NCBI RefSeq assembly: GCF_030408575.1
Contig: NZ_CP047047.1
Span: 1,599,991 to 1,663,990 of the forward strand
Direction: 5' to 3'
Source: Corynebacterium auris
GTDB taxonomy: Bacteria > Actinomycetota > Actinomycetes > Mycobacteriales > Mycobacteriaceae
DNA: 64,000 nt
Positions 1-64,000 of the stretch are shown here, piece by piece; the first letter of the stretch is position 1; each line of letters begins with the position of its first letter. Below the pieces are notes generated by a model. It saw only the letters and a program-made list of their open reading frames with translations, did no database searches and was not told where the DNA came from. Both the position numbers and the translations under genes were made by a program.

Positions 1-843
1 CATGGCGAAGACATCCGCGGCCGCAATGACGTCGCGCAGCCGCTCGCTGTCCACAGCGCCGGTGAAGGTGACGGCAGCTCGGTGCTCCGGGGCGAGCTGC
101 TCCGCGAGGCGGTGCAGGCGCCGTCCATACGGGCCGGACCCGACAATGGCGAGGTGTGTGCCGTCGACAAGCGAGCGAATGCGTGGCAACGCCCTGATGA
201 GCTGGTCCTGCCCCTTGCGAGCGACGAGGCGGGAGGCGCACACGACGAGCGGCGCCCGGCCCACCCCGAGCTCAGCTCGGGCCGCCGCGATGCGGTCGGG
301 CGGTATCGGGCGGAAGAAATCCGTATCGAGTGCGGAGGGCACGGCGACAAAGCGCGGGTGCGGCCCGAGCGCGCGACCGAAGCGCGAGAGCGTGTAGCGC
401 GAAATGTAGGTGACCACGTCCGCGCGATCGCCGATGCGGCGCAGCGCCTGGCGGGCTCCGGGCAGCATGGACCAGCCGACCTCATGGCCGTGCGTCGTGG
501 CCACCACCCGGCTCGCCCCGGCCTCGCGGGCGGCCGCACCCAGCAGCGCCAGCGGGGCGGCCGCGCCGAACCAGACGGTGTCGATGTCGCGCTCGCGGAT
601 GATGCGCTGCATCTCGCGGCGCACGGCCGGGGTGGGGAGCATCACCGATCGCGGCCAGCGGATCACCTCGTAGCCGCAGGCCGCGTCCCACAGGCGGGCC
701 GCCTCCGCGTCCTGCGTGGAGGCAAAGACGACGAGCCCGTCCTGTCCGGCCCGCTCGACCAGTGCGGCGGCGTAATCCCTCAAATACGACTGAATCCCGC
801 CCACAGTGGGCGGGAAGTCGTTGGTAACCAGCAGCGTGCGCAT
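1..843 (-). CDS. pimB: PimB'-type mannosyltransferase (GT4), 3' end beyond window
   Basis: GDP-mannose-dependent glycosyltransferase of the GT4 family, expected to add the second mannose to phosphatidylinositol monomannoside at the cytoplasmic face of the membrane, on the route to PIM, LM and LAM. The reading frame is open from ATG at 843 to the window edge (281 codons). The N-terminal GT-B half begins MRTLLVTNDFPPTVGGIQ, and the start of the second Rossmann half is visible (VCASRLVARKGQDQLIRALP, then GSGPYGRRLHRLAE). The ATG overlaps the TGA of the upstream NlpC/P60 gene by one base, so the two are probably translationally coupled. Assignment rests on the motifs and on the pimB'-nlpC-nlpC-qcr order known in corynebacteria. 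The C-terminal ~100 residues lie outside the window. Confidence 0.9.
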   Translation of the reverse strand, partial: MRTLLVTNDFPPTVGGIQSYLRDYAAALVERAGQDGLVVFASTQDAEAARLWDAACGYEVIRWPRSVMLPTPAVRREMQRIIRERDIDTVWFGAAAPLALLGAAAREAGASRVVATTHGHEVGWSMLPGARQALRRIGDRADVVTYISRYTLSRFGRALGPHPRFVAVPSALDTDFFRPIPPDRIAAARAELGVGRAPLVVCASRLVARKGQDQLIRALPRIRSLVDGTHLAIVGSGPYGRRLHRLAEQLAPEHRAAVTFTGAVDSERLRDVIAAADVFAM

Positions 844-1874
844 CAGTAGCGCACGGCGCCCTGGACTGGCATGGAGTTCAGCGGCACGACCTGGACGGGG
901 ATGCCGTAGTCGGAGGCGTGCACGACCTGGCCGTTGCCGATGTACATGCCCACGTGCGTCACACCCGGGTAGTAGCCGATGATGTCCCCCGGCTGCAGCT
1001 GGGACACCGGTACCGGGGTGCCGCCGGCGAGCTGCGCCTGCGAGGTCCGCGGAATCGACTTGCCGTTCTGGCTGTAGGCCCACACCATCAGGCCGGAGCA
1101 GTCGAAGGCGGAGGGGCCGGCGGCCCCCCAGCCGTAGGGCTTGCCCACCTGTGCCAGGGCGGCACCGACGACGCCCTCGCCGGCGCCCGGCAGAAGATCA
1201 GGCACCTCGATCGGGTTGTTCTTGTTTTCCCAGCGGGCGCGCTGCTCCGGGTTCAGGGCGTTGATCCGCTCTTCGACCTGGCTCACCTTCTCGTCGAGCT
1301 CGTCGCGCTCGCGCTCCAGCTTCGCGCGCTTGGAGTCAAGCTGGTTGCGCTGGAACTCGGCCTCGGCCACAGCGATGTTCGCCGCCGTGGCGCGCTCGGC
1401 GGCCTCGTCGTTCGCCTGCCGCAGGGCGTCGAGGGTGCGGTCCGCGTTGCGGGAAACCGCACCGAGGTATGCCGCGCGGTCGATGAACGCCTGGGGGTTG
1501 TCCGCCCCCAGGCTGGTGATGATGGTGTCCGCCGTGCTGGTCCGGTTCGCAGACGCTGCGATGGTGTCAAAGGCCTCCCGCTTGGACTCGCGGGCGGCGA
1601 TCGCTTCCTCCGCCTCGGTCCGGGTCCGCTCCACCCGGTCGCGCAGCTCGCCGAGGCGGCCCTCCGCGCTCGCGATCTCGTCCTCAATGCTCTTGAGTTC
1701 TTCGCTCTTTCCGGTGGCCTCCTGCGAGAGGGTTTCCACCTCGTCGATCAGAGCGTCCACGTCGTCGGCCCGGGCTGACACGGCCACGGAGCTGACGACG
1801 GTGGCCCCGAGAGCGAAGGCGGACACCGTGGCGCGTGCGGCGCTGTGGCGGGGTCGGAGGGAATGCTTGCCCAC
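843..1874 (-). CDS. Secreted NlpC/P60 peptidoglycan hydrolase with N-terminal coiled coil
   Basis: Predicted D,L-endopeptidase of the RipA type (343 aa) that cleaves peptidoglycan stem peptides outside the membrane. After a signal peptide (ATVSAFALGATVVSSVAVSA, then RADD) comes about 180 residues of heptad-rich, Glu/Arg-rich coiled coil, then a C-terminal NlpC/P60 domain with the catalytic Cys in FDCSGLMVWAYS and the His in THVGMYIGNG. I place the start at GTG 1874 because AAAGAGG lies 5-6 bases upstream; an in-frame GTG at 1889 would place that SD inside the gene. It overlaps pimB by one base. The architecture matches the cg2401/cg2402 pair of C. glutamicum, involved in cell separation. No terminator separates it from pimB. 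Confidence 0.93.
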   Translation of the reverse strand: MGKHSLRPRHSAARATVSAFALGATVVSSVAVSARADDVDALIDEVETLSQEATGKSEELKSIEDEIASAEGRLGELRDRVERTRTEAEEAIAARESKREAFDTIAASANRTSTADTIITSLGADNPQAFIDRAAYLGAVSRNADRTLDALRQANDEAAERATAANIAVAEAEFQRNQLDSKRAKLERERDELDEKVSQVEERINALNPEQRARWENKNNPIEVPDLLPGAGEGVVGAALAQVGKPYGWGAAGPSAFDCSGLMVWAYSQNGKSIPRTSQAQLAGGTPVPVSQLQPGDIIGYYPGVTHVGMYIGNGQVVHASDYGIPVQVVPLNSMPVQGAVRY

Positions 1875-2007
1875 TGAGTCCTCTTTCACATCCTGGGCCG
1901 TCGCGGTTCGTCGCGTTGATACGGCACCATCTTTACAAAACCGTTATCTCAATATAGTCCATTCTCGGCGGGAATCAAGTGACCATAAAAAACCGCTTTG
2001 ACCAGCC

Positions 2008-2050
2008 AAAAATGGCGAAACCCGCCCAGCCGGACATCCGGGGGCGGGTG
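2008..2050 (-). terminator. Rho-independent terminator after the second NlpC/P60 gene
   Basis: On the minus strand an 8-bp stem (ACCCGCCC at 2020-2027 with GGGCGGGT at 2042-2049) is followed by TTTCGCCATTTTT. It lies just downstream of the stop at 2083, so it should end the riboswitch-controlled NlpC/P60 transcript before the next gene. Confidence 0.65.
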
Positions 2051-2060
2051 GAGCGCCTCG

Positions 2061-2090
2061 AGCTAGAAGCGCCTAGAAGCGCCTAGAAGC
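2061..2090. repeat. Three tandem 10-bp units at the NlpC/P60 stop codon
   Basis: The unit gcctagaagc is repeated (first copy agctagaagc, then two exact copies, 10-bp period). Read on the minus strand it repeats the last coding codon and the stop (TTCTAG) three times. The first TAG met (2085-2083) is the functional stop, so the further copies lie in the 3' untranslated region. Confidence 0.85.
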
Positions 2091-2718
2091 GCACAGCCGA
2101 GTGAACCGGCATCATGTGCAGCGGACGCTCCCCGACCGGGGTGCCGCTGTTGAGCGCGTCGATGATCTTGCCGTTGCCCGCGTAGATGGCAACGTGGGAG
2201 GCGCCGCCGTAGTACGCGACGATGTCACCCGGCTGCAGCTGGTCCAGCGGGACCGGGGTGCCCGCGGAGGCCTGAGCCTGGGAGGTGCGGGGGATCGCCT
2301 TGCCCGCCTGAGCGTAGACCCAGGAGGTGAAGCCGGAGCAGTCGAAGGCGTCGGGGCCGGAGGCACCGTAGACGTAGGGAGCGCCGATCTTGGTGCGCGC
2401 AATCTCAACGATGCGCTCGCCCGGGGTTTTTGCGCTCGCCGCCGGGGCGGGAGCGGACGCGGGGTTCGCCGAAGCCGGAGCGTTGTAGTTCGCCGTGCCC
2501 TGCTCGGCCAGGGAGGGGATCCACTGGGTCACGCCGGGGATCTTCTCGATGTGGGGGACGTTCTCGATCCCCTGGACCTCGACCGAGTAGTTCGTGTTCG
2601 GGATCCGCACCTCGGCGGCGTTCGCGGCAGGGCTCAGCAGGGCCGCACCCGCGGCGACGGCGGTCGCGGTAGCGAGGTTGCGGGTCACGGTCTTGTTCTG
2701 GCGGCGGTGTTTAGCCAC
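2083..2718 (-). CDS. Secreted NlpC/P60 peptidoglycan hydrolase, riboswitch-controlled
   Basis: Small secreted cell-wall endopeptidase (211 aa). A signal peptide (NLATATAVAAGAALLSPAAN) leads to a short linker rich in Ala and Pro and a C-terminal NlpC/P60 domain with catalytic Cys in FDCSGFTSWVYAQ and His in ASHVAIYAGNG. The start is taken as GTG 2718 because GGAGAAAG sits four bases upstream; ATG 2736 would put that SD inside the gene. Its C-terminal domain is close to that of the neighbouring 343-aa protein, but the coiled coil is missing, so this is probably a divergent duplicate. Its leader holds a ydaO-type c-di-AMP riboswitch, linking expression to cell-wall and osmotic signalling. Confidence 0.93.
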   Translation of the reverse strand: MAKHRRQNKTVTRNLATATAVAAGAALLSPAANAAEVRIPNTNYSVEVQGIENVPHIEKIPGVTQWIPSLAEQGTANYNAPASANPASAPAPAASAKTPGERIVEIARTKIGAPYVYGASGPDAFDCSGFTSWVYAQAGKAIPRTSQAQASAGTPVPLDQLQPGDIVAYYGGASHVAIYAGNGKIIDALNSGTPVGERPLHMMPVHSAVRF

Positions 2719-2737
2719 TGACTTTCTCCATATCATC

Positions 2738-2898
2738 TCAGTCGCCTACCGGGTTAGCTGTCGGGTTGGGCCTGAGAGTCGGCCCTGGTGCACTCCGCGG
2801 CGATCTACCGCCGCCCTTGCGCCCCATTCACCCCAGGGAGTGGCCTCGTGGCCGTCGTGGTTCCCCGGCTCCCGCCCTTCGAGCGGGATTCGGCTATA
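2738..2898 (-). promoter_or_regulatory. ydaO/yuaA-type c-di-AMP riboswitch
   Basis: Read on the minus strand, the leader contains in order the conserved blocks of the ydaO-yuaA class: GCCGAATCC, GAGCCGGGGAACCA, GGGGTGAAT, GGGCCGACTCTCAGGCCC, AACCCGACAGCTAACC and GGTAGGC, ending about 15 nt before the SD of the NlpC/P60 gene. This class binds cyclic di-AMP and in actinobacteria commonly precedes NlpC/P60 and Rpf genes. The short distance to the SD suggests control of initiation or of a short expression platform; ligand binding usually lowers expression. The match is by eye, but the block order and spacing make it secure. Confidence 0.93.
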
Positions 2899-3195
2899 TG
2901 TCCTTGTGCGAATCGCGTCCGACTATGTCGTCGCAATGTCTCGGTAAGATTACGAAACGGATACGGCTCTTGTCCAACGCGACACCCGTTATCGCACCGT
3001 TATTTTGCCGCAGGGCCATTTCGCCGTAGAAAGTTGCCCGGTTCCCGCCGCGAGTCCAGCTCGCTTACCGACGCCAAAAAGGCGCCCTGAACACGCCATA
3101 CGCACGCTCGCACGGGCACCTCACAGTTGGGTCGTGCCGGGCCGCCCGCCCACTACAGGCCGTATAGTGATTTACCTCACATCACGAAAAGATCA
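2899..3195. other. Promoter and upstream region of the riboswitch-controlled gene, no CDS seen
   Basis: No coding sequence is supported here. A weak sigma-A-like promoter pointing left may be TTGGAC (2972-2977) and TAATCT (2947-2952) with 19-bp spacing, about 50 nt before the riboswitch; this is tentative. The rest appears to be upstream control region and the distal flank of the qcrB terminator. Confidence 0.35.
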
Positions 3196-3230
3196 CGAAA
3201 AAACCCCTCCCCGGCACCGGGGAAGGGCAC
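3196..3230 (-). terminator. Terminator of the ctaE-qcrCAB operon
   Basis: Minus-strand hairpin CCCTTCCCCGG/CCGGGGAGGG followed by six T residues, about 20 nt after the qcrB stop. Classical rho-independent form. Confidence 0.92.
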
Positions 3231-3248
3231 TTTCTTAAGGCGCTCGCC

Positions 3249-4865
3249 TTAGGTGGCGTTGCGGTCGGAGGAACCCTTGGTCTCCTCCAGAGCGCGTACG
3301 GTTTCGGTCTCCTCGTGGTGCCGGCGACCCTCCGCGTCGCGGACGCGCTCCGTGACATCCAGCTCGCGGGAGCTGAAGGTCCCGAGGGTCTCGGCGTCGG
3401 AGTAGCCGAGCTCGTTGAGCTGCTTCGGCACACGCGCGCCGGCGTACTCCAGCGGCACGGGGTGGCCTTCCTCGTCCACCGGGCCGAGCGGCTGGTGAAT
3501 CTCGACGAAGGCGCCGTTCGGCAGCTTCTTGATCACACCAGTCTCGATGCCGTGCTCCAGCACCTCACGGTCGGAGCGCTGCAGGCCCACGCAGATGCGG
3601 TAGGTGATGAAGTAGGCCAGCGGGGGCAGCACGATCAGGCCGATTCGGCCGAACCACGTCATGGCGTTCAGCGAGATCTCGAAGAAGTGGGCCACGTGGT
3701 CGTTACCGCCGGAGATGGTCAGCAGCAGGAAGAAGACGATGCCCATCACGCCGAGGCCCGTGCGCGTCGGCACGTCGCGGGGTCGCTGAAGCAGGTTGTG
3801 GTGGGCTTTGTCGCCGGTGACCTTCTGCTCGATGAAGGGGTAGGCGAACAGGAGGACGACCATGATGCCACACATCAGGGCGACCCAGAAGGCGCCCGGG
3901 ATGGTGTAGTTGCCCAGATACAGCTCCCACGCGGGCATGACACGCGCAGCGCCGTCCGTCCACAACATGTACACGTCCGGCTGCGAACCAGCAGACACCT
4001 GTGAGGGGTTGTACGGCCCGATCGTCCAGATGCTGTTGATGGTGGTCAGGCCCGCCATGCCCGCGAGAACAGCGAAGACGATGAACATGTAGGCGATGGC
4101 CTTGACGGCGAACACCGGCAAAATGCGCACGCCCACGACGTTGTTCTCGGTACGGCCCGGCCCCGGGAACTGCGTGTGCTTCTGGAACCACACCAACAGC
4201 AGGTGGGCCGCGACCAGGGCAAGGATGATGCCCGGCAGGACCAGCACGTGCAGGATGTAGAAGCGGTCCAGCATCAGGTCGGACGGGAAGTCACCGCCGA
4301 AGATCGCCCAGTGCATCCAGGTGCCAACGATCGGGATACCGACGATGATGGCGGACATGATGCGCAGGCCCACGCCGGAGAGCAGATCGTCGGGCAGGGA
4401 GTAGCCGAGGAAGCCCTCGGCCATGCCGAGCAGGATGAGGGTGACGCCGATGACCCAGTTCGCCTCGCGCGGGCGGCGGAAGGCGCCGGTGAAGAAGATG
4501 CGCATCATGTGGGCGAACATCGCCATCATGAACATCAGTGCGGCCCAGTGGTGCATCTGGCGAACGAAAAGCCCGCCGCGCACGCCGAAGGAGATGTCCA
4601 GGGTGGTCGCGTACGCTCGCGACATCTCCACACCGTTGAGCGGGAGGTAGTCACCGTCGTAGATGACCTTGGTGATGGAGGGGTCAAAGAACAGCGCGAG
4701 GTAGATGCCCGTCAGCAGCAGCACGATGAAGCTGTAAAGCGCCACCTCGCCGAGCATGAAGGACCAGTGGGTCGGGAAGACCTTGTTCAACTGGGGCCGC
4801 AGGGCCCCGGAGATCGTGTAGCGCGAATCAACGTTGTCCGCGGCTTGTGCAAGTTTAGTGCTCAT
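3249..4865 (-). CDS. qcrB: Cytochrome bc1 complex, cytochrome b subunit
   Basis: Diheme cytochrome b of the menaquinol-cytochrome c reductase, a membrane protein of the bc1-aa3 supercomplex. At 538 aa it is longer than mitochondrial cytochrome b because of the ~120-residue hydrophilic C-terminal tail typical of actinobacteria. Heme-ligand helices carry the HH and H patterns ([34 protein letters not shown]), with several further membrane segments. ATG 4865 overlaps the qcrA TAA by one base (TAATG). It is last in the operon ctaE-qcrC-qcrA-qcrB and is followed by a strong terminator. Identity is secure. Confidence 0.98.
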
Positions 4866-6088
4866 TAGGACTTACGCTCCCAGAATGCCGGGCCGACGGG
4901 CTCAATGAAGTTTCCGTTGGCAACGAGGTATCCGTCTTCGTCAATCGTCACAGGCAGCTGCGGCAGCGCGCGGGCGGCGGGCCCGAAGACCGGCTTTCCG
5001 TAGTGCAGCGCGTCGAACTGCGACTGGTGGCACGGGCACAGGATGCGGTTGGTCTGCGCCTCATAGAGCGAGGTGGGGCAACCGATGTGCGTGCAGATCT
5101 TGGAGTAGGCGTAGTAGTCGCCGTAGTGGAAGGACTCCTGGCCTTCGCGCTCGATGACCTTCGCCGCATCATCCGAGCGGAGGCGGATGAGCATGACGGC
5201 GTTGCGAGGGCCGTGGATGGAGTGCATGTGGTTTTCGTACACGTCGCGCTCCGCGTCGTACTCGACTCCGTCGTTGACGTCCTCCGGGTAGAGCGGGAAG
5301 ACCGTCTCCATCGACGCCGCGGCGAGGTCCTCGGGGCGCATGCGCACCAGGCGGGACACGCCCGCCGTCGTGTAGTGCGACCCGCCGGCGCCTTCGTGCA
5401 GCTCAGCGATCGCGCCGGTGTCGCGGCCAAGGTAGATCTTCTGGCCCTGGTCCGCCAGCGTCCAGCCGTGGGTCCACAGGGTGCCGTCGCCCTCGTAGCC
5501 GAGCTCGTGGCGCGGGCGCCACGGGTCCTTGATCAGGCCGCCGAGCGGCGCGGCGATCATCAGGCCGCTCAGGATCGCCGAGGTGCCCAGCAGCCCCTTC
5601 AGCGCGGTGCGGCGGCCGAGGGTCGACGTCTGCCAGGCGTCGTTAAGCAATGCCGTCGTCGTGCGTCGATCGAGCTCGCTGGAGCGGCCGTCGTGACGGC
5701 GCTGCACCGAGATCTCTTCGGGGATGAACTTCTTCACGTACTGCACAGTCGCGATACCCAGCGAACCGAGCCCCAGCATGGAGGTCAGGCCGAGCAGCGG
5801 GGTGTACGCGTTGTAGATCGCCAGCCCCTCGTCGCCGTGGAAGCGCGGCTCCCACGGCCAGAACAGGTACACGGCGAGGAACGCGATCCCGGAAATCACC
5901 GAGATCGTCAGCCAGATACCGATGCCGCGCGCCGCCGCCTTCTCCCGCGGGTCGCCCTCGACCGGGTAGCGCTCCTTGCGGAACGCGACGGTGACGTCGT
6001 CGAGCTCCGTGCCAAGCGCCGCGAGCTCGGCGTTGTTCATCTTGTCCAACTCAGCGTCGGTGTAGTTCTTCTTCTCTTCGTTGCTCAT
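4865..6088 (-). CDS. qcrA: Cytochrome bc1 complex, Rieske iron-sulfur subunit
   Basis: Rieske [2Fe-2S] protein that passes electrons from menaquinol to the diheme cytochrome c1 (QcrC). The 407-aa product has three hydrophobic segments in its N-terminal half, the actinobacterial form, instead of one. The cluster motifs are CTHIGC and CPCHQS near residues 330-355. The start is ATG 6088 (MSNEEKKNY), which overlaps the qcrC TGA in an ATGA arrangement; the longer open frame up to 6145 lies inside qcrC. The downstream qcrB start overlaps its stop, so the three qcr genes are translationally coupled. Confidence 0.97.
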
Positions 6089-6933
6089 GAGCGCGATCCA
6101 ATCCAGATAGCAGCGGCGGCGACAAGGGTGATGCCGATGACCCACATGGCGATACCCTCGGAGACCGGTCCGAGGCCGCCGAGCGCGTAGCCCGCCGGGC
6201 TCGGGGTCTCCTTCGACGACTTGATGAAGGCGATAATGTCCTTCTTCTCATCCGCGGTGAGCTGGCGGTCCGAGAACTTGGGCATGTTCTGCGGGCCGGT
6301 CAGCATCGCCTGGTAGATCTCCTGCTCGTTCGCCGGGTCCAAGGTCGGCGCGTACTTGCCGGAGGACAGCGCGCCGCCGCGGCCGGTGAAGTTGTGGCAG
6401 GAAGCGCAGTTGAGGCGGAAGAGCTCGCCGCCGCGGGCGACGTCAGCCTCCTGGATCTGGCCGTCGTAGTTCTTCCCGCGCAGCGACTCCATCGCGACGG
6501 ACCCGTCCGGGTCGTAGACGATCTCCGGGCCGCCACCGTTGGCGGCAACGTAGGCGGCCATGGCGAGCGCCTGGGCCTCCGTGTAACGCGGGCGCTTGCG
6601 CTCGGCCTGGGCGTCGTTGGACATCATCGGCATGCGACCGGAGTTGACCTGGAAGTAGACCGCACCTTCACCGGTACCGATGAGCGAGGGCCCGCGATCC
6701 TGCACGCCCTGCAGGTTCGCGCCGTGGCAGGTAATGCAGGCGCTCTCGTAGAGGTCCTTGCCCTCCTGGATGAGCGCTTGCTCGTCACGCTGGGCCGTAG
6801 CCACCTGCGCGTTGGGGGCAAGCGCCGTGGCTAGGAAACCGGCGCCGGTCAGGCCGAACGTCAGCGCGGCGGCGCCGGCGACGGTGCGCCGGATTTTGCG
6901 GCGGCTCCGCGTCTTCTTTGGGGTGTTTTCCAT
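6085..6933 (-). CDS. qcrC: Cytochrome bc1 complex, diheme cytochrome c subunit
   Basis: Membrane-anchored diheme cytochrome c1 (282 aa). Two CXXCH heme sites are visible, CITCH near residue 66 and CASCH near residue 170. An N-terminal hydrophobic segment ([19 protein letters not shown]) and a C-terminal one ([18 protein letters not shown]) hold both ends in the membrane. Actinobacteria lack soluble cytochrome c for this step, so the second heme domain hands electrons directly to the CuA site of CtaC. It lies 80 nt after ctaE and overlaps qcrA by 4 bases. Confidence 0.97.
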
Positions 6934-7013
6934 CTTCTTCCCTTTAGCGACTCGTGAGGAATATGCGAAACGACGACTATCGGTGGCTCAATGAGCCCCA
7001 GCGACCTCGCTCG

Positions 7014-7634
7014 TTACTGGACGAGGTAGAGCGTGACAAACACGCCGATCCAAATGACGTCGACGAAGTGCCAGTAGTAGGAGGTGGCCATCGCCGCGGT
7101 CGCCTGCGCCGGGGTGAACTTCGCCTTGGAGATGCGGAGGAGAATCACGCAGAAGGCGATGATGCCGGCTGTCACGTGCGCCATGTGGAAGCCCGTGATG
7201 ATGTAGAACATCGAGCCGTACACACTGGCCTGCGGGGTCACGCCATTGAGCACCATCTCGGCCCACTCGAACGCCACGAGGCCGAGGAACACGACGCCAA
7301 GCGCGATGGTGACCCCGAACCACTTGCGAAGACCGAACACGTCACCACGCTCCGCCGCGAAGACCCCGAACTGCGAGGTCACGGAGGAGCTAATCAGGAC
7401 GATGGTGATGACCAGGCCGAACAGCACGTTGAGGTGCTCGGTCTGGTGCTCCCAGTCCCCAGCGGTCATGCCGTTGGCGCGCGACGTGAAGTACATCGCG
7501 AACAGCCCGGCGAAGAACATCAACTCTTGGGCGAGGAACGCAATGGTGCCCACGCTGACCATGTTCGGCCGGTTCAGCATCGGGACACGCCCTTGCGGCG
7601 TCGCCATACCTTGGTTAGAAATTGCGGTCGTCAC
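7014..7634 (-). CDS. ctaE: Cytochrome aa3 oxidase subunit III
   Basis: Subunit III of the proton-pumping aa3 oxidase (206 aa), an integral membrane protein with five hydrophobic segments and the family sequences MVSVGTIAFLAQELMFFAGL and GFHMAHVTAGIIAF. The start is GTG 7634 (VTTAISNQG). It heads the transcription unit ctaE-qcrC-qcrA-qcrB, and the co-location of an oxidase subunit with the bc1 genes reflects their supercomplex. A perfect GlxR-type palindrome lies about 270 bp upstream. Confidence 0.96.
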   Translation of the reverse strand: MTTAISNQGMATPQGRVPMLNRPNMVSVGTIAFLAQELMFFAGLFAMYFTSRANGMTAGDWEHQTEHLNVLFGLVITIVLISSSVTSQFGVFAAERGDVFGLRKWFGVTIALGVVFLGLVAFEWAEMVLNGVTPQASVYGSMFYIITGFHMAHVTAGIIAFCVILLRISKAKFTPAQATAAMATSYYWHFVDVIWIGVFVTLYLVQ

Positions 7635-8064
7635 GCATGTCAGTATCGCCTTTTTTTACCTGGAAGTCATCTCAAACACCCCCGTCACCACGCTGACTTC
7701 ACGCCAACAACCTGCCCTTTTGGCCCTAGCAGATAGCGCACAAAAATTTTTCCAAAACGCCGGGAACTTTTTTCACGCGCTTTACGACGTCCATCACCGC
7801 AGGTCACAACAGTCTCCGCGCAAACCTTTTTCGGGGCGCTTACTCACGGCCGCGATCCCTGGCCGCGCAGCGCGCACAGGTTGCTTTACGCCGACGGTTT
7901 TCCTGTGAGGAGAGTCACAGATAAATGCGCCCCGTTCCCCCTGGTTGCCAACTTTCGGTTGACCCCCTTCTTCGGCGCGGCCCTTCCGGAACACGGCACG
8001 CCGCGCCTGGGACACAGCGCCGGCTCCCCCCCCAGCACCGGCGGTGCACCGCCGCTAAGGCGCA
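7635..8064. other. ctaE upstream region, no CDS seen
   Basis: About 430 bp without a supported gene. It should contain the leftward promoter of ctaE-qcrCAB, and it holds the GlxR-like site at 7904-7919 described separately. A GC-rich palindrome (CGGCGGTGCACCGCCG) lies near 8038-8054, next to the ctaF terminator. Short AT tracts around 7740-7780 could be promoter elements, but no convincing -35/-10 pair was found. Confidence 0.4.
7904..7919. promoter_or_regulatory. Perfect GlxR (CRP-family) binding-site motif
   Basis: The sequence TGTGAGGAGAGTCACA fits the cAMP-dependent GlxR/CRP palindrome TGTGA-N6-TCACA exactly. GlxR is known to control ctaE-qcrCAB and ctaCF in C. glutamicum. The site lies about 270 bp upstream of the ctaE start, compatible with activation only if the promoter is distal. 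Confidence 0.7.
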
Positions 8065-8100
8065 GCAAAAAACCCGCCACCGGGCGCTGGTGGCGGGGTA
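8065..8100 (-). terminator. Terminator of the ctaCF operon
   Basis: On the minus strand CCCGCCACC (8097-8089) pairs with GGTGGCGGG (8081-8073) and is followed by six T residues. It begins 14 nt after the ctaF stop and should separate ctaCF from ctaE-qcrCAB transcription. Confidence 0.93.
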
Positions 8101-8113
8101 AGGCGCGTGGGGC

Positions 8114-8545
8114 TTAGTGCTTCTCGCGCGGGATGCTGTACTGCATGTTCAACTGCGTGCCGGTCCAGATCAGCAGGACGGCGCCGATCGCAGCGAGCCA
8201 CAGCTGCCAGAACGCGAGCCCAAGGCCGAGGAAGAACACGGCACCGGACATGGCGAAGGGCCAGATGGAGTGCGGGGAGAAGAAGCCGAGGACGCCAGCG
8301 CCGTCCTCGATCTCCGCCTCCTCCCAGTCCTCAGGCACGATGTCCATGCGACGCTCGGTGAAGTCGAGGTAAACGGCCATCATGAAGGACAGAGCCGTGG
8401 CGAGAATGAGCGCGACACCGCCGACCCACTCGACGCCGAAGAGGTAAGCGTCGTCGCCGATCCACGCCGTCGACATGATGTAGAAGACACCAATCAAGAG
8501 GAGGAAGGTGCCAATGGCGTAGAAGACTTTAGATCCAGTTCCCAT
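8114..8545 (-). CDS. ctaF: Cytochrome aa3 oxidase subunit IV
   Basis: Small actinobacterial subunit IV of the aa3 oxidase (143 aa), with four hydrophobic segments in two pairs separated by an acidic stretch (VPEDWEEAEIEDG). It belongs to the actinobacterial cytochrome c oxidase subunit 4 family, recognised from STAWIGDDAYLFG and the C-terminal TQLNMQYSIPREKH. It sits 18 nt downstream of ctaC and is followed by a strong terminator, so ctaC-ctaF form a two-gene operon. Confidence 0.95.
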   Translation of the reverse strand: MGTGSKVFYAIGTFLLLIGVFYIMSTAWIGDDAYLFGVEWVGGVALILATALSFMMAVYLDFTERRMDIVPEDWEEAEIEDGAGVLGFFSPHSIWPFAMSGAVFFLGLGLAFWQLWLAAIGAVLLIWTGTQLNMQYSIPREKH

Positions 8546-8563
8546 TGTCCAGTTCTCTCTTTC

Positions 8564-9658
8564 TTAGACGTTGGCGTTCGGGTCGGTGTAGTTCTCGCCG
8601 TCGCGGGTACCCGTGCGGTCGGAGTTGAACGGGCGGGTAGAGGTCGCGTACGGCTCCTGGCCGATGGACTGCAGGGCCTCGGCGTTAGTGGCCTCCGGGT
8701 TGTTGATGCGGAACTCGATGTAGTCGCGGAAGTCGTCCTGGGAGACCGCCCGGACCTCGAAGTTCATCATCGCGTGGTAGGTGCCGCACATCTCGGCGCA
8801 GCGCCCGACGAAAGCTCCCTCCCTGTCGATCTTCTCGATCTGGAAGGCGCGCTCCTGCTGGTTGTTTTCCGGGTGGGCGTAGGCGTCGCGCTTGAACAGG
8901 AACTCCGGCACCCAGAAGGCGTGGCTGACGTCGCTCGAGGCAAGTCGGAACTCGATCGGCGTATCGGTCGGCAGGACCAGTACCGGGATCTCGTCGGTCG
9001 AGCCGAGGGTCTCGATCTCGTTGAAGTTCAGGTAGGAGAGGTCACCGGCAGAGGCTCCGTGGATCGGGTTCGCGTTCTTCACGCCCTCCGGGTCGTACTT
9101 GGTCTCCTCCGCCAGAGCCTGGCGCTCGGAGTCGGTACCAACGTAGGGCTGGCCATTCGGCGCCAGGTTGGGGCCCACCTCGGCGTAGCCGAACTTCCAG
9201 TTCCACTGGAAGGCGGTGACATCGACAGTCACCTCCGGGTCCTTGTCGCGGGCTGTGACCGCGGTCTGCGCCTGCACAGTGAAGAAAAAGAGGACGAAGA
9301 CGATAACGATCGGGATGATGGTGAGCACCAACTCGAGCGGCACGTTGTACTGCAGCTGCTTCGGGAATTCGTCGTTGGTCTTCTTCGCCTGCGCCTTGGC
9401 GTTCCACTTGAAGATGGCAACCAGGAACAGCACCCACATGATGATGCCGACGATCCAGGCAACCAGCCAGACCCACACCCAGAAGTTGTACACCTGGGTA
9501 CCTTCCGGGGTCACCGGGTTAGGCCAGCCCATGTCCAGCACGCGCGCCAGGGCGTCCGGCGGGGCGACCTCACAGCCCGAGAGGGTAAGGCCCCCGAGCA
9601 ACAGTGCGCCCGCGGCGCCGGCCTTTTTGGCAAAGCTGCGGTTGTTCACCTTGTCCAC
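8564..9658 (-). CDS. ctaC: Cytochrome aa3 oxidase subunit II (CuA)
   Basis: Subunit II of the aa3 oxidase (364 aa), a lipoprotein that receives electrons from QcrC through its CuA centre. The N-terminus shows a lipobox (TLSGC), followed by two membrane helices and a periplasmic cupredoxin domain. The CuA ligands are in CAEMCGTYHAMM, with an upstream His in SSDVSHAFWVPE. An insertion near residues 160-200 before the CuA motif is typical of actinobacterial CtaC. The start is placed at GTG 9658, nine bases after AGGAAGG; GTG 9682 is an alternative and GTG 9649 is also possible. ctaF follows in the same operon. Confidence 0.95.
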   Translation of the reverse strand: MDKVNNRSFAKKAGAAGALLLGGLTLSGCEVAPPDALARVLDMGWPNPVTPEGTQVYNFWVWVWLVAWIVGIIMWVLFLVAIFKWNAKAQAKKTNDEFPKQLQYNVPLELVLTIIPIVIVFVLFFFTVQAQTAVTARDKDPEVTVDVTAFQWNWKFGYAEVGPNLAPNGQPYVGTDSERQALAEETKYDPEGVKNANPIHGASAGDLSYLNFNEIETLGSTDEIPVLVLPTDTPIEFRLASSDVSHAFWVPEFLFKRDAYAHPENNQQERAFQIEKIDREGAFVGRCAEMCGTYHAMMNFEVRAVSQDDFRDYIEFRINNPEATNAEALQSIGQEPYATSTRPFNSDRTGTRDGENYTDPNANV

Positions 9659-10046
9659 GTGTGTCTGCCTTCCTGTCCACACCTAAAAACCATCGAATGC
9701 CCATACTCGTGGCAGGAACATTCCTCCTCCGTCAGAATAGTTCATTCAACCCGCCACGTCGGAATTCCTCTCCGCCTCCATTGACGCGCGAGAAACGCGC
9801 GGGGGCGTATCGACGCCCCCGGGGCGTTCAGCGGGGACTTCCCTGCGGTTTATGCCGGTGCCGCAAGCGCAACGTAAGGCACATCACATAGCGGCTACCC
9901 TCTGGTCATTCTAAAGTTGGCCCCCTTTCGGGGACCGGCTAAAGGTGGAAAGGAAACGCCGGTGTCCGGTTCGCGGGCAGCGTGTTGAGAACCCTATTGT
10001 TTAAGGAATCACCCGCGCCCTTTATAAGAGGAGAGGTTTTTCAACA
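9659..10046. other. Divergent ctaC/ltsA intergenic region
   Basis: A 388-bp region without a supported gene that must hold the leftward ctaC and rightward ltsA promoters. It contains a strong GC hairpin (GGGGGCGT 9801-9808 with ACGCCCCC 9813-9820) lacking a T run, a second small hairpin (CCCCC/GGGG near 9922-9935), and an imperfect GlxR-like site CGTAAGGCACATCACA at 9873-9888, which matches 8 of 10 arm positions. A clear SD (AGGAGAGG) precedes ltsA. Confidence 0.45.
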
Positions 10047-11969
10047 ATGTGCGGTCTTCTCGCGATGCTCGCCGCGTCCGGTGACGGCTCCGACTACGTC
10101 GCTGCCGTCGAAAAGGCGCTGCCCTGCATGTACCACCGCGGCCCAGATGCCGCCGGAACCTGGAACGACAACGACGCCGTCTTTGGGTTTAACCGGCTGG
10201 CGATCATCGACATCGAGCACTCCCACCAACCCCTGCGCTGGGGTCCGGAGGATAACCCGCAGCGCTACGCGCTGACCTTCAACGGAGAGATTTACAACTA
10301 CGTCGAGCTACGCGAAGAGCTTGCCGGCGCCGGCTACACCTTCACCACCAGCGGGGACGGCGAACCGATCCTCGTCGGCTACCACCACTGGGGCGCCGAC
10401 GTGGTCAACCACCTGCGCGGCATGTTCGGCTTCGTCATCTGGGACACCGAGACGCGGACCATGTTTGCCGCGCGCGACCCCTTCGGCATCAAACCCCTCT
10501 ACTACGCCACCACGACGGCAGGCACCGTGTTTGCCTCCGAGAAGAAGTCCATCCTGGAGATGGCGCCCCACATCGGTCTCGGGCTGGACCTTGACCACCG
10601 CGCGATCGAGCACTACGTCGACCTGCAGTACGTCCCCGAGCCGGAGAGCCTGCACGCTGAGATCCGCCGCGTCGAGTCCGGCTCCACGGTCACGCTCTCC
10701 CCCGGCGGGGAGGTCACCTCCGAGCGCTACTTCACCCCGCACTTCCGCACCGCCGCGGTCCCCGCGGACCGGGAGGAGGAGCTCTACGCGAAGATTGCCG
10801 GGGCGCTCGAGGATTCCGTCGAAAAGCACATGCGCGCGGACGTCACCGTGGGCTCCTTCCTTTCGGGCGGGATTGATTCCACGGCCATCGCTGCGCTCGC
10901 CAAGCGCCACAACCCCAATCTCTTGACCTTCACCACCGGCTTCGAGCGGGAGGGGTATTCGGAGGTCGACGTGGCCGCCGAGTCGGCGGAGGCGATCGGG
11001 GTCGAGCACATCGTGAAGATCGTCTCCCCGGAGGAGTACGCCGAGGCAATCCCGAAGATCATGTGGTACCTCGACGACCCCGTAGCCGACCCCTCGCTCG
11101 TGCCGCTGTACTTCGTCGCCCAGGAAGCGCGCAAGCACGTCAAGGTCGTGCTCTCCGGCGAGGGGGCCGACGAGCTGTTCGGCGGCTACACCATTTATAA
11201 GGAGCCGCTCTCGCTCGCTCCCTTCGAGAAACTGCCCGCCCCGCTGGCCAAGGGGCTCAACAGGCTCAGCCGCGTCCTGCCCGAGGGAATGAAGGGCAAG
11301 AGCCTGCTCGGGCGCGGCACCACCCCGATGGAGGAGCGCTACTACGGCAACGCCCGCTCGTTCAACTTCGAGCAGCTCCAGCGCGTCCTGCCGTGGGCGA
11401 AGCGAGAATGGGACCACCGCGAGGTCACCGCGCCGATCTACGCCGCCTCGACCCACATGGACCCGGTGGCCCGAATGCAGAACCTGGACCTGTTCACCTG
11501 GATGCGCGGCGACATCCTGGTCAAGGCGGACAAGATGAACATGGCGAACTCCCTCGAGCTGCGCGTGCCTTTCCTGGACAAGGAGGTCTTCGAGGTCGCG
11601 CAGACCATCCCGACGGAGCTCAAGATCGCCCACGGCACCACCAAGTACGCCCTGCGCAAGGCCATGGAGAAGATCGTCCCAGCCCACGTGTTGAACCGGA
11701 AGAAGCTCGGCTTCCCCGTCCCGATGCGCCACTGGCTCGCCGGCGACGAGCTCCACGGGTGGGCCCGGGACACGATCAACGAGTCCGAGACGGGCGACAT
11801 CTTCAACAAGAAAGAGGTGCTGAAGATGCTCCAGGAGCACCGCGAGGGCTCCAGCGATCACTCACGGCGTCTGTGGACGGTGCTCGCGTTTATGGTGTGG
11901 CACGGCATCTTCGTGGAAGAGCGCATCGACCCCCGCATCGAGCGCCGGGACTACCCGGTCAAGCTCTAG
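10047..11969 (+). CDS. ltsA: Glutamine-dependent amidotransferase / asparagine synthetase LtsA
   Basis: AsnB-type amidotransferase of 640 aa, matching LtsA of C. glutamicum in length and place. The N-terminal glutaminase domain has the Ntn nucleophile Cys2 (MCGLLAML), and the C-terminal domain has the ATP-pyrophosphatase loop SFLSGGIDSTAIAAL and the GEGADELFGGY motif. In C. glutamicum LtsA amidates diaminopimelate in peptidoglycan, and its loss gives lysozyme and temperature sensitivity, so a cell-wall role is more likely here than asparagine supply. ATG 10047 follows AGGAGAGG by about 8 bases. A long hairpin follows the stop. Confidence 0.95.
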   Translation: MCGLLAMLAASGDGSDYVAAVEKALPCMYHRGPDAAGTWNDNDAVFGFNRLAIIDIEHSHQPLRWGPEDNPQRYALTFNGEIYNYVELREELAGAGYTFTTSGDGEPILVGYHHWGADVVNHLRGMFGFVIWDTETRTMFAARDPFGIKPLYYATTTAGTVFASEKKSILEMAPHIGLGLDLDHRAIEHYVDLQYVPEPESLHAEIRRVESGSTVTLSPGGEVTSERYFTPHFRTAAVPADREEELYAKIAGALEDSVEKHMRADVTVGSFLSGGIDSTAIAALAKRHNPNLLTFTTGFEREGYSEVDVAAESAEAIGVEHIVKIVSPEEYAEAIPKIMWYLDDPVADPSLVPLYFVAQEARKHVKVVLSGEGADELFGGYTIYKEPLSLAPFEKLPAPLAKGLNRLSRVLPEGMKGKSLLGRGTTPMEERYYGNARSFNFEQLQRVLPWAKREWDHREVTAPIYAASTHMDPVARMQNLDLFTWMRGDILVKADKMNMANSLELRVPFLDKEVFEVAQTIPTELKIAHGTTKYALRKAMEKIVPAHVLNRKKLGFPVPMRHWLAGDELHGWARDTINESETGDIFNKKEVLKMLQEHREGSSDHSRRLWTVLAFMVWHGIFVEERIDPRIERRDYPVKL

Positions 11970-11989
11970 CCGGGGCACCCACACATGCG

Positions 11990-12026
11990 ACACCCCCGCT
12001 GCGCCTCCGTGGCGCGGCGGGGGTGT
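11990..12026. terminator. Bidirectional terminator-like hairpin between ltsA and the HesB gene
   Basis: ACACCCCCGC...GCGCC pairs with GGCGC...GCGGGGGTGT around a TCCGT loop. It lies between converging genes. The T tract is poor on both sides, so termination is likely but not certain. Confidence 0.65.
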
Positions 12027-12051
12027 TCTCGTCAGGACGCGGCAGCGGACC

Positions 12052-12396
12052 TTAGTTGAACGAGTCGCCGCAGGCGCAGGAGCCACCCGCGTTCGGGTTG
12101 TCGATGGTGAAGCCCTGCTGCTGGATTGTGTCCGCGAAGTCGATCGTCGCGCCCATGAGGTAGGGCACGCTCATCTTGTCCACAACAAGGCGCACCCCGC
12201 CGAACTCGTCGACCTTGTCTCCGTCGAGCTCGCGGTCGTCGAAGTAGAGCTGGTAGCGCAGACCGGCGCAGCCACCGGGCTGCACTGCGATACGCAGCGA
12301 GAGATCGGTCGCGCCCTCCTGGTCCAGCAGGGCCTTCGCCTTTGCGGCGGCGGCGTCAGTGAGCGTCACGCCAGTTGCGGAAGTCGGTGCAGTCAT
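12052..12396 (-). CDS. A-type iron-sulfur carrier (HesB/IscA/ErpA family)
   Basis: Small Fe-S cluster carrier (114 aa) that delivers clusters to apoproteins. The three conserved cysteines of the family are present: one in GGCAGLRYQLYF and two in the C-terminal GGSCACGDSFN. ATG 12396 is preceded by AAGGAG. Its place next to ltsA is the usual one in corynebacteria. Nearby lipoyl synthase LipA and the Rieske protein are cluster-dependent, but no specific client can be inferred. Confidence 0.93.
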   Translation of the reverse strand: MTAPTSATGVTLTDAAAAKAKALLDQEGATDLSLRIAVQPGGCAGLRYQLYFDDRELDGDKVDEFGGVRLVVDKMSVPYLMGATIDFADTIQQQGFTIDNPNAGGSCACGDSFN

Positions 12397-12596
12397 AAAA
12401 ACTCCTTGCCTACGAATGGGGCCGCTGGGAACCAGGGCCAACGTATCAGCGGCGATATGGCCGTGTGCTTTTCCGTATACGTAAAGACTACTCCTCCCGC
12501 GGGAGGAGGTCGACGGCCCGCCGCGCTGTAGGGTGCAACGTTCCCGCCCGCACCCGTATTCCCGCCGCGCACGGGGCAGCTTGTAGCCTTGGGGGC

Positions 12597-13289
12597 GTGA
12601 AACTTCCGTGGAAGAAAACTGATGCGTCCACAGGCCCTGCCGAGGCGGCGCCCGTCGAGCAACCGGTTGAGGAACCCGCCCCGGTGCTTCCGAAGGGCTA
12701 CACCCCACCGAAGGGCCGCCCCACCCCCACGCGGCAGGAGCAAGAGATCAAGCGCGGTGTGCGCCGCGACCCCGACGCGCTCACCCCCGCCCAGCGGCGC
12801 CAGCGCGAGAAGGAACTGAAACAGAGCCTGCCCAAGGAGGAGTGGAAGGCCTACAAGCGCAAGCGCCGCGAGGAGGCTCGAGCGGCCAACAGGCAGGTGC
12901 AATCGCGTATCGACGCCGGAGACGAGCGCTACCTTTTGGAGCGCGATAAGGGCGAGGTCCGCCGCTTTACGCGCGACTGGGTGGACGCCCGCCGCTTTGC
13001 CAACAACTACGTCATGCCAGCCACCCTGGTCATGCTGCTCATCCTGCTTCTGTCCACCGTCTTCCCCCGCGCCTCCGCCGTACTTTCTTTGGTGACCATG
13101 TTCTTCATCATCGCCATCTTCGCCGAAGGCATCACTATCGGCGTGCGGGCGAACCGGGCGGCGCGTGAGCGCTTCCCCAATACGACGGAGACCGGCTTCG
13201 GCTTGGGGCTCTACGCCTTTTCCCGGGCTACCCAGCCGCGCAACTGGCGCTCCCCCAAGCCGCGCGTTGCCATCGGGGACGCCATCTAA
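12597..13289 (+). CDS. DUF3043 membrane protein
   Basis: Conserved actinobacterial membrane protein of unknown function (230 aa). The first ~120 residues are hydrophilic and charged (Pro/Glu-rich, then Lys/Arg-rich with QRRQREKELKQSLPKEEWKA). Two hydrophobic segments follow (YVMPATLVMLLILLLSTVF and LSLVTMFFIIAIFAEGITIG), then a basic tail. The start is GTG 12597 (VKLPWKKT), which fits the family N-terminus; the open frame extends further upstream without a better start. The gene is divergent from the A-type carrier and precedes cobT. Confidence 0.85.
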   Translation: MKLPWKKTDASTGPAEAAPVEQPVEEPAPVLPKGYTPPKGRPTPTRQEQEIKRGVRRDPDALTPAQRRQREKELKQSLPKEEWKAYKRKRREEARAANRQVQSRIDAGDERYLLERDKGEVRRFTRDWVDARRFANNYVMPATLVMLLILLLSTVFPRASAVLSLVTMFFIIAIFAEGITIGVRANRAARERFPNTTETGFGLGLYAFSRATQPRNWRSPKPRVAIGDAI

Positions 13290-13343
13290 GGCGGCGCCCC
13301 AGGCAGCACCGAACTATTACCGTCACGTGGAAAGGGCCAATCG

Positions 13344-14327
13344 GTGACCGAGTTCTTCTCCCCCGTTGATTCCCCCAACGGCGCCGTTTCGGCGCGCGTC
13401 ACCGCCCTGCTGCGTACCACGGTGCGCGGCAGGGCGCTCGGTCGGCTCGGAGAGCTCGGCGCGTGGGTCGCCGCCTGCCAAGGCTCCGACGCGCCGTCCC
13501 CCTTCCGCCGCCCCCACGCCCTCATCGTGGCGGCCAATCACGGCATCGCCGCCCGCGGGGTCTCCGCACACTCGCCGGAATCAGTCGCCGCCCAGGCTGA
13601 GGAAATTTCTTCCGGGGCAGGCCCCGCGAACGTCGCGGCGCGCGCCGCGAACTGCTCCATCACGCTTGTCGACGACTGGCTCGCCCGCCCGTGCGGATCC
13701 ATCGACGTCGAAGACGCCATGACGCCGGAGGCCTTCGCCGCCGCGCTGGCGCGCGGCCGGGATCTCGCCGACAACGCCGTCGATTCCGGCGCTGACCTCA
13801 TCCTCCCCGGCGAGATCGGCGTGGGCAGCACAACGGTCTCGGCGGCCCTGTACGGTGTGTTCACCCGAACGGAGCCGGTGCTCGCCGTCGGCCGCGGCAG
13901 CGGCATCAACGACGAAGTGTGGAAGGTCAAAACCGCCGCGGTGCGCGACGCCATGTTCCGCGTCCGCCGGTTCCGCCACGACGTCGCGGGCGTGCTCACG
14001 GCGATCTCCTCCCCCGACTTCGTGGGCTTGGTGGGGCTCATCGCCCAGTCGGCGGTGCGCCGCACCCCGCTGCTTCTCGACGGCCCCTACGTCACCATGG
14101 CGGCCTACGTCGCCGAGCGCCTCGCCCCCGGCACCCGGGAGTGGCTGGTAGCGGCGCAGCTCAGCGGCGAACCGAGCCACCGCGCCTGCCATAAGGCCCT
14201 CGGGCTCAACCCAATCCTCTCCCTCGACGTGGCCACCGGGCAGGCGGCCGGGGCGCTTCTCGCACTGCCCGTCGTCAACGCCGCCGCCGAGATGGTCGGC
14301 GAAGAGGTCGCCACGCTGGGCGCCTAA
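13344..14327 (+). CDS. cobT: CobT-like phosphoribosyltransferase, catalytic Glu apparently Gln
   Basis: Member of the nicotinate-nucleotide:dimethylbenzimidazole phosphoribosyltransferase family (327 aa, GTG start), which activates the lower ligand of cobalamin. Family signatures seen are AANHGIAARGVSAHSPE, GEIGVGSTTVSAAL, VGRGSGINDE, LLLDGPYVTMAAY and the C-terminal ALGLNPILSLD. The following segment, normally GEG(S/T)G with the catalytic Glu, reads TGQAAGALLALP, placing Gln where the catalytic Glu of Salmonella CobT lies. No cobU or cobS is adjacent. It could be an active variant, an inactive paralogue or a repurposed enzyme. The stop faces ilvE across 15 bp with no terminator seen. Confidence 0.82.
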   Translation: MTEFFSPVDSPNGAVSARVTALLRTTVRGRALGRLGELGAWVAACQGSDAPSPFRRPHALIVAANHGIAARGVSAHSPESVAAQAEEISSGAGPANVAARAANCSITLVDDWLARPCGSIDVEDAMTPEAFAAALARGRDLADNAVDSGADLILPGEIGVGSTTVSAALYGVFTRTEPVLAVGRGSGINDEVWKVKTAAVRDAMFRVRRFRHDVAGVLTAISSPDFVGLVGLIAQSAVRRTPLLLDGPYVTMAAYVAERLAPGTREWLVAAQLSGEPSHRACHKALGLNPILSLDVATGQAAGALLALPVVNAAAEMVGEEVATLGA

Positions 14328-14342
14328 GGGGTTGGCCGGGCC

Positions 14343-15449
14343 TTAGGCCTCCACGAGCGTTGTGTTCCACCCGTGGGTGTCCTCGGCCTCGCCCTGCTGG
14401 ATCGCGCGCAGGCGCTCGCGAAGCTGCATGGTCACCTCACCGGGCTCGTTGTTGTTCACGGTGAACTCCCCGTCCCTGCTCAGCACGCGGCCGACGGGCG
14501 TCACCACGGCCGCCGTCCCGCAGGCAAGCGTTTCCGTGATCTCGCCGGAGGCGACGCCCTCGCGCCACTCGCTGACGGTGATGGGGCGCTCGTGAGCTTC
14601 GTAGCCCAAGTCGCGTGCGACCTGCAGAAGCGAGTCGCGGGTGATCCCCGGCAGCAGGGAGCCGGAGAGCGAAGGGGTGATCACGGTGGCGTCCGAGCCG
14701 CTGCCCTGGATGAACATGAGGTTCATCCCGCCCATCTCCTCGATGTACGTGCGCTCGATGGCGTCGAGCCAGACCACTTGGTCGCAGCCCTTCTCCTGCG
14801 CCTGCGCCTGAGCAAGAAGGGAAGCTGCGTAGTTGCCGGCGAACTTCGCGGCACCGGTGCCGCCAGGTGCGGCGCGGACATAGTCCTCGGAGATCCACAC
14901 ACTGACCGGGCTGACCCCGCCCGAGAAGTAGGCCCCGGCGGGGGACGCGATGACGTAGTAGGTGTACGTGCTAGACGGCTTGACGCCGAGGGTCTTTTCC
15001 GTGCCGATCATGAAGGGCCGCAGGTACAGCGAGGCCTCTCCCCCGGCGGCGGGGACCCAGTCGCGCTCCACGTCCACCAGCTGGCGCAGCGACTCGACGA
15101 AGAGTTCCTCCGGCAGCTCGGGCATGGCCAGGCGCTGCGCGGAGTCGCGCATGCGCCGCGCGTTGCTTTCGGGGCGGAAGGTCGAAATGGAACCGTCGGC
15201 GTGGCGGTATGCCTTCAGCCCCTCGAAGATGGCCTGCCCGTAGTGCAAGACGTTGGTGGCGGGGTCGAGCGTAATGGGCTGGTAGGGCCTCACCTGCGCG
15301 TTGTGCCACCCATTTTCTGCATCCCAGTCGATCGAGACCATGTGGTCGGTGAACTCCTGGCCGAAGGCCGGGTTGGCTAGGATCTCCTCGCGCTGCTCGG
15401 GAGTGCGCGGGGTGGAGGTTCGGGTCAAAGAAAACTGTGGCGAGGTCAT
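14343..15449 (-). CDS. ilvE: Branched-chain amino acid aminotransferase
   Basis: PLP-dependent class IV aminotransferase (368 aa) catalysing the last step of valine, leucine and isoleucine synthesis and the first step of their breakdown. The PLP lysine is in [15 protein letters not shown], with other family sequences [33 protein letters not shown] and [15 protein letters not shown] 15449 begins [17 protein letters not shown] lies 13 bases upstream, a rather long spacing. The gene is divergent from pepA, as in C. glutamicum. Confidence 0.95.
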
Positions 15450-15567
15450 GGCGGTAACAATACTCCTCGCCCGGATCGTGGGATAAGGGTCCCAAACTTG
15501 AACGTGCCCGCGTGCGGCGGCGCAGGGTAGCGTGGGAGGAACTATGTGTCCCCTAACAAGGAAAGGC

Positions 15568-17052
15568 GTGAGTTCATCCGTGAGTGCCACCCCCTTCGAC
15601 CTGTCTTTGCCCGCCCGCGGTGAGACGGTCGACCTCCAGTTCGTCACCGCCGCGGCCTCCGACCCCGGGGCCGTGCTGATCCCGGTGTCCAAGGGCGATG
15701 ACGGCCTAGAGCTTCCCGTCACCGCGCTCGGATCCACCGGGCTGCTGGAGGCTTTCGAAACAGTCGGCGCAACTGGCGCACTCGGCGAGGTCACGCGCGT
15801 CGCCCACGAGGGGCGCCTCGCCATCGCCTTCGGTCTCGGCGACTCGGAGGACATCGAGGCGGACATTGTCCGTCGCGCGGCGGGTTCGCTTGCCCGCGGC
15901 CTCAAGGGCGTCGAGCGCGCCACCATCACCACAGAGTTCGGCCTCCGCCCCATCGTGGAGGGCCTGCTTTTGGGCGGTTACACCTTCACCGGGCAGAAGA
16001 CGCGTACCGAGGCGGAGGCGCAGCCGCCCCACATCGACGTCGTGGGCGAGGAATCCTCGCGCGCGGAGTTCGACCGGGCCGTCGTGGTCGCCGAGTCCAC
16101 GCTGCTGACCCGCGACCTGGTCAACACCCCGTCGAACGTGCTGTACCCGGAGAGCTACGCCGGAATCATTTCTGAGGTTGCGAACCAGAGCGGGCTCGAC
16201 GTCGAGGTCTTCGACGAGGGGCACCTCGCCGAGAAGGGCTTCGGCGGCCTCCTCGCGGTGGGCACGGGCTCTGCGCGCCCACCGCGCCTCGTGCACCTGT
16301 CGTGGCACCCGGCGCAGGCGGAGACCTCCGTGGCCTTGGTGGGCAAGGGCATCACCTTCGACACCGGCGGAATCTCGTTGAAGCCGGCCGCGAAGATGTG
16401 GGACATGATCTCTGATATGGGCGGCTCGGCGGCCATCGTGGGCGCGATCAGCGCCGCCGCGCGCCTCGAGGTTCCGCTGCGTATCGACGCCTGGCTTCCG
16501 CTCGCCGAGAACATGCCGTCTGGCACCGCCACACGTCCGGGCGACGTCATCACCCACTACGGTGGCATTACCTCGGAGGTTCTCAACACCGACGCGGAAG
16601 GGCGCCTCGTGCTTGCCGACGCCATCGCCCGCGCCAGCGAGGACGCCCCCGATTACCTCATCGACACCGCCACACTGACCGGTGCCCAAATGGTCGCCCT
16701 CGGCGCGCGCACCGCCGGCGTCATGGGGTCGGAGGGCTTCCGTGACCGCGTCGCCGAAATCGGCCGCGGCGTCGGCGAAGCAGGATGGGCGATGCCACTG
16801 CTGGAGGAGCACGAAGAACAGCTGAAATCGCCCGTCGCGGACATCCGCAACATCAGCGACTCCCGGGATGGCGGCATGCTCTTCGCAGGCCTCTACCTGT
16901 CCCGCTTCGTCGCGGAGGGAACGCAGTGGGCCCACATCGACGTCGCCGGCCCCGCCTGGAACTCCGGCTCCGCGTGGGGTTACACCCCGAAGCGGGCTAC
17001 CGGCGCCCCGGTGCGCACCATCGTGGAGACGCTGACGGAGCTGTCGCGCTAG
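15568..17052 (+). CDS. pepA: Leucyl aminopeptidase (M17)
   Basis: Cytosolic di-metal aminopeptidase (494 aa) that trims N-terminal residues from peptides. The C-terminal M17 domain carries metal and catalytic residues in [16 protein letters not shown] and in the signature [14 protein letters not shown]. The N-terminal macro-like domain is also present. I chose GTG 15568 because AAGGA lies five bases upstream; ATG 15544 would add 8 residues and GTG 15580 would be shorter. It is divergent from ilvE and convergent with the small gene after it. Confidence 0.93.
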
Positions 17053-17066
17053 CTTAATCCGCTGAG

Positions 17067-17471
17067 TCAGCCGTAGGGGTTCTCGCCGCGCTCGAAACGG
17101 GCGCGGCGCTTCTTCTGCTCGGCCCGCCTGCGGAGGATACGGTCTCGCTCCATCCGCTTGCGCATTCTCTCGGGGTAACCGGTCTCCTCGACGTCGTAAA
17201 GCGAAATGCCCAGCAGCTTGGCCACGGCGTCGATTCCCTTGGGCCCGCCGATGCGGCGCCTCGTGAACTCGCCGTTTTCATCGACGAGGACTACCGACAT
17301 CTCGTTGACCACCGTTTCGGGCTCGACAAAGCCCTCGACGAACACCCTTCCCTCGACCCACTGCTTCAGGTAAGCGGCATCGTCGCTGCGGATCGTGTCC
17401 CCGGGGGCGCGCGGAGGTTTCAGCGAGGAGGAGTTCTTGCGGTTGCCGAAAAGGTTGAACACCTCGCTCAT
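17067..17471 (-). CDS. Conserved corynebacterial protein of unknown function
   Basis: I do not recognise a domain. The 134-aa product (MSEVFNLFGNRKNSSSL) has a central segment with alternating hydrophobic residues (VNEMSVVLVDENGEFTRRR) and ends in a very basic Arg/Lys tail (ERMRKRMERDRILRRRAEQ) with no signal peptide or membrane segment. It sits in the place of cg2420 in C. glutamicum, between pepA and the E2 gene. The start could also be ATG 17474. The basic tail suggests nucleic-acid or ribosome contact, but that is inference only. Confidence 0.7.
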   Translation of the reverse strand: MSEVFNLFGNRKNSSSLKPPRAPGDTIRSDDAAYLKQWVEGRVFVEGFVEPETVVNEMSVVLVDENGEFTRRRIGGPKGIDAVAKLLGISLYDVEETGYPERMRKRMERDRILRRRAEQKKRRARFERGENPYG

Positions 17472-17649
17472 CATACGGAACGCGCTTCCCCGGAGCCCCG
17501 ACAACCCGGTTGACTTCCTGCGGGTTCGCTTCCCGCGAGGTGTCTGCGCCCCGCCCTCAACACGACCCGGGGTTAGCGGGTACTCTAAGGCCTTGTAGCT
17601 TCCGCTTGGAAATGAACCCGTGAAAACAAACCGAGGAGACAAGAAAGAC

Positions 17650-19776
17650 ATGGCTCACTCCGTAGAGATGCCCGAGCTGGGCGAATCGGTCACAGAAGGC
17701 ACCATTACCACGTGGCTGAAGTCCGTCGGCGATACCGTTGAGGCCGACGAGCCACTGCTCGAGGTCTCCACCGACAAGGTCGACACCGAGATCCCCTCCC
17801 CGGTTTCCGGCGTTCTCCTGGAGATTAAGGCCGAGGAAGACGACACGGTCGACGTCGGCGAGGTCATCGCGATCATCGGTGAGGAGGGCGAAGAGGCCGA
17901 GGCGTCCGGCGACGATTCTGACGCAGATTCCGCAGAGGATACTGCCGGGGACGACGAAGAATCCGCAGCCGAGGACAAGGATGACGAGTCCGAGAGCGAG
18001 CCGAAGAAGAAATCGAGCGGCTCCGCCACCGACGTCGAGATGCCCGAGCTCGGCGAATCCGTTACTGAAGGCACCATCACCACCTGGCTGAAGTCCGTCG
18101 GCGACACCGTCGAGGTCGACGAGCCCCTGCTCGAGGTCTCCACCGACAAGGTCGACACCGAGATCCCCTCCCCCGTTGCCGGCACACTCGTTGAAATCCT
18201 CGCGGAAGAGGACGACACCGTCGAGGTCGGCGCCGTCATCGCCCGCGTTGGAGATGCCGACGCTGCGGAGGAGTCGGACGCGTCCGAGGAGCCGGCGGCC
18301 GAGGAGACCGCCGACAATGATTCGGAAAACAAGGAGTCGGAAAATAAGGAGTCGGAGGACAAGTCCGAGGAGACCAAGGAAGCCAGGCCGGAGCCGAAGA
18401 AGAAGTCCGCCGGCGCCTCCACCGACGTCGAGATGCCCGAGCTCGGCGAGTCCGTCACCGAGGGCACCATCACTACCTGGCTGAAGTCCGTCGGCGACCT
18501 CGTCGAGGTCGACGAGCCCCTGCTCGAGGTCTCCACCGACAAGGTCGACACCGAGATCCCCTCCCCGGTCGCCGGTACGGTCCTTGAAATCCTCGCGGAA
18601 GAGGACGACACCGTCGAGGTCGGCGCCGTCATCGCCCGTGTTGGAGATGCCGAGGAGGCCGAGGAATCGGACAGCCCCAAGCAGGACGAGCCGGAGGAGT
18701 CTGAGGCCGAGAAGTCCGAGGCCGACAAGGACGCGGCCAAGGAACCTGAGAAGAAGGAGCCTGCGGAGAAGAAGGACGCGGAGGACAAGCAGGACGAAAA
18801 GAAGTCCGGCAGCGACGAGAAGGTCCCCTATGTGACCCCGCTCGTGCGCAAGCTGGCGGAGAAGCACGGGGTGGACCTCAACGCGATTGAGGGCACCGGC
18901 GTGGGCGGTCGCATTCGCAAGCAGGACGTGCTCGCCGCGGCCGAGGGCGGATCCTCTGAGTCGGGCTCCACGCAGGAGGCGTCCTCCTCCCAGCCGGAGG
19001 AGAAGGGCCCGCGCGCCAACTGGTCCACCAAGTCGGTCGACCCCTCGAAGGAAGATCTGATCGGCACCACCAAGAAGGTGACCCGCATCCGCGAGATCAC
19101 GGCCTCCACGATGGTCGACTCGCTGCGCACCACCGCGCAGCTGACGCACGTCCAGGAAGTCGACGTCACCCGGGTCGCCGAGCTGCGCAAGAAGGTCAAG
19201 CCGCGCTTCCAGGAGAAGCACCAGGTCAACATCACCTACCTGGCCTTCTTCGTCAAGGCGGCGGCCGAGGCGCTCGTTTCCCACCCGAACGTCAACGCCT
19301 CCTTCAACGCGGAGGAAAAGGAGATCACGTACCACTCCGACGTGAACATCGGAATTGCCGTGGACACGCCGCAGGGCCTGCTCGTCCCGGTGATCAAGAA
19401 GGCGCAGGAGCTCAACCTGGCCGAGATCGCCAAGGCCATCGCGGACCTGGCCGACCGCGCACGCAACAAGAAGCTGCGCCCGGACGACATCGCCGGCGCA
19501 ACCTTCACGGTCACCAACATCGGCTCCGAGGGCGCTCTGCTGGACACCCCGATCCTCACCCCGCCGCAGGCCGGTATCCTTGGCACGGCCGCGATTGAGA
19601 AGCGCCCCGTCATCGTCACCGAGGACGGCATCGACTCCATCGCGATCCGCCAGATGTGCTACCTGCCGTTCACCTACGACCACCAGCTGGTCGACGGCGC
19701 GGACGCAGGACGCTTCGTGTCCACCATCAAGGACCGCATCGAGGCAGGCGACTTCGAATCGGACCTCGACCTGTAG
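17650..19776 (+). CDS. sucB: Dihydrolipoamide acyltransferase E2 with three lipoyl domains
   Basis: E2 component of 2-oxo acid dehydrogenase complexes (708 aa). In corynebacteria this single E2 (AceF, often annotated SucB) serves the pyruvate dehydrogenase and the OdhA-containing 2-oxoglutarate complex. Three lipoyl domains (about residues 1-80, 125-203, 256-334) each carry the lipoylated Lys in EVSTDKVDTEIPSPV, separated by acidic Glu/Lys/Ser linkers. A peripheral-subunit binding domain (TPLVRKLAEKHGVDLNAIEG) and the catalytic domain ending YDHQLVDGADAGRF follow. ATG 17650 is about 9 bases after GAGGAGA. A perfect terminator follows. Confidence 0.95.
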   Translation: MAHSVEMPELGESVTEGTITTWLKSVGDTVEADEPLLEVSTDKVDTEIPSPVSGVLLEIKAEEDDTVDVGEVIAIIGEEGEEAEASGDDSDADSAEDTAGDDEESAAEDKDDESESEPKKKSSGSATDVEMPELGESVTEGTITTWLKSVGDTVEVDEPLLEVSTDKVDTEIPSPVAGTLVEILAEEDDTVEVGAVIARVGDADAAEESDASEEPAAEETADNDSENKESENKESEDKSEETKEARPEPKKKSAGASTDVEMPELGESVTEGTITTWLKSVGDLVEVDEPLLEVSTDKVDTEIPSPVAGTVLEILAEEDDTVEVGAVIARVGDAEEAEESDSPKQDEPEESEAEKSEADKDAAKEPEKKEPAEKKDAEDKQDEKKSGSDEKVPYVTPLVRKLAEKHGVDLNAIEGTGVGGRIRKQDVLAAAEGGSSESGSTQEASSSQPEEKGPRANWSTKSVDPSKEDLIGTTKKVTRIREITASTMVDSLRTTAQLTHVQEVDVTRVAELRKKVKPRFQEKHQVNITYLAFFVKAAAEALVSHPNVNASFNAEEKEITYHSDVNIGIAVDTPQGLLVPVIKKAQELNLAEIAKAIADLADRARNKKLRPDDIAGATFTVTNIGSEGALLDTPILTPPQAGILGTAAIEKRPVIVTEDGIDSIAIRQMCYLPFTYDHQLVDGADAGRFVSTIKDRIEAGDFESDLDL

Positions 19777-19795
19777 GCGATTTCCCCGCCTCATG

Positions 19796-19835
19796 AGGTG
19801 ACCCGGCAGCAAACGCTGCCGGGTCACCTTTTTTG
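19796..19835 (+). terminator. Terminator of the E2 gene
   Basis: A 15-bp perfect stem (AGGTGACCCGGCAGC with GCTGCCGGGTCACCT) around an AAAC loop runs into six T residues. It isolates the E2 gene from the gcv operon that starts about 70 nt later. Confidence 0.97.
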
Positions 19836-19902
19836 CGCCGCGATGTCCGGCGGGCCGATACACTGGAATGTGAATCCACCCCCGCGACGCAAGGAGTACG
19901 TC

Positions 19903-22782
19903 TTGGATTACATTTCCCGACACATCGGCCCCGACGCCGACGAGCAACAGGAGATGCTCTCGACTCTGGGATACGACAGTCTGGAGGCGCTGGTCGATGC
20001 TGCAATGCCTCCCGGGATCAAGGCCACGAAGCCGATCTCGCTGCCGGCCCCGCTCAGCGAGGCCGAGGCACAGAACCGTCTGCGTGAGCTGGCGGGCAAG
20101 AACACCGTCCTCAAGGCCTTCTACGGCCAGGGCTTCTCCTCCACACTCACCCCGCCCGTCATCCGCCGCGGTGTCGTCGAGGACGCCGGCTGGTACACCG
20201 CGTACACCCCGTACCAGCCCGAGATCTCCCAGGGCCGCCTCGAGGCGCTGCTCAACTTCCAGACCATGGTCCAGGACCTGACGGGGCTTGACGTGGCCAA
20301 CGCCTCGCTTCTCGACGAAGCCTCCGCCACCGCCGAGGCCGTCGGCCTCATGTCGCGCGCCGTGCGCAAGGGCCGCCGCGTGCTTCTCGACGCCCGACTC
20401 CACCCCCAGGTCATTGCCGTCGCGGCGGAGCGCGCCCGCGCCATCGACCTCGAGGTCGAGGTGGTCAACCTCGCCGACGGCGTCGTCGGCGAGGACCTCG
20501 TCGGCGCCGTGCTGGCGTACCCGGGCACCGAGGGCGACATCACTGACCCGCGCCCCGTCATCGAGGCCATCCACGAGCGCGGCGGCCTGGTCGCCGTCGA
20601 CTCCGACATCCTCGCGCTGACTCTCCTCGAGGCGCCCGGCGCCCTCGGCGCCGACATCGCGGTGGGCACCACCCAGCGCTTCGGCGTACCGCTGTTCTAC
20701 GGCGGCCCGCACGCCGCCTACATGGCGGTGGCCGACAAGCTCAAGCGCCAGCTGCCGGGCCGCCTCGTCGGCGTCTCCGTCGATGCAGAGGGCTACCCCG
20801 CCTACAGGCTGGCGCTGCAGACTCGCGAGCAGCACATCCGCCGCGAGCGCGCGACCTCCAACATCTGCACCGCCCAGGCGCTTCTCGCGGTCACCGCCTC
20901 TATGTACGCCGTCTACCACGGCCCCGAAGGGCTGAAGGAGATCGCCCGCGCCGTCCACGACCGCGCGAGCCGCTTCGCGGACGCGGTCTCCGAGGGCACC
21001 GTCGTCCACGACAAGTTCTTCGACACAGTCACCGTCGAGGTCCCGGACCGCGCCACCGAGATCAAGAACTCCCTCGCTGAGCAGGGATACCTCGTGCGCT
21101 CCATCGGCTCCGACAAGGTCGTGGTGAGCTTCGGCGAGGACACCTCGGACGAGGACCTCGAGGTGCTCGCCCGCGCCTTCGGCGGCGAGGTCTCCTCCGA
21201 GGCCTCCGCACGACTGCCCGAGGCGCTCGTCCGCGAGACGGAGTTCCTCACCCACGAGGTGTTCAACACCATCCACTCCGAAACCCAAATGATGCGCTAC
21301 ATCCGCGAGCTGGGCGACAAGGACCTCGCGCTGGACCGCACCATGATCCCGCTGGGGTCGTGCACGATGAAGCTCAACCCCACCGCGGGCCTCGAGGCCA
21401 TCACGTGGCCGGGCTTTGCCAACGTGCACCCGTTCACCCCGGACGAGTACGCGGAGGGCTGGCTCGAGCTCATCGGCGAGCTCACCGACTGGCTCGTCGA
21501 GCTCACCGGCTACGCCGCCGTGTCCGTCCAGCCCAACTCCGGCGCCACGGGCGAGCTCGCCGGGCTGCTGGCGATCCGCCGCTACCACGTCGCCAACGGC
21601 GACAACGAGCGCGACATCTGCCTCATCCCCGCCTCCGCGCACGGCACCAACGCGGCGTCCGCGACGCTGGCCAACCTCCGCGTCGCCGTGGTCAAGACCG
21701 CGCCCGACGGCTCCATCGACATCGAGGACCTCGACGCGAAGCTGGAGAAGCACGGCGACCACGTCGCGGCGATCATGCTCACCTACCCCTCCACGCACGG
21801 CGTGTACGAGGACACCGTGCAGACGGTTGCGGACAAGGTGCACGCCGCCGGCGGGCAGGTCTACATCGACGGCGCAAACATGAACGCGCTGGCCGGCATC
21901 GCCCGCCCGGGTGATTTCGGTGGCGACGTCAGCCACCTGAACCTGCACAAGACGTTCACCATCCCCCACGGCGGCGGTGGCCCGGGCGTCGGCCCGATCG
22001 GCGTCGCCGAGCACCTCGTGCCCTTCCTGCCCGCGGACCCGCAGGTCTCTCGCGAGGAGGCCGGGGCGGAGATCCCGACGGGCGAGGGCGTTCCCATTTC
22101 CTCGACAACCTACGGCTCCGCCGGTGTACTGCCGATCTCCTGGTCCTACCTCGCGATGAGCGGTGCGGAGGGCCAAAAGAGCGCCACCGAACACGCCGTG
22201 CTCAGCGCGAACTACCTCGCCCACGAGCTGCGTGACTCCTTCCCGGTCCTCTACACCGGGGACAACGGCCTCGTTGGTCACGAGTGCATTCTCGACCTCA
22301 ACGGCATCGCCAAGGAGTCCGGGGTGACGGCGACGGACGTCGCGAAGCGGCTCGTCGACTACGGCTTCCACGCGCCGACCCTCGCCTTCCCCGTGGCCGG
22401 CACCCTCATGGTCGAGCCGACCGAGTCCGAGGACTTGGCGGAACTCAAGCGCTTCGTCGAGGCGATGCGCGCCATCCATGCCGAGGCGCAGGAGATCATC
22501 GACGGAAAGATCGAGTACGAAAAGTCCGTCGTGCACAACGCGCCGTACACCGCGCTGAGCGTCTCCCGCTCGGAGTGGCCGTACGAGTTCAGCCGCGAGC
22601 AGGCCGCCTACCCGGTCGAGGGGCTGATCCACCGCAAGTACTTCCCGCCGGTGCGCCGCATCGACGAGGCTTACGGCGACCGCAACCTGGTCTGCTCCTG
22701 CCCTCCGCCGGAGGCCTTCGACATCGAGCCGGAGCCCGTCGAGGAAGTCGACGTCACCGTCAGCGAAGAAAACAAGAAGTAA
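19903..22782 (+). CDS. gcvP: Glycine dehydrogenase (decarboxylating), P protein
   Basis: PLP-dependent P protein of the glycine cleavage system (959 aa, full-length single-chain form). It decarboxylates glycine and passes the aminomethyl group to lipoyl-GcvH. Family signatures include YTPYQPEISQGRLEALLNFQ, PLGSCTMKLNP and the PLP-lysine segment NLHKTFTIPHGGGGPGVGP. I place the start at TTG 19903 (LDYISRHIG), six bases after AAGGAG, because the upstream in-frame extension runs into the E2 terminator. A candidate -10 TACACT lies at 19859-19864. gcvT starts 10 nt after its stop. C. glutamicum lacks this system. Confidence 0.95.
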   Translation: MDYISRHIGPDADEQQEMLSTLGYDSLEALVDAAMPPGIKATKPISLPAPLSEAEAQNRLRELAGKNTVLKAFYGQGFSSTLTPPVIRRGVVEDAGWYTAYTPYQPEISQGRLEALLNFQTMVQDLTGLDVANASLLDEASATAEAVGLMSRAVRKGRRVLLDARLHPQVIAVAAERARAIDLEVEVVNLADGVVGEDLVGAVLAYPGTEGDITDPRPVIEAIHERGGLVAVDSDILALTLLEAPGALGADIAVGTTQRFGVPLFYGGPHAAYMAVADKLKRQLPGRLVGVSVDAEGYPAYRLALQTREQHIRRERATSNICTAQALLAVTASMYAVYHGPEGLKEIARAVHDRASRFADAVSEGTVVHDKFFDTVTVEVPDRATEIKNSLAEQGYLVRSIGSDKVVVSFGEDTSDEDLEVLARAFGGEVSSEASARLPEALVRETEFLTHEVFNTIHSETQMMRYIRELGDKDLALDRTMIPLGSCTMKLNPTAGLEAITWPGFANVHPFTPDEYAEGWLELIGELTDWLVELTGYAAVSVQPNSGATGELAGLLAIRRYHVANGDNERDICLIPASAHGTNAASATLANLRVAVVKTAPDGSIDIEDLDAKLEKHGDHVAAIMLTYPSTHGVYEDTVQTVADKVHAAGGQVYIDGANMNALAGIARPGDFGGDVSHLNLHKTFTIPHGGGGPGVGPIGVAEHLVPFLPADPQVSREEAGAEIPTGEGVPISSTTYGSAGVLPISWSYLAMSGAEGQKSATEHAVLSANYLAHELRDSFPVLYTGDNGLVGHECILDLNGIAKESGVTATDVAKRLVDYGFHAPTLAFPVAGTLMVEPTESEDLAELKRFVEAMRAIHAEAQEIIDGKIEYEKSVVHNAPYTALSVSRSEWPYEFSREQAAYPVEGLIHRKYFPPVRRIDEAYGDRNLVCSCPPPEAFDIEPEPVEEVDVTVSEENKK

Positions 22783-22792
22783 AGGAACCCAC

Positions 22793-23860
22793 ATGCCAGA
22801 AACACCCCTGCACGCAGCACACGAGAAGCTCGGCGCCTCCTTCACCGATTTCGGTGGCTGGACCATGCCTCTGAAGTACGGCTCCGAGCTCGAGGAGCAC
22901 CGCGCGGTGCGCAACGACGTCGGCATCTTCGATCTGTCCCACATGGGCGAGATCGAGGTCACCGGCCCGGACGCCGGCGCGTTCCTCGACTACACGCTGA
23001 TCTCCTCGATCTCGAAGCTGAAGGTCGGCAAGGCGAAGTACTCCATGATCGTCAACGAGGAAGGCGGCATCCTCGACGACCTGATCTCCTACCGCCTGGA
23101 GGACAACCGCTTCCTGGTCGTCCCCAATGCCGCCAACACCGAAACCGTGTGGCTCGCCTTCCAGGCGCGCGCGGAGAACTTCGATGTCGAGCTGCGCAAC
23201 CGCAGCGTCGAGATCGGCATGGTCGCAGTCCAGGGCCCGCGGGCACTCGAGGTCATCGAGCCGCTTCTCGACGCCTCCCCCGCCGACCTGTCCTACTACT
23301 CGGCGGCTGAGATGAAGCTCAACGGCGTCGACGTCATCGTCGCCCGCACCGGCTACACCGGTGAGGACGGCTTCGAGCTCTACGCCAGCTTCGCCGACAC
23401 CCCGACGGTGTGGGACGCCGTCGTGGGCGCCGGCACGCCCTGTGGTCTCGCCTCCCGCGACTCTCTACGCCTCGAGGCAGCCATGCCGCTCTACGGCCAG
23501 GAGCTGACCACCGACATCACGCCGGTGGAGGCTGGGATGGGGCGCGCCTTCGCCAAGAAGGAGGCCGACTTCGTGGGCAAGGACGCCCTCACCGGGCGCG
23601 AGGCCTCCGTGGTCATCGCTGGCCTGACCTCCTCCGAGCGCCGCGCTGCGCGCGAGGGCGCCGAGGTCTACCTCGGCGAGGAGAAGATCGGCGTGGTCAC
23701 CTCCGGCCAGCCTTCGCCCACCCTCGGATACCCCATCGCACTGGCCCACCTGGCGCCGGATCGCGCCGAGGTGGGAACTGACGTCGAAATTGACATCCGC
23801 GGACGCCGCTATCCGTTTACTATCAGTGAGACCCCCTTCTACACACGAAAGGATGCCTAA
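22793..23860 (+). CDS. gcvT: Aminomethyltransferase, T protein of glycine cleavage
   Basis: T protein (355 aa) that releases ammonia from the aminomethyl-lipoyl-GcvH intermediate and forms 5,10-methylene-tetrahydrofolate. Recognised by DFGGWTMPLKYGSELEEH, DLSHMGEIEVTGPDAG, and RTGYTGEDGFELY, then ASRDSLRLEAAMPLYGQE. The gene lies 10 nt after gcvP with AAAGGAA as SD and ends 3 nt before gcvH, so the three are one operon. Confidence 0.96.
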   Translation: MPETPLHAAHEKLGASFTDFGGWTMPLKYGSELEEHRAVRNDVGIFDLSHMGEIEVTGPDAGAFLDYTLISSISKLKVGKAKYSMIVNEEGGILDDLISYRLEDNRFLVVPNAANTETVWLAFQARAENFDVELRNRSVEIGMVAVQGPRALEVIEPLLDASPADLSYYSAAEMKLNGVDVIVARTGYTGEDGFELYASFADTPTVWDAVVGAGTPCGLASRDSLRLEAAMPLYGQELTTDITPVEAGMGRAFAKKEADFVGKDALTGREASVVIAGLTSSERRAAREGAEVYLGEEKIGVVTSGQPSPTLGYPIALAHLAPDRAEVGTDVEIDIRGRRYPFTISETPFYTRKDA

Positions 23861-23863
23861 GCC

Positions 23864-24250
23864 ATGGCACTGAACGAGGACTTCTCCTACACCGAGGACC
23901 ACGAGTGGATCAACTCCACCGCCGACGCCGCAGTGGGCTCGACCGTCCGCATCGGCATCACCGACGTCGCCGCCGAGCGCCTCGGTGAGGTCGTCTTCGC
24001 CGACCTGCCGCAGGTCGGCGACGAGATCACCGTGGGCGAGACCTGCGGTGAGATCGAGTCCACCAAGTCGGTCTCCGACCTCTACGCGCCGGTATCCGGC
24101 ACCGTGACCGCCGTCAACGAAGCGATCGACGGCAACTTCGAGGTCATCAACAACGATCCCTACGGCGAAGGCTGGCTCTTCGAGGTCGAGGTCAGCGAGG
24201 TTGGCCCGCTGCTGACCGCGGCCGAGTACGCCGAGCAGAACGGCCTCTAA
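23864..24250 (+). CDS. gcvH: Glycine cleavage system H protein
   Basis: Lipoyl carrier protein of the glycine cleavage system (128 aa). The lipoylated lysine is in GEIESTKSVSDLYAPVSG. It shuttles the aminomethyl group between GcvP, GcvT and lipoamide dehydrogenase. It is followed within about 20 nt by lipB, the octanoyltransferase that begins lipoylation of this very protein, so operon order matches biochemistry. Confidence 0.97.
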   Translation: MALNEDFSYTEDHEWINSTADAAVGSTVRIGITDVAAERLGEVVFADLPQVGDEITVGETCGEIESTKSVSDLYAPVSGTVTAVNEAIDGNFEVINNDPYGEGWLFEVEVSEVGPLLTAAEYAEQNGL

Positions 24251-24271
24251 GAACGGACTAAAGTGTGGGGT

Positions 24272-25051
24272 ATGACTGCCCCACGCGATCCGTTCTTCCC
24301 CGCCGACCTTTCCATCCGAGCCTCACAAGCGCCGCTCGACGTGCGCGATGTGGGGCTCGTGGACTATGAAGAGGCGTGGCAGGTGCAGGCCGACCTGGCT
24401 GCCAAACGCGGCCGCGACGAGATCGGTGACACCGTCCTTGTCCTCGAGCACCCCTACACCTACACCGCCGGCAAGCGTACCCAGCCCTCGGACATGCCTG
24501 ACGACGGCTCCCCCGTGGTCCAGGTCGACCGCGGCGGGCGGATCACGTGGCACGGCGAGGGGCAGCTCGTGGTCTACCCCATCATCAGGCTCGCCGAGCC
24601 GGTGGACGTGGTCGACTACGTCCGCCGCCTCGAGGAGGCCATCATCGCCACCGTGCGCGGGGCGGGAGTGACCGCCGCGGGGCGTATCGACGGCCGCTCG
24701 GGCGTGTGGGTCCCCTCCACTGCCCCGGCTAGCGACCCGGCCGCCCCGTCGCGCGACCGCAAGATTGCTGCACTGGGCATCCGCATCACCCGTGGAGTCA
24801 CCATGCACGGGCTGGCCCTGAACTGCAACAACACCTTGGAGGCCTACGGCCACATCATCGCCTGCGGGATCGACGACGCGGACGTGACCACGATGAGCCT
24901 GGAGCTCGGCCGCGACGTGCCCACCTCCGAGCTCAAGAAGCCGCTTATCGAACACCTCGACAGCGCCCTCGCCGGCGAGCTGGCCGTTGCCGACCACACC
25001 TTTGCGTCTGCGCCCGATCCTTCCAAGGGCCTGCGGCGCAGTGATGTCTAG
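24272..25051 (+). CDS. lipB: Octanoyl-ACP:protein octanoyltransferase
   Basis: Transfers octanoate from acyl carrier protein to lipoyl domains (259 aa). The catalytic Lys is in [20 protein letters not shown] and the acyl-thioester Cys in [32 protein letters not shown] is the family block. An insertion near residues 150-170 ([15 protein letters not shown]) is not typical of enterobacterial LipB. The start is ATG 24272, with GTG 24263 as alternative. It lies between gcvH and lipA. Confidence 0.94.
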
Positions 25052-25121
25052 AGGATGAGGGGATGTCGGGGGATTTCCCGGCGTGCTCGACTCTGCTTGA
25101 CACGCCAGCTACGGTGGAAGT

Positions 25122-26165
25122 GTGACTGTTGCACCAGAAGGCCGCAAGCTCCTCCGAGTGGAGATGCGTAACGCCCAGACCCCCATCGAGCAGAAGCCGC
25201 GCTGGATCCGCAACGCGGTAAAAACCGGTCCCGAGTTCGAGGACATGAAGAAGCGTGTGAAGGGAGCCTCCCTTCACACCGTGTGCCAAGAGGCGGGGTG
25301 CCCCAATATCCACGAGTGTTGGGAATCCCGCGAGGCAACCTTCCTCATCGGTGGCGCGAACTGCTCTCGGCGCTGCGATTTCTGCCAGATCAACTCCGCC
25401 AAGCCGGAGCCGCTCGACCGCGGCGAGCCGCAGCGCGTGGCCGAGTCCGTGCGCGAGATGAACCTCAATTACTCCACCATCACGGGCGTCACCCGCGACG
25501 ACCTGGAGGACGAGGGCGCCTGGCTCTACGCCGAGGTCGTGCGCAAGATCCACGAGCTGAACCCGCACACGGGGGTAGAGAACCTCACCCCGGACTTCTC
25601 GGGTAAGCCGGACCTGCTCCAGGAGGTCTTCGAGGCCCGCCCGGAGGTTTTTGCCCACAACGTCGAGACGGTGCCGCGTATTTTCCGCCGTATCCGGCCC
25701 GCGTTCCGCTACGACCGCTCGCTGGACGTCATCCGCCAGGCGCGGGACTTCGGGCTGATCACCAAGTCGAACCTCATCCTCGGTATGGGTGAGACCCGCG
25801 AGGAGGTCCTCGAGGCGCTCCAGGACCTCGTCGACGCCGGCACCGACATCATCACCATCACCCAGTACCTGCGCCCCGGCCCGCAGTTCCACCCGATCGA
25901 GCGCTGGGTGAAGCCGGAGGAGTTCATCGAGTACCGCGACGCGGCCTACGAGATGGGCTTCGGCGCGGTCATGTCGGGCCCGCTCGTGCGCTCTTCCTAC
26001 CGCGCGGGCAAGCTCTACGTGGAGGCGATGAGGCACCGCGGCCTCGAGCTGCCGGAGAACCTGCTGCACCTGGCGGAGACCTCTCAGGGCGATACCGCCC
26101 AGGAGGCCTCGACCCTGCTGAACAAGTATGGTCCCTCCCAGGACACCCCCGTGGTGACGCGCTAG
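25122..26165 (+). CDS. lipA: Lipoyl synthase (radical SAM)
   Basis: Inserts two sulfur atoms into octanoylated lipoyl domains (347 aa, GTG start). Two cluster sites are seen: the auxiliary [4Fe-4S] motif [12 protein letters not shown] and the radical-[11 protein letters not shown]. Other family sequences include [13 protein letters not shown] [16 protein letters not shown] and [12 protein letters not shown] near the C-terminus. Clients in this window are the three-domain E2 and GcvH. A strong bidirectional hairpin follows. Confidence 0.97.
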
Positions 26166-26186
26166 TTTTCTCCCCCACCGCTTAAC

Positions 26187-26226
26187 GAAGCGCCCCGCTG
26201 CCGGTTACCGGCGGCGGGGCGCTTCT
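26187..26226. terminator. Bidirectional terminator between lipA and fadE5-like gene
   Basis: Long stem GAAGCGCCCCGC/GCGGGGCGCTTC extended by TGCCGG/CCGGCG around a short loop, between convergent genes. T tracts are short on both sides, so efficiency is uncertain. Confidence 0.75.
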
Positions 26227-26241
26227 GTGTGTGCTGGGCGG

Positions 26242-28347
26242 CTAGCTCAGGTCGGTGCCGCCATTGACCATCATCGGCCGGTCGAGGACGACCTCCGGGA
26301 TCTTGAAGGCGTCAACGAGCACCTCGGACCAGGGCCCGAGCGAATCCACCAGGTCGTTGATCGCGGCCTTCGCCGCCTTGAGGCGGCCGGACGGCAGAAC
26401 GTTGTGCTCCTGGTACCAGTCGGCGTAGGTGGTAATGGTGTCCAGCACGAACAGGTGGCGGACCTGCTCGAAAACGGCGCGTGCCGGGGAGCCTTCGGGC
26501 AGCTCCTGCTCCGTCTCGATCATGGCCTGCACCATCATGCGGTCACCGTAGGCCACCGCGGCCGCCAGCAGGTGGTCCTGGGCGCGGTCGATGACCTTCG
26601 CGGCCTCGGCACGCTCCATCTTGCGGGCCACCTGGACGCGGCGGACCAGGGAGTTGAGCACCTGCTCCTCGCGCGTTTGGACCACTCGCAGCTGGGTTTC
26701 GGCGTCGAAAAGCGAATCCGTGCCGGTCACTCGGTCCTGGAGGGACTGGACGCTGGCGGCGATGCCGGAACGGCGGGTGAGGATGTCGCCGACGTTCGCG
26801 GCCACGAAGCGGGCCATGCCGAAGGGGGACATCTCGGAGACTTCCTTGCCGTAGGCCGTGAGCAGGTTCTTGCCCACGAACTGGCGCAGGATGATGTCGT
26901 CGCCCTCGAAGGTGGTGAAGATGTCCACGTCGGCACGGAACGTCGTCAGCAGGTTCTCCGACATGAAGCCGGCGCCGCCGCAGGTCTCGCGGCACTCCTG
27001 GAGGGTGGCGTTGGCGTGCGTGGAGGCCGTCGCCTTGAAGATCGCGGCGAGCGACTCCATCTCGCGGTCGGCGCGGTCCTGCTCGTCGCTCGGCTGCGCG
27101 GGGTTCCAATCGCCGTTGATCTGCGCGTTGGTCTGCTCCTGGTAGCGGTCGAGCAGCTTGTTCTGGAACACGGCCAGCGCGTAGGACTTCGCCAGCGGAA
27201 TGAGCAGGCGGCGGCGGTGCACGCGGTAATCGATCAGGCGGGATTCCTGGCCCTCGTCGCCCGCCTCGAACTGGCGGCGGACGTTGGCGTATTTGACGGC
27301 GATAGCCAGCCCGGCGCGGGTGGCGCCGGCGGCCGAGGCGCCCACGCCGAGGCGGCCGCGAACGAGGGTGCCCAGCATGGTGAAGAAGCGGCGGTTCTTG
27401 GACTTGATCGGGGATGTGTAGGTCCCGTCTTCGGTAACGTCGGCGAAGCGGTTGAGCAGGTTCTCGCGCGGGACGCGGACGTTGTCGAAGGTGATCATGC
27501 CGTTGTCCACGCCGAGCAATCCGCCCTTGTGGCCGTGGTCGGTGCACGTGACGCCCTCGACGGGGGATCCGTCGTCCTCCCGGATGCGCACGATGATGCA
27601 GTGCACGCCCTTCGATTCCTCGGAGTCCGGGGTGTAGAGCTGGGCGAAGACAGCGGCCCAGCGGCCGTCGCGCGCCGCGTTGCCGATGTAGGCCTTCTTG
27701 GAACCCGGGGTCGGCGAGTTAACCACGAATTCCTGGGTCTCAGGATCGTACGTGGCAGTGGTCTCGATCTGCTGCACGTTGGAGCCGTGGCCGATTTCGG
27801 TCATGGCGAAGCAGCCCAGCATCGACAGGTCCATGGCCCCCTGCGCGAACTTGATGTGGCGCTCGGTGCCGAGCGCGTCGACGGCGCCACCCCAGAGGCC
27901 GAACTGGACGCCGGACTTGATGCAGGCGGAGGCGTTGATCTGCGCGATCAACTCGAGGGAGGACACACCCGCCGCGACCTCGCCGTCGCCGCCGTTGAGC
28001 GGCGAGAAGGACCCCTGAATGTTGCCCGAGGCGGCGATGGCCTGGACGTTTTTCAGGTTGTTCTCGCGGATTTCCTCCAGCGTGCCGTCGATCTTGGGCA
28101 GCAGGTCCGGGTTGTTCAGCAGCGGGCGGACGGATTCCTTGCGCGCCTTGTAGTTGCCGTCGAGAATATCCGCGAGGTCCGCCACGGCGGAGTGGTCCGG
28201 GATGGACGGCAGGGCAGCCGGCTGGTTCTTCTCCGGCTTCGCCTGGGCCTTCTTCTGGTCGACCTTAGTGCCATCGACGTGGTCCGTGACATCGGTGGTA
28301 ACGGCCGCGGAAGTGGTGTCGGTGGTGTCCTTGGTGGGGGTAGACAT
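26242..28347 (-). CDS. Acyl-CoA dehydrogenase/oxidase family protein (FadE5-like)
   Basis: FAD-dependent acyl-CoA oxidising enzyme (701 aa) introducing the trans-2 double bond in beta-oxidation. Family features include MTEIGHGSNVQQIETTATY, a central helical domain and FTTFEGDDIILRQFVGKNLL, the acyl-CoA-oxidase-type active-site region. The first ~45 residues are Thr/Asp/Lys-rich and look disordered. ATG 28347 follows GAAAGGAG. The thiolase gene lies 38 nt upstream in the same direction. With the divergent fabG4 and htdX genes this resembles the M. tuberculosis Rv0241c-Rv0244c region, where the corresponding gene is fadE5, but I cannot fix the acyl chain specificity. Confidence 0.88.
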   Translation of the reverse strand: MSTPTKDTTDTTSAAVTTDVTDHVDGTKVDQKKAQAKPEKNQPAALPSIPDHSAVADLADILDGNYKARKESVRPLLNNPDLLPKIDGTLEEIRENNLKNVQAIAASGNIQGSFSPLNGGDGEVAAGVSSLELIAQINASACIKSGVQFGLWGGAVDALGTERHIKFAQGAMDLSMLGCFAMTEIGHGSNVQQIETTATYDPETQEFVVNSPTPGSKKAYIGNAARDGRWAAVFAQLYTPDSEESKGVHCIIVRIREDDGSPVEGVTCTDHGHKGGLLGVDNGMITFDNVRVPRENLLNRFADVTEDGTYTSPIKSKNRRFFTMLGTLVRGRLGVGASAAGATRAGLAIAVKYANVRRQFEAGDEGQESRLIDYRVHRRRLLIPLAKSYALAVFQNKLLDRYQEQTNAQINGDWNPAQPSDEQDRADREMESLAAIFKATASTHANATLQECRETCGGAGFMSENLLTTFRADVDIFTTFEGDDIILRQFVGKNLLTAYGKEVSEMSPFGMARFVAANVGDILTRRSGIAASVQSLQDRVTGTDSLFDAETQLRVVQTREEQVLNSLVRRVQVARKMERAEAAKVIDRAQDHLLAAAVAYGDRMMVQAMIETEQELPEGSPARAVFEQVRHLFVLDTITTYADWYQEHNVLPSGRLKAAKAAINDLVDSLGPWSEVLVDAFKIPEVVLDRPMMVNGGTDLS

Positions 28348-28385
28348 AGTGTCTCCTTTCGGGGGTTGACGCGTGTGTTACAGGC

Positions 28386-29681
28386 TTAGCGCTCGATGAT
28401 GGCCACAACGCCCTGGCCGCCTGCGGCGCAGACGGAGATGAGGGTGCGCCCTCCTCCGTTGTCCACGAGGTTCTTCGCGGCGCTGGCGAGGATGCGCGCG
28501 CCCGTCGCGGCGAATGGGTGCCCGGCTGCAAGGGAGGAGCCCTTGACGTTGAGCTTGGAGCGGTCGATGGGGCCCAGCGGCTTATCCAGGCCGAGGCGGT
28601 CGCGGCAGTAGGCGCCGTCCTCCCACGCGGCGAGGGTGGCCAGGACCTGGGAGGCGAAGGCCTCGTGGATCTCGTAGAAGTCGAAGTCCTGCAGGGTCAG
28701 GCCGTTGCGCTCGAGCAGGCGCGGCACGGCGTAGGTCGGCGCCATGAGAAGGCCGTCGGGGCCGTTGACGAAGTCGACGGCGGCGATTTCAGAGTCAACG
28801 ATCCAGGCCTGCGGCTCCAGGCCTCGCTCCTGCGCGTAGTCCTCGGAGCCGAGGAGGACGGCGGCGGCGCCGTCGGTCAGCGGGGTGGAGTTACCGGCGG
28901 TCATGGTCGCGGTGCCGCCGTGCTGGATGGCGTCTTTCTTGCCGAAGACGGGCTTGAGCTTCGCCAGCTTCTCGACGGTGGAGTCGGGGCGCAGGTTGGT
29001 GTCGCGCTGCACGCCGAGGTACGGGGTGATCAGGTCGGTGAAGAAGCCTTCCTCATACGCCTTAGCCAGGTTCTGGTGGGAGGCCGCGGCGAGCTCGTCC
29101 TGGGCCTCGCGGGAGATCTCGAACTCGCGGGCGGTGATCGCCGCGTGCTCACCCATGGACAGCCCGGTACGGGGCTCGCCGTTGCGCGGCTGGGCGGGGG
29201 CGAGCTGGCTGGGGCGCACCGAGCCGAGCAGCTTCACCTGGTCGAGGGGCTTTTTCGCCTGGGACGCCTTGATCAGGGTCTTGCGCAGATCGTCGTTGAC
29301 CGCCAGAGGGGCGTCGGATGTGGTGTCGGAGCCGCAGCCGATGCCGGATTCGATACGGCCCAGCGCGATTGCGTCCGCGACCTGGATCGCGGAGGTCAGG
29401 CTCGTGCCGCAGGCGTGCTGCAGGTCGAACGCGGGCGTCGTGGGCGCGAGGGCGGAGCCGAGCACGGACTCGCGGACGAGGTTGAAGTCGCGGGAGTGCT
29501 TGAGCACTGCGCCGCCCACGACGGAGCCGAGGCGCTCGTCCTGCAGGCCGTAGCGGGCGACGAGGCCATCGAGGGCCGCGGTGAGCATGTCCTGGTTGGA
29601 GGCGTCTGCGTACTCTTTGTTGGAGCGGGCGAAGGGGATGCGGTTACCGCCGAGGACGGCGACCTTGCGGGGCTGGTTCAC
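28386..29681 (-). CDS. Acetyl-CoA acyltransferase (thiolase, FadA2/FadI-like)
   Basis: Thiolase (431 aa) cleaving 3-ketoacyl-CoA to acetyl-CoA and a shortened acyl-CoA. The nucleophilic Cys is in LQHACGTSLTSAIQ, the His in LAAGHPFAATGARI and the second Cys in SVCAAGGQGVV. The CGTSLTS sequence in place of CASG fits the FadI/FadA2 branch. It lies directly upstream of the acyl-CoA dehydrogenase gene and divergent from fabG4, across a 228-bp region with repeated operator-like motifs. Confidence 0.92.
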   Translation of the reverse strand: MNQPRKVAVLGGNRIPFARSNKEYADASNQDMLTAALDGLVARYGLQDERLGSVVGGAVLKHSRDFNLVRESVLGSALAPTTPAFDLQHACGTSLTSAIQVADAIALGRIESGIGCGSDTTSDAPLAVNDDLRKTLIKASQAKKPLDQVKLLGSVRPSQLAPAQPRNGEPRTGLSMGEHAAITAREFEISREAQDELAAASHQNLAKAYEEGFFTDLITPYLGVQRDTNLRPDSTVEKLAKLKPVFGKKDAIQHGGTATMTAGNSTPLTDGAAAVLLGSEDYAQERGLEPQAWIVDSEIAAVDFVNGPDGLLMAPTYAVPRLLERNGLTLQDFDFYEIHEAFASQVLATLAAWEDGAYCRDRLGLDKPLGPIDRSKLNVKGSSLAAGHPFAATGARILASAAKNLVDNGGGRTLISVCAAGGQGVVAIIER

Positions 29682-29761
29682 GTGCGCGTTCCTTACTTGT
29701 TGGGGCAGGTCATGGGTGGTCTGCGGGGACCCGAGGATAACCGGAAGTGATGGATACTCGG

Positions 29762-29801
29762 TGTACCGTACATTACAGTTATCGTTGTACCGTAAGCTAC
29801 A
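29762..29801. promoter_or_regulatory. Two direct copies of a TGTA-N8-TACA operator-like motif
   Basis: TGTACCGTACATTACA (29762-29777) and TGTACCGTAAGCTACA (29786-29801) agree at 13 of 16 positions and start 24 bp apart, close to two helical turns. Each has TGTA/TACA palindromic ends, as many TetR-family operators do. They lie between the divergent thiolase and fabG4 genes. The regulator is not in this window. Confidence 0.6.
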
Positions 29802-29821
29802 TCACGAACGAAACAAATTCG

Positions 29822-29835
29822 TAGTGTTAACACTA
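29822..29835. promoter_or_regulatory. 14-bp perfect palindrome in the fadA/fabG4 promoter region
   Basis: TAGTGTTAACACTA is a perfect 14-bp palindrome 75 bp before the fabG4 start, in an AT-rich stretch that looks like a promoter. It differs from the TGTA/TACA repeats, so it may bind a second regulator. Confidence 0.5.
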
Positions 29836-29909
29836 TTCTACGGGATTTGTCTCGTCCGTTAAGACGTTGTCCAAGACCTGTCTCACAACCCCACGCTAAG
29901 GAGAAACAC

Positions 29910-31244
29910 GTGTCCAAACAGGGCCTCCTGGAAAAGCTCATCAACTCCCCCCTTGCGGCTAAGGCCGGTGTGCCGCAGGGCTTCCCGCTGCGCCGCTACA
30001 AGCAGGGCGAACCCCTCCTGCACGGCCCGGTCGTCGTCGGCGGAAAAGGCCGCCTGAGCGAGGCGCTGACCGCCGCCCTGGAGGGGCCCTACAAGCTGCT
30101 CAAGGCTGAAGCCGACACCCCCCGCGCCGGCATCGTCTTCGACGCCACCGGGATCACGGCCCCCGAGCAGCTCAACCAGCTCCACGAGTTCTTCCACCCG
30201 CAGCTGCGCAAGGTGGCGGACAACGCCCGCCTAGTTGTTGTGGGCACCACGCCCGAGCTCCTCGACGACGCCGACGCCCGCATCGCCGCCCGCGCGCTAG
30301 AGGGTTTCACCCGTTCCCTGGCTAAGGAGATGCGCAAGGCCGCCACCGTGCAGCTCGTCTACGTCGACCCCGCCGTTAGCTCCGAGAACTTCCAGGGAGT
30401 CGAGTCCACGCTGCGCTTCTGCCTGTCCGGCAAGTCTGCCTACGTCGACGGCCAGGTCATCCGCGTCACCGCGGCTGCGGCCGAGGCGCCCGCTGACTGG
30501 GAGAAGCCTTTGGCCGGGCGCCTCGCAGTGGTCACCGGCGCCGCTCGCGGCATCGGCGCCGTCATCGCCGAGGTTCTGGCCCGCGACGGCGCCAAGGTCA
30601 TCTGCATCGACATCCCGCAGGCCGGCGAGGGCCTGGCCGCGACCGCGAACAAGGTGAAGGGCACCGCCCTACCGCTCGACGTCACCGACCCCACCGCCGC
30701 CGAGCAGATCGCCCGCCACGCCGAGGAGCGCTACAAGCAAAAGGTGGACGTGGCGGTCCACAACGCCGGCGTGACCCGCGACAAGCTTCTGGCCAACATG
30801 GACGAATCCCGCTGGAACATGGTGCAGTCCATCAACCTCGTCGCCCCGGTTCGGATTACCGAAAAGCTCATCGAGCTCGGCGCGCTCGGCGAGACGCCCG
30901 CCATCATCGGTGTTTCGTCCACCTCCGGCATCGCCGGCAACCGCGGCCAAACCAACTACGCCACGACGAAGGCCGGCATCATCGGCTTCGTCGACGCACT
31001 CTCCGGCTCCGTCGCTGAGCTCGGCGGCAACCTCAACGCCGTCGCCCCCGGCTTCATCGAGACCGACATGACCGCCGCAATGCCCACCGGCCCCCGCGAG
31101 ATCGGCCGCCGGATCAACTCGATGCAGCAGGGCGGGCGCCCCATCGACGTCGCTGAGGCCGTGGCCTTCTTCGCCGCCGGCGCCTCCACCGCCGTCAATG
31201 GCAACACGCTGCGCGTGTGCGGCCAGAGCATCCTGGGGGCGTAG
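29910..31244 (+). CDS. High-molecular-weight 3-oxoacyl reductase (FabG4-like)
   Basis: NAD(P)-dependent 3-ketoacyl reductase of the large FabG4 type (444 aa). The N-terminal ~190 residues form a degenerate flavodoxin-like domain, and the C-terminal SDR domain has the cofactor loop TGAARGIGAVIAEVLARDG, NAG in VHNAGVTRDKL, and the catalytic Ser and Tyr-X3-Lys (VSSTSGIAGNRGQTNYATTKAG). The start is GTG 29910 with AAGGAG about 8 bases upstream. htdX follows after 4 nt. This pair matches Rv0242c-Rv0241c of M. tuberculosis. Confidence 0.9.
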   Translation: MSKQGLLEKLINSPLAAKAGVPQGFPLRRYKQGEPLLHGPVVVGGKGRLSEALTAALEGPYKLLKAEADTPRAGIVFDATGITAPEQLNQLHEFFHPQLRKVADNARLVVVGTTPELLDDADARIAARALEGFTRSLAKEMRKAATVQLVYVDPAVSSENFQGVESTLRFCLSGKSAYVDGQVIRVTAAAAEAPADWEKPLAGRLAVVTGAARGIGAVIAEVLARDGAKVICIDIPQAGEGLAATANKVKGTALPLDVTDPTAAEQIARHAEERYKQKVDVAVHNAGVTRDKLLANMDESRWNMVQSINLVAPVRITEKLIELGALGETPAIIGVSSTSGIAGNRGQTNYATTKAGIIGFVDALSGSVAELGGNLNAVAPGFIETDMTAAMPTGPREIGRRINSMQQGGRPIDVAEAVAFFAAGASTAVNGNTLRVCGQSILGA

Positions 31245-31248
31245 GGCC

Positions 31249-32202
31249 GTGAGCACCGTAAACAGCCTCAAGTACGAAACCCTGGGCGCGATCCCCGACC
31301 TGCGCTCGGTGACCCGCAAGATCATCGCGGGCATGCTCCCCGTCGTGGGCACGACGCACGTCGCGGAGAAGGACCCGGCCTCGCGCCTCGAGGTGCGCGG
31401 AGTCACCGTCAGTGCCGCCGACCTCGCCTCCTACACGCGCGCAACGGGCCTGCGCCTGGGCAACGAGCTCCCGCCGACCTACCCCTTTGTCATCGGTTTC
31501 CCCGTCACGATGGAACTGATGAGCCGCGCGGACTTCCCCTTCGCCCCGACGGGTGCGGTCCACGTGGCCAACGTCATCGAGCAGGAGCGCGCGCTACGGG
31601 TCGACGAGACCTTCACGTTCCGCATCCACGCCGATAACCTGCGCCCGCACCGGAAGGGCCTGCTCGTCGACATCGTCACCGACGTCTTTGTCGAGGGCGA
31701 ATCCGACAGCGAGCCGGTGTGGACCCAGCGCGCGACCATGCTGTCCAAGGGCGCGAAGTTTGCCAAGTCCGCCCCAGTCAGCGTGACCACACGCGGTCTT
31801 GACGACGCCCGTTCGTTCGACCGGCCAGAGGTTCCTGAAGTGGCGGCCAACGCACAGTGGACATGGACCCGCGACAATGTCCGCGCCTACGTCAAGGCGT
31901 CCGGCGACGCCAACCCGATTCACACCTCGACGCTCGGCGCGAAGGCGTTTGGCTTCCCGGGCGTCATTGCGCACGGGATGTTCTCCGCCGCCTCCGTGCT
32001 TTCCCTGCTGGAGGGCACTCTGGGTGGGCCGCTGCGGTACACGGTGGAGTTCCATCAGCCGGTCGTCGTTCCGGCGCGCGTATCCGCGTGGGCGCTGGGC
32101 GATAGCGAGGGAGCTCCGGCTGGCGCAACTAGCATCGAGCTGCGCAGCGCCTCGAAGCCGGAAAAGCTTCACCTGTACGCGCAGGTCGAGCGCCTTAGCT
32201 AG
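31249..32202 (+). CDS. MaoC-like (R)-3-hydroxyacyl dehydratase (HtdX-like)
   Basis: Hot-dog-fold dehydratase (317 aa) with two repeats, of which the C-terminal one carries the MaoC catalytic pattern in GDANPIHTSTLGAKAFGFPG followed by VIAHGMFSAA. It starts with GTG 31249, four bases after the fabG4 stop, so the reductase and dehydratase are co-transcribed. Likely acts on medium or long-chain acyl-CoA or acyl-ACP in lipid elongation or breakdown. A stem-loop follows the stop. Confidence 0.9.
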   Translation: MSTVNSLKYETLGAIPDLRSVTRKIIAGMLPVVGTTHVAEKDPASRLEVRGVTVSAADLASYTRATGLRLGNELPPTYPFVIGFPVTMELMSRADFPFAPTGAVHVANVIEQERALRVDETFTFRIHADNLRPHRKGLLVDIVTDVFVEGESDSEPVWTQRATMLSKGAKFAKSAPVSVTTRGLDDARSFDRPEVPEVAANAQWTWTRDNVRAYVKASGDANPIHTSTLGAKAFGFPGVIAHGMFSAASVLSLLEGTLGGPLRYTVEFHQPVVVPARVSAWALGDSEGAPAGATSIELRSASKPEKLHLYAQVERLS

Positions 32203-32205
32203 CAC

Positions 32206-32229
32206 GTCCCCCACTCCACGTTGGGGGAC
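32206..32229 (+). terminator. Stem-loop after htdX
   Basis: GTCCCCCA (32206-32213) pairs perfectly with TGGGGGAC (32222-32229) with an 8-nt loop, four bases after the htdX stop. There is no T tract, so it may act as a weak terminator separating the lipid genes from the siderophore operon. Confidence 0.5.
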
Positions 32230-32230
32230 C

Positions 32231-32269
32231 CTAAGTAAGCGTACCCTTTGTTAGTGTACGCTTACTCGC
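32231..32269 (+). promoter_or_regulatory. Inverted repeat / two DtxR-like boxes abutting the dhbE start
   Basis: AGTAAGCGTAC (32234-32244) and GTACGCTTACT (32256-32266) are perfect inverted copies 11 bp apart. Compared by eye with the DtxR/IdeR consensus TTAGGTTAGSCTAACCTAA, window 32231-32249 matches 12 of 19 and window 32251-32269 matches 11 of 19. The second ends directly at the GTG start, where no SD is seen, so the message may be leaderless (possible -10 TACGCT at 32257-32262). Confidence 0.5.
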
Positions 32270-33928
32270 GTGTTTGAGCCCTCCTTTACTACTCCAGACG
32301 TCTTCGATCCGGGCCACCGCTCCTACCCCGCTGACGCCGAGCAGCGATACCGCGGCGCGGGGTACTGGACACGCGACGCGTTCGCCGACTTCCTGCCGCG
32401 CGCCGCGCGCTCGTTCGCATCCCTTCCCGCCGTGACCGGTTTTACCGCCGCGGGCAGCTACGAGTCGTGGACGTACCGCGAGCTCCACGAGCGGGCGTCC
32501 CGCGCGGCCGCGCGCCTATTCGCCGCAGGCGTGCGCGAAGGCGACCGGGTGATTATCCAGCTGCCCAACATCCTCGATTACCTCGTCGCAGTCTTTGCCA
32601 TCTTCGAACTCGGCGCTCTGCCGGTGTTCGCGCTTCCCGCCCACCGCCACGCGGAGCTCGCGCATTTCGCGCAGTCCGCTGATGCGTCGGCCTTCATCAC
32701 AACGGGTCCGTGGATGGGATTCGACCACCGCGGTCTTGCCCGCGAGCTGCGCGTCGCTCACCCTGACCTCAAGGTCTTCATCGCAGGTGAGGACCCCGCG
32801 GAGTTCACCCCATTCAGCTGGGACGATGCGCCAGACATTGCAGTCCCGCACCCCACCCGCCCGGAGACGTCGGTCGCGTTCCTGCAGGTGTCCGGGGGCA
32901 CCACGGGCGTACCCAAACTCATCCCCCGCACCCACGCGGACTACCTCTACTCCGTGCGGGCCAGCGCGGAGATCTGCAACCTAGACACGACAACCCGAAT
33001 GCTCGTGGTCCTCCCCGTGTCCCACAACTTCACCATGAGCTCCCCCGGCGTCCTCGGCGTGTTGATGGCCGGCGGCAGCGTCGTCCTTTCGCGCACGCCG
33101 GACCCCTCGACGGCGCTGGGGCTCGTCGCCAAGGAAAAAGCGACGATGACCTCCGTCGTGCCGCCGCTGCTCATGACGTGGCTGGCGCACGCAGATGCGA
33201 TCGGTGCCGACCTGTCGAGTCTGAAAGTCATCCAAGCGGGCGGCTCGAAGCTGCCGGAGGCCGCTGCGCGGCGTGTGCCCGAGGTCTTCGGGTGCCGCCT
33301 ACAGCAAGTGTTCGGGATGGCCGAGGGCCTGGTCAATTACACGCGCGACGACGACCCTGCCGACATCGTGGCCACCACGCAGGGCCGCCCCATCAGCCCG
33401 GCCGATGAGATCGCAATTCTTGACGACGCCAACCGCCCCGTCCCCGCCGGCGCCCCCGGGCACCTGTTCACGCGCGGGCCATACACCATCCGCGGGTACC
33501 TCAACAACGTGGACGCCTCCAGCTTTACCGAGGACGGCTTCTACAAAACCGGTGACATCGTGCGCCAACTGCCGTCGGGACACCTCGTCGTCGAGGGACG
33601 CGCCAAGGATCAGATCAATCGCGCTGGTGAGAAGGTCTCGGCCGAGGAGGTCGAAAACCACCTCGTGACGCACCCGGACATCATGGATGCCGCCGTCGTC
33701 GCTGTCGCCGACGAGCGCCTCGGCGAGCGGACCTGCGCCTACATCATCTCCGCACGCGAGCTGACCCACGCGGACGTGCGTATCCACCTGAAGAAGCGCG
33801 GGGTGGCCGCCTACAAGATCCCCGACGAAACCATCGTCACCGACGCTTTCCCCGTCACCGGCGTGGGCAAGATCAGCCGCCGCGAACTGCGCTCGGCACT
33901 GACCAAGCACTCTGCACTCCACAGCTAG
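32270..33928 (+). CDS. entE: 2,3-dihydroxybenzoate-AMP ligase (EntE/DhbE type)
   Basis: Stand-alone adenylation enzyme (552 aa) that activates 2,3-dihydroxybenzoate with ATP and loads it on an aryl carrier protein. The ATP loop is VSGGTTGVPKLIPRTHADY, characteristic of EntE/DhbE, and the substrate region reads LPVSHNFTMSSPG, with Asn where DHB-specific enzymes have it. The C-terminal lysine domain includes GKISRRELR. The start is GTG 32270 without a visible SD. It opens the rightward siderophore operon, 15 nt before the carrier-protein gene. Salicylate instead of DHB is possible from this enzyme alone, but EntA, EntB and EntC nearby argue for DHB. Confidence 0.94.
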   Translation: MFEPSFTTPDVFDPGHRSYPADAEQRYRGAGYWTRDAFADFLPRAARSFASLPAVTGFTAAGSYESWTYRELHERASRAAARLFAAGVREGDRVIIQLPNILDYLVAVFAIFELGALPVFALPAHRHAELAHFAQSADASAFITTGPWMGFDHRGLARELRVAHPDLKVFIAGEDPAEFTPFSWDDAPDIAVPHPTRPETSVAFLQVSGGTTGVPKLIPRTHADYLYSVRASAEICNLDTTTRMLVVLPVSHNFTMSSPGVLGVLMAGGSVVLSRTPDPSTALGLVAKEKATMTSVVPPLLMTWLAHADAIGADLSSLKVIQAGGSKLPEAAARRVPEVFGCRLQQVFGMAEGLVNYTRDDDPADIVATTQGRPISPADEIAILDDANRPVPAGAPGHLFTRGPYTIRGYLNNVDASSFTEDGFYKTGDIVRQLPSGHLVVEGRAKDQINRAGEKVSAEEVENHLVTHPDIMDAAVVAVADERLGERTCAYIISARELTHADVRIHLKKRGVAAYKIPDETIVTDAFPVTGVGKISRRELRSALTKHSALHS

Positions 33929-33943
33929 AAAGGACCATTCCCC

Positions 33944-34168
33944 ATGGCGTTAACCCGTTCCGCCATCCTGACCGACATCGCGCGCGCCCTCGGCGTCGAC
34001 GACAACGCCGTTGACCCTGCTGCCCCACTGGAGGACCAGGGCCTCGACTCCCTCGGGATCGTCAACCTGGCCGAGAAGTGGCGCAGCGCTGGCGAGGACG
34101 TGGACTACTTCGACCTCGTCACCTTGCCCACCGCCGACCAGTGGATCGAGCGCCTCGCCAGTGATTAA
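33944..34168 (+). CDS. Free-standing aryl carrier protein
   Basis: A 74-aa carrier protein that should hold DHB as a phosphopantetheine thioester. The attachment Ser is in DQGLDSLGIVNLAEKW, and the following KW...DVDYFDLVTLPTADQW closely resembles the aryl carrier end of EntB (ARW...DIDF...PTIDAWW). In E. coli and B. subtilis this domain is fused to the isochorismatase; here it is separate, while the EntB-like gene at 39066-39707 lacks it. It follows entE by 15 nt and its stop overlaps the esterase start by 8 bases. Confidence 0.92.
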   Translation: MALTRSAILTDIARALGVDDNAVDPAAPLEDQGLDSLGIVNLAEKWRSAGEDVDYFDLVTLPTADQWIERLASD

Positions 34169-35327
34169 TCCCGAGCGCCTCACGAGCGCGAGCCCCGAAG
34201 AGATCACCCAGCTTTACGACGAACTTGCCCCCGGGGACCTGCCCGCCTGGAACACGGCGACCAACGACGTCACCTTTATCTACCGAGTCCCCGGCGCGCC
34301 CGCCGGTGTGGGCGTTCACCTGCGCATTAACCGGCTGACGGACAAGGCAAACTTCCCCCGCGGGGTCATGCACCGCGTCCCCGGCACCGACGTGTGGGTG
34401 CTAACGCTCAACATTTCGCCCACGCTGCGCGCAAGCTACGGCTTTTCGACATTCACCGGCCCCGCTCCCACCCACACTCCGCCCCCGGGCTTCGGCGCCC
34501 CGCCGACGAAGGCTGACCCCTTCAACCCCAGCGGTACGGCGCACACCTCGATCCTGGCCGGCCCGTATGCCCCGGCCCAGCCCGAATGGGAGGCTGCGGA
34601 CGCCGAGCTTTCCGGAAGCGTCAGCAAACGCGCCTGGGACAACCTCGGTGGCAAACCGGTGCACCTGTACGTCCCTCCCCGCCCGGCGCGGTCGTTGCTG
34701 CTGCTCACGGACGCGGAGCGGTGGCTCGGCGACGTCTTTGTCCCCCGCGCCCTCGAGCGCGCGGGCGGCCCCCTCGGGGAGGTGGCTGTGGTGGGCGTGG
34801 GCAACGTCGATAAGAATGATCGCCTCGCCTCGCTGGGGGAAAACCCGGCGTTCATTAGCGAGCTCGTTGAGGGCGTCGTGCCATGGGCCCGGCGCGAAAC
34901 GGGTGCCACTGGGCCCACGATTTTCGCCGGTCAAAGCATGGGCGGGGTCACGGCGATCGCGGCCGCGCTGCGCCACCCCGGCGCGTTCGATGGCGTCATC
35001 GCGCAATCGCCCTCCATGTGGTGGCAGCCCGGGCAGCGCCCCTCGCCCGCTCTGCTCGGCTCCACGACGCGCGACTACCTGCCCCGACTCGCCGATTCCC
35101 TTCCGTCCGATCCGCGCACCCGCATCGCGTTGAGCGTCGGAGCGCAGGAGAACGCAACCGTCGCGCACGTCGCGGGGCTGGAGCTCTACCTGCGCGCCCG
35201 CGGGTGGAGGACGCGGCTCACCATCGAAGACGGCGGCCACGACTACGCGTGGTGGCGCGGAGATCTTCTTGCCCAGCTGACAACCATGATTGGACCACAC
35301 GGTGACCACAGCAACACCAGCAACTGA
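34161..35327 (+). CDS. fes: Ferric enterobactin-type esterase (Fes/IroD family)
   Basis: Alpha/beta-hydrolase (388 aa) expected to open the trilactone of the ferric siderophore in the cytoplasm and release iron. It has the Fes N-terminal domain (TNDVTFIYRVPG...), the nucleophile elbow GQSMGGVTAIAA and the C-terminal catalytic His in GGHDYAWWRGDL. No signal peptide is visible, consistent with a cytoplasmic role. GTG 34161 overlaps the carrier-protein stop by 8 bases, giving tight coupling. The presence of Fes implies a serine-lactone backbone. The downstream synthetase overlaps its 3' end. Confidence 0.92.
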   Translation: MINPERLTSASPEEITQLYDELAPGDLPAWNTATNDVTFIYRVPGAPAGVGVHLRINRLTDKANFPRGVMHRVPGTDVWVLTLNISPTLRASYGFSTFTGPAPTHTPPPGFGAPPTKADPFNPSGTAHTSILAGPYAPAQPEWEAADAELSGSVSKRAWDNLGGKPVHLYVPPRPARSLLLLTDAERWLGDVFVPRALERAGGPLGEVAVVGVGNVDKNDRLASLGENPAFISELVEGVVPWARRETGATGPTIFAGQSMGGVTAIAAALRHPGAFDGVIAQSPSMWWQPGQRPSPALLGSTTRDYLPRLADSLPSDPRTRIALSVGAQENATVAHVAGLELYLRARGWRTRLTIEDGGHDYAWWRGDLLAQLTTMIGPHGDHSNTSN

Positions 35328-38300
35328 GGCCCAGTCGGCCTTCTACTTCGCGCAGGTCCTCGAACCGGGCTCGGCCACGCTGCAGTGCGCGGAACTGCTC
35401 GCCTTTGACGGCGAAATCGACCCGGACAAGCTGCGGCGGATCATCGCCGACGCCACCGAGCGGCTCGTCCCGTGCACGCATGAGTTCGTGCCGGCGGGCG
35501 GGGGGATCGTCGCGAAGAAAACTGCCGAGCGCCCCGACATCACCGTCGAACGGCTCACCGCGGCGCCCGCAGGTGGAGTGGAGCAGTGGGCGCGCGAGCG
35601 CATCAACGTGCCCGCGCTTGTCGACGCCACCCGGCTGACGCCCCGTGAAACCTCCGGCCACATCATTGCGTACGTGCCGGACCAGGGGTGGGTGTGGCTG
35701 GCCCGGTTCCACCACATTGTTGGCGACGGCTTTGCGCTGCACCTCTTCGTGCGCTGGGTGGCGGAGTCCTACCGGCTGGGCGGCCTCACGGACGGGCCGT
35801 TCACCTCGCAAGAGGACGCCCTCGCGTCCGGTTCCAGTGCGGTGCAGAAGGACGACCAGGAGTTCTGGTCGCAGGTGGAGATCGACACCGACGTCGCGCG
35901 CCTCAACCCCGGGCGCGTCACCGGCCCCAACGCGCGCGTGCTGCGCACCGTGGCCAGTATTGGGAGCGACGAGCGCCGCGCTCTGCGGGGCATCGCGCGC
36001 GCGGTCGGCGTGGGCGAAGCGGACGTGCTGGGCGCCATTGCTGCCCACTACGTCTCGACCGCCACCGGCAGCGCACGCGTGGTGTTGGCCGTGCCGCAGA
36101 TGAACCGCCGCATGGGCAGCCCGCTCACCCCGCTCGACCCGGTGGTAACCGCACCTCCCGTCCCGATGGAGATTCGCCGCGGCGAGACGGTCGGTGAGGC
36201 CGCCCGCGCGTTCGCGGAGGTCAGCGCCGAGCGCCGCCAGCACGGCCGCTACCCGACGGAACGAATCCGCCGCGACCACGGTGTATCGCCCGGCGTGGCC
36301 CTGACCGGGCCAAGCCTCAACGTGCGGCCTTTTACCGCGCGTTTCGATTTCGGTACCGCGACCGCAACGCTTACGACGATATCCGTCGGGCCAATCGAAG
36401 ACGTGGAAATCATTGTCCAAACAGGTGCACAGGGTGGCCTCGACGTGATCATGATGTCGCACGACGACCCGGCGCGGGCGGGACTGCTCGCTACCCACGC
36501 GCAGCGCCTGGCACGCGGGCTCACTGGCCTCGCCCGCTCGCGGTCGGGGGCAGAGTTGCCGTGCGCTGCACTCCAATTCTTCGCTACCGCGGAGCTTGCG
36601 CCGGTCATCGACATGAACAGGACCGATCACCCGTTGCACGCGCAACCGAACACGCTGACGGGTCTGCTGCGGCAGCGTCGGGGCGTCGAAAAGAACTCTG
36701 TCTCCCCTGGCCTGATGTGGCGCGGGGGCGCGCTGACGAGGGGCGAGATGTGGGATAACGTCGACGCGGCTGCCGCGACGCTTGCCGACGCCGGAGTGCG
36801 CGCCGGTTCCGTTGTCGCCGTGCGCATCGACCGCAGCCCAGACCTCCTTCTCGCCGTCGCAGCAATCGCCTCACTCGGTGCGACGTGGTGCCCGATCGCG
36901 CCCGACCTCCCCACTGCCCGGGCCGCAGAGATGCTGCGGACAAGCGGGGCGTCGTTCGCGGTCGAGTCAAGCGGCGATTTCCAGCTGCGAGTCTCGCGCG
37001 AGGGCGACGGCTCCGGTGAGGCTCGCGAGCCGCAGCCGCACAGCGCAGCCTATGTGCTGTTCACCTCTGGTTCCACGGGTGCGCCGAAGGCTGTTGTCGT
37101 GCCCCACCGCGCGCTCCTCAACCGCCTGGAATGGATGGCAAAGAACTACCATCTGGGCGCGGGCACGGTCGTTGCGCACAAGACACCCTCTACGTTCGAC
37201 GTCTCTGTCTGGGAGATGCTGCTGCCCTTCACACACGGCGTGACCGGTGCGGTGTGCGGGCCGACCTCACACCTCGACCCGCAGGAACTCTTCACCGAGC
37301 TCAGCGAACTCGGTGTCGAAGTCTGCCACTTTGTCCCCTCCGCCCTGGCCAGTTTCTTGGCGTACCACCGTCTGAACCTTCCCAGCTCCGCTTTGCGTGT
37401 GCACACGGTCTTTACCTCCGGGGAAGCACTGGGCGGAGACACCGCTCACGCAGCGCAGGAACTTCTTCGCGCCCGCGTGGTCAACCTGTACGGGCCCGCG
37501 GAGGCAGCGATCGACGTCACCGAGTACGTGGTCACCGGCCACGAGGACTCGATCCCGATCGGCCGGCCCGTGTGGAACACGACCGCGTGGGTTCTCGACC
37601 CCGCGGGACGCGTCGTGCCCCCTGGTATTACGGGCGAGCTGCACCTGGGTGGCGTCCAGCTAGCCACCGGTTACGCGGGCCGCGACGACCTCACCCAGGA
37701 GCGCTTCCGCATCCACCCCGTCTGCGGGCGCCTCTATTCGACGGGCGACCTCGCCCGCGTCGGTGACGACGGGCAGATCTACTACGACGGGCGCACGGAC
37801 TTCCAGATCAAGCTGCACGGGCAGCGCATTGAGCCCGGAGACATCGAGGTAGCCGCCCGCCGCATCGCGGGCGTTGACGACGCCATCGCGGTGGCGCGCC
37901 GCGTCGCCGGTGACATGCAGCTGGTTCTCTACGCAGCCACGGGCTCATCCGGGGTCACTGCCGAGACGATCACCCGTGAGCTACGCAGCGCCCTTCCGGC
38001 CTACATGGTGCCCGCCTTTGTCCTGCTTATGGACCAGCTACCGGTGTCGCGCAACGGAAAAATCGACCGCGCCGCGCTGCCGGAACCCACTGCTCCCGCT
38101 GGTGCCGCGCTTCCGGCCACGGCGGCCGAGCGCGCTATCGCCGAGGCTGTAGCAGCGGTGCTCGGGGTTGACCCGGCACTGGATCTGGACCGCAGCTTCT
38201 TCGAACTGGGCGGGACGTCGCTGACCGCAGTGCAGCTTACAGCGCGGTTGTCGGACACAGGCCGCACCGTCTCCGTCGCCGACGTCTTTGCGGCGGGAAC

Positions 38301-39069
38301 GCTGCGGGCGCTGGCCGGGGCCGAGGAGGACTCTCCCGCCAGCGCGTACGACCGGTTGCTGGAGCTCAAACCGCACCGGGACGACTCGGTTCCGCCCGTG
38401 GTCGCCCTCTACCCCGCCGGCGGGTTGGGCTGGTGCTACGCGGGCCTCGCGCAGTTCCTCGCGCCCGGTCGCGGGTTGTTTGCGGTGCAGGCGCCGGCGC
38501 TGACCGGGGGCGTTGCGGGGGCGTCGATAAGCGATGTTGCTCGCGACGCCCTCTCCCTGCTGCCCTGGGACGAGTTCGACGCCGTGGGCTGGTCCGTAGG
38601 CGGCGTAATTGCGCAGGACATGGCCGCCGCGGCGCCGGAGCGCGTGCGCCGACTCGTGCTGATGGATTCGTACCCCGCCCCGCTGTGGGCCTCGCGGCCT
38701 GCCCCGACCCATGCGGAGCTAGTGCGCGGGCTCGCGGCAATGGCCGGGGTCGACACGGATGGCGAGGACGCCGAGGATGTGTATCGGGCGATCGCCGAGT
38801 CCCGCTCGCCGCTCTCGCGGCTAGACGAGGCGACCCGCAGCACCGTTTTCACTGAGATGGAGCGCAACGCCGCGCTCATGCGTTCCCACGAGACGAGCCA
38901 GACGTCGGTGCCTGCCGTGCACCTGCGTGCCACGCGCAACCCGGAGCACATGCCGGCCCAGTCGTGGGAGCCGTTTGTGGGCGGGCTGGAGCTGGTGGAG
39001 GTGGAGACCACCCACCCGGGAATGGTCGCCTCCGAGACGTTCCAGTTGGTGGCGGAGCTTTTGGACTAG
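35302..39069 (+). CDS. entF: EntF-type nonribosomal peptide synthetase (C-A-T-TE), serine-specific
   Basis: Four-domain synthetase (1255 aa) that joins DHB to L-serine and oligomerises and cyclises the product. The condensation domain has HHIVGDG near residue 137. The A domain has LFTSGSTGAPKAV and NLYGPAEAAIDV; its specificity residues read by eye D-V-W-H-F-S-L-I-D-K against DVWHFSLVDK for E. coli EntF. The carrier Ser is in FFELGGTSLTAVQL, and the thioesterase has GWSVGG, an Asp in DSYP and a His in THPGMV. The start is uncertain: GTG 35302 or TTG 35290, both overlapping fes. Its TAG overlaps the TAG of the converging entB. No MbtH gene is adjacent. Confidence 0.93.
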   Translation: MTTATPATEAQSAFYFAQVLEPGSATLQCAELLAFDGEIDPDKLRRIIADATERLVPCTHEFVPAGGGIVAKKTAERPDITVERLTAAPAGGVEQWARERINVPALVDATRLTPRETSGHIIAYVPDQGWVWLARFHHIVGDGFALHLFVRWVAESYRLGGLTDGPFTSQEDALASGSSAVQKDDQEFWSQVEIDTDVARLNPGRVTGPNARVLRTVASIGSDERRALRGIARAVGVGEADVLGAIAAHYVSTATGSARVVLAVPQMNRRMGSPLTPLDPVVTAPPVPMEIRRGETVGEAARAFAEVSAERRQHGRYPTERIRRDHGVSPGVALTGPSLNVRPFTARFDFGTATATLTTISVGPIEDVEIIVQTGAQGGLDVIMMSHDDPARAGLLATHAQRLARGLTGLARSRSGAELPCAALQFFATAELAPVIDMNRTDHPLHAQPNTLTGLLRQRRGVEKNSVSPGLMWRGGALTRGEMWDNVDAAAATLADAGVRAGSVVAVRIDRSPDLLLAVAAIASLGATWCPIAPDLPTARAAEMLRTSGASFAVESSGDFQLRVSREGDGSGEAREPQPHSAAYVLFTSGSTGAPKAVVVPHRALLNRLEWMAKNYHLGAGTVVAHKTPSTFDVSVWEMLLPFTHGVTGAVCGPTSHLDPQELFTELSELGVEVCHFVPSALASFLAYHRLNLPSSALRVHTVFTSGEALGGDTAHAAQELLRARVVNLYGPAEAAIDVTEYVVTGHEDSIPIGRPVWNTTAWVLDPAGRVVPPGITGELHLGGVQLATGYAGRDDLTQERFRIHPVCGRLYSTGDLARVGDDGQIYYDGRTDFQIKLHGQRIEPGDIEVAARRIAGVDDAIAVARRVAGDMQLVLYAATGSSGVTAETITRELRSALPAYMVPAFVLLMDQLPVSRNGKIDRAALPEPTAPAGAALPATAAERAIAEAVAAVLGVDPALDLDRSFFELGGTSLTAVQLTARLSDTGRTVSVADVFAAGTLRALAGAEEDSPASAYDRLLELKPHRDDSVPPVVALYPAGGLGWCYAGLAQFLAPGRGLFAVQAPALTGGVAGASISDVARDALSLLPWDEFDAVGWSVGGVIAQDMAAAAPERVRRLVLMDSYPAPLWASRPAPTHAELVRGLAAMAGVDTDGEDAEDVYRAIAESRSPLSRLDEATRSTVFTEMERNAALMRSHETSQTSVPAVHLRATRNPEHMPAQSWEPFVGGLELVEVETTHPGMVASETFQLVAELLD

Positions 39070-39707
39070 GCGGAGCGCAGGGAGCGCAACGCGTCGTCCG
39101 TGCTGATGACGCGCCCTGCCCGCTGGGCCACCCAGCGTGACGCTGCCTGGTGGTCGGCAGCGGTGAAGTCAGCCACCGCGTCGTGGACCAAGAAGGGCTG
39201 GATGTCCTCCATAAACGCGACGACGGCCGTGGTTTTGATGCCGATGTCGGCGTACACGCCCGTGATCAGCAGCTGGTCGCGGCTCAGGGCGCGGAGGCGT
39301 TCGCGCAGATTAGTCTTTGCAAAGGCCGAGTAGCGCCACTTGGTCAGCACCGTGTCGCCAGCAGCGGGGGTGAGCTCGTCGATAATGCGTGCAGCCTCGG
39401 GTTTTCCCGTCATGCCGGGGCCCCAAAAGTCGCTCACAAGGGCGCGCTTCTCCGCAGGCTGGTCCGAGGGCTGGGCGGTGTAGAAAACCGGAACGTCGCG
39501 GGAGCGGGCCTCGTCGAGAAGCAACGCGATCGCGGGGATAACCGCACCCATGGGTTCCTCGTTGGCCGAGTAGGGGGCGATGAAGTGCCGCTGCATGTCG
39601 TGGACAAGCAGCGCGCATCGCTGCGGGTCAAGCGGCCAATCGACGTGCGACGCCGGAATGTCGCGGTCAAGGGGGTAAGCGATTGCCGTGGGCAGAGAAG
39701 TAGCCAT
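39066..39707 (-). CDS. entB: Isochorismatase (EntB N-terminal type, no carrier domain)
   Basis: Hydrolyses isochorismate to 2,3-dihydro-2,3-dihydroxybenzoate and pyruvate (213 aa). Family features are the catalytic Asp in CALLVHDMQRHF, the Lys in TVLTKWRYSAF and LLITGVYADIGIKTTA, close to GVYAHIGCMTTA of EntB. It ends after the hydrolase domain, and the aryl carrier is the separate 74-aa protein at 33944. ATG 39707. It is last in the leftward operon, and its stop shares CTAG with the synthetase stop. Confidence 0.95.
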   Translation of the reverse strand: MATSLPTAIAYPLDRDIPASHVDWPLDPQRCALLVHDMQRHFIAPYSANEEPMGAVIPAIALLLDEARSRDVPVFYTAQPSDQPAEKRALVSDFWGPGMTGKPEAARIIDELTPAAGDTVLTKWRYSAFAKTNLRERLRALSRDQLLITGVYADIGIKTTAVVAFMEDIQPFLVHDAVADFTAADHQAASRWVAQRAGRVISTDDALRSLRSA

Positions 39708-39735
39708 GATTCCTTTCCGGTTTTTAGAAAGCGTT

Positions 39736-40812
39736 TTAGACAGCAGCGCGCTGCACGGCGCGGATGATGGTGGATAGTTTGTTGTGCGTCTCCACGTACT
39801 CGGCGCTGGGGTCGGAGCCGGCGATGATCCCGGCCCCAGCCCAGGCGGTGACGTGGCGCGCCTCGTAGAGCGCGCAGCGCAGCGTGACGGCCCACTCGCC
39901 GTCGCCGGCCGCGTCGCAGTAACCGACGCTGCCCGCGTACAGTCCACGCGGTGTCGGCTCAATGTCCGCGATGGCGTCCACGGCCTTTTGCGTAGGTGTC
40001 CCCGCCACCGCGGGGGTGGGATGCAGCAGGCGGGCGATGGTGAGCACGTCCATACATTTATCCCGCAGCGTCGCACTGATGTGCGTGCCGAGGTGCCACA
40101 TCGAATCCGTGGCGGTCAGTGTGGGCTCCGGCACCTTCACGTCGACGCAGTACGGCGCCAGCGTGTCGGCGATCATCTCGGTGACATAGCGATGCTCGCG
40201 CAGGTCCTTCGCGGAAGCGAGAAGTCCCTCCCCCAGCTCGCGGTCTGTCGCCGGGTCTGGGCTGCGCCCGATGGATCCCGCCAGCGGATGGCTGGTGAGG
40301 TGCACACCGCGTTTGCGCATAAGCTGTTCGGGGCTGGCCCCGACGATCGCGCTTTCGGGCCCCGTCGGTACCGAGAACACGTGGGCGGCGGGGTTCGTTC
40401 CCCGCAGCTCGTCGATGAGCTGGTCCCAGTCGAGGTCACGCTCGACGGTGGTGCTCACGGCTCGCGCGAGCACCACTTTCCGCAAAGCGACGTCCGCCCC
40501 GATGCGGCGGATCGCGTCGGCAACCGCCCCCTCAAAACCATCGCGGTCGAAGGTCTCCGGCTCGATGTTTGCCCCGCTCGTCTCCCGGCGGCGGGTGCGG
40601 GCCGCGTCGCAATCCCCCGCCGCCTGGCCGGTTTTCTCTGCGACGCAGACCCCCTCGCGGCACACATACAACTGGTCAGGCGAGCCCTTCTCAAAAGCCA
40701 ACGCGCCGACGACGGTGCGCCCCGGCACCCACGTTGTTGCCGGGCGCAGCGACGAGGCGGGGGCGCTGACCTGCACGGCCGGCGAGTCGTAGTAGAAATC
40801 GCTATTACGCAT
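39736..40812 (-). CDS. entC: Isochorismate synthase
   Basis: Chorismate-using enzyme (358 aa) that makes isochorismate, the first committed step toward 2,3-dihydroxybenzoate. Signatures are RKVVLARAV, the SHPLAGSIGRSPDP block, HLGTHISATL, LLHPTPAVAGTPTQKA and the C-terminal GAGIIAGSDPSAEYVET. The EntC/DhbC/MenF family is clear; its place between entA and entB supports a siderophore rather than menaquinone role. ATG 40812 overlaps the entA stop by 8 bases. Confidence 0.95.
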   Translation of the reverse strand: MRNSDFYYDSPAVQVSAPASSLRPATTWVPGRTVVGALAFEKGSPDQLYVCREGVCVAEKTGQAAGDCDAARTRRRETSGANIEPETFDRDGFEGAVADAIRRIGADVALRKVVLARAVSTTVERDLDWDQLIDELRGTNPAAHVFSVPTGPESAIVGASPEQLMRKRGVHLTSHPLAGSIGRSPDPATDRELGEGLLASAKDLREHRYVTEMIADTLAPYCVDVKVPEPTLTATDSMWHLGTHISATLRDKCMDVLTIARLLHPTPAVAGTPTQKAVDAIADIEPTPRGLYAGSVGYCDAAGDGEWAVTLRCALYEARHVTAWAGAGIIAGSDPSAEYVETHNKLSTIIRAVQRAAV

Positions 40813-41545
40813 GCAGCGTCGCCCCACCATCCACGTAAATCTCCTGCATGGTCACGTGCGCCGACGCCGGGGTGGCCAGGTACAGCGCGGTGCGGGCCAC
40901 GTCGGCAGGGTCGGCGATCCTGCCGAGGGGAATGCCCAGGCGAGCAGTCTCGAGGTTTCCTTTCACGACGTCCCGCTCCCCCGCCTCCGGGTCATCCCCC
41001 CAAAAGTCCCGCTGCATCTGCGTCATCGTCGAGCCGGGGCAGAGCACGTTGACCCGAATGCCGTGCCGCGCCACCTCGAGGCCCAGGGTGCGGGCAATGT
41101 ACGACGCCGCCGCCTTGGAGGCGCCGTACCCACCGAAGTTGACGCGCGGCACGCCCGCCGCGTTCGACGCCACGGTCACGATCGCGCCCGGCGTCGACTG
41201 CTCAACCATCAACGCCGCGGCCCGGCGCACCACATTAAACGCACCCGTGGTGTTAACCTCCATCACCCGGCCCAGGTCAGCGGCGGTCGTCTCAAGCAGC
41301 GGCTTGGTCAGCAGCACCCCCGCCGCGTGCACGCACGCTGTGAGACGCCCACGCTGCGCAATGGAGGACACAAGCTTGTCGATGTCCTCCTCCCGCGCCA
41401 CGTCACAACCATGAGCCCCGGTCAGGTCACTGCGCACCACCTCGTCGAAGTGTCCCGAGGCCTCGAGGGCGTCGGCGATCGCCGCCCCGATGCCACCGGC
41501 AGCACCGGTGACGAGGGCGCATGTTGTCTCCAGCTGTTGAACCAT
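40805..41545 (-). CDS. entA: 2,3-dihydro-2,3-dihydroxybenzoate dehydrogenase
   Basis: Short-chain dehydrogenase (246 aa) that oxidises 2,3-dihydro-DHB to 2,3-dihydroxybenzoate with NAD. The cofactor loop is VTGAAGGIGAAIADAL, with catalytic Tyr-X3-Lys in GGYGASKAAASYIARTL and a C-terminal EIYVDGGATLHA. On sequence alone it could be another SDR, but its place between fepC and entC makes EntA the best call. ATG 41545 follows AAAGGA. It lies 49 nt after the ATPase gene. Confidence 0.92.
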   Translation of the reverse strand: MVQQLETTCALVTGAAGGIGAAIADALEASGHFDEVVRSDLTGAHGCDVAREEDIDKLVSSIAQRGRLTACVHAAGVLLTKPLLETTAADLGRVMEVNTTGAFNVVRRAAALMVEQSTPGAIVTVASNAAGVPRVNFGGYGASKAAASYIARTLGLEVARHGIRVNVLCPGSTMTQMQRDFWGDDPEAGERDVVKGNLETARLGIPLGRIADPADVARTALYLATPASAHVTMQEIYVDGGATLHA

Positions 41546-41594
41546 GCTTGGTTGTCCTTTCTGTAAAAGTGAGGAAATGTGAATCGTGTTGGGC

Positions 41595-42395
41595 TCACCC
41601 ACTGTCGCGGGGAAGAACAATGGGACGGCCAGTCTCCGGGTCTGCAAGGACGGAGCATTCCAAGCCGTAGACACTGCTAATGAGCTCTTCGGTGACCACC
41701 TGTTTCACCGGCCCCTGAGCCGCGATCGCGCCGTTGCGCATCACAATCAGATGTGTGGCGTAACGAAACGCCAAGGTCAGCTCGTGCAGCACGGCGACGA
41801 CCGTGCGTCCCGCGCGCTGCATATCGCGAGCCAGGTTAAGTACCTCCACCTGATGCGTGATGTCGAGGTATGTCGTTGGCTCGTCGAGAAGCACAATGGG
41901 TGTGCTTTGGGCAAGCACAAGCGCGAGCCATACCCGTTGGCGCTGTCCACCGGATAACTCAGCGACAGGACGGCCCGCCAGACCGCCAACCCCGGCTTGG
42001 CGCATCGCGGTGCTGACGGCTTCCTCGTCCTCACGCGACCACTGTCGCAATAACCCCTGGTACGGGTAGCGCCCCCGGGCTACAAGGTCGGCAACGACGA
42101 TGCCGTCGGGCACAGTGGGCGCCTGCGGCAGCAGGCCGAGCTGCCGCGCTACCTCTTTCGGTTTGTACTCCCCGACCGGCCGGTCGCCCAGGTAGACGGT
42201 TCCGGCACGGGCCGGCACCATCCGCGCGAGCGCTTTGAGCAGCGTCGACTTTCCGCAGGCGTTGGGCCCAACAATCGCGGTGAATTCGCCGTCGGGAATC
42301 GCGACGGAGAGGTCCTCAATAACAACGCGGTCGCGGTATGCCACCGTGAGGTTCTCGGCGCGCAGTGATGTGGACACAGTCGTAGTTAGCGTCAT
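41595..42395 (-). CDS. fepC: Ferric siderophore ABC transporter, ATP-binding protein
   Basis: FecE/FepC-type ATPase (266 aa) powering the FecCD permeases encoded upstream. Walker A is GPNACGKST, the signature LSGGQRQRVWLALVLAQ, Walker B IVLLDEPT and the switch His in LHELTLAFR. I choose ATG 42395 (MTLTTTV), with GGAG about ten bases upstream; it overlaps the stop of the preceding permease in an ATGA arrangement. Confidence 0.94.
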   Translation of the reverse strand: MTLTTTVSTSLRAENLTVAYRDRVVIEDLSVAIPDGEFTAIVGPNACGKSTLLKALARMVPARAGTVYLGDRPVGEYKPKEVARQLGLLPQAPTVPDGIVVADLVARGRYPYQGLLRQWSREDEEAVSTAMRQAGVGGLAGRPVAELSGGQRQRVWLALVLAQSTPIVLLDEPTTYLDITHQVEVLNLARDMQRAGRTVVAVLHELTLAFRYATHLIVMRNGAIAAQGPVKQVVTEELISSVYGLECSVLADPETGRPIVLPRDSG

Positions 42396-43438
42396 GAGCT
42401 TTTTCTCCATTCGTGGGCAAGAAGCCAGATCAGATAGACGCCACCAAGTACCCCGGTGACCACTCCCACCGGCAGTTGAACTGGGGCGAACGCGCGTTGC
42501 GCAATCACATCGGACGAGGCGACCAGCAGAGCGCCGACAAGCGCAGAGCCGCCAAACCCAACCCCCGGGGCGCGCGCGATAAGGCGGGCAAGCTGCGGTG
42601 CAGCTAACGCCACGAAAGAAATCGGGCCCGCCGCCGCGACAGCTACAGCAGAAAGCGCCACCCCAACCGCAATGAGCTCACGCCGCCGCTTTGGGACGTC
42701 CACGCCCAGGCCGCAGGCCACCTCGTCACCGGCGAGCATGACGGTCAGAGGACGCGCGAGAACAAGCGACAATGGCACGAGCACAGCCAGCGCGATGACG
42801 AGGACGACGACAGGGGGCCAGGTGACGGCGTTGAACGACCCGGCCAACCAGATCGCACTTTGCTGCGCTTTGTCGAGTGACGCACGCACAACAAGCAAGT
42901 GGTTAACGGCACGCAGCGCGAACGACACACCAACACCAATGAGGACGAAGGTGATGCCACCCAATCCAGTACTTGTCGTGCTGCTACGGGCCAAGGCAAA
43001 GACGAGCGCACCCGTGACGCACCCCCCAGCGATGGCGCCGAAGGAGATGAGGACGGGGGTGGCGTCGAAAAGCATGATGGCAATGACGGCGCCCGTTGCC
43101 GCACCCGTTGTAAACCCTGTGATGTCGGGGCTGCCCAGGGGGTTGCGGGTAACGTTTTGGAAGATAGCTCCCGAGATTCCCAGGGCTGCGCCCACGAGGA
43201 GTGCCGCGATGACGCGGGGGGCGCGCAGCTCCCGCACGAAGTAGCTGGCTAGCGCGTTATCTCCCGTGCCGACAATCGCGCGCAGCGTGTCTGCGACGCT
43301 TAATGGGTAATCGCCAATCATGAGGGCGACGATGGCCACAGCTGCGCAGGCGAGACCGATGATTACGTTGACAGCAAGTGCGCGACGGGGGACGCGGAGG
43401 CACGCGGCGCCCACGCACACGGTGATATAGGTCGTCAC
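42392..43438 (-). CDS. fepG: Ferric siderophore ABC transporter permease (FecCD family, FepG-like)
   Basis: Iron-siderophore permease (348 aa) with about nine or ten hydrophobic segments. FecCD hallmarks are RELRAPRVIAALLVGAALGI, SGAIFQNVTRNPLGSPD and a C-terminal GPISFVALAAPQLARLIA. The start GTG 43438 overlaps the stop of the first permease gene by 4 bases. The pair should form the heterodimeric channel. Confidence 0.93.
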   Translation of the reverse strand: MTTYITVCVGAACLRVPRRALAVNVIIGLACAAVAIVALMIGDYPLSVADTLRAIVGTGDNALASYFVRELRAPRVIAALLVGAALGISGAIFQNVTRNPLGSPDITGFTTGAATGAVIAIMLFDATPVLISFGAIAGGCVTGALVFALARSSTTSTGLGGITFVLIGVGVSFALRAVNHLLVVRASLDKAQQSAIWLAGSFNAVTWPPVVVLVIALAVLVPLSLVLARPLTVMLAGDEVACGLGVDVPKRRRELIAVGVALSAVAVAAAGPISFVALAAPQLARLIARAPGVGFGGSALVGALLVASSDVIAQRAFAPVQLPVGVVTGVLGGVYLIWLLAHEWRKSS

Positions 43439-44433
43439 AATGCCTCCACCTGGCCCCGGCGGACGATGGCCACGAAAAGGGGCGCGCCGACCAGCGCGGT
43501 AACAATGCCAGTTTGAATCTCCTGCGGGTAGACCACAACGCGAGCGAGGATGTCAGCCGTGAGCAGGATTGCAGGCGCTGCCAGCGCAGAAAACGGAATC
43601 ACCCAGCGCTGATCGGGACCGCACACCCACCTCGCGAGGTATGGCACGCCCAGGCCCACGAACATGATCGGACCGGCGGCAGCGGTGGCCGCGCCTGCCA
43701 GCAGGGTGACCGCCAGCATGACGGTGGAGCGGGTGCGCCGGATGTTGACGCCGAGGGCGGCACCGTGGTCGTCGCCAAGCGCAAGTGCATTGAGAGCGGG
43801 CCCGGATGCGACCGCAAGAATAAGGCCAACCGCAATAAAGCCTACGACCGCGCCGATGACGGGGTAGCCACGGTTTTCCAGGCTGCCGGCAGCCCAGAAG
43901 CGGAATTCGTTGAAGACGTTCTGGTTGGACAAGGAGACGAATTCGACGAACGAGGTCACCGCCATCGACACGGCCACCCCGGCGAGGGCAAGACGCGCGG
44001 GCGTTGAGGAGCGCCTGGCTAAACCGCCCAGCACGTAGACGGCCACGGATGCTGCGGCTGCCCCGAGGAACGCGAACCAGACGTAGAACCAAATCGACGC
44101 CACACCCGCGACCGCGACCGCCACCACGACAGCGAGGGAGGAGCCAGCGTTGACGCCGAGGATGCCCGGGTCTGCCAAGGGGTTGCGCGTCAGCGCCTGC
44201 ATGAGCGCACCTGCAACTCCCAGGGCAGACCCGATCACAACAGCGAGGACGGTGCGCGGGATGCGGTGTCCTTGGATCACCGTGGCACCGGCGGAGCCAT
44301 CGGGGCGGATGATGTAGCGCCACGTATCGGTAAAGCTCATCATGTTCGAGCCCACCATAAGAGACACGCACATCAAGGCAGCAAGAGTAACGACACAGGC
44401 GAGCAAGCCCGCCGCGCGAGAACGAGTATGCAT
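43435..44433 (-). CDS. fepD: Ferric siderophore ABC transporter permease (FecCD family, FepD-like)
   Basis: First permease of the importer (332 aa), with HRIPRTVLAVVIGSALGVAG, ALMQALTRNPLADPGILGVNAG and GPIMFVGLGVPYLARWV. ATG 44433 abuts the stop of the preceding surface-protein gene (44434-44436), so permease expression is coupled to that protein. Substrate is inferred from context only. Confidence 0.93.
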   Translation of the reverse strand: MHTRSRAAGLLACVVTLAALMCVSLMVGSNMMSFTDTWRYIIRPDGSAGATVIQGHRIPRTVLAVVIGSALGVAGALMQALTRNPLADPGILGVNAGSSLAVVVAVAVAGVASIWFYVWFAFLGAAAASVAVYVLGGLARRSSTPARLALAGVAVSMAVTSFVEFVSLSNQNVFNEFRFWAAGSLENRGYPVIGAVVGFIAVGLILAVASGPALNALALGDDHGAALGVNIRRTRSTVMLAVTLLAGAATAAAGPIMFVGLGVPYLARWVCGPDQRWVIPFSALAAPAILLTADILARVVVYPQEIQTGIVTALVGAPLFVAIVRRGQVEAL

Positions 44434-45492
44434 CTACGACAAGTCGCGGTGATGCGCACCCACCGCTGCGAACTGGGTGGTTTCATCGCCGAAGTCGAAC
44501 GGGTCACCGGCCTGAGCGCCTCGTGGGTCACGGAAAACGACACCTCGGCGCGCGTCCTGCTCGCGGCGGTTGATGTAGATGTACCCGCCGACCGCCGAGA
44601 GGCCCACGATGAGGATGGACGCAGCAAACGCGATGCCCAGCCAGGGCACCTGACCCGCGACCAGCCCCGAGGCTGCGTCGTACTCGTCGGGGTCGAAGAA
44701 GGGATCGGACAAGCTCGCCGCATTGTTCGACGTGGAGTTTCCCGCCGCGGCCAGCTTGTTGCTCCCGCTCGTCGAGGAGGAGCCACCGCTTGACGGCGCC
44801 CCACTAGCGCGCGACCCCGAAGCCGTCGAACCGGTTGAACCCGTCGACCCTGAGGCCGTCGAGCCTGATCCTGACGCGGAACCGGTGCTCGCTCCCCCGC
44901 TTGCGACGACAACGACTCCTTCCTCATCGCTGGTGGTTCCCGAGGCGCCGCTGCCGGAGGCCCCCGACGTCGTACCGCCCGTTGTCGTCCCGGTTGTAGA
45001 TGTGGTGTCCGTCCCCGACGCCGTATTCGACGCCGCGTCCGCCGTGGTGCCAGACGCAGAGGTGACGACGAACTCGGGGCTCTTGTTGGAGTATCCAATT
45101 GTTCCATCCCCGCTGGGTGCCGTCGTCGATGCGAGGAAGCGGAACGTGTGACCGCCGGCGGACAACCCGCACGGTAGGTTGACGCTTCCCGATGCCTCCC
45201 CTGTCGAGTTCGCTTTGGCGCGGGCGACAACACCCGAGCCCTGCACGGAGTCGTCGTAACCTTGGCCGAGCCCGTCATCGATCTTGACACTGACAACTTC
45301 GCCCGCCGGAAAGCCACCGACGACGAAGCTGACGGTGCCGCAGTCCTCAACGGTGAAAGGGTTGACCTCGGAGTATGTGCCCGGGGTGTTGGTACTCGCG
45401 CCGCCCGAGGGGAGCCCAGCGGCCAGGGGTGCGCACAGCGATGCGAGCGCGACGGTAGCGCACGCAGACGCGACGCGGATAGAAAGTTTCAT
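44434..45492 (-). CDS. Secreted, membrane-anchored surface protein of the siderophore operon
   Basis: No named family is recognised. The 352-aa product has a signal peptide (MKLSIRVASACATVALASLC), a ~110-residue beta-type domain with a Cys pair (TVEDCGTVSF and NLPCGLSAGG) and the pattern VVSVKIDDG...GGHTFRFLAST, then a ~110-residue Ser/Gly/Thr linker, a membrane helix (WLGIAFAASILIVGLSAVGG) and a ~45-residue cytoplasmic tail ending HHRDLS. The N-terminal domain shares VKID(D/E)G...HT(L/F)RFL with the next protein. Its stop abuts the fepD start, so it probably acts in ferric siderophore reception at the membrane. The long linker could let it reach through the wall. Confidence 0.8.
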   Translation of the reverse strand: MKLSIRVASACATVALASLCAPLAAGLPSGGASTNTPGTYSEVNPFTVEDCGTVSFVVGGFPAGEVVSVKIDDGLGQGYDDSVQGSGVVARAKANSTGEASGSVNLPCGLSAGGHTFRFLASTTAPSGDGTIGYSNKSPEFVVTSASGTTADAASNTASGTDTTSTTGTTTGGTTSGASGSGASGTTSDEEGVVVVASGGASTGSASGSGSTASGSTGSTGSTASGSRASGAPSSGGSSSTSGSNKLAAAGNSTSNNAASLSDPFFDPDEYDAASGLVAGQVPWLGIAFAASILIVGLSAVGGYIYINRREQDARRGVVFRDPRGAQAGDPFDFGDETTQFAAVGAHHRDLS

Positions 45493-45517
45493 TCTCTTGA
45501 GTCCTTAGATAGTGGGG

Positions 45518-47128
45518 CTAGAGATTGCGGGTGCGCTTCCACGCATAGGTACCAAGGCCGCCTACCGCGACAAGTGCCAGCGACATCACGATGAGCGCCC
45601 AATCGCCGCCGCGCATCACGCTCGCGGACTGCGCTTCGTACGCCGTGGGCAGCACGTTTGCTTCTTCCGCCTCGCTGGCGGTACCGAAGTCCACGCCGCT
45701 CCATCCAATGAGCTGCTTCGAAGCACTCGTCATCGAGAACTTGTGCACGCCCTCCCCGAGCGCGGAGACGTCGACAGCAATTTGCTTCTCTGCGTTGAGC
45801 TGAACCCAACCGAGTTCCTTCGGATCCGGGCTGTACACGTGCACGAATGCCCAGCTGTTGGCGTCGGCCTTCGGCACGGTCAGCGTGAGCACGCCGCCAC
45901 TCAGCGTCCCTTTGACACCACCCGTATTGGAGTTGGTCAGCTTGTCCGCCGAATCCACCGGTGCAGAAGGCGTGAAGTCAGGCTTCCCCGGAGCATTCGA
46001 GCTTGTCGACGCCCCCGCGGCCCCCGTCGACGATCCCGCCGAGGAAGCTGTCTTACCCGACCCCGCAGCGACGGGTTCTGCGGCCTTCGCCTGCGTCGCA
46101 GCCGCCGCTGGAGAGCGATACAGCGTCGTCGTGCGTTTGGCTCCAGTTGTGGATGTCGCCGACGCAGCGGTCATAGTCGCAGTGGTGCTCACGGCCGCCT
46201 TCGCTGACGTGACCGCCTTGTCGAGGGATTTGACCTGGCTCTCGAAGTCACCTAGGGCCGAGATGATGCCGGAAGCACCATCGGTGTCCGATGACTCGTC
46301 CGTCAGGGTGATCCGCCCCCAGCCCAGCAGCTTGCCGACGTTGCCCCGGCTGCCATCTTGCGCCGTAATCACAACGGGCCCGCTGGGAAGCGCGGACTTC
46401 TTCGGAATGGTGTACCTACCTTGAGCATCGGCTTGGTACCAGGTCGTTCCCCAGACAGGCCGTTCAGATCCGTCAGCGGTGTAGGCGTTGAAGTACGCCC
46501 AGTGTCCTTCTTCTGCCCCGGGGTTGGTGACGACGAGATCGCTTCCCGTGTCCTCGACTGTGAGACCGGGTTCGCCCGTGAGATCGTCTTGGACGTTGAT
46601 CGGATCGGGGACGCCGTTCGGTGCGTAGTTACCGATGACGAAGGTGGTGTCTTGTCGGGTCTTGGGCGGCACTGAGCCGGTCGGATCGCCCGTTTGGAGG
46701 GTTCCAGTAAGGAATCGCAGCGTGTGAGCACCCATACCCAAAGCGGGTTGTGAACCCCGTGGTTCCGAAGTCGTACCGTCCGGCAAGACCATGTTGATGT
46801 CAAAGTCACCAGTCTTCGGATCCGGCCGGATGATCTCCCAGATCGTTCGGTTCGTGTGAAGGTTGTCGTTCAGGCGGGAGATTTTTCCCTCGTCGATTTT
46901 CACACCGATGACCCACGCGGAGTCCTTTCCCGCTGTACACCAGCCTTTGCCTGTGACGTGCAGGGTGCCGTCGGCGCTCGACGTTTCTGCAACTTGGTAG
47001 GTCGGCTTGTCCACTGAGGGCTGACAGCCGGTCGTCTCGGCTGCGAGGGCAGGCGCAGCGAAAAGGGGCGAGGTCGCAACCGTGAGAGCCGCGGCCGCTG
47101 CGGCAGAAACTTTCCGTGGGCGGGTCAT
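45518..47128 (-). CDS. Secreted, membrane-anchored multi-domain surface protein
   Basis: Function unknown. The 536-aa protein has a signal peptide (TVATSPLFAAPALA), an N-terminal domain (~38-170) with VIGVKIDEG and GAHTLRFLTGT, and two further domains (~185-285 and ~410-495) that look like copies of each other: both have W-A-(Y/F) followed by VY or AYT and end KLLGWGRI / QLIGWSGV. An Ala/Thr/Ser-rich linker separates them. A C-terminal helix (WALIVMSLALVAVGGLGTYAW) with a KRTRNL tail anchors it. ATG 47128 follows AAAGGA. It lies between the binding-protein gene and the 352-aa protein gene. Confidence 0.8.
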   Translation of the reverse strand: MTRPRKVSAAAAAALTVATSPLFAAPALAAETTGCQPSVDKPTYQVAETSSADGTLHVTGKGWCTAGKDSAWVIGVKIDEGKISRLNDNLHTNRTIWEIIRPDPKTGDFDINMVLPDGTTSEPRGSQPALGMGAHTLRFLTGTLQTGDPTGSVPPKTRQDTTFVIGNYAPNGVPDPINVQDDLTGEPGLTVEDTGSDLVVTNPGAEEGHWAYFNAYTADGSERPVWGTTWYQADAQGRYTIPKKSALPSGPVVITAQDGSRGNVGKLLGWGRITLTDESSDTDGASGIISALGDFESQVKSLDKAVTSAKAAVSTTATMTAASATSTTGAKRTTTLYRSPAAAATQAKAAEPVAAGSGKTASSAGSSTGAAGASTSSNAPGKPDFTPSAPVDSADKLTNSNTGGVKGTLSGGVLTLTVPKADANSWAFVHVYSPDPKELGWVQLNAEKQIAVDVSALGEGVHKFSMTSASKQLIGWSGVDFGTASEAEEANVLPTAYEAQSASVMRGGDWALIVMSLALVAVGGLGTYAWKRTRNL

Positions 47129-47158
47129 GAGAAGGCGTCCTTTCAACCGGGCGAAAAG

Positions 47159-48172
47159 CTAGAGAAGGGTCGACTGAATGTCGTCGAGAATGCGGTTCAT
47201 CAGCAATGGCCCGCCGGTGGACATCCACACGGTGCCGTCGACAGGAATGATGTGCTTTTCCCGGTAGGCCGTGAGGTTGGTAAAGCCGGCAATCTGCTCT
47301 GCGGAGGACACCGCGGCGCGAGATGCATCAACACCGGTCTGCCCGCCCGCATTTTTGTTGTTCACGCTGGACCCGCCAAGGGTGCCAAAGAACATGAAGT
47401 CGGCATCGATGTCGGCCATGTTTTCGCTGGAGACGGGAACCGAGTGCCCTGGTCCTTCGCGGTCCTGGCTTGCGGGGCGCTTCAGTCCGACATCCGTCAA
47501 CGCCCTTCCCGCAGGCTGTTCTTTGAGGATGAGGGACGGCGATGATCCTTCCCAACGCACGATCGAAAACGTGGAACCACTGTATTTATCCAACTTTCCG
47601 GCCAACCCATCGGCTTTTTTCTCGTAGTCCGAGATGATCTTCTCGCCCTCGCTCTTCTTGTTCACCGCATCAGCGACCAAGGTGAAGTTGCGCTTCCAAT
47701 CTCCACCGGCGTAGCCCGTGTAGACGACGGGGGCGATGTGCTCGAGGGCTTCAATAACGGGCGGGTTGTTGTTCACGGAGGTGCCGTCGATAAGAATGAG
47801 GTCCGGGTTCGCCGCACCGATCGCCTCGAAGTTAGGCTGCCCGACGCTGCCCATCACGTCGATAGAGCCCGCTTTGTCCTGCAGATATGCGGGGGCTCCG
47901 CTTTGACCGCGTCCCGCGACGATGCCTACCGGGGTCACCCCGAGAGCAAGCAAACCGTCGACGGTAGGCTCCGATAGCGCGACGACACGCTGAGGATCCT
48001 CGGGCACCGTGACAGACTTGTCGTTGACGTCTTTCACCTCGCGGGTCGCGCTCGACCCCCCAGAGGGTGACGAGGCGCTTGCTCCCTCCGTGCTGCTGCA
48101 GCCGGCCAGCCCGAGGGCGCCGGCGGTGATCAGTGTTGCGAATTTCAAAAAATGGCGCCGAGAAGTGCTCAC
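47159..48172 (-). CDS. fepB: Iron-siderophore substrate-binding lipoprotein with Tat-type signal
   Basis: Periplasmic-binding-protein of the FhuD/FepB/CeuE class (337 aa) expected to capture the ferric siderophore outside the membrane. The N-terminus has a twin-arginine motif TSRRHFLKF and a lipobox LGLAGC, so it may be a folded Tat-exported lipoprotein. Helical-backbone features include RVVALSEPTVDGLLALGVTP and ANPDLILIDGTS. I chose GTG 48172 with AAAGGA eight bases upstream; the longer frame enters a GC-rich intergenic hairpin region. The 536-aa surface protein gene follows after 30 nt. Confidence 0.9.
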   Translation of the reverse strand: MSTSRRHFLKFATLITAGALGLAGCSSTEGASASSPSGGSSATREVKDVNDKSVTVPEDPQRVVALSEPTVDGLLALGVTPVGIVAGRGQSGAPAYLQDKAGSIDVMGSVGQPNFEAIGAANPDLILIDGTSVNNNPPVIEALEHIAPVVYTGYAGGDWKRNFTLVADAVNKKSEGEKIISDYEKKADGLAGKLDKYSGSTFSIVRWEGSSPSLILKEQPAGRALTDVGLKRPASQDREGPGHSVPVSSENMADIDADFMFFGTLGGSSVNNKNAGGQTGVDASRAAVSSAEQIAGFTNLTAYREKHIIPVDGTVWMSTGGPLLMNRILDDIQSTLL

Positions 48173-48307
48173 GTGTACTGTCCTTTCCCGGCCCAGGCCG
48201 GCAAACGATGGAAGTGGATGGAAATGAGGGCTCGCCGGGTTCACCGGCGATGAACACGGACCTGCCCGCGGACGTCGTGGCTCCGCGCGCAGGGCAGTTT
48301 CACCACC

Positions 48308-48342
48308 CCCGCCAGACACCGGAGGTCGGTGACCGGCGGGCG
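48308..48342 (-). terminator. Hairpin after the 816-aa surface protein gene
   Basis: An imperfect GC stem (CCCGCC...CACC with GGTG...GGCGGG) lies about 20-50 nt beyond the stop at 48358. It has no T tract and may attenuate rather than stop transcription into the binding-protein gene. Confidence 0.4.
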
Positions 48343-48357
48343 GCCGTGCCCCTGTGG

Positions 48358-50808
48358 CTACAGGCCGAAGATCGACAGGATCGCCTTGACGATGCTGGAG
48401 ATCGTCGAGTCCACACTGCTGAAGACGGTGCGGATCAGGGAGAAGAAACCGTCGGGCTTCGAGCCAGAGCTTTGCGACGGCGCAGTCGTCGTCGGTGCAG
48501 CCGGCGTGGTGGTCACCGGGGTGGTCGTTCCGGGTGTCGTCGTGCCCGGGGTGGTCGTTCCGGGTGTCGTCGTGCCAGGCGCGGTGGAGCCCGCACCCTT
48601 GGCGGCAATGCGGGAGATGGTGTTCTTGTCCGTGGCCGAGGAGTCCGACACGGTCCCCGACTTATTCACCGCGTAGACCACGCCCGGGGCGCCCGGATCA
48701 ACGTGGTTGACGGAGTTACCGCCCGGTGCCTGTCCCACTAGCGCGTGGCTATCGGCGCTGATGACGGAGATGGTGTTCGTGTTGAAGTTGGACACAAACA
48801 CCTGACGAGTCTTCGGATCGAACGCGGCATTGATCGAGCCCGCGCCCGTGGCCACGTCGCCGACGACCTTCTTCTCGTCGACGTTGTAGATCAGGGTGTT
48901 CCCCGTGCCCTGCGACGCAATGTAGAGGTTGCGTTCCTTCGGATCGAATGTCACACCCGAGGCGCGGCTGACCTTGTCGGCGGGCAGGTCGTAGACGGTG
49001 GTCTTGTTGCCGTCGCGAAGATCGATCTTCGCCGCCTTCGGCTGCGTCAGGGAGATGGTGAACAGCTCACAGGTCTCCTCGTTGAGGTGCAAAGACATGG
49101 TGTTGCCAAAGTCTGCAATCTCAATTGGGTTCTCATGGGTCAGGGTGGTGCCGTCAAAGACCTCGAGACGGTAGCTGTTGCCCGCCGCGATCGAGACATA
49201 CGCCTTATGGGTCGCAGGGTCTACGACGATATCGCGCGCATGGTTGGCTGAGCCAGCGTCGAAGACCTTGACCAAGCTCAAATCGTCTGCTTCGTAGACG
49301 GACACCGTGTTCTGGCGGGTATTTGTCACCCAGACGTAACCCAGCTCGTCGTCAAGCCCGAGCCCGTAGGCTGCGACCTTTTCGCCCGTGGTGGACCCTT
49401 CAACGCCTGCCGCATCGGCCTCTTTCTTCACCTCAAGCGTGTCTGCATCCAACTTGATCAAAGAGGAATCGGTGATCGGAGGACGCCCGACAGCGCGGGA
49501 CACGAAGATAGCGTTTTCCTTCGCGGAGTAAACGGTCTGATACAGGCCAGACTTGACATCCGTGGTGGTGATGTCGAAGTTCTCTGTGCCGGAAATTTCG
49601 TTGGACTGGCGGATCGAGTAGCCCGTCTCTTCCGTGAAGCTCGTTCCGTTGACGGAGTAGGTCACGGAGATCGCGGAGTTAAGTAGCTTCGTGTCGTTGG
49701 GAATCTTGACGCCCGCGAGGGTGGCTTTCCCATCCGCGGCGGAAGCCGTCCCGGACCACAGGCTCGTATCCCCTGCCTTCACCTCGGTGACCTTGGTGTC
49801 TGCCGAAAGGTTGGACACCGTCACGTCCTGGGTCGACCCGAGGAGCGCGTACGTGCCGCGCACGCCGTTAGCGAACGTGGCAGAGGCAAGCCCGGTGGCA
49901 GGGGCCGTCGCGGTGTGAGTGCCGTCGGTAAGCGCGATGGTCTTGGCCACACCCGCCGGGAACAGGCCATCGGTGACAGTGACGTCGGAGGTGAGCGCGC
50001 CCTTGTCGTCCGCCGTGGCATTCTTCAGCTCGACGGCCTTCCCGTCGATGGTGGCGGTCACCTTGGTGGACGGGGTGAAGCCCGATGCCGTGACCTTAAC
50101 CGTCTGGGATGTGCCATTGCGGGTGACCGATGCCGCCGCCTGGGAGCCATCCTGCTGTGCCGGGGTCGTCGGAGTCGCTTCCTGCGGCTTCAGCGTCCCC
50201 TTGGCGACGACCTCGAACCAGGCGTACTTGCCGAGGGATTCCTTGCCGTCGTCGGTTCCAGCCAGGTTGCGCACCCAATACCAGCCCGGTGCAAGGTTTT
50301 CGGGCAGGCGGAGCGTGGCGTCGAACGTCCCGTCTTTGCCGGGCAAGTAGTCGACCTCGCCGCCCTTGTGCTCGAAGGTTACGACCCCGCCAACCACGTT
50401 TTGGCTGGTGGCCCCTGTTTGGTCGCCGAACGCAAGGTTGGGGTCTTGCGCATCATTCAGTTTGAAGCTCATCGCGGCGTAGGTTCCGTCGGACGTTCGG
50501 TCGAAGTAGCCCTTGCCGTGAACCGCGATCAAGCCGCCCGGTTCGCCCTTGGAGGCCGTCAGCGTGCCCTGGCCATTGCCAGCCACACCACCCCTAGGTT
50601 TGAGCTTCAGTTTATCCAGCACATCCGAGGGCGGGGTCTGCGCCTCGGGGGCAGCGACGTATTCGCCGGAGACGGTGGTCGTCGCTGCGATGGGAGCCGC
50701 AGTGACGGTCGTAGTGGTCGCCACCTGCACACCGGTGACGAGGATGCCGGCGGAAACAAACGCGGCAATCGCGCGGCGGCCCGCCAGCGCGTGAGAGGAA
50801 CGAGTCAT
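48358..50808 (-). CDS. Large secreted surface protein with C-terminal beta-propeller
   Basis: First gene of the leftward operon (816 aa); role unknown. A signal peptide (about residues 1-38, ending VTAAPIA) is followed by an Ig-like domain (~60-195, with AVHGKGYFDRTSDGTYAAMS), a second Ig-like region (~215-330), and a beta-propeller of YVTN/YncE type (~400-740) with repeats such as VDPATHKAYVSIAAG, FDPKERNLYIASQGTG and FDPKTRQVFVSNFNTN. A (PGTTT)4 Thr/Pro stalk leads to a C-terminal ~25-residue amphipathic helix (TVFSSVDSTISSIVKAIL) rather than a classical membrane anchor. Two iron-box-like motifs lie upstream, so it is probably induced by iron limitation and may bind the ferric complex. Confidence 0.82.
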   Translation of the reverse strand: MTRSSHALAGRRAIAAFVSAGILVTGVQVATTTTVTAAPIAATTTVSGEYVAAPEAQTPPSDVLDKLKLKPRGGVAGNGQGTLTASKGEPGGLIAVHGKGYFDRTSDGTYAAMSFKLNDAQDPNLAFGDQTGATSQNVVGGVVTFEHKGGEVDYLPGKDGTFDATLRLPENLAPGWYWVRNLAGTDDGKESLGKYAWFEVVAKGTLKPQEATPTTPAQQDGSQAAASVTRNGTSQTVKVTASGFTPSTKVTATIDGKAVELKNATADDKGALTSDVTVTDGLFPAGVAKTIALTDGTHTATAPATGLASATFANGVRGTYALLGSTQDVTVSNLSADTKVTEVKAGDTSLWSGTASAADGKATLAGVKIPNDTKLLNSAISVTYSVNGTSFTEETGYSIRQSNEISGTENFDITTTDVKSGLYQTVYSAKENAIFVSRAVGRPPITDSSLIKLDADTLEVKKEADAAGVEGSTTGEKVAAYGLGLDDELGYVWVTNTRQNTVSVYEADDLSLVKVFDAGSANHARDIVVDPATHKAYVSIAAGNSYRLEVFDGTTLTHENPIEIADFGNTMSLHLNEETCELFTISLTQPKAAKIDLRDGNKTTVYDLPADKVSRASGVTFDPKERNLYIASQGTGNTLIYNVDEKKVVGDVATGAGSINAAFDPKTRQVFVSNFNTNTISVISADSHALVGQAPGGNSVNHVDPGAPGVVYAVNKSGTVSDSSATDKNTISRIAAKGAGSTAPGTTTPGTTTPGTTTPGTTTPVTTTPAAPTTTAPSQSSGSKPDGFFSLIRTVFSSVDSTISSIVKAILSIFGL
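48521..48580. repeat. Two 30-bp tandem repeats encoding the PGTTT stalk
   Basis: Two adjacent 30-bp units, identical at about 28 positions, encode (PGTTT)n on the minus strand. Such repeats can vary in copy number and change stalk length. Confidence 0.8.
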
Positions 50809-50832
50809 GGGAACCCTTCGAGGTAGAGGAAG

Positions 50833-50886
50833 TAAGGTCTGCCTTAGTTAGTTCAGCCTTGCATTGGTAATGTTAGCCTTCACTTT
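50833..50886 (-). promoter_or_regulatory. Two DtxR-like iron boxes upstream of the leftward siderophore operon
   Basis: TAAGGTCTGCCTTAGTTAG (50833-50851) and TAATGTTAGCCTTCACTTT (50868-50886) each match the DtxR consensus TTAGGTTAGSCTAACCTAA at 12 of 19 positions by eye. They lie 25-78 bp upstream of the ATG of the 816-aa protein, where operator and promoter should overlap. The matches are modest, but there are two and the downstream genes concern iron. Confidence 0.5.
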
Positions 50887-51040
50887 GAAGTAACTCCAGG
50901 GGCGATTACAAATCCGTCAAAAGTTGGGTAATGCCTGGAAAATACACCCCCATATGGGGTAGTTCGCGAGATCATGGCGCCTTAAAAGTGCGAAGTGTCT
51001 CGGTTGGTTCGGCTCCACCACGTCACTTAGAGTGGAAAAC

Positions 51041-51823
51041 ATGGCGAATTCCAAGGACAGCGCGGGTGGCTCCACGAAGAAAGAGCTGCGCGCCGCGAAA
51101 CGCGCTCAGCGGAAAAATACGACCAACCAGGTGTGGCAGGCGTTTAACCTGCAGCGTAAACGCGACAAGAAGCTCATTCCCCTAATGCTTTTGAGCGTTG
51201 TGGGGATGGGCCTGGTGTTTTTCCTGCTCGGCCTCCTCTGGGGCGGCCAGTGGTTCATGCTCGTGCTCGGCCTGCTCGTCGGCGCCGTCGTCGCGATGTG
51301 GGTGTTCAGCCGCCGGCTTGAGAAGTCGATGTACGACGAGGTGGGCAACCAGCCCGGCGCCGCCGCGTGGACTTTGGAGAACATGCGCAGCACCGTCGGC
51401 ATCGCGTGGGTGACCAAGGTCTCCGTCGCCGCAACACCCCAAATGGACGTGGTGCACCGCGTGGTGGGCAACCCCGGCGTCGTCCTCGTCGGCGAGGGAA
51501 ACCGGGGGCGGCTGCGCAAGCTCATGGAGCGCGAATCCAAGCGCGTCGACCGGTTGCTCGCGGGCGTTCCCGTCTACGAGTTCTACGTCGGCGACGGCGA
51601 GGGCGACACCCAGGTTCGCGATCTGCAGAAGACCCTGCTCAAGCTGCCTAAGAACTACCGCAAGGACGAGGTGTACTCCATGTCCGCCAAGCTTGAGGCC
51701 ATGGAGACGCGCTCCGGTGGCCACCCGGCCGGGCTGCCGGGCGGTCCGCTGCCGCAGGGGGCGCAGTCCATGGCTGGCATGAACCGGCGTATGCGCCGCA
51801 TGCAGGAGCGCAAGGGCAAATAG
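51041..51823 (+). CDS. DUF4191 membrane protein
   Basis: Conserved actinobacterial protein of unknown function (260 aa). It has a basic N-terminus (KKELRAAKRAQRKN), two adjacent membrane helices (LIPLMLLSVVGMGLVFFLL and WFMLVLGLLVGAVVAMWVF) and a cytoplasmic C-terminal domain with VGNPGVVLVGEGN and a basic tail (MNRRMRRMQERKGK). It occupies the cg2424 place, which in C. glutamicum lies next to lipA; here the siderophore and lipid genes separate the two. That suggests the 26-51 kb block was inserted. ATG 51041. Confidence 0.88.
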   Translation: MANSKDSAGGSTKKELRAAKRAQRKNTTNQVWQAFNLQRKRDKKLIPLMLLSVVGMGLVFFLLGLLWGGQWFMLVLGLLVGAVVAMWVFSRRLEKSMYDEVGNQPGAAAWTLENMRSTVGIAWVTKVSVAATPQMDVVHRVVGNPGVVLVGEGNRGRLRKLMERESKRVDRLLAGVPVYEFYVGDGEGDTQVRDLQKTLLKLPKNYRKDEVYSMSAKLEAMETRSGGHPAGLPGGPLPQGAQSMAGMNRRMRRMQERKGK

Positions 51824-51829
51824 AGCGCG

Positions 51830-52297
51830 TCAGGCGCGGATCACGGTCGTGCCCGTGGCGCGGTCGTGCATGCCGCGCCCGTTCGCGTCGACAAGCGCGG
51901 CAGGCAGCACGAACATCGTGAAGACGGTGCGCAGCACCGCTCGGAGGAAGCCGACGCGCTTGGTGGGGTCGTCGAGACGCGCGACACCCATGCCAAGCAC
52001 CGCCATGCCTGGCGTGCGCGCCAGCAGCCAGCCGGAGAGGATGCCAAGCACGACCCACAGAAGAAGCGTCGCCGTCGCCGTGTCCCCGAGGGCGGAGGTA
52101 TTGGCCGTGATGAGGCCGGCGGCAGCCCAGCAGATCACCCAGTCAATCGCCACCGCGCCGATCCGCCTAGCGACGGAGGCCTGGGCGCCTGGGCCTTCTT
52201 CCGGCAGGCCAAGTTTTTCGCCGGGGTACCGCCCGTAGAAGTCCTCCTCTGTGACCTGGATGGGCGCGTTCTGCCTCTTGTCCTCGCTTTGTGCCAT
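51830..52297 (-). CDS. RDD-family membrane protein
   Basis: Small membrane protein (155 aa) of the RDD family. A hydrophilic N-terminus (~45 residues) precedes [21 protein letters not shown], a second helix ([15 protein letters not shown]) and [20 protein letters not shown], with conserved Arg and Asp residues of the family. Its stop is 6 nt from the DUF4191 stop, in a convergent pair as in C. glutamicum (cg2424/cg2425). Function unknown. Confidence 0.88.
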
Positions 52298-52309
52298 GGT
52301 TTTACCCTA

Positions 52310-52323
52310 CTATCCGGAAATAT
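52310..52323. promoter_or_regulatory. Candidate AmtR-like site upstream of glnA
   Basis: CTATCCGGAAATAT resembles the CTAT-N6-ATAG core of AmtR boxes at 7 of 8 core positions and lies about 90 bp before the glnA start. AmtR controls glnA in C. glutamicum. The flanking bases are not well matched, so this is tentative. Confidence 0.3.
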
Positions 52324-52410
52324 TCCCGCCCTATTTTTCCGGCCTTGTCAAGCGGCGTCTGTAGACTGGTCACATTCAATAGCGCAATACAGACACAAGG
52401 GAGTAACACT

Positions 52411-53847
52411 GTGGCCTTTGACGATATCGACCAGGTACAAAAGTTCATCCAGGATGAAGGGGTGGAGTTTATCGACGTCCGCTTTACCGACGTCCCCGGC
52501 ACCGAACACCACTTCTCCATCCCGGCCTCGATGTTCGACGCTGACGTGATGGAAGAGGGCCTCGCCTTCGACGGCTCCTCGATCCTCGGCTTCACCACGA
52601 TCGAGGAATCCGACATGACCCTCATGCCGGACCTGGCCACCGCCAAGCTGGACCTGTTCCGCGAGGCGAAGACGCTGAACATCAAGTTCTTCGTCAACGA
52701 CCCCTTCACCCGCGAGCCCTTCTCGCGCGACCCCCGCAACACCGCCCGCAAGGCCGAGGAGTACCTCGCGTCCACCGGCATCGCCGACACCTGTTCCTTC
52801 GGCGCGGAGGCGGAGTTCTATCTTTTCGACGGCATCCGCTACCAGGTCGATGAGCACAAGGCCTTCTACGACATCGAGTCCGAGGAGGGCTGGTGGAACC
52901 GCGGCCGCGAAACCGAGCTCGACGGCTCCCCCAACCTCGGCTACAAGAACCGCGTCAAGGGCGGCTACTTCCCGGTCCCGCCGTATGACAAGACGGTGGA
53001 CGTCCGCGACGCCATGGCGCTGAACCTGGCCAAGGCGGGTTTCGAGATCGAGCGCTTCCACCGCGAGGTGGGTAACGGCGGCCAGCAGGAGATCAACTAC
53101 CGCTTCAACACCCTGCTCCACGCCGCGGACGACCTGCAGGACTTCAAGTACATCATCAAGAACACCGCCACCCAGTTCGGCAAGACCGCGACCTTCATGC
53201 CGAAGCCGTTGACCGGTGACAACGGCTCCGGCATGCACGCCCACCAGTCGCTGTGGAAGGACGGGGAGCCGCTCTTCTACGACGAGTCCGGCTACGGCGG
53301 CCTGTCCGACATCGCGCGTTACTACATCGGCGGCATCCTCGAGCACGCCGGCGCCGTGCTCGCGTTCACCAACCCCACGCTGAACTCCTACCACCGCCTC
53401 GTGCCGGGCTTCGAGGCCCCGATCAACCTCGTGTACTCCCAGCGCAACCGCTCCGCCGCAATCCGCATCCCCATCACCGGCACGAACCCGAAGGCCAAGC
53501 GCATCGAGTTCCGCGCCCCGGACCCCTCGGGCAACCCGTACTTCGGCTTCGCGGCGATGATGATGGCCGGCATCGACGGCATCAAGAACCGCATCGAGCC
53601 GCACGCCCCGGTGGACAAGGACCTCTACGAGCTGCCGCCGGAGGAGGCCAAGGACATCCCGCAGGCCCCGACCTCGCTCGAGGCGGCGCTCACCGCGCTG
53701 GAGAAAGACCACGAGTTCCTCACCGAGGGAGACGTGTTCACCGACGACCTCATCCAGACCTACATCCGCCTGAAGTACGACCGGGAGATCACCCCGGCGC
53801 GCCTGCGCCCGACCCCGCTCGAGTTCGAGATGTACTTCGACTGCTAG
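52411..53847 (+). CDS. glnA: Glutamine synthetase type I
   Basis: Dodecameric ammonia-assimilating enzyme (478 aa, GTG start, SD AAGGGAG). Family sequences include [31 protein letters not shown] and NRSAAIRIP. The adenylylation tyrosine is in [13 protein letters not shown], marking it as the GSI-beta form controlled by GlnE, whose gene is partly present at the right edge of this window. A strong terminator follows. Confidence 0.97.
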
Positions 53848-53854
53848 GCGCTTC

Positions 53855-53912
53855 GGCACTTTCGGCCCCGAGAATCTACGCGGATTCTCGGGGACCGTGC
53901 CTTTTTTCGGGC
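53855..53912 (+). terminator. Terminator of glnA
   Basis: CCCCGAGAATC pairs with GATTCTCGGGG and an outer GGCAC pairs with GTGCC, followed by six T residues. Strong rho-independent form just after the glnA stop. Confidence 0.93.
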
Positions 53913-54067
53913 CGTTTTCGCTTACGTTTAGCCCTTAGCCTGTCGTGTGCCGCTCGGCCATTTTTCGATGGGAAGACGCCCACGGCAACCACGCGGCACT
54001 GACCGTGGTTCCTCACTTTCCTGCACTACGCCGCGTGGCGTGACGCCATGTGTTCGAGTCGGTGGCG

Positions 54068-54094
54068 TTGTGATGCCGTTCTGGCGGATAGACT
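54068..54094 (+). promoter_or_regulatory. Candidate promoter of the PIN-domain gene pair
   Basis: TTGTGA (54068-54073) and TAGACT (54089-54094) are spaced by 15 bp, 39 bp before the ATG at 54133. Plausible sigma-A elements, found by eye only. Confidence 0.3.
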
Positions 54095-54132
54095 CATGCC
54101 ATACAACGCCGCGCCACCCCTAGGAGGTGACT

Positions 54133-54924
54133 ATGAACGACGAAAACCCAACGAACGGAGCGCTCAATGTCATTGAGCTAAAGCTCAACGGCGAGCTGAG
54201 CGGAATCGACGCCAAAACTGTCGCCGATGGGCTCGATCTGCTCAGGAAGCTCGTGGGCAGTTTTACTCCGAACGGGGGTCCGGTCAAAATGGCATCGCTG
54301 AGAACCGGCAGCACTGTTACTGGCGTTATAGCCACACCTGAAGCCGAAGATTCGATCCTCTACGGCATTGAATTGGTTCGCAACCGCCAGGTTCTTCCTG
54401 TGAATTGGTCCTCGAAGCAGGCAACCTTACTGCGTGAGCTGGCGAGACTCTCACGTCGCAGCGGCGTCGCCTCAGCCGAGATCCTGGGGCGTAACACCGA
54501 GCGGGCATTGCCATTGGATTCTGCCCTCGACGCGTCCATCCAAGAAGCAATGAAGAAGGCCCCCACCTCAATCGGATCCGTGGTGGGCAAGCTCCACAGC
54601 TACCAAGACAGCGCTCAAGGGCTCAGTGCGACGCTGCGAGACCACATCACTCATCAAAACGTTCGGGTAACTTTCGACGAAGACCTCGACGCGGCCATTC
54701 GGCAGAATCTCCGGCGCGTGGTCGAGGTCTCTGGGGTGTTGAAGCGGCACCCTGAATCCAATGCCCCAGAAGAGGTAGACGCCAAAAGCGTCGAAGCAAT
54801 GCCTTCCATCCCCACCCCTGTATCGGGCCGCGGAATCTGGAGGCGGCTAAAAGACAAGGGCGTGACGGCGCGAGACATAATGCATGAACTTCGCGCCGAG
54901 GAACCGAGCACCTATGGCTCGTAG
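54133..54924 (+). CDS. Unknown protein, partner of a PIN-domain protein
   Basis: I do not recognise a named family. The 263-aa protein has no signal or membrane segment. Its N-terminal part (ELKLNGELSGIDAKTVADGL) suggests a small alpha/beta domain; the middle (SIGSVVGKLHSYQDSAQGLS through VRVTFDEDLDAAIRQNL) looks like a beta-rich module, and the C-terminus is helical (GIWRRLKDKGVTARDIMHEL). A very strong SD (AGGAGGTGA) lies 3 bases before ATG 54133. Its end overlaps the PIN gene by 11 bases, an arrangement typical of toxin-antitoxin operons, where the first gene would be the antitoxin. It is far larger than a usual antitoxin. Base composition is less GC-rich than the neighbours. Confidence 0.72.
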   Translation: MNDENPTNGALNVIELKLNGELSGIDAKTVADGLDLLRKLVGSFTPNGGPVKMASLRTGSTVTGVIATPEAEDSILYGIELVRNRQVLPVNWSSKQATLLRELARLSRRSGVASAEILGRNTERALPLDSALDASIQEAMKKAPTSIGSVVGKLHSYQDSAQGLSATLRDHITHQNVRVTFDEDLDAAIRQNLRRVVEVSGVLKRHPESNAPEEVDAKSVEAMPSIPTPVSGRGIWRRLKDKGVTARDIMHELRAEEPSTYGS

Positions 54925-55441
54925 GGAAAAACCCGTTCGTGTCGCGATTGACTCGAATCTCTTTATTAGCCTGTTCCTCGACGAGGACGAAAACCTCAAC
55001 GATCGTACCGAAGCCGTGCTCCGATACGACGGATTCGACGTGATTTTATCAACGCTGGTAGGCATCGAAGGCGTCGGCGGCCACGGGATGCGACAGGGAG
55101 CAACGGTTGGCCCCATCAACAGCGAGGAAGTCCAAGCCGCGCGCGATTTTTTCGATAACGCGGACGTTCTCTGGATGGAAGTAAATCGAAGGGTCATGCT
55201 CCTCGCCCGCGACTACTGCACGAAGTTTCTCATCACACCACCTGACGCAACGGTCCTTGCTTGTGCGGTCGAGTCTGGCTGCGAGTACTTGTTCACGACT
55301 GACAAGGGGCTCATCAAACACTCGCCCTCAATTCCCGAGATCAAAATTAGCCCTCCACCGGAACTCTCTTTCTTCCCTGGTGAGCAGAAGGGGTTCGTCA
55401 TTCCCGATGAACCGGGCGGGGATGCCGAGTTACCTAAGTAG
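54914..55441 (+). CDS. PIN-domain protein (candidate RNase toxin)
   Basis: PIN-fold nuclease-like protein (175 aa). Acidic residues of the metal site appear in VRVAIDSNLFISLFL, in the helix with STLVGIEGVGG, in TPPDATVLACAVESG and in FTTDKGLIKHS. The start is ATG 54914, overlapping the upstream gene by 11 bases; an earlier in-frame ATG at 54884 would overlap more. PIN proteins in such overlapping pairs are often VapC-like ribonucleases, but a DNA-repair or rRNA-maturation role cannot be excluded. It converges with the GH25 gene. Confidence 0.82.
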   Translation: MARREKPVRVAIDSNLFISLFLDEDENLNDRTEAVLRYDGFDVILSTLVGIEGVGGHGMRQGATVGPINSEEVQAARDFFDNADVLWMEVNRRVMLLARDYCTKFLITPPDATVLACAVESGCEYLFTTDKGLIKHSPSIPEIKISPPPELSFFPGEQKGFVIPDEPGGDAELPK

Positions 55442-55463
55442 CGCCAGCAACCAAACATCCCCG

Positions 55464-56048
55464 CTACTGCGCTGCGTTGACGTCCACCGAAAAACCGGCC
55501 ACGCTTCCCCGCGAGGAAAACTGCCACACGGCGGGCCTTTGCTTGCCGACGCCCCGCGGCCAGCCCCCCGGGAAAACCTCGCGCGGCGCGCCGCGGGGGT
55601 TCGCGCCGTGGGCGCCGAGCCAGAGCGCCCCGAACCGCCGCGTGTCGGCGCCGAGCATGCGCCAGCGCCACCAGCGCGGGTACGTGTAAATGCCCGCCAC
55701 GGTGACACCGCGCTGGGTGAAAAGGGTGTGGGCCAGGTGGACGTCGTGAAGCGAAAGCCCCGCGGGCGTCTCGCAGTCGAGCCACATGGGTAGGTCGGCG
55801 CCGTCCATGACCTCGAGGCTGGCCTCGACCTGCTCGGCGACGCTCGTGCCCTCGGAGAGGCTGCGCAGGTAGTGGTAGGCGCTGACCTCCAGGCCGGCGG
55901 CGCGGGCGTCGGCGAGGTGGGAGGCGAAGCAGCGGTCGCGGTAGGTCCCGTCCGTCGTGCGCAGGATGGCGAACTCGATGCCCTCGGCCGCGGCGCGCAC
56001 CAGGGACAGCCCGTCCTGGTGCTCGGAGACGTCGATGCCGAAGCGCAT
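55464..56048 (-). CDS. GH25 lysozyme-like protein
   Basis: Glycoside hydrolase family 25 domain (194 aa): it begins MRFGIDVSEHQDGLSLV with the conserved Asp of the fold, and has TTDGTYRD, SAYHYLR and the catalytic acidic pair region LPMWLDCETPAG. No signal peptide is present, so it may be retained in the cytoplasm, exported by another route or act on prophage-like release. It abuts the Nudix gene with no gap. A role in cell-wall turnover is inference. Confidence 0.85.
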   Translation of the reverse strand: MRFGIDVSEHQDGLSLVRAAAEGIEFAILRTTDGTYRDRCFASHLADARAAGLEVSAYHYLRSLSEGTSVAEQVEASLEVMDGADLPMWLDCETPAGLSLHDVHLAHTLFTQRGVTVAGIYTYPRWWRWRMLGADTRRFGALWLGAHGANPRGAPREVFPGGWPRGVGKQRPAVWQFSSRGSVAGFSVDVNAAQ

Positions 56049-56573
56049 CTAGCGCTTCTTCAGGCCCAGGCGCGGCTCGAAGGCGCCCGGGTGGCGGCGC
56101 TGGGAGGCGGCGTCGGCGATGGCGAGGCGCCACTTCGGGTCCTCGACGGGCATCTGGGAGATCGGGAACCACCCGGCATCGGTGTTCTCGTCGTCGGCCG
56201 CGCGCGGCACCGCAGTCGGGTCCTCCGGCTCGAGGCGAAGCTGCACCGACATGTATGTCGCGCGGTCCCCGTTGGCGTGGGTGACGGGCCCGACCGCGCC
56301 GACGCCGAGCAGCGCCACCGGGCGGGCGGCCAGCCCCGTCTCCTCGGCCACCTCGCGCACGGCCGCATCGTGGGGCTCCTCCCCCGGGTCCGCGATCCCC
56401 GTAACCGGGGTCCAGGCACCGTTGTCCGCGCGCTTGACCAGCAGCACCTCCGGCACTGCCCAGGCGGATTCGGACTGCGCGTCGCGCAGCACGATCGCCG
56501 CGACGGCCGGCACCCACATCAGGTCCGTTCCGATTTTCTTTCGCGTCTCGACGATGAACTCGGGGATCGGCAT
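56049..56573 (-). CDS. Nudix hydrolase
   Basis: Cytoplasmic Nudix pyrophosphohydrolase (174 aa). The box GX5EX7REUXEEXGU is complete: it starts GIADPGEEPHDAAV and ends REVAEETGL. The substrate cannot be read from sequence. ATG 56573; its stop directly abuts the start of the GH25 gene, so the two are co-expressed. Confidence 0.93.
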   Translation of the reverse strand: MPIPEFIVETRKKIGTDLMWVPAVAAIVLRDAQSESAWAVPEVLLVKRADNGAWTPVTGIADPGEEPHDAAVREVAEETGLAARPVALLGVGAVGPVTHANGDRATYMSVQLRLEPEDPTAVPRAADDENTDAGWFPISQMPVEDPKWRLAIADAASQRRHPGAFEPRLGLKKR

Positions 56574-56663
56574 GCATCACCTTTCTGGGAACAACAAAGT
56601 CACACGGGTACGGCGGTCGCCTCCGCGGTTACCCAGTGTAGGTGGGCTAGACTCCTAGGCATC

Positions 56664-57437
56664 ATGAGCACGGCCCACACCCCCTCCCCGGACGCGCAGC
56701 AGAAGCGCCCGCTCGTTCGGCGCGTCCCGGGGCCACTATTCACGGCCGGCTACGGCGCGCTTCTCGTCGGCGTCGTCGTCATGGGCGTGCTCCTGGTCAG
56801 CTACGAGTCGGGCGCCGAGGAGCCACCCGCGGTTGTGGAGCGGCCCCAGCGCCCGAGGATCCCTGCCCAGACCAGCCAGGACAACGTCGATGCCAGCGTG
56901 CGCGCCGCCTACATTGCCGAACCCTCCACCGCCCGCACCCCCACGGGTGTCACCCTCACCGGCACCGTGACGGAGCAAGCGGAGGCGGACACCGTGGAAT
57001 TCGCCGGCCACCTCTCGCGGCTGCTGCAGCAAAACTGCGTGGACAACATGACGCTGCGCACGCAGGACAACATGCGCATCAACTTTTGGGGTTTTTGCTA
57101 CTCCTCGCTGCCCGAGCAGACGATCCAGGGCTACATCGACGATGCGCTGCGCAACGGCGCCGAGCACGTCTCCTTCTACTTCCACCCCGGCCGCCTGCAC
57201 GAGCACTCCGTGTGGTTCACGTGGATGGAGGACACGCAGGAAGACCTCGACTCGTTGACCTCCACGTGGCGCCAGTCGCGGCGACTCGAGGGGGTGGACC
57301 GGCTCACGTTCATAGCCTACGGCCCGGAGACGATGCAGGTCTTCGAGCGCACCCGCAAGGGGGTGTGGGAGCACACCGCGCCCACCGGGGAGAGGTTTAA
57401 GCAGGAGCACGAAGTGCCTACCCCGGCGCTGGAGTGA
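56664..57437 (+). CDS. Membrane-anchored protein of unknown function
   Basis: A 257-aa protein with a short cytoplasmic N-terminus, one membrane helix (GYGALLVGVVVMGVLLVSY), a Pro-rich linker (PPAVVERPQRPRIPAQ) and an extracytoplasmic domain. Two cysteines (QQNCVDNM and WGFCYSS) may form a disulfide. I recognise no family. It converges with the serine protease gene after 13 nt. Confidence 0.78.
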   Translation: MSTAHTPSPDAQQKRPLVRRVPGPLFTAGYGALLVGVVVMGVLLVSYESGAEEPPAVVERPQRPRIPAQTSQDNVDASVRAAYIAEPSTARTPTGVTLTGTVTEQAEADTVEFAGHLSRLLQQNCVDNMTLRTQDNMRINFWGFCYSSLPEQTIQGYIDDALRNGAEHVSFYFHPGRLHEHSVWFTWMEDTQEDLDSLTSTWRQSRRLEGVDRLTFIAYGPETMQVFERTRKGVWEHTAPTGERFKQEHEVPTPALE

Positions 57438-57450
57438 GCGCGCCGGACTC

Positions 57451-58380
57451 TCACCACTGCTGGAAGACCCACTGCGCGTCGGGCACCACCGACTCGACGA
57501 CCTGCATGGTCTGCTCCACGCTGGAGTAGGACATGCGCCGCGGGTTCTCCATCCCCTCGTAGCAGGCCTCCTCAGAGCGGCCGGCCTCGGTGCCAGAGAC
57601 GACGCCGATGATCGTCGCGCGGCCGTTGACATCGCGGAAGACCGGGCCGCCGGAGTCTCCCCTCTGCGCACACACAGCGGCGATGTCGCCGCGGGTCTCG
57701 CGCTCCTCGTCGGTGTCCGTGGTGATGATCTGAACCCGCCCGGTCTCCTCGAACGGCCCGCACGTGTACCCGGTGGTGCCGCCCGTCTTGCACACCGTCT
57801 CCAGCGGGGCGGGGATGTCCTCCGCAATGCCGGTCTCGATGGGGGCGCCCACCAGGTCCATGTAGCGCTCCGGGTCGGTGATCTCGATGATGCCGACGTC
57901 GATGTTGGGCGCGCCCGGGCTGTAGAGGCCGGAGTAGATGAAGCGCCCGGCCTCCGTGGCGTAATCCAGCGCCGTCGTGGCGTTCGTCGGCCAGACGAGG
58001 TCCCCCTCGCGCCCGCAGTGCCCCGCCGTGACGGCGAAGTTGCGGCCCTGCGCGTTGGAGAAGCTGAACGCGACGGTGCAGGACTGCGCGGTGAAGGACT
58101 CGCCGGCCTGCGGGTAGTGGTCGGTGCTCTGGATTAAGGTTCCGGGCGCCCACAGCGCCAGCTCGGGGACGCGGACGACGTTGGCCTGCTCCTCCGGGGG
58201 CGGGGGCGGCGGGGCCTCGGCCGGGGTTTGTACCTCTTCCCTGGCCTGGCGCTCCTCCTGCGTGGCGGTGGGCACCTGGGAGGTGACCAGACCGCCCCAC
58301 ACGATCAGAGCCACGGATACGGCCGCGACCACGATCGCGGCGTACCACGGGCCGTTTGTGCTCTTAGTCGGCGTGCTCAC
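57451..58380 (-). CDS. Membrane-anchored trypsin-like serine protease
   Basis: Chymotrypsin-fold protein (309 aa) with an N-terminal helix (WYAAIVVAAVSVALIVWGGL), a Pro-rich linker and a protease domain outside the membrane. The triad is visible: His in AVTAGHCGREG, Asp in PNIDVGIIEI and Ser in AQRGDSGGPVF; paired cysteines fit disulfides. GTG 58380 overlaps the 3' end of the small 47-aa gene. Substrate unknown. Confidence 0.9.
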   Translation of the reverse strand: MSTPTKSTNGPWYAAIVVAAVSVALIVWGGLVTSQVPTATQEERQAREEVQTPAEAPPPPPPEEQANVVRVPELALWAPGTLIQSTDHYPQAGESFTAQSCTVAFSFSNAQGRNFAVTAGHCGREGDLVWPTNATTALDYATEAGRFIYSGLYSPGAPNIDVGIIEITDPERYMDLVGAPIETGIAEDIPAPLETVCKTGGTTGYTCGPFEETGRVQIITTDTDEERETRGDIAAVCAQRGDSGGPVFRDVNGRATIIGVVSGTEAGRSEEACYEGMENPRRMSYSSVEQTMQVVESVVPDAQWVFQQW

Positions 58381-58507
58381 CCGGTCCGCCTTGCTCGGTG
58401 GTCTCTTCCTGGCCCTCCGCCTTCTTGCCCGCGGCAAGGTCGCGGAGGAACTTTTCGGGGTCGAACTCGGTGTAGTAGTCGGGGCCCGCGAACTGTTCCT
58501 GCGCCAT
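58364..58507 (-). CDS. Small acidic protein of 47 aa
   Basis: Short open frame MAQEQFAGPDYYTEFDPEKF, followed by a Lys/Glu/Gly-rich tail ending GEHAD. ATG 58507 has a strong SD (GAGGGGGTGA) at suitable distance, the gene lies 16 nt after thrC, and its end overlaps the protease start, all of which support translation. Function unknown. Confidence 0.65.
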   Translation of the reverse strand: MAQEQFAGPDYYTEFDPEKFLRDLAAGKKAEGQEETTEQGGPGEHAD

Positions 58508-58523
58508 CTGTGTCACCCCCTCG

Positions 58524-59975
58524 CTATACCGTGGTGGAGTTGATCGTGGTGGCAATGAAGTCCTTCACGGCGTCGGCGTCGTTGGGCAGGTCAGTGACGT
58601 GGCGCTGCGCGTCGAGCACCGCGGCGAAGCGCTCGGGGACCTCCGGGTCGCGGCCGAGGGCCTCGCGGATGGTGTCGGCGAACTTCACCGGCAGCGCGGT
58701 CTCCAGCACGACGATGGGGCTTTCCACCTGCTGCGCCACGGAGCGGGCCACGTGCACGCCGTCCGCTGTGTGCGGGTCGATGACCACGCCGTAGGCGCGC
58801 TCGACGTCGGCGATCGTAGCCACGCGGTCGGCGTGAGCGGAGGAGCCAGAAAGGAAGCCGAACTCCTCGCGGATGCGCTCGAGGGTGCCCGGCTCGGCCT
58901 CCTCTTCGAGGGAAAAGCCGCCGTTTTTGGCCTTGACGGCGAACAGGTCGGCCGTCAGGTGGGCGTCGCGGCCGAGGACGTCGAAGACGAAACGCTCGAA
59001 GTTGGAGGCGCGGGAGATATCCATCGAGGGCGAGGAGGTGGCCAGGGTCTCGGCCGCCGAGCGGGGCCGGTAGTGACCGGTGGTGAAGAACTCGTGCAGC
59101 ACGTCGTTTTCGTTCGTCGCCACGATCAGCTTGTCCACCGGAAGGCCCATCTGCTTGGCCACGTGCCCGGCGCAGATGTCGCCGAAGTTGCCGGTGGGCA
59201 CGCAGAAGGAAAGGCGCTCAGAGTTGTCCTCCGTCACCCGCAGGTAGGTGGAAATGTAGTAGACAACCTGGGCCAAAAGGCGCGCCCAGTTGATCGAGTT
59301 GACCGCGCCGATGCTGTACTTCGCCTTGAACGCCGCGTCCGCGCTGACCTCCTTGACCACATCCTGGCAGTCGTCGAAGACGCCGTCGAGCGCGATGTTG
59401 AACACGTTCGGCTCGTCCAGGCCGAACATCTGCGCCTGCTGGAAGGGGGTCATGCGCCCGGCGGGGGTGAGCATGAAGACGCGGATGTTGTCGCGCCCGC
59501 GCATCGCGTACTCGGCGGAGGAGCCCGTGTCGCCGGAGGTAGCGCCCAGGATGTTGATCTCCTCGCCGCGGCGGCCCAGCTCGTACTCAAACAGCTCGCC
59601 GAGCAGCTGCATCGCCATGTCCTTGAAGGCGGCCGTGGGGCCCTCGGACAGGTGCGCCAGGTAAAGCTCGTCCCCGAGGGCGCTCACGGGCACGATCTCC
59701 TCGGTGGAAAAGGCCGGGGTGCGGTACGCGCGGGCCGCGATCTTATCGATCTGCGCCGCGGGGATGTCGTCGACGAAAAGCTTGATCACCTCGGCGGCGA
59801 GGGCGGCGTAGCCCTTCTCGGCGAGAAGGCCGCGCCAGGCGTCGAGAAGCTTGGGCGTGATGCGCGGGTAGACCGCGGGCAGGTAAAGCCCGCCGTCGGG
59901 GGCGAGACCGCCGAGCAGGATGTCGGTGAACGTGGCCGGTCGAGCGGCCGCATCGCGCGTCGAAATGTAATCCAC
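58524..59975 (-). CDS. thrC: Threonine synthase
   Basis: PLP enzyme (483 aa) converting O-phosphohomoserine to threonine. The PLP Lys is in GPTAAFKDMAMQLLGELF, with LGATSGDTGSSAEYA and FCVPTGNFGDICAGHVAKQ as other signatures. It is the longer type of threonine synthase, as in C. glutamicum. ATG 59975. Divergent from the MFS gene; the small protein and the protease lie downstream in the same direction. Confidence 0.97.
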   Translation of the reverse strand: MDYISTRDAAARPATFTDILLGGLAPDGGLYLPAVYPRITPKLLDAWRGLLAEKGYAALAAEVIKLFVDDIPAAQIDKIAARAYRTPAFSTEEIVPVSALGDELYLAHLSEGPTAAFKDMAMQLLGELFEYELGRRGEEINILGATSGDTGSSAEYAMRGRDNIRVFMLTPAGRMTPFQQAQMFGLDEPNVFNIALDGVFDDCQDVVKEVSADAAFKAKYSIGAVNSINWARLLAQVVYYISTYLRVTEDNSERLSFCVPTGNFGDICAGHVAKQMGLPVDKLIVATNENDVLHEFFTTGHYRPRSAAETLATSSPSMDISRASNFERFVFDVLGRDAHLTADLFAVKAKNGGFSLEEEAEPGTLERIREEFGFLSGSSAHADRVATIADVERAYGVVIDPHTADGVHVARSVAQQVESPIVVLETALPVKFADTIREALGRDPEVPERFAAVLDAQRHVTDLPNDADAVKDFIATTINSTTV

Positions 59976-60034
59976 CTCTGACAGTCTACGGTGTATGCGC
60001 CGGAGGTGACAGCAGTGGTTTACCTTGTATCGAT

Positions 60035-61336
60035 ATGACCTCCCCCAACCCCCGCGAGCGCCTCACCGCGAAGGCCGTGACCGTGTGGGCGGGAGCCGTC
60101 CTCGTCTACGTGGTTGCCATCCTCGGTCGCACCTCCTTCGGCGTCGCGGGGGTTGAGGCGATCGAGCGCTTCGAGGTCGACGCTTCCCGCATCGCCGTGT
60201 TCACCTCCGTCCAGGTCGGCGTGTACGCCTTAGCCCAAATCCCGGTAGGCATCCTCATCGACCGCTACGGCCCGCGCGTGCTGCTCGTCGCGGGCGCACT
60301 CGTCATGGCCGCCGGCCAGGTCCTGCTCGGCCTCACCGAGTCCTACCCGGTGGCCATCGCCGCCCGCGTCCTCATCGGCGCCGGCGACTCCACCGCCTTC
60401 CTCTCCGCCCTGCGCGTGCTGCCCTTCTGGTTCCCGCTCCGGCATACGCCGCTGTTTACCCAGCTCACCGCGTCTCTGGGTCAGCTCGGCCAGTTCCTTT
60501 CCGCCGTGCCCTTCCTGGCACTTTTGCACGCGCAGGGCTGGACTGTCGCGTTTGTCTCGCTCGGCGCCGTCGGTGTGCTCGTGGGCATCCTCGCCGGCAT
60601 AGCTGTCGCGGACTCGCCGGACACCGCGGGCCCACGGGAGAAGCGCACGAGGAAAAAAGCGGAGCGCATCCCCGTCAGAGAGGTCCTTCGCACCGTGCTG
60701 CGCTCCCCGCTGTGCTGGGAGGCCTTCTGCATCCACGGTTTTTCCATGTTCTTCATGCTCAACTTCACGCTGTTGTGGGGCGTGCCCCTAGCCACCCTCG
60801 GCATGGGGCTCTCCCCCGCCCAGGCGGGCGCTGCGCTGACGCTCTACACCTTCTCCACCATGGCCGCCGCGCCGCTGCTCGGGCCGTTGTCCGCGCGTAC
60901 CGGCGTGCGCCGCGACCTCGCCGCGCTCGCCATCGCCGCGGTGCACTGCGCGGTGTGGGTCGCCTTCTTCGCCTCGCCGGAACCGCGCGGCTACGCCTTC
61001 CTCTGCGTACTCATGGTGCTCATGGGCCTGGCCACGCCGACGTCGAACTTCGGCTTCGACACCGTGCGCGAGGAAATGCCCCGCACGATGGTGGCCACGG
61101 GCACCGGCCTGGGCAACATGGGAGGCTTCGTCTCCGCGATGGCGTCCTCGCAGATCGTCGGCCTGCTCCTCGATCACTCCGCGCCCGCCGGCGACTACAC
61201 GTGGGGGGATTTCCGCTTCGCGTGGGTCGCCGTCTTCGCCATCTGGGCGGTACTCGTCGTCGGGCTGCTCGTCTTCCGGCGCGCCGTCGTGCGGCGCAGG
61301 CGCGAGCGCGGCGTGCGCTTCGTCGCCGAAGGATAG
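60035..61336 (+). CDS. MFS transporter
   Basis: Major-facilitator protein (433 aa) with about 12 hydrophobic segments and a basic central loop (PREKRTRKKAERIPV). The loop motif between helices 2 and 3 reads GILIDRYGPRVLLV. Substrate unknown; resembles metabolite permeases rather than known siderophore exporters, so I do not link it to the siderophore locus. Confidence 0.88.
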   Translation: MTSPNPRERLTAKAVTVWAGAVLVYVVAILGRTSFGVAGVEAIERFEVDASRIAVFTSVQVGVYALAQIPVGILIDRYGPRVLLVAGALVMAAGQVLLGLTESYPVAIAARVLIGAGDSTAFLSALRVLPFWFPLRHTPLFTQLTASLGQLGQFLSAVPFLALLHAQGWTVAFVSLGAVGVLVGILAGIAVADSPDTAGPREKRTRKKAERIPVREVLRTVLRSPLCWEAFCIHGFSMFFMLNFTLLWGVPLATLGMGLSPAQAGAALTLYTFSTMAAAPLLGPLSARTGVRRDLAALAIAAVHCAVWVAFFASPEPRGYAFLCVLMVLMGLATPTSNFGFDTVREEMPRTMVATGTGLGNMGGFVSAMASSQIVGLLLDHSAPAGDYTWGDFRFAWVAVFAIWAVLVVGLLVFRRAVVRRRRERGVRFVAEG

Positions 61337-61349
61337 ACGCCCCAGCGAG

Positions 61350-61604
61350 CTAGTGCCGCGGCGGCTCCTGGCGTCCCGTGAGGATATCCACGACGCTGCG
61401 GATCGCCGCGTCCCCGATCTGTGGCAGCTGCTGCGCGGTACTCGCCGGCGGAGCCGCCGCGGGCTCCACCGTCACATGCAGGGTCCCGCTGTCGAGCACA
61501 AGGGGAGCACGCTTGTCGACGCCCGCAACCCGCGCCGCCTCCACCAGCGCCTGCAGGTCCGCGAAGGTCGCATTTTCCAGGTCAACACTCAAGTTCATAG
61601 CCAT
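61350..61604 (-). CDS. Small protein of unknown function
   Basis: An 84-aa cytoplasmic protein: LSVDLENATFADLQALVEAA then DKRAPLVLDSGTLHVTVEP, a Pro/Ala-rich stretch and a helical end. It lies downstream of glnE in the same direction. The start could be ATG 61604 or 61598. No family recognised. Confidence 0.68.
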   Translation of the reverse strand: MAMNLSVDLENATFADLQALVEAARVAGVDKRAPLVLDSGTLHVTVEPAAAPPASTAQQLPQIGDAAIRSVVDILTGRQEPPRH

Positions 61605-61672
61605 GCCCCCGACACTAGCGGCGCCCGCCGCCGCTGCGTATCGGGGACGACCCTGATTTTCCGCCTCAACCT

Positions 61673-64000
61673 TTAGAACTGCCCGTCGAACTCGCGGGAG
61701 GGCACCTCCCCCCAGAACACCTCCTCGATTACGGCGTGCGCCCGGCGCGTGGCGCGCAGGTAATCCTCCAGGAACTCCTGCTGTTCCTCCGGGGCGTAGC
61801 CGGCGGAACCAGCGACCTGCGCGAGCTGGGGGCCGGGGGCGGGCAGCTGGTCGGTGCGCTTACCTGTGACGAGCACGAGCGCGTTGCGCGCCTTGGTCGC
61901 GCGCAGCCACGCCTCGCGCAGGATGCGCGCGTTCGTCGCCGAGAGCACGTCCGCGTCCCCGAGGTCCACGAGGTAGTCGAGCACCTCGAGGGTGGAGGTG
62001 TTGTGCAGACCGGGAAGGGTGTGGGCGTGCATCATGGTGATGAGCTGGACGGTCCATTCGACGTCGGCAAGCGCACCGCGGCCCAGTTTGGTGTGGGTGT
62101 GCTTGTCGGCTCCGCGCGGCAGGCGCTCGTCGTCCACGCGGGCCTTGATCCGGCGGACCTCCCGGATGTCCTTTTCGCTCGCCCCGTCCTTCGGGTAGCG
62201 CAGGGGGTCGATCGCGTGGAGGAAGCTGGTTCCCACCTCTTCGTCGCCGGCGATGACGGTGGCGCGCTGCAGCGCCTGCTTCTCCCACACCTCGCCCCAC
62301 TCGGTGTAATAGCGCTGGTAAGAGGCGACGGTGCGGGCCACCGCGCCGGATCTGCCCTCCGGGCGCAGGCCCAAGTCGACCTCGAGCGGCGGGTCGCCGG
62401 AGGGTTTGGACAGGCGCGAGCGCATGGAATCGACGATCTTGCCGGCCCAGGCGACCGCGTCGGATTCCCCGACGCCGGCGACGGGCTCCGCGACGATCAT
62501 GACATCCGCGTCCGAGCCGTAGCCCAGCTCCGCCCCGCCGAGCCGGCCCATGCCGATGACGCTGATGCGCGCCTGCGGCTCCTCCTGCCCGCTCGCGGCC
62601 AGGTCCGCGCGCACCTCGGCGCGCAGCGCCGCCTCGAGAACGCCCTTCCACACCCAGGTCAGCTCGTCGCACACTTCGCGCACGCCCATGAGCCCGAGCA
62701 GATCGGCGGCGGCGATGCGGGCGAGGTCCGCCCGACGCAGGCTGCGTGCCGCGGCCACGGCCCGGTCCGGGTCTTTGTAGCGGCGGGTCGCGGCGATGAT
62801 GGCGTTGTAGGCCTGGTCGGGGGCGGCGTCGAGCAGCTTCGGCCCCGTCGCCCCGTCGCCGAGCAGCTGGACTACCTCGGGGGCGGAAATGATGAGGTCG
62901 GAAGCGTAGGGGGAGTTGCCCAGGATGTGCATGAGGCGCTGCCCCACGACGCCTTCGTCGCGCAGCATGCGCAGGAACCAGCTCTTTTCCTCCGCGGCTT
63001 CGGATAGCTTGCGGTAGTTGAGCAGGCCCGCGCCCGGGTCCGCGGTGTCCCCGAGCCAGTGCATCAGGCCGGGCAGCAAGATAGCCTGCAGCTTCGCCCG
63101 GCGCGAGGAGCCCTTGACCAGGAAGGCGAGGTGCTCGTAGGCCCGCGCGGGGTGCCGGTAGCCCAGCGCCTTCAGCTGGTCCTTGACCGCGTCGGCGGAC
63201 AGGGCGACCTCGCCCACGCTCATGCTGACAACGGCGTTGAGCAGCGGCCGGTAGAAGAGCTTTTCGTGGAGCGTGGACACGCTGCGGCGATACTTGCGCA
63301 GCGTCGCGTCGAGCTGCTCGGCGGCGCTCGCCCGCGCGTTCGAAGTGAACCCGGAGGCGCGCGCCAGCCAGCGCCGCGCCTTCTTCTCCTCGCGCGGGGG
63401 CAAGGTGTGCGTGCGCTTGAAGCGCTGCAGCTGCAGGCGGTGTTCGAGCAGCCGCAGGAAACCGTAGGCGTCGATGAGCTGGCGGGCGTCCTCGCGTCCG
63501 ACGTAGCCGCCGTCCGAGAGCGCTTCGAGGGCCGCCACCGTGTTCCGGGCGCGCAGGTTCGTGTCGGCGCGCCCGTGGACGAGCTGGAGCAGCTGGACGG
63601 CGAACTCCACGTCGCGCAGGCCCCCGCGGCCCAGCTTCAGCTCCAGCTCCCGCATGTCCTCGGGCACGTTTTCCAGCACGCGCCGACGCATGGCCTGGAC
63701 ATCCTCCACGAAGGACTCGCGCTGCGAGGCCTCCCACACCAGCGGCTCGAGCGCGGCAACGTACTGCTCACCCAGCTCCATGTCGCCGGTCATGGGCCGG
63801 GCCTTGAGCAGCGCCTGGAACTCCCACGTCTGCGCCCACCGCTTGTAGTAGGCGACGTGGCTGTCCAGCGTGCGCACGAGCGCGCCGGACTTGCCCTCGG
63901 GGCGCAGGTTCGCGTCCACCTCGAAGAAGCACTCCGTGCCGATGCGCATGAGCTCGCTGGCCAGGCGGGTCGCCTTCGCGTCGGCCGGCTCGGCGACGAA
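61673..64000 (-). CDS. glnE: Glutamine synthetase adenylyltransferase/deadenylylase, 5' end beyond window
   Basis: C-terminal ~775 residues of GlnE, which adds or removes AMP on the glnA-encoded enzyme. Two nucleotidyltransferase units are visible: the end of the N-terminal (deadenylylase) one with DANLRPEGKSGALVRTL, and the complete second (adenylylase) one with GMGRLGGAELGYGSDADVMI and DLGLRPEGRSGAVARTV. The frame is open to 64000. Its target tyrosine is present in the GlnA encoded 8 kb away. Confidence 0.96.
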   Translation of the reverse strand, partial: FVAEPADAKATRLASELMRIGTECFFEVDANLRPEGKSGALVRTLDSHVAYYKRWAQTWEFQALLKARPMTGDMELGEQYVAALEPLVWEASQRESFVEDVQAMRRRVLENVPEDMRELELKLGRGGLRDVEFAVQLLQLVHGRADTNLRARNTVAALEALSDGGYVGREDARQLIDAYGFLRLLEHRLQLQRFKRTHTLPPREEKKARRWLARASGFTSNARASAAEQLDATLRKYRRSVSTLHEKLFYRPLLNAVVSMSVGEVALSADAVKDQLKALGYRHPARAYEHLAFLVKGSSRRAKLQAILLPGLMHWLGDTADPGAGLLNYRKLSEAAEEKSWFLRMLRDEGVVGQRLMHILGNSPYASDLIISAPEVVQLLGDGATGPKLLDAAPDQAYNAIIAATRRYKDPDRAVAAARSLRRADLARIAAADLLGLMGVREVCDELTWVWKGVLEAALRAEVRADLAASGQEEPQARISVIGMGRLGGAELGYGSDADVMIVAEPVAGVGESDAVAWAGKIVDSMRSRLSKPSGDPPLEVDLGLRPEGRSGAVARTVASYQRYYTEWGEVWEKQALQRATVIAGDEEVGTSFLHAIDPLRYPKDGASEKDIREVRRIKARVDDERLPRGADKHTHTKLGRGALADVEWTVQLITMMHAHTLPGLHNTSTLEVLDYLVDLGDADVLSATNARILREAWLRATKARNALVLVTGKRTDQLPAPGPQLAQVAGSAGYAPEEQQEFLEDYLRATRRAHAVIEEVFWGEVPSREFDGQF

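Follow-up and report, generated by a model that had tools for sequence, protein, structure and literature searches.

An intact enterobactin-type locus in Corynebacterium auris with a recurrent uptake module and three candidate receptor proteins

Gene content and insertion site of the locus

The window analysed here is the whole stretch of 64,000 nucleotides from Corynebacterium auris. Open reading frame calls and family profiles show that positions 32270-50808 hold an intact enterobactin-type gene set of 18.5 kb, with one group of genes on each strand (Table 1). A preliminary description of this DNA had listed its genes; all of them are present with the coordinates and strands it gave, each as a single open frame, and no frame in the locus is broken. 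The synthetase, for which inactivating frameshifts had been considered, is likewise open with its motifs kept. The biosynthetic part of the locus is of a known kind, and what is new is the predicted reception machinery.

Table 1. Features of the enterobactin-type locus (positions in the window)
Feature	Position	Strand	Remarks
entE promoter region	32231..32265	+	DtxR-like 19-mer at 32231-32249 (14/19), overlapping a perfect inverted repeat
EntE-type 2,3-dihydroxybenzoate-AMP ligase	32270..33928	+	TIGR02275 642 bits, below cut-off of 723.55; HN motif kept
Free aryl carrier protein, 74 aa	33944..34168	+	PF00550 above cut-off
Fes-type enterobactin esterase	34161..35327	+	PF11806 and PF00756 above cut-off; GQSMGG, GGHD; sequence matches among solved structures are Fes structures
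EntF-type C-A-T-TE synthetase	35290..39069	+	Serine code DVWHFSLIDK
EntB-type isochorismatase without carrier domain	39066..39707	-	51% to E. coli EntB; best solved match 2fq1
EntC-type isochorismate synthase	39736..40830	-	TIGR00543 270.6 bits, above cut-off of 224.75
EntA-type dehydrogenase	40805..41545	-	PRK08220 230.9 bits, below cut-off of 312; 41% to E. coli EntA
ABC ATPase, FepC-like	41595..42410	-	54% to FepC over 253 aa
FecCD permease, FepG-like	42392..43438	-	PF01032; 43% to FepG
FecCD permease, FepD-like	43435..44433	-	PF01032; 45% to FepD over 280 aa
surf352	44434..45492	-	D1, Ser/Thr-rich stretch, C-terminal hydrophobic segment; no Pfam family
surf542	45518..47146	-	D1, two Trp-rich domains (D2/D3), C-terminal hydrophobic segment; no Pfam family above cut-off
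Siderophore-binding lipoprotein	47159..48172	-	PF01497; nearest solved relative YfiY
surf816	48358..50808	-	D1-like domain, middle beta domain, YncE-like beta-propeller (about residues 405-740)
Minus-strand promoter region	50828..50886	-	Three DtxR-like 19-mers (14, 14 and 15 of 19)

The preliminary description had also noted that the locus separates lipA from DUF4191. The locus does lie between these two genes, but so does a thiolase, FabG and MaoC group with a conserved 701-codon ORF (26242-32202), which rules out the enterobactin locus as the sole separator. Of 19 relatives examined, 9 have this group between the two genes; in the other 10 it is absent and lipA directly adjoins DUF4191. Eight of the nine group-bearing relatives show the locus site empty, with MaoC and DUF4191 matches 82-153 bases apart. 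G067, the ninth and by LipA the closest relative, has a single gene there, fes (about 7240-8505 of L245), whose product is 64% identical to the window Fes and which is preceded by a DtxR-like box (16 of 19 positions); neither the synthetase nor surf542 was found in the G067 genome. This lone fes may be a remnant or an older step. An inverted repeat also stands ahead of it, with a sequence unlike that of the window's repeat. The 17 genomes closest by LipA among the matches listed (91-97% identity) are absent from both the synthetase list and the surf542 list. Gaps of 67 and 223 bases separate the locus from its flanking ORFs; no tRNA gene was found in the 64-kb window.

Promoters and predicted iron control

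Promoters were scored with a 19-bp DtxR consensus. The four 19-mers of the window that match it best (14-15 of 19 positions) all belong to the promoter regions of the locus, one at entE and three upstream of surf816 within 54 bases; three shuffles of the window, which keep single-base composition only, contained 2, 0 and 0 such sites. In other genomes, a box of at least 14 was present in 16 of 18 readable surf816 promoter regions, a genome being counted when at least one of its surf816 ORFs had one and the count omitting G007, G087, G135 and G193, where the region is truncated; regions upstream of lipoprotein genes had such a box in 3 of 24 cases. The box at the entE promoter overlaps a perfect inverted repeat at 32235-32265 with arms of at least 10 bp, a pattern that has one site in the whole genome. 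From the DtxR-like boxes we infer iron control of the locus by DtxR.

The synthesis half and its predicted product

The synthesis enzymes were compared with those of E. coli, giving identities of 40% for EntE, 51% for EntB (200 residues), 41% for EntA, 37% for EntC, 31% for EntF (almost full length) and 28% for Fes. The window synthetase consists of one module in which the HHxxxDG, GGTS and GWSVGG motifs are kept; its A-domain code reads DVWHFSLIDK, against DVWHFSLVDK in E. coli EntF, and its Condensation and Thioesterase domains give weak profile scores. Among the motifs examined in EntE, EntF, EntB and Fes, the one substitution is in EntB, where an Asp replaces the His of the GVYAHIG motif; the others are intact. 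This position is a His in 12 of 14 other rows of the genus, the remaining two being a Ser in G082 and an Asn in G058. The genome contains two phosphopantetheinyl-transferase matches, and no exporter gene was found within the locus. No match to the MbtH family (PF03621) was found in the genome, with a positive control in E. coli and B. subtilis. The E. coli reference locus has the MbtH partner of EntF as ybdZ, although such a partner does not strictly define an enterobactin cluster; since the window genome has no MbtH match, its EntF would work without MbtH.

To place this synthetase within the genus, 201 genomes were surveyed, and an NRPS/EntF match at 1e-60 was obtained in 36, of which 16, including G132, were set aside as multi-module or partial NRPS. 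Single-module serine-code EntF relatives are thus present in 20 of the 201 genomes. All 20 have a code of the form DVWH[FIVM]S[LF][IV]DK and, once aligned, all keep the serine code together with the C, T and TE motifs. G132 carries a different two-module DHB-type NRPS cluster (L130, open frame of 2772 codons) that includes entA, entB, entC, entE, a Fes relative and an ABC transporter of its own, in a genome without surf542 match. The rarity that the preliminary description ascribed to such a locus was only partly right, as 20 of 201 genomes carry such a synthetase and an entF group is already in print: genome mining of respiratory Corynebacterium reported an entF-annotated NRPS group (PMC12188740, excerpt).

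Bacillibactin synthetase comprises two modules with glycine and threonine codes. The preliminary description had argued against bacillibactin from the lack of a glycine module, and had proposed an enterobactin-type chemistry. Both proposals agree with what we found, namely one module with a serine code and DHB enzymes that are open frames of the right families. The serine code and the single module rule out bacillibactin or a threonine lactone as the product. Based on the known chemistry of these families, the predicted product should be enterobactin, the cyclic trimer of 2,3-dihydroxybenzoyl-serine.

The uptake module and its three surface proteins

The transporter of the locus has identities of 54% to FepC, 43% to FepG and 45% to FepD of E. 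coli. The N terminus of the lipoprotein is twin-arginine (Tat-type) and lipobox-like. The lipoprotein aligns with FepB over 77 residues at 27% identity, and its nearest relative among solved structures is YfiY, which is listed as a schizokinen receptor (PMC13293324, excerpt). This kinship with YfiY is the main sequence result that speaks against strict enterobactin specificity.

The three surface proteins, which the preliminary description listed and left uncommented, are the most unexpected component of the locus. No Pfam or NCBIfam family was found for surf352 and surf542, and surf816 was recognised in its propeller half only. HHalign nevertheless relates the three proteins through one domain, D1, at 98% for surf352-surf816, 97.5% for surf542-surf816 and 90% for surf352-surf542, and finds a Trp-rich domain twice in surf542 (D2/D3, 99%). 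Longer surf542 homologues have about 200 extra N-terminal residues that resemble a further D1 in consensus. A C-terminal hydrophobic segment is present in 25 of 25 surf542 rows and 21 of 24 surf352 rows, and none of these rows had an LPxTG flagged within its final 60 residues. By predicted location and topology, the surface proteins look membrane-anchored and reaching outward.

HtaA proteins are corynebacterial iron-related surface proteins with a shared repeated domain. The HtaA domain (PF04213) gave no Pfam match in the surface proteins, and HHalign of D1, D2 and D3 against it reached 0.2% or less (control 99.7%), which rules out that the D1 proteins are HtaA-type haem receptors. The window genome has no HtaA match; HtaA matches occur in 19 of 41 Corynebacterium genomes and in one of 14 control genomes, that of C. 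glutamicum. Models calculated from the single window sequences are predicted beta-sandwiches of low or middling confidence. Foldseek gave no match to D1 with E < 0.001 and VIA-align Z stayed below 8, so no fold is named. A tblastn search of 72,556 plasmid records gave no match to surf542 or surf352 (plasmids only, a weak test of absence), and profiles of the three surface proteins had no match among 7,751 ORFs of fetched NRPS loci, again a weak test of absence. D1 was seen in Corynebacterium only, the one group where it was searchable.

A surf542 match is present in 25 of the 201 genomes, and in 19 of these 25 the seven-gene module keeps the order surf816, lipoprotein, surf542, surf352, two permeases, ATPase. 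Among the exceptions, no ATPase was detected in G139 and no surf352 in G142 and G149; the module is rearranged and partly doubled in G165, cut by a contig end in G119 and present as fragments only in G048. In G165, two sets of surf352, surf542 and lipoprotein relatives lie side by side (L179), and the surf816 relative sits apart, in L116.

Co-occurrence of uptake module and synthetase

surf542 is present in all 20 synthetase genomes versus 5 of the 181 others (Fisher p 3e-23). The synthesis and uptake halves are adjacent in 6 of the 20 genomes and within 23 kb in 2 more; in the other 12 they are 0.34-1.2 Mb apart or on different contigs, which rules out linkage alone as the cause of the co-occurrence. 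Shared descent was examined on a LipA/LipB tree, which covers 130 of the 201 genomes, draws on just these two genes, which are neighbours (with lipB identified in 126 of the 130), and excludes, among other genomes, the carriers G135 and G171. The synthetase changes state 13 times on this tree and 14 times on a FastTree tree, where shuffled labels gave 17 changes on average and 13 at least; the synthetase is thus scattered almost at random on the tree, so that gains and losses are frequent. Nine supported independent pairs differ in the synthetase, and the module differs in the same direction in 8.1 of them on average and opposes the synthetase in none (median p 0.008). Close pairs that differ in both traits are G061/G018, G031/G110, G160/G120, G142/G027 and window/G067. 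These independent pairs rule out shared descent alone, and together the data show a recurrent uptake module tied to the synthetase beyond linkage and descent. Judged from this co-occurrence only, the trio is the likely receptor for ferric enterobactin. The module occurs without the synthetase in four genomes, two of which have a Fes gene beside it; a module with Fes and no synthetase looks like the use of another organism's siderophore.

The YncE-like propeller of surf816

The C-terminal half of surf816 scores 67.6 bits against NF052280, whose equivalog cut-off is 400, and the solved relatives of the propeller are 1l0q (E 6e-7) and 3vgz (E 1e-5). This half therefore appears to be a relative of the seven-bladed YncE beta-propellers, not an equivalog. 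Relatives of the propeller alone, with 36-44% identity, are found on plasmids of Rhodobacterales. In total, 569 plasmid records match the propeller, 495 of them from Escherichia. Nine listed Escherichia/Shigella matches (query 48589-49596, 25-26% identity) are annotated senB, enterotoxin-production protein.

From the 569 matching records we opened 15 propeller loci (listed rows H26-H51, one per species or plasmid, minus K. pneumoniae and two further Thioclava strains), and one unannotated locus was left uncounted, giving 14. In 7 of the 14 annotated loci an EntF-type NRPS and a free carrier lie no more than about 15 kb from the propeller, a count to be read with the fact that for seven of the 15 the EntF-type match was already known or the locus was chosen with that in view. 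These seven are from Paracoccus alcaliphilus, Thioclava, Haematobacter, Pacificitalea, Roseomonas, Qingshengfaniella and Streptomyces rimosus; the annotated NRPS is short in Pacificitalea, and that of S. rimosus is unannotated and was found by tblastn. Six EntF proteins from propeller loci have the code DVWHFSL[VI]DK. In five of the 14 loci the propeller stands beside a TonB-dependent receptor without NRPS, and two have no EntF-type gene and no TonB receptor close by, indicating that propellers of this family also do other things. Across 33 aligned propellers, residues W493, N496, H523, R525, Q633 and N701 are shared by 91-97%. In two phyla (Alphaproteobacteria, Streptomyces) the propeller is tied to loci of the enterobactin type, and it may be a binder or hydrolase of the trilactone outside the cell. 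Literature searches found nothing joining a beta-propeller to enterobactin and siderophore uptake, or Corynebacterium to YncE and siderophore.

Discussion

We propose, with a probability of roughly 0.6, that the locus makes enterobactin and recaptures the ferric form via the FepDGC-like transporter, fed by the receptor trio. Iron starvation would lift DtxR; DHB would be loaded on the free carrier and then joined to serine, and DHB-serine would be trimerised and cyclised by the TE domain. Enterobactin would leave the cell through a transporter encoded outside the locus, and ferric enterobactin would be caught at the surface by surf816, surf542 and surf352, which have D1 in common. The surface trio would hand it to the lipoprotein and permeases, and Fes would open the trilactone inside the cell. 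The trio would in this way do for the corynebacterial envelope what TonB-dependent FepA does in enterobacteria.

The trio could alternatively serve haem, a xenosiderophore or cell-wall shaping, and be kept for general iron supply. Such a role would fit a lipoprotein closest to YfiY and the module without synthetase in four genomes, yet we consider it unlikely given the distribution of surf542 (20 of 20 synthetase genomes versus 5 of 181 others), the lack of any relation to HtaA and the tie of the propeller to EntF-type loci elsewhere. Harder to sustain is a product other than cyclic enterobactin, for instance linear trimers or a dimer of DHB-serine, which is considered in view of the distance of the condensation and TE domains from their counterparts in E. 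coli EntF. The identity of just 31%, the weak Condensation and Thioesterase scores and a genome without MbtH point that way, against which stand the 20 synthetases, all with the serine code and intact C, T and TE motifs, and the presence in the locus of Fes, the opener of trilactones in known systems; we regard this outcome as improbable. That the locus is silent or being lost in the window strain has a very slim chance, for all that G067, the nearest LipA relative, keeps just fes at the same site and that Antarctic Rothia with enterobactin-like clusters gave no detectable siderophore in the assays used (PMC13347742, excerpt), as no frame is broken and motifs and promoter boxes are kept.

We also advance a wider proposal, tentatively and at somewhat less than even odds. 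Mycolic-acid bacteria may have their own ferric-enterobactin surface receptor, consisting of three proteins that share a single undescribed domain. One of the three would be joined to a propeller that is also used by enterobactin loci in alphaproteobacteria and Streptomyces, and the propeller may be a general extracytoplasmic enterobactin binder or lactonase, partnered by TonB receptors in Gram-negatives and by the D1 trio in corynebacteria. To our knowledge, little is understood of how the mycolic outer layer of corynebacteria and mycobacteria receives siderophores. Judged by titles and the starts of abstracts, the literature on Corynebacterium with enterobactin, catecholate, corynebactin or mycomembrane does not describe the uptake module. 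In Gram-positives the task of recognising siderophores is usually ascribed to the substrate-binding lipoprotein (PMC13293324, excerpt). A module gained and lost with the enterobactin synthetase offers three candidate proteins to probe with a known ligand, and YncE-like propellers in siderophore loci gain a candidate role. Should these species produce enterobactin, they would either rival its other users for iron or feed them.

Comparison with known systems

The E. coli enterobactin system (entCEBA, entF, fes, fepBDGC, fepA) has the same enzyme set, serine code and single C-A-T-TE module, and Fes and a FepCGD-like transporter are also common to both. The differences are that the carrier is fused to EntB in E. 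coli and free in the window, that the window genome is without MbtH and the window locus without exporter, that the locus has three surface proteins instead of a TonB receptor gene, and that its binding lipoprotein is only weakly like FepB. The plasmid loci likewise group a ligase (except in the S. rimosus stretch), a free carrier and an EntF-type synthetase with a YncE-like propeller. Their propellers share 27-44% identity with that of surf816, in proteins of 362-470 residues that are much shorter than surf816, and the Thioclava and Pacificitalea stretches have an annotated FepA-family receptor. The HtaA-type haem receptors are also iron-related surface proteins with a repeated domain, but D1, D2 and D3 are unrelated to the HtaA domain. 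Corynebactin of C. diphtheriae is a DtxR-repressed siderophore of the genus, as the product predicted here would be, but it is a dicitryl-lysine and not a catecholate (PMC3326035, excerpt). Rothia mucilaginosa, from a genus that has no mycolic layer, offers a likeness among actinobacteria, with a catechol-siderophore cluster for which enterobactin is proven (PMC7190385, excerpt).
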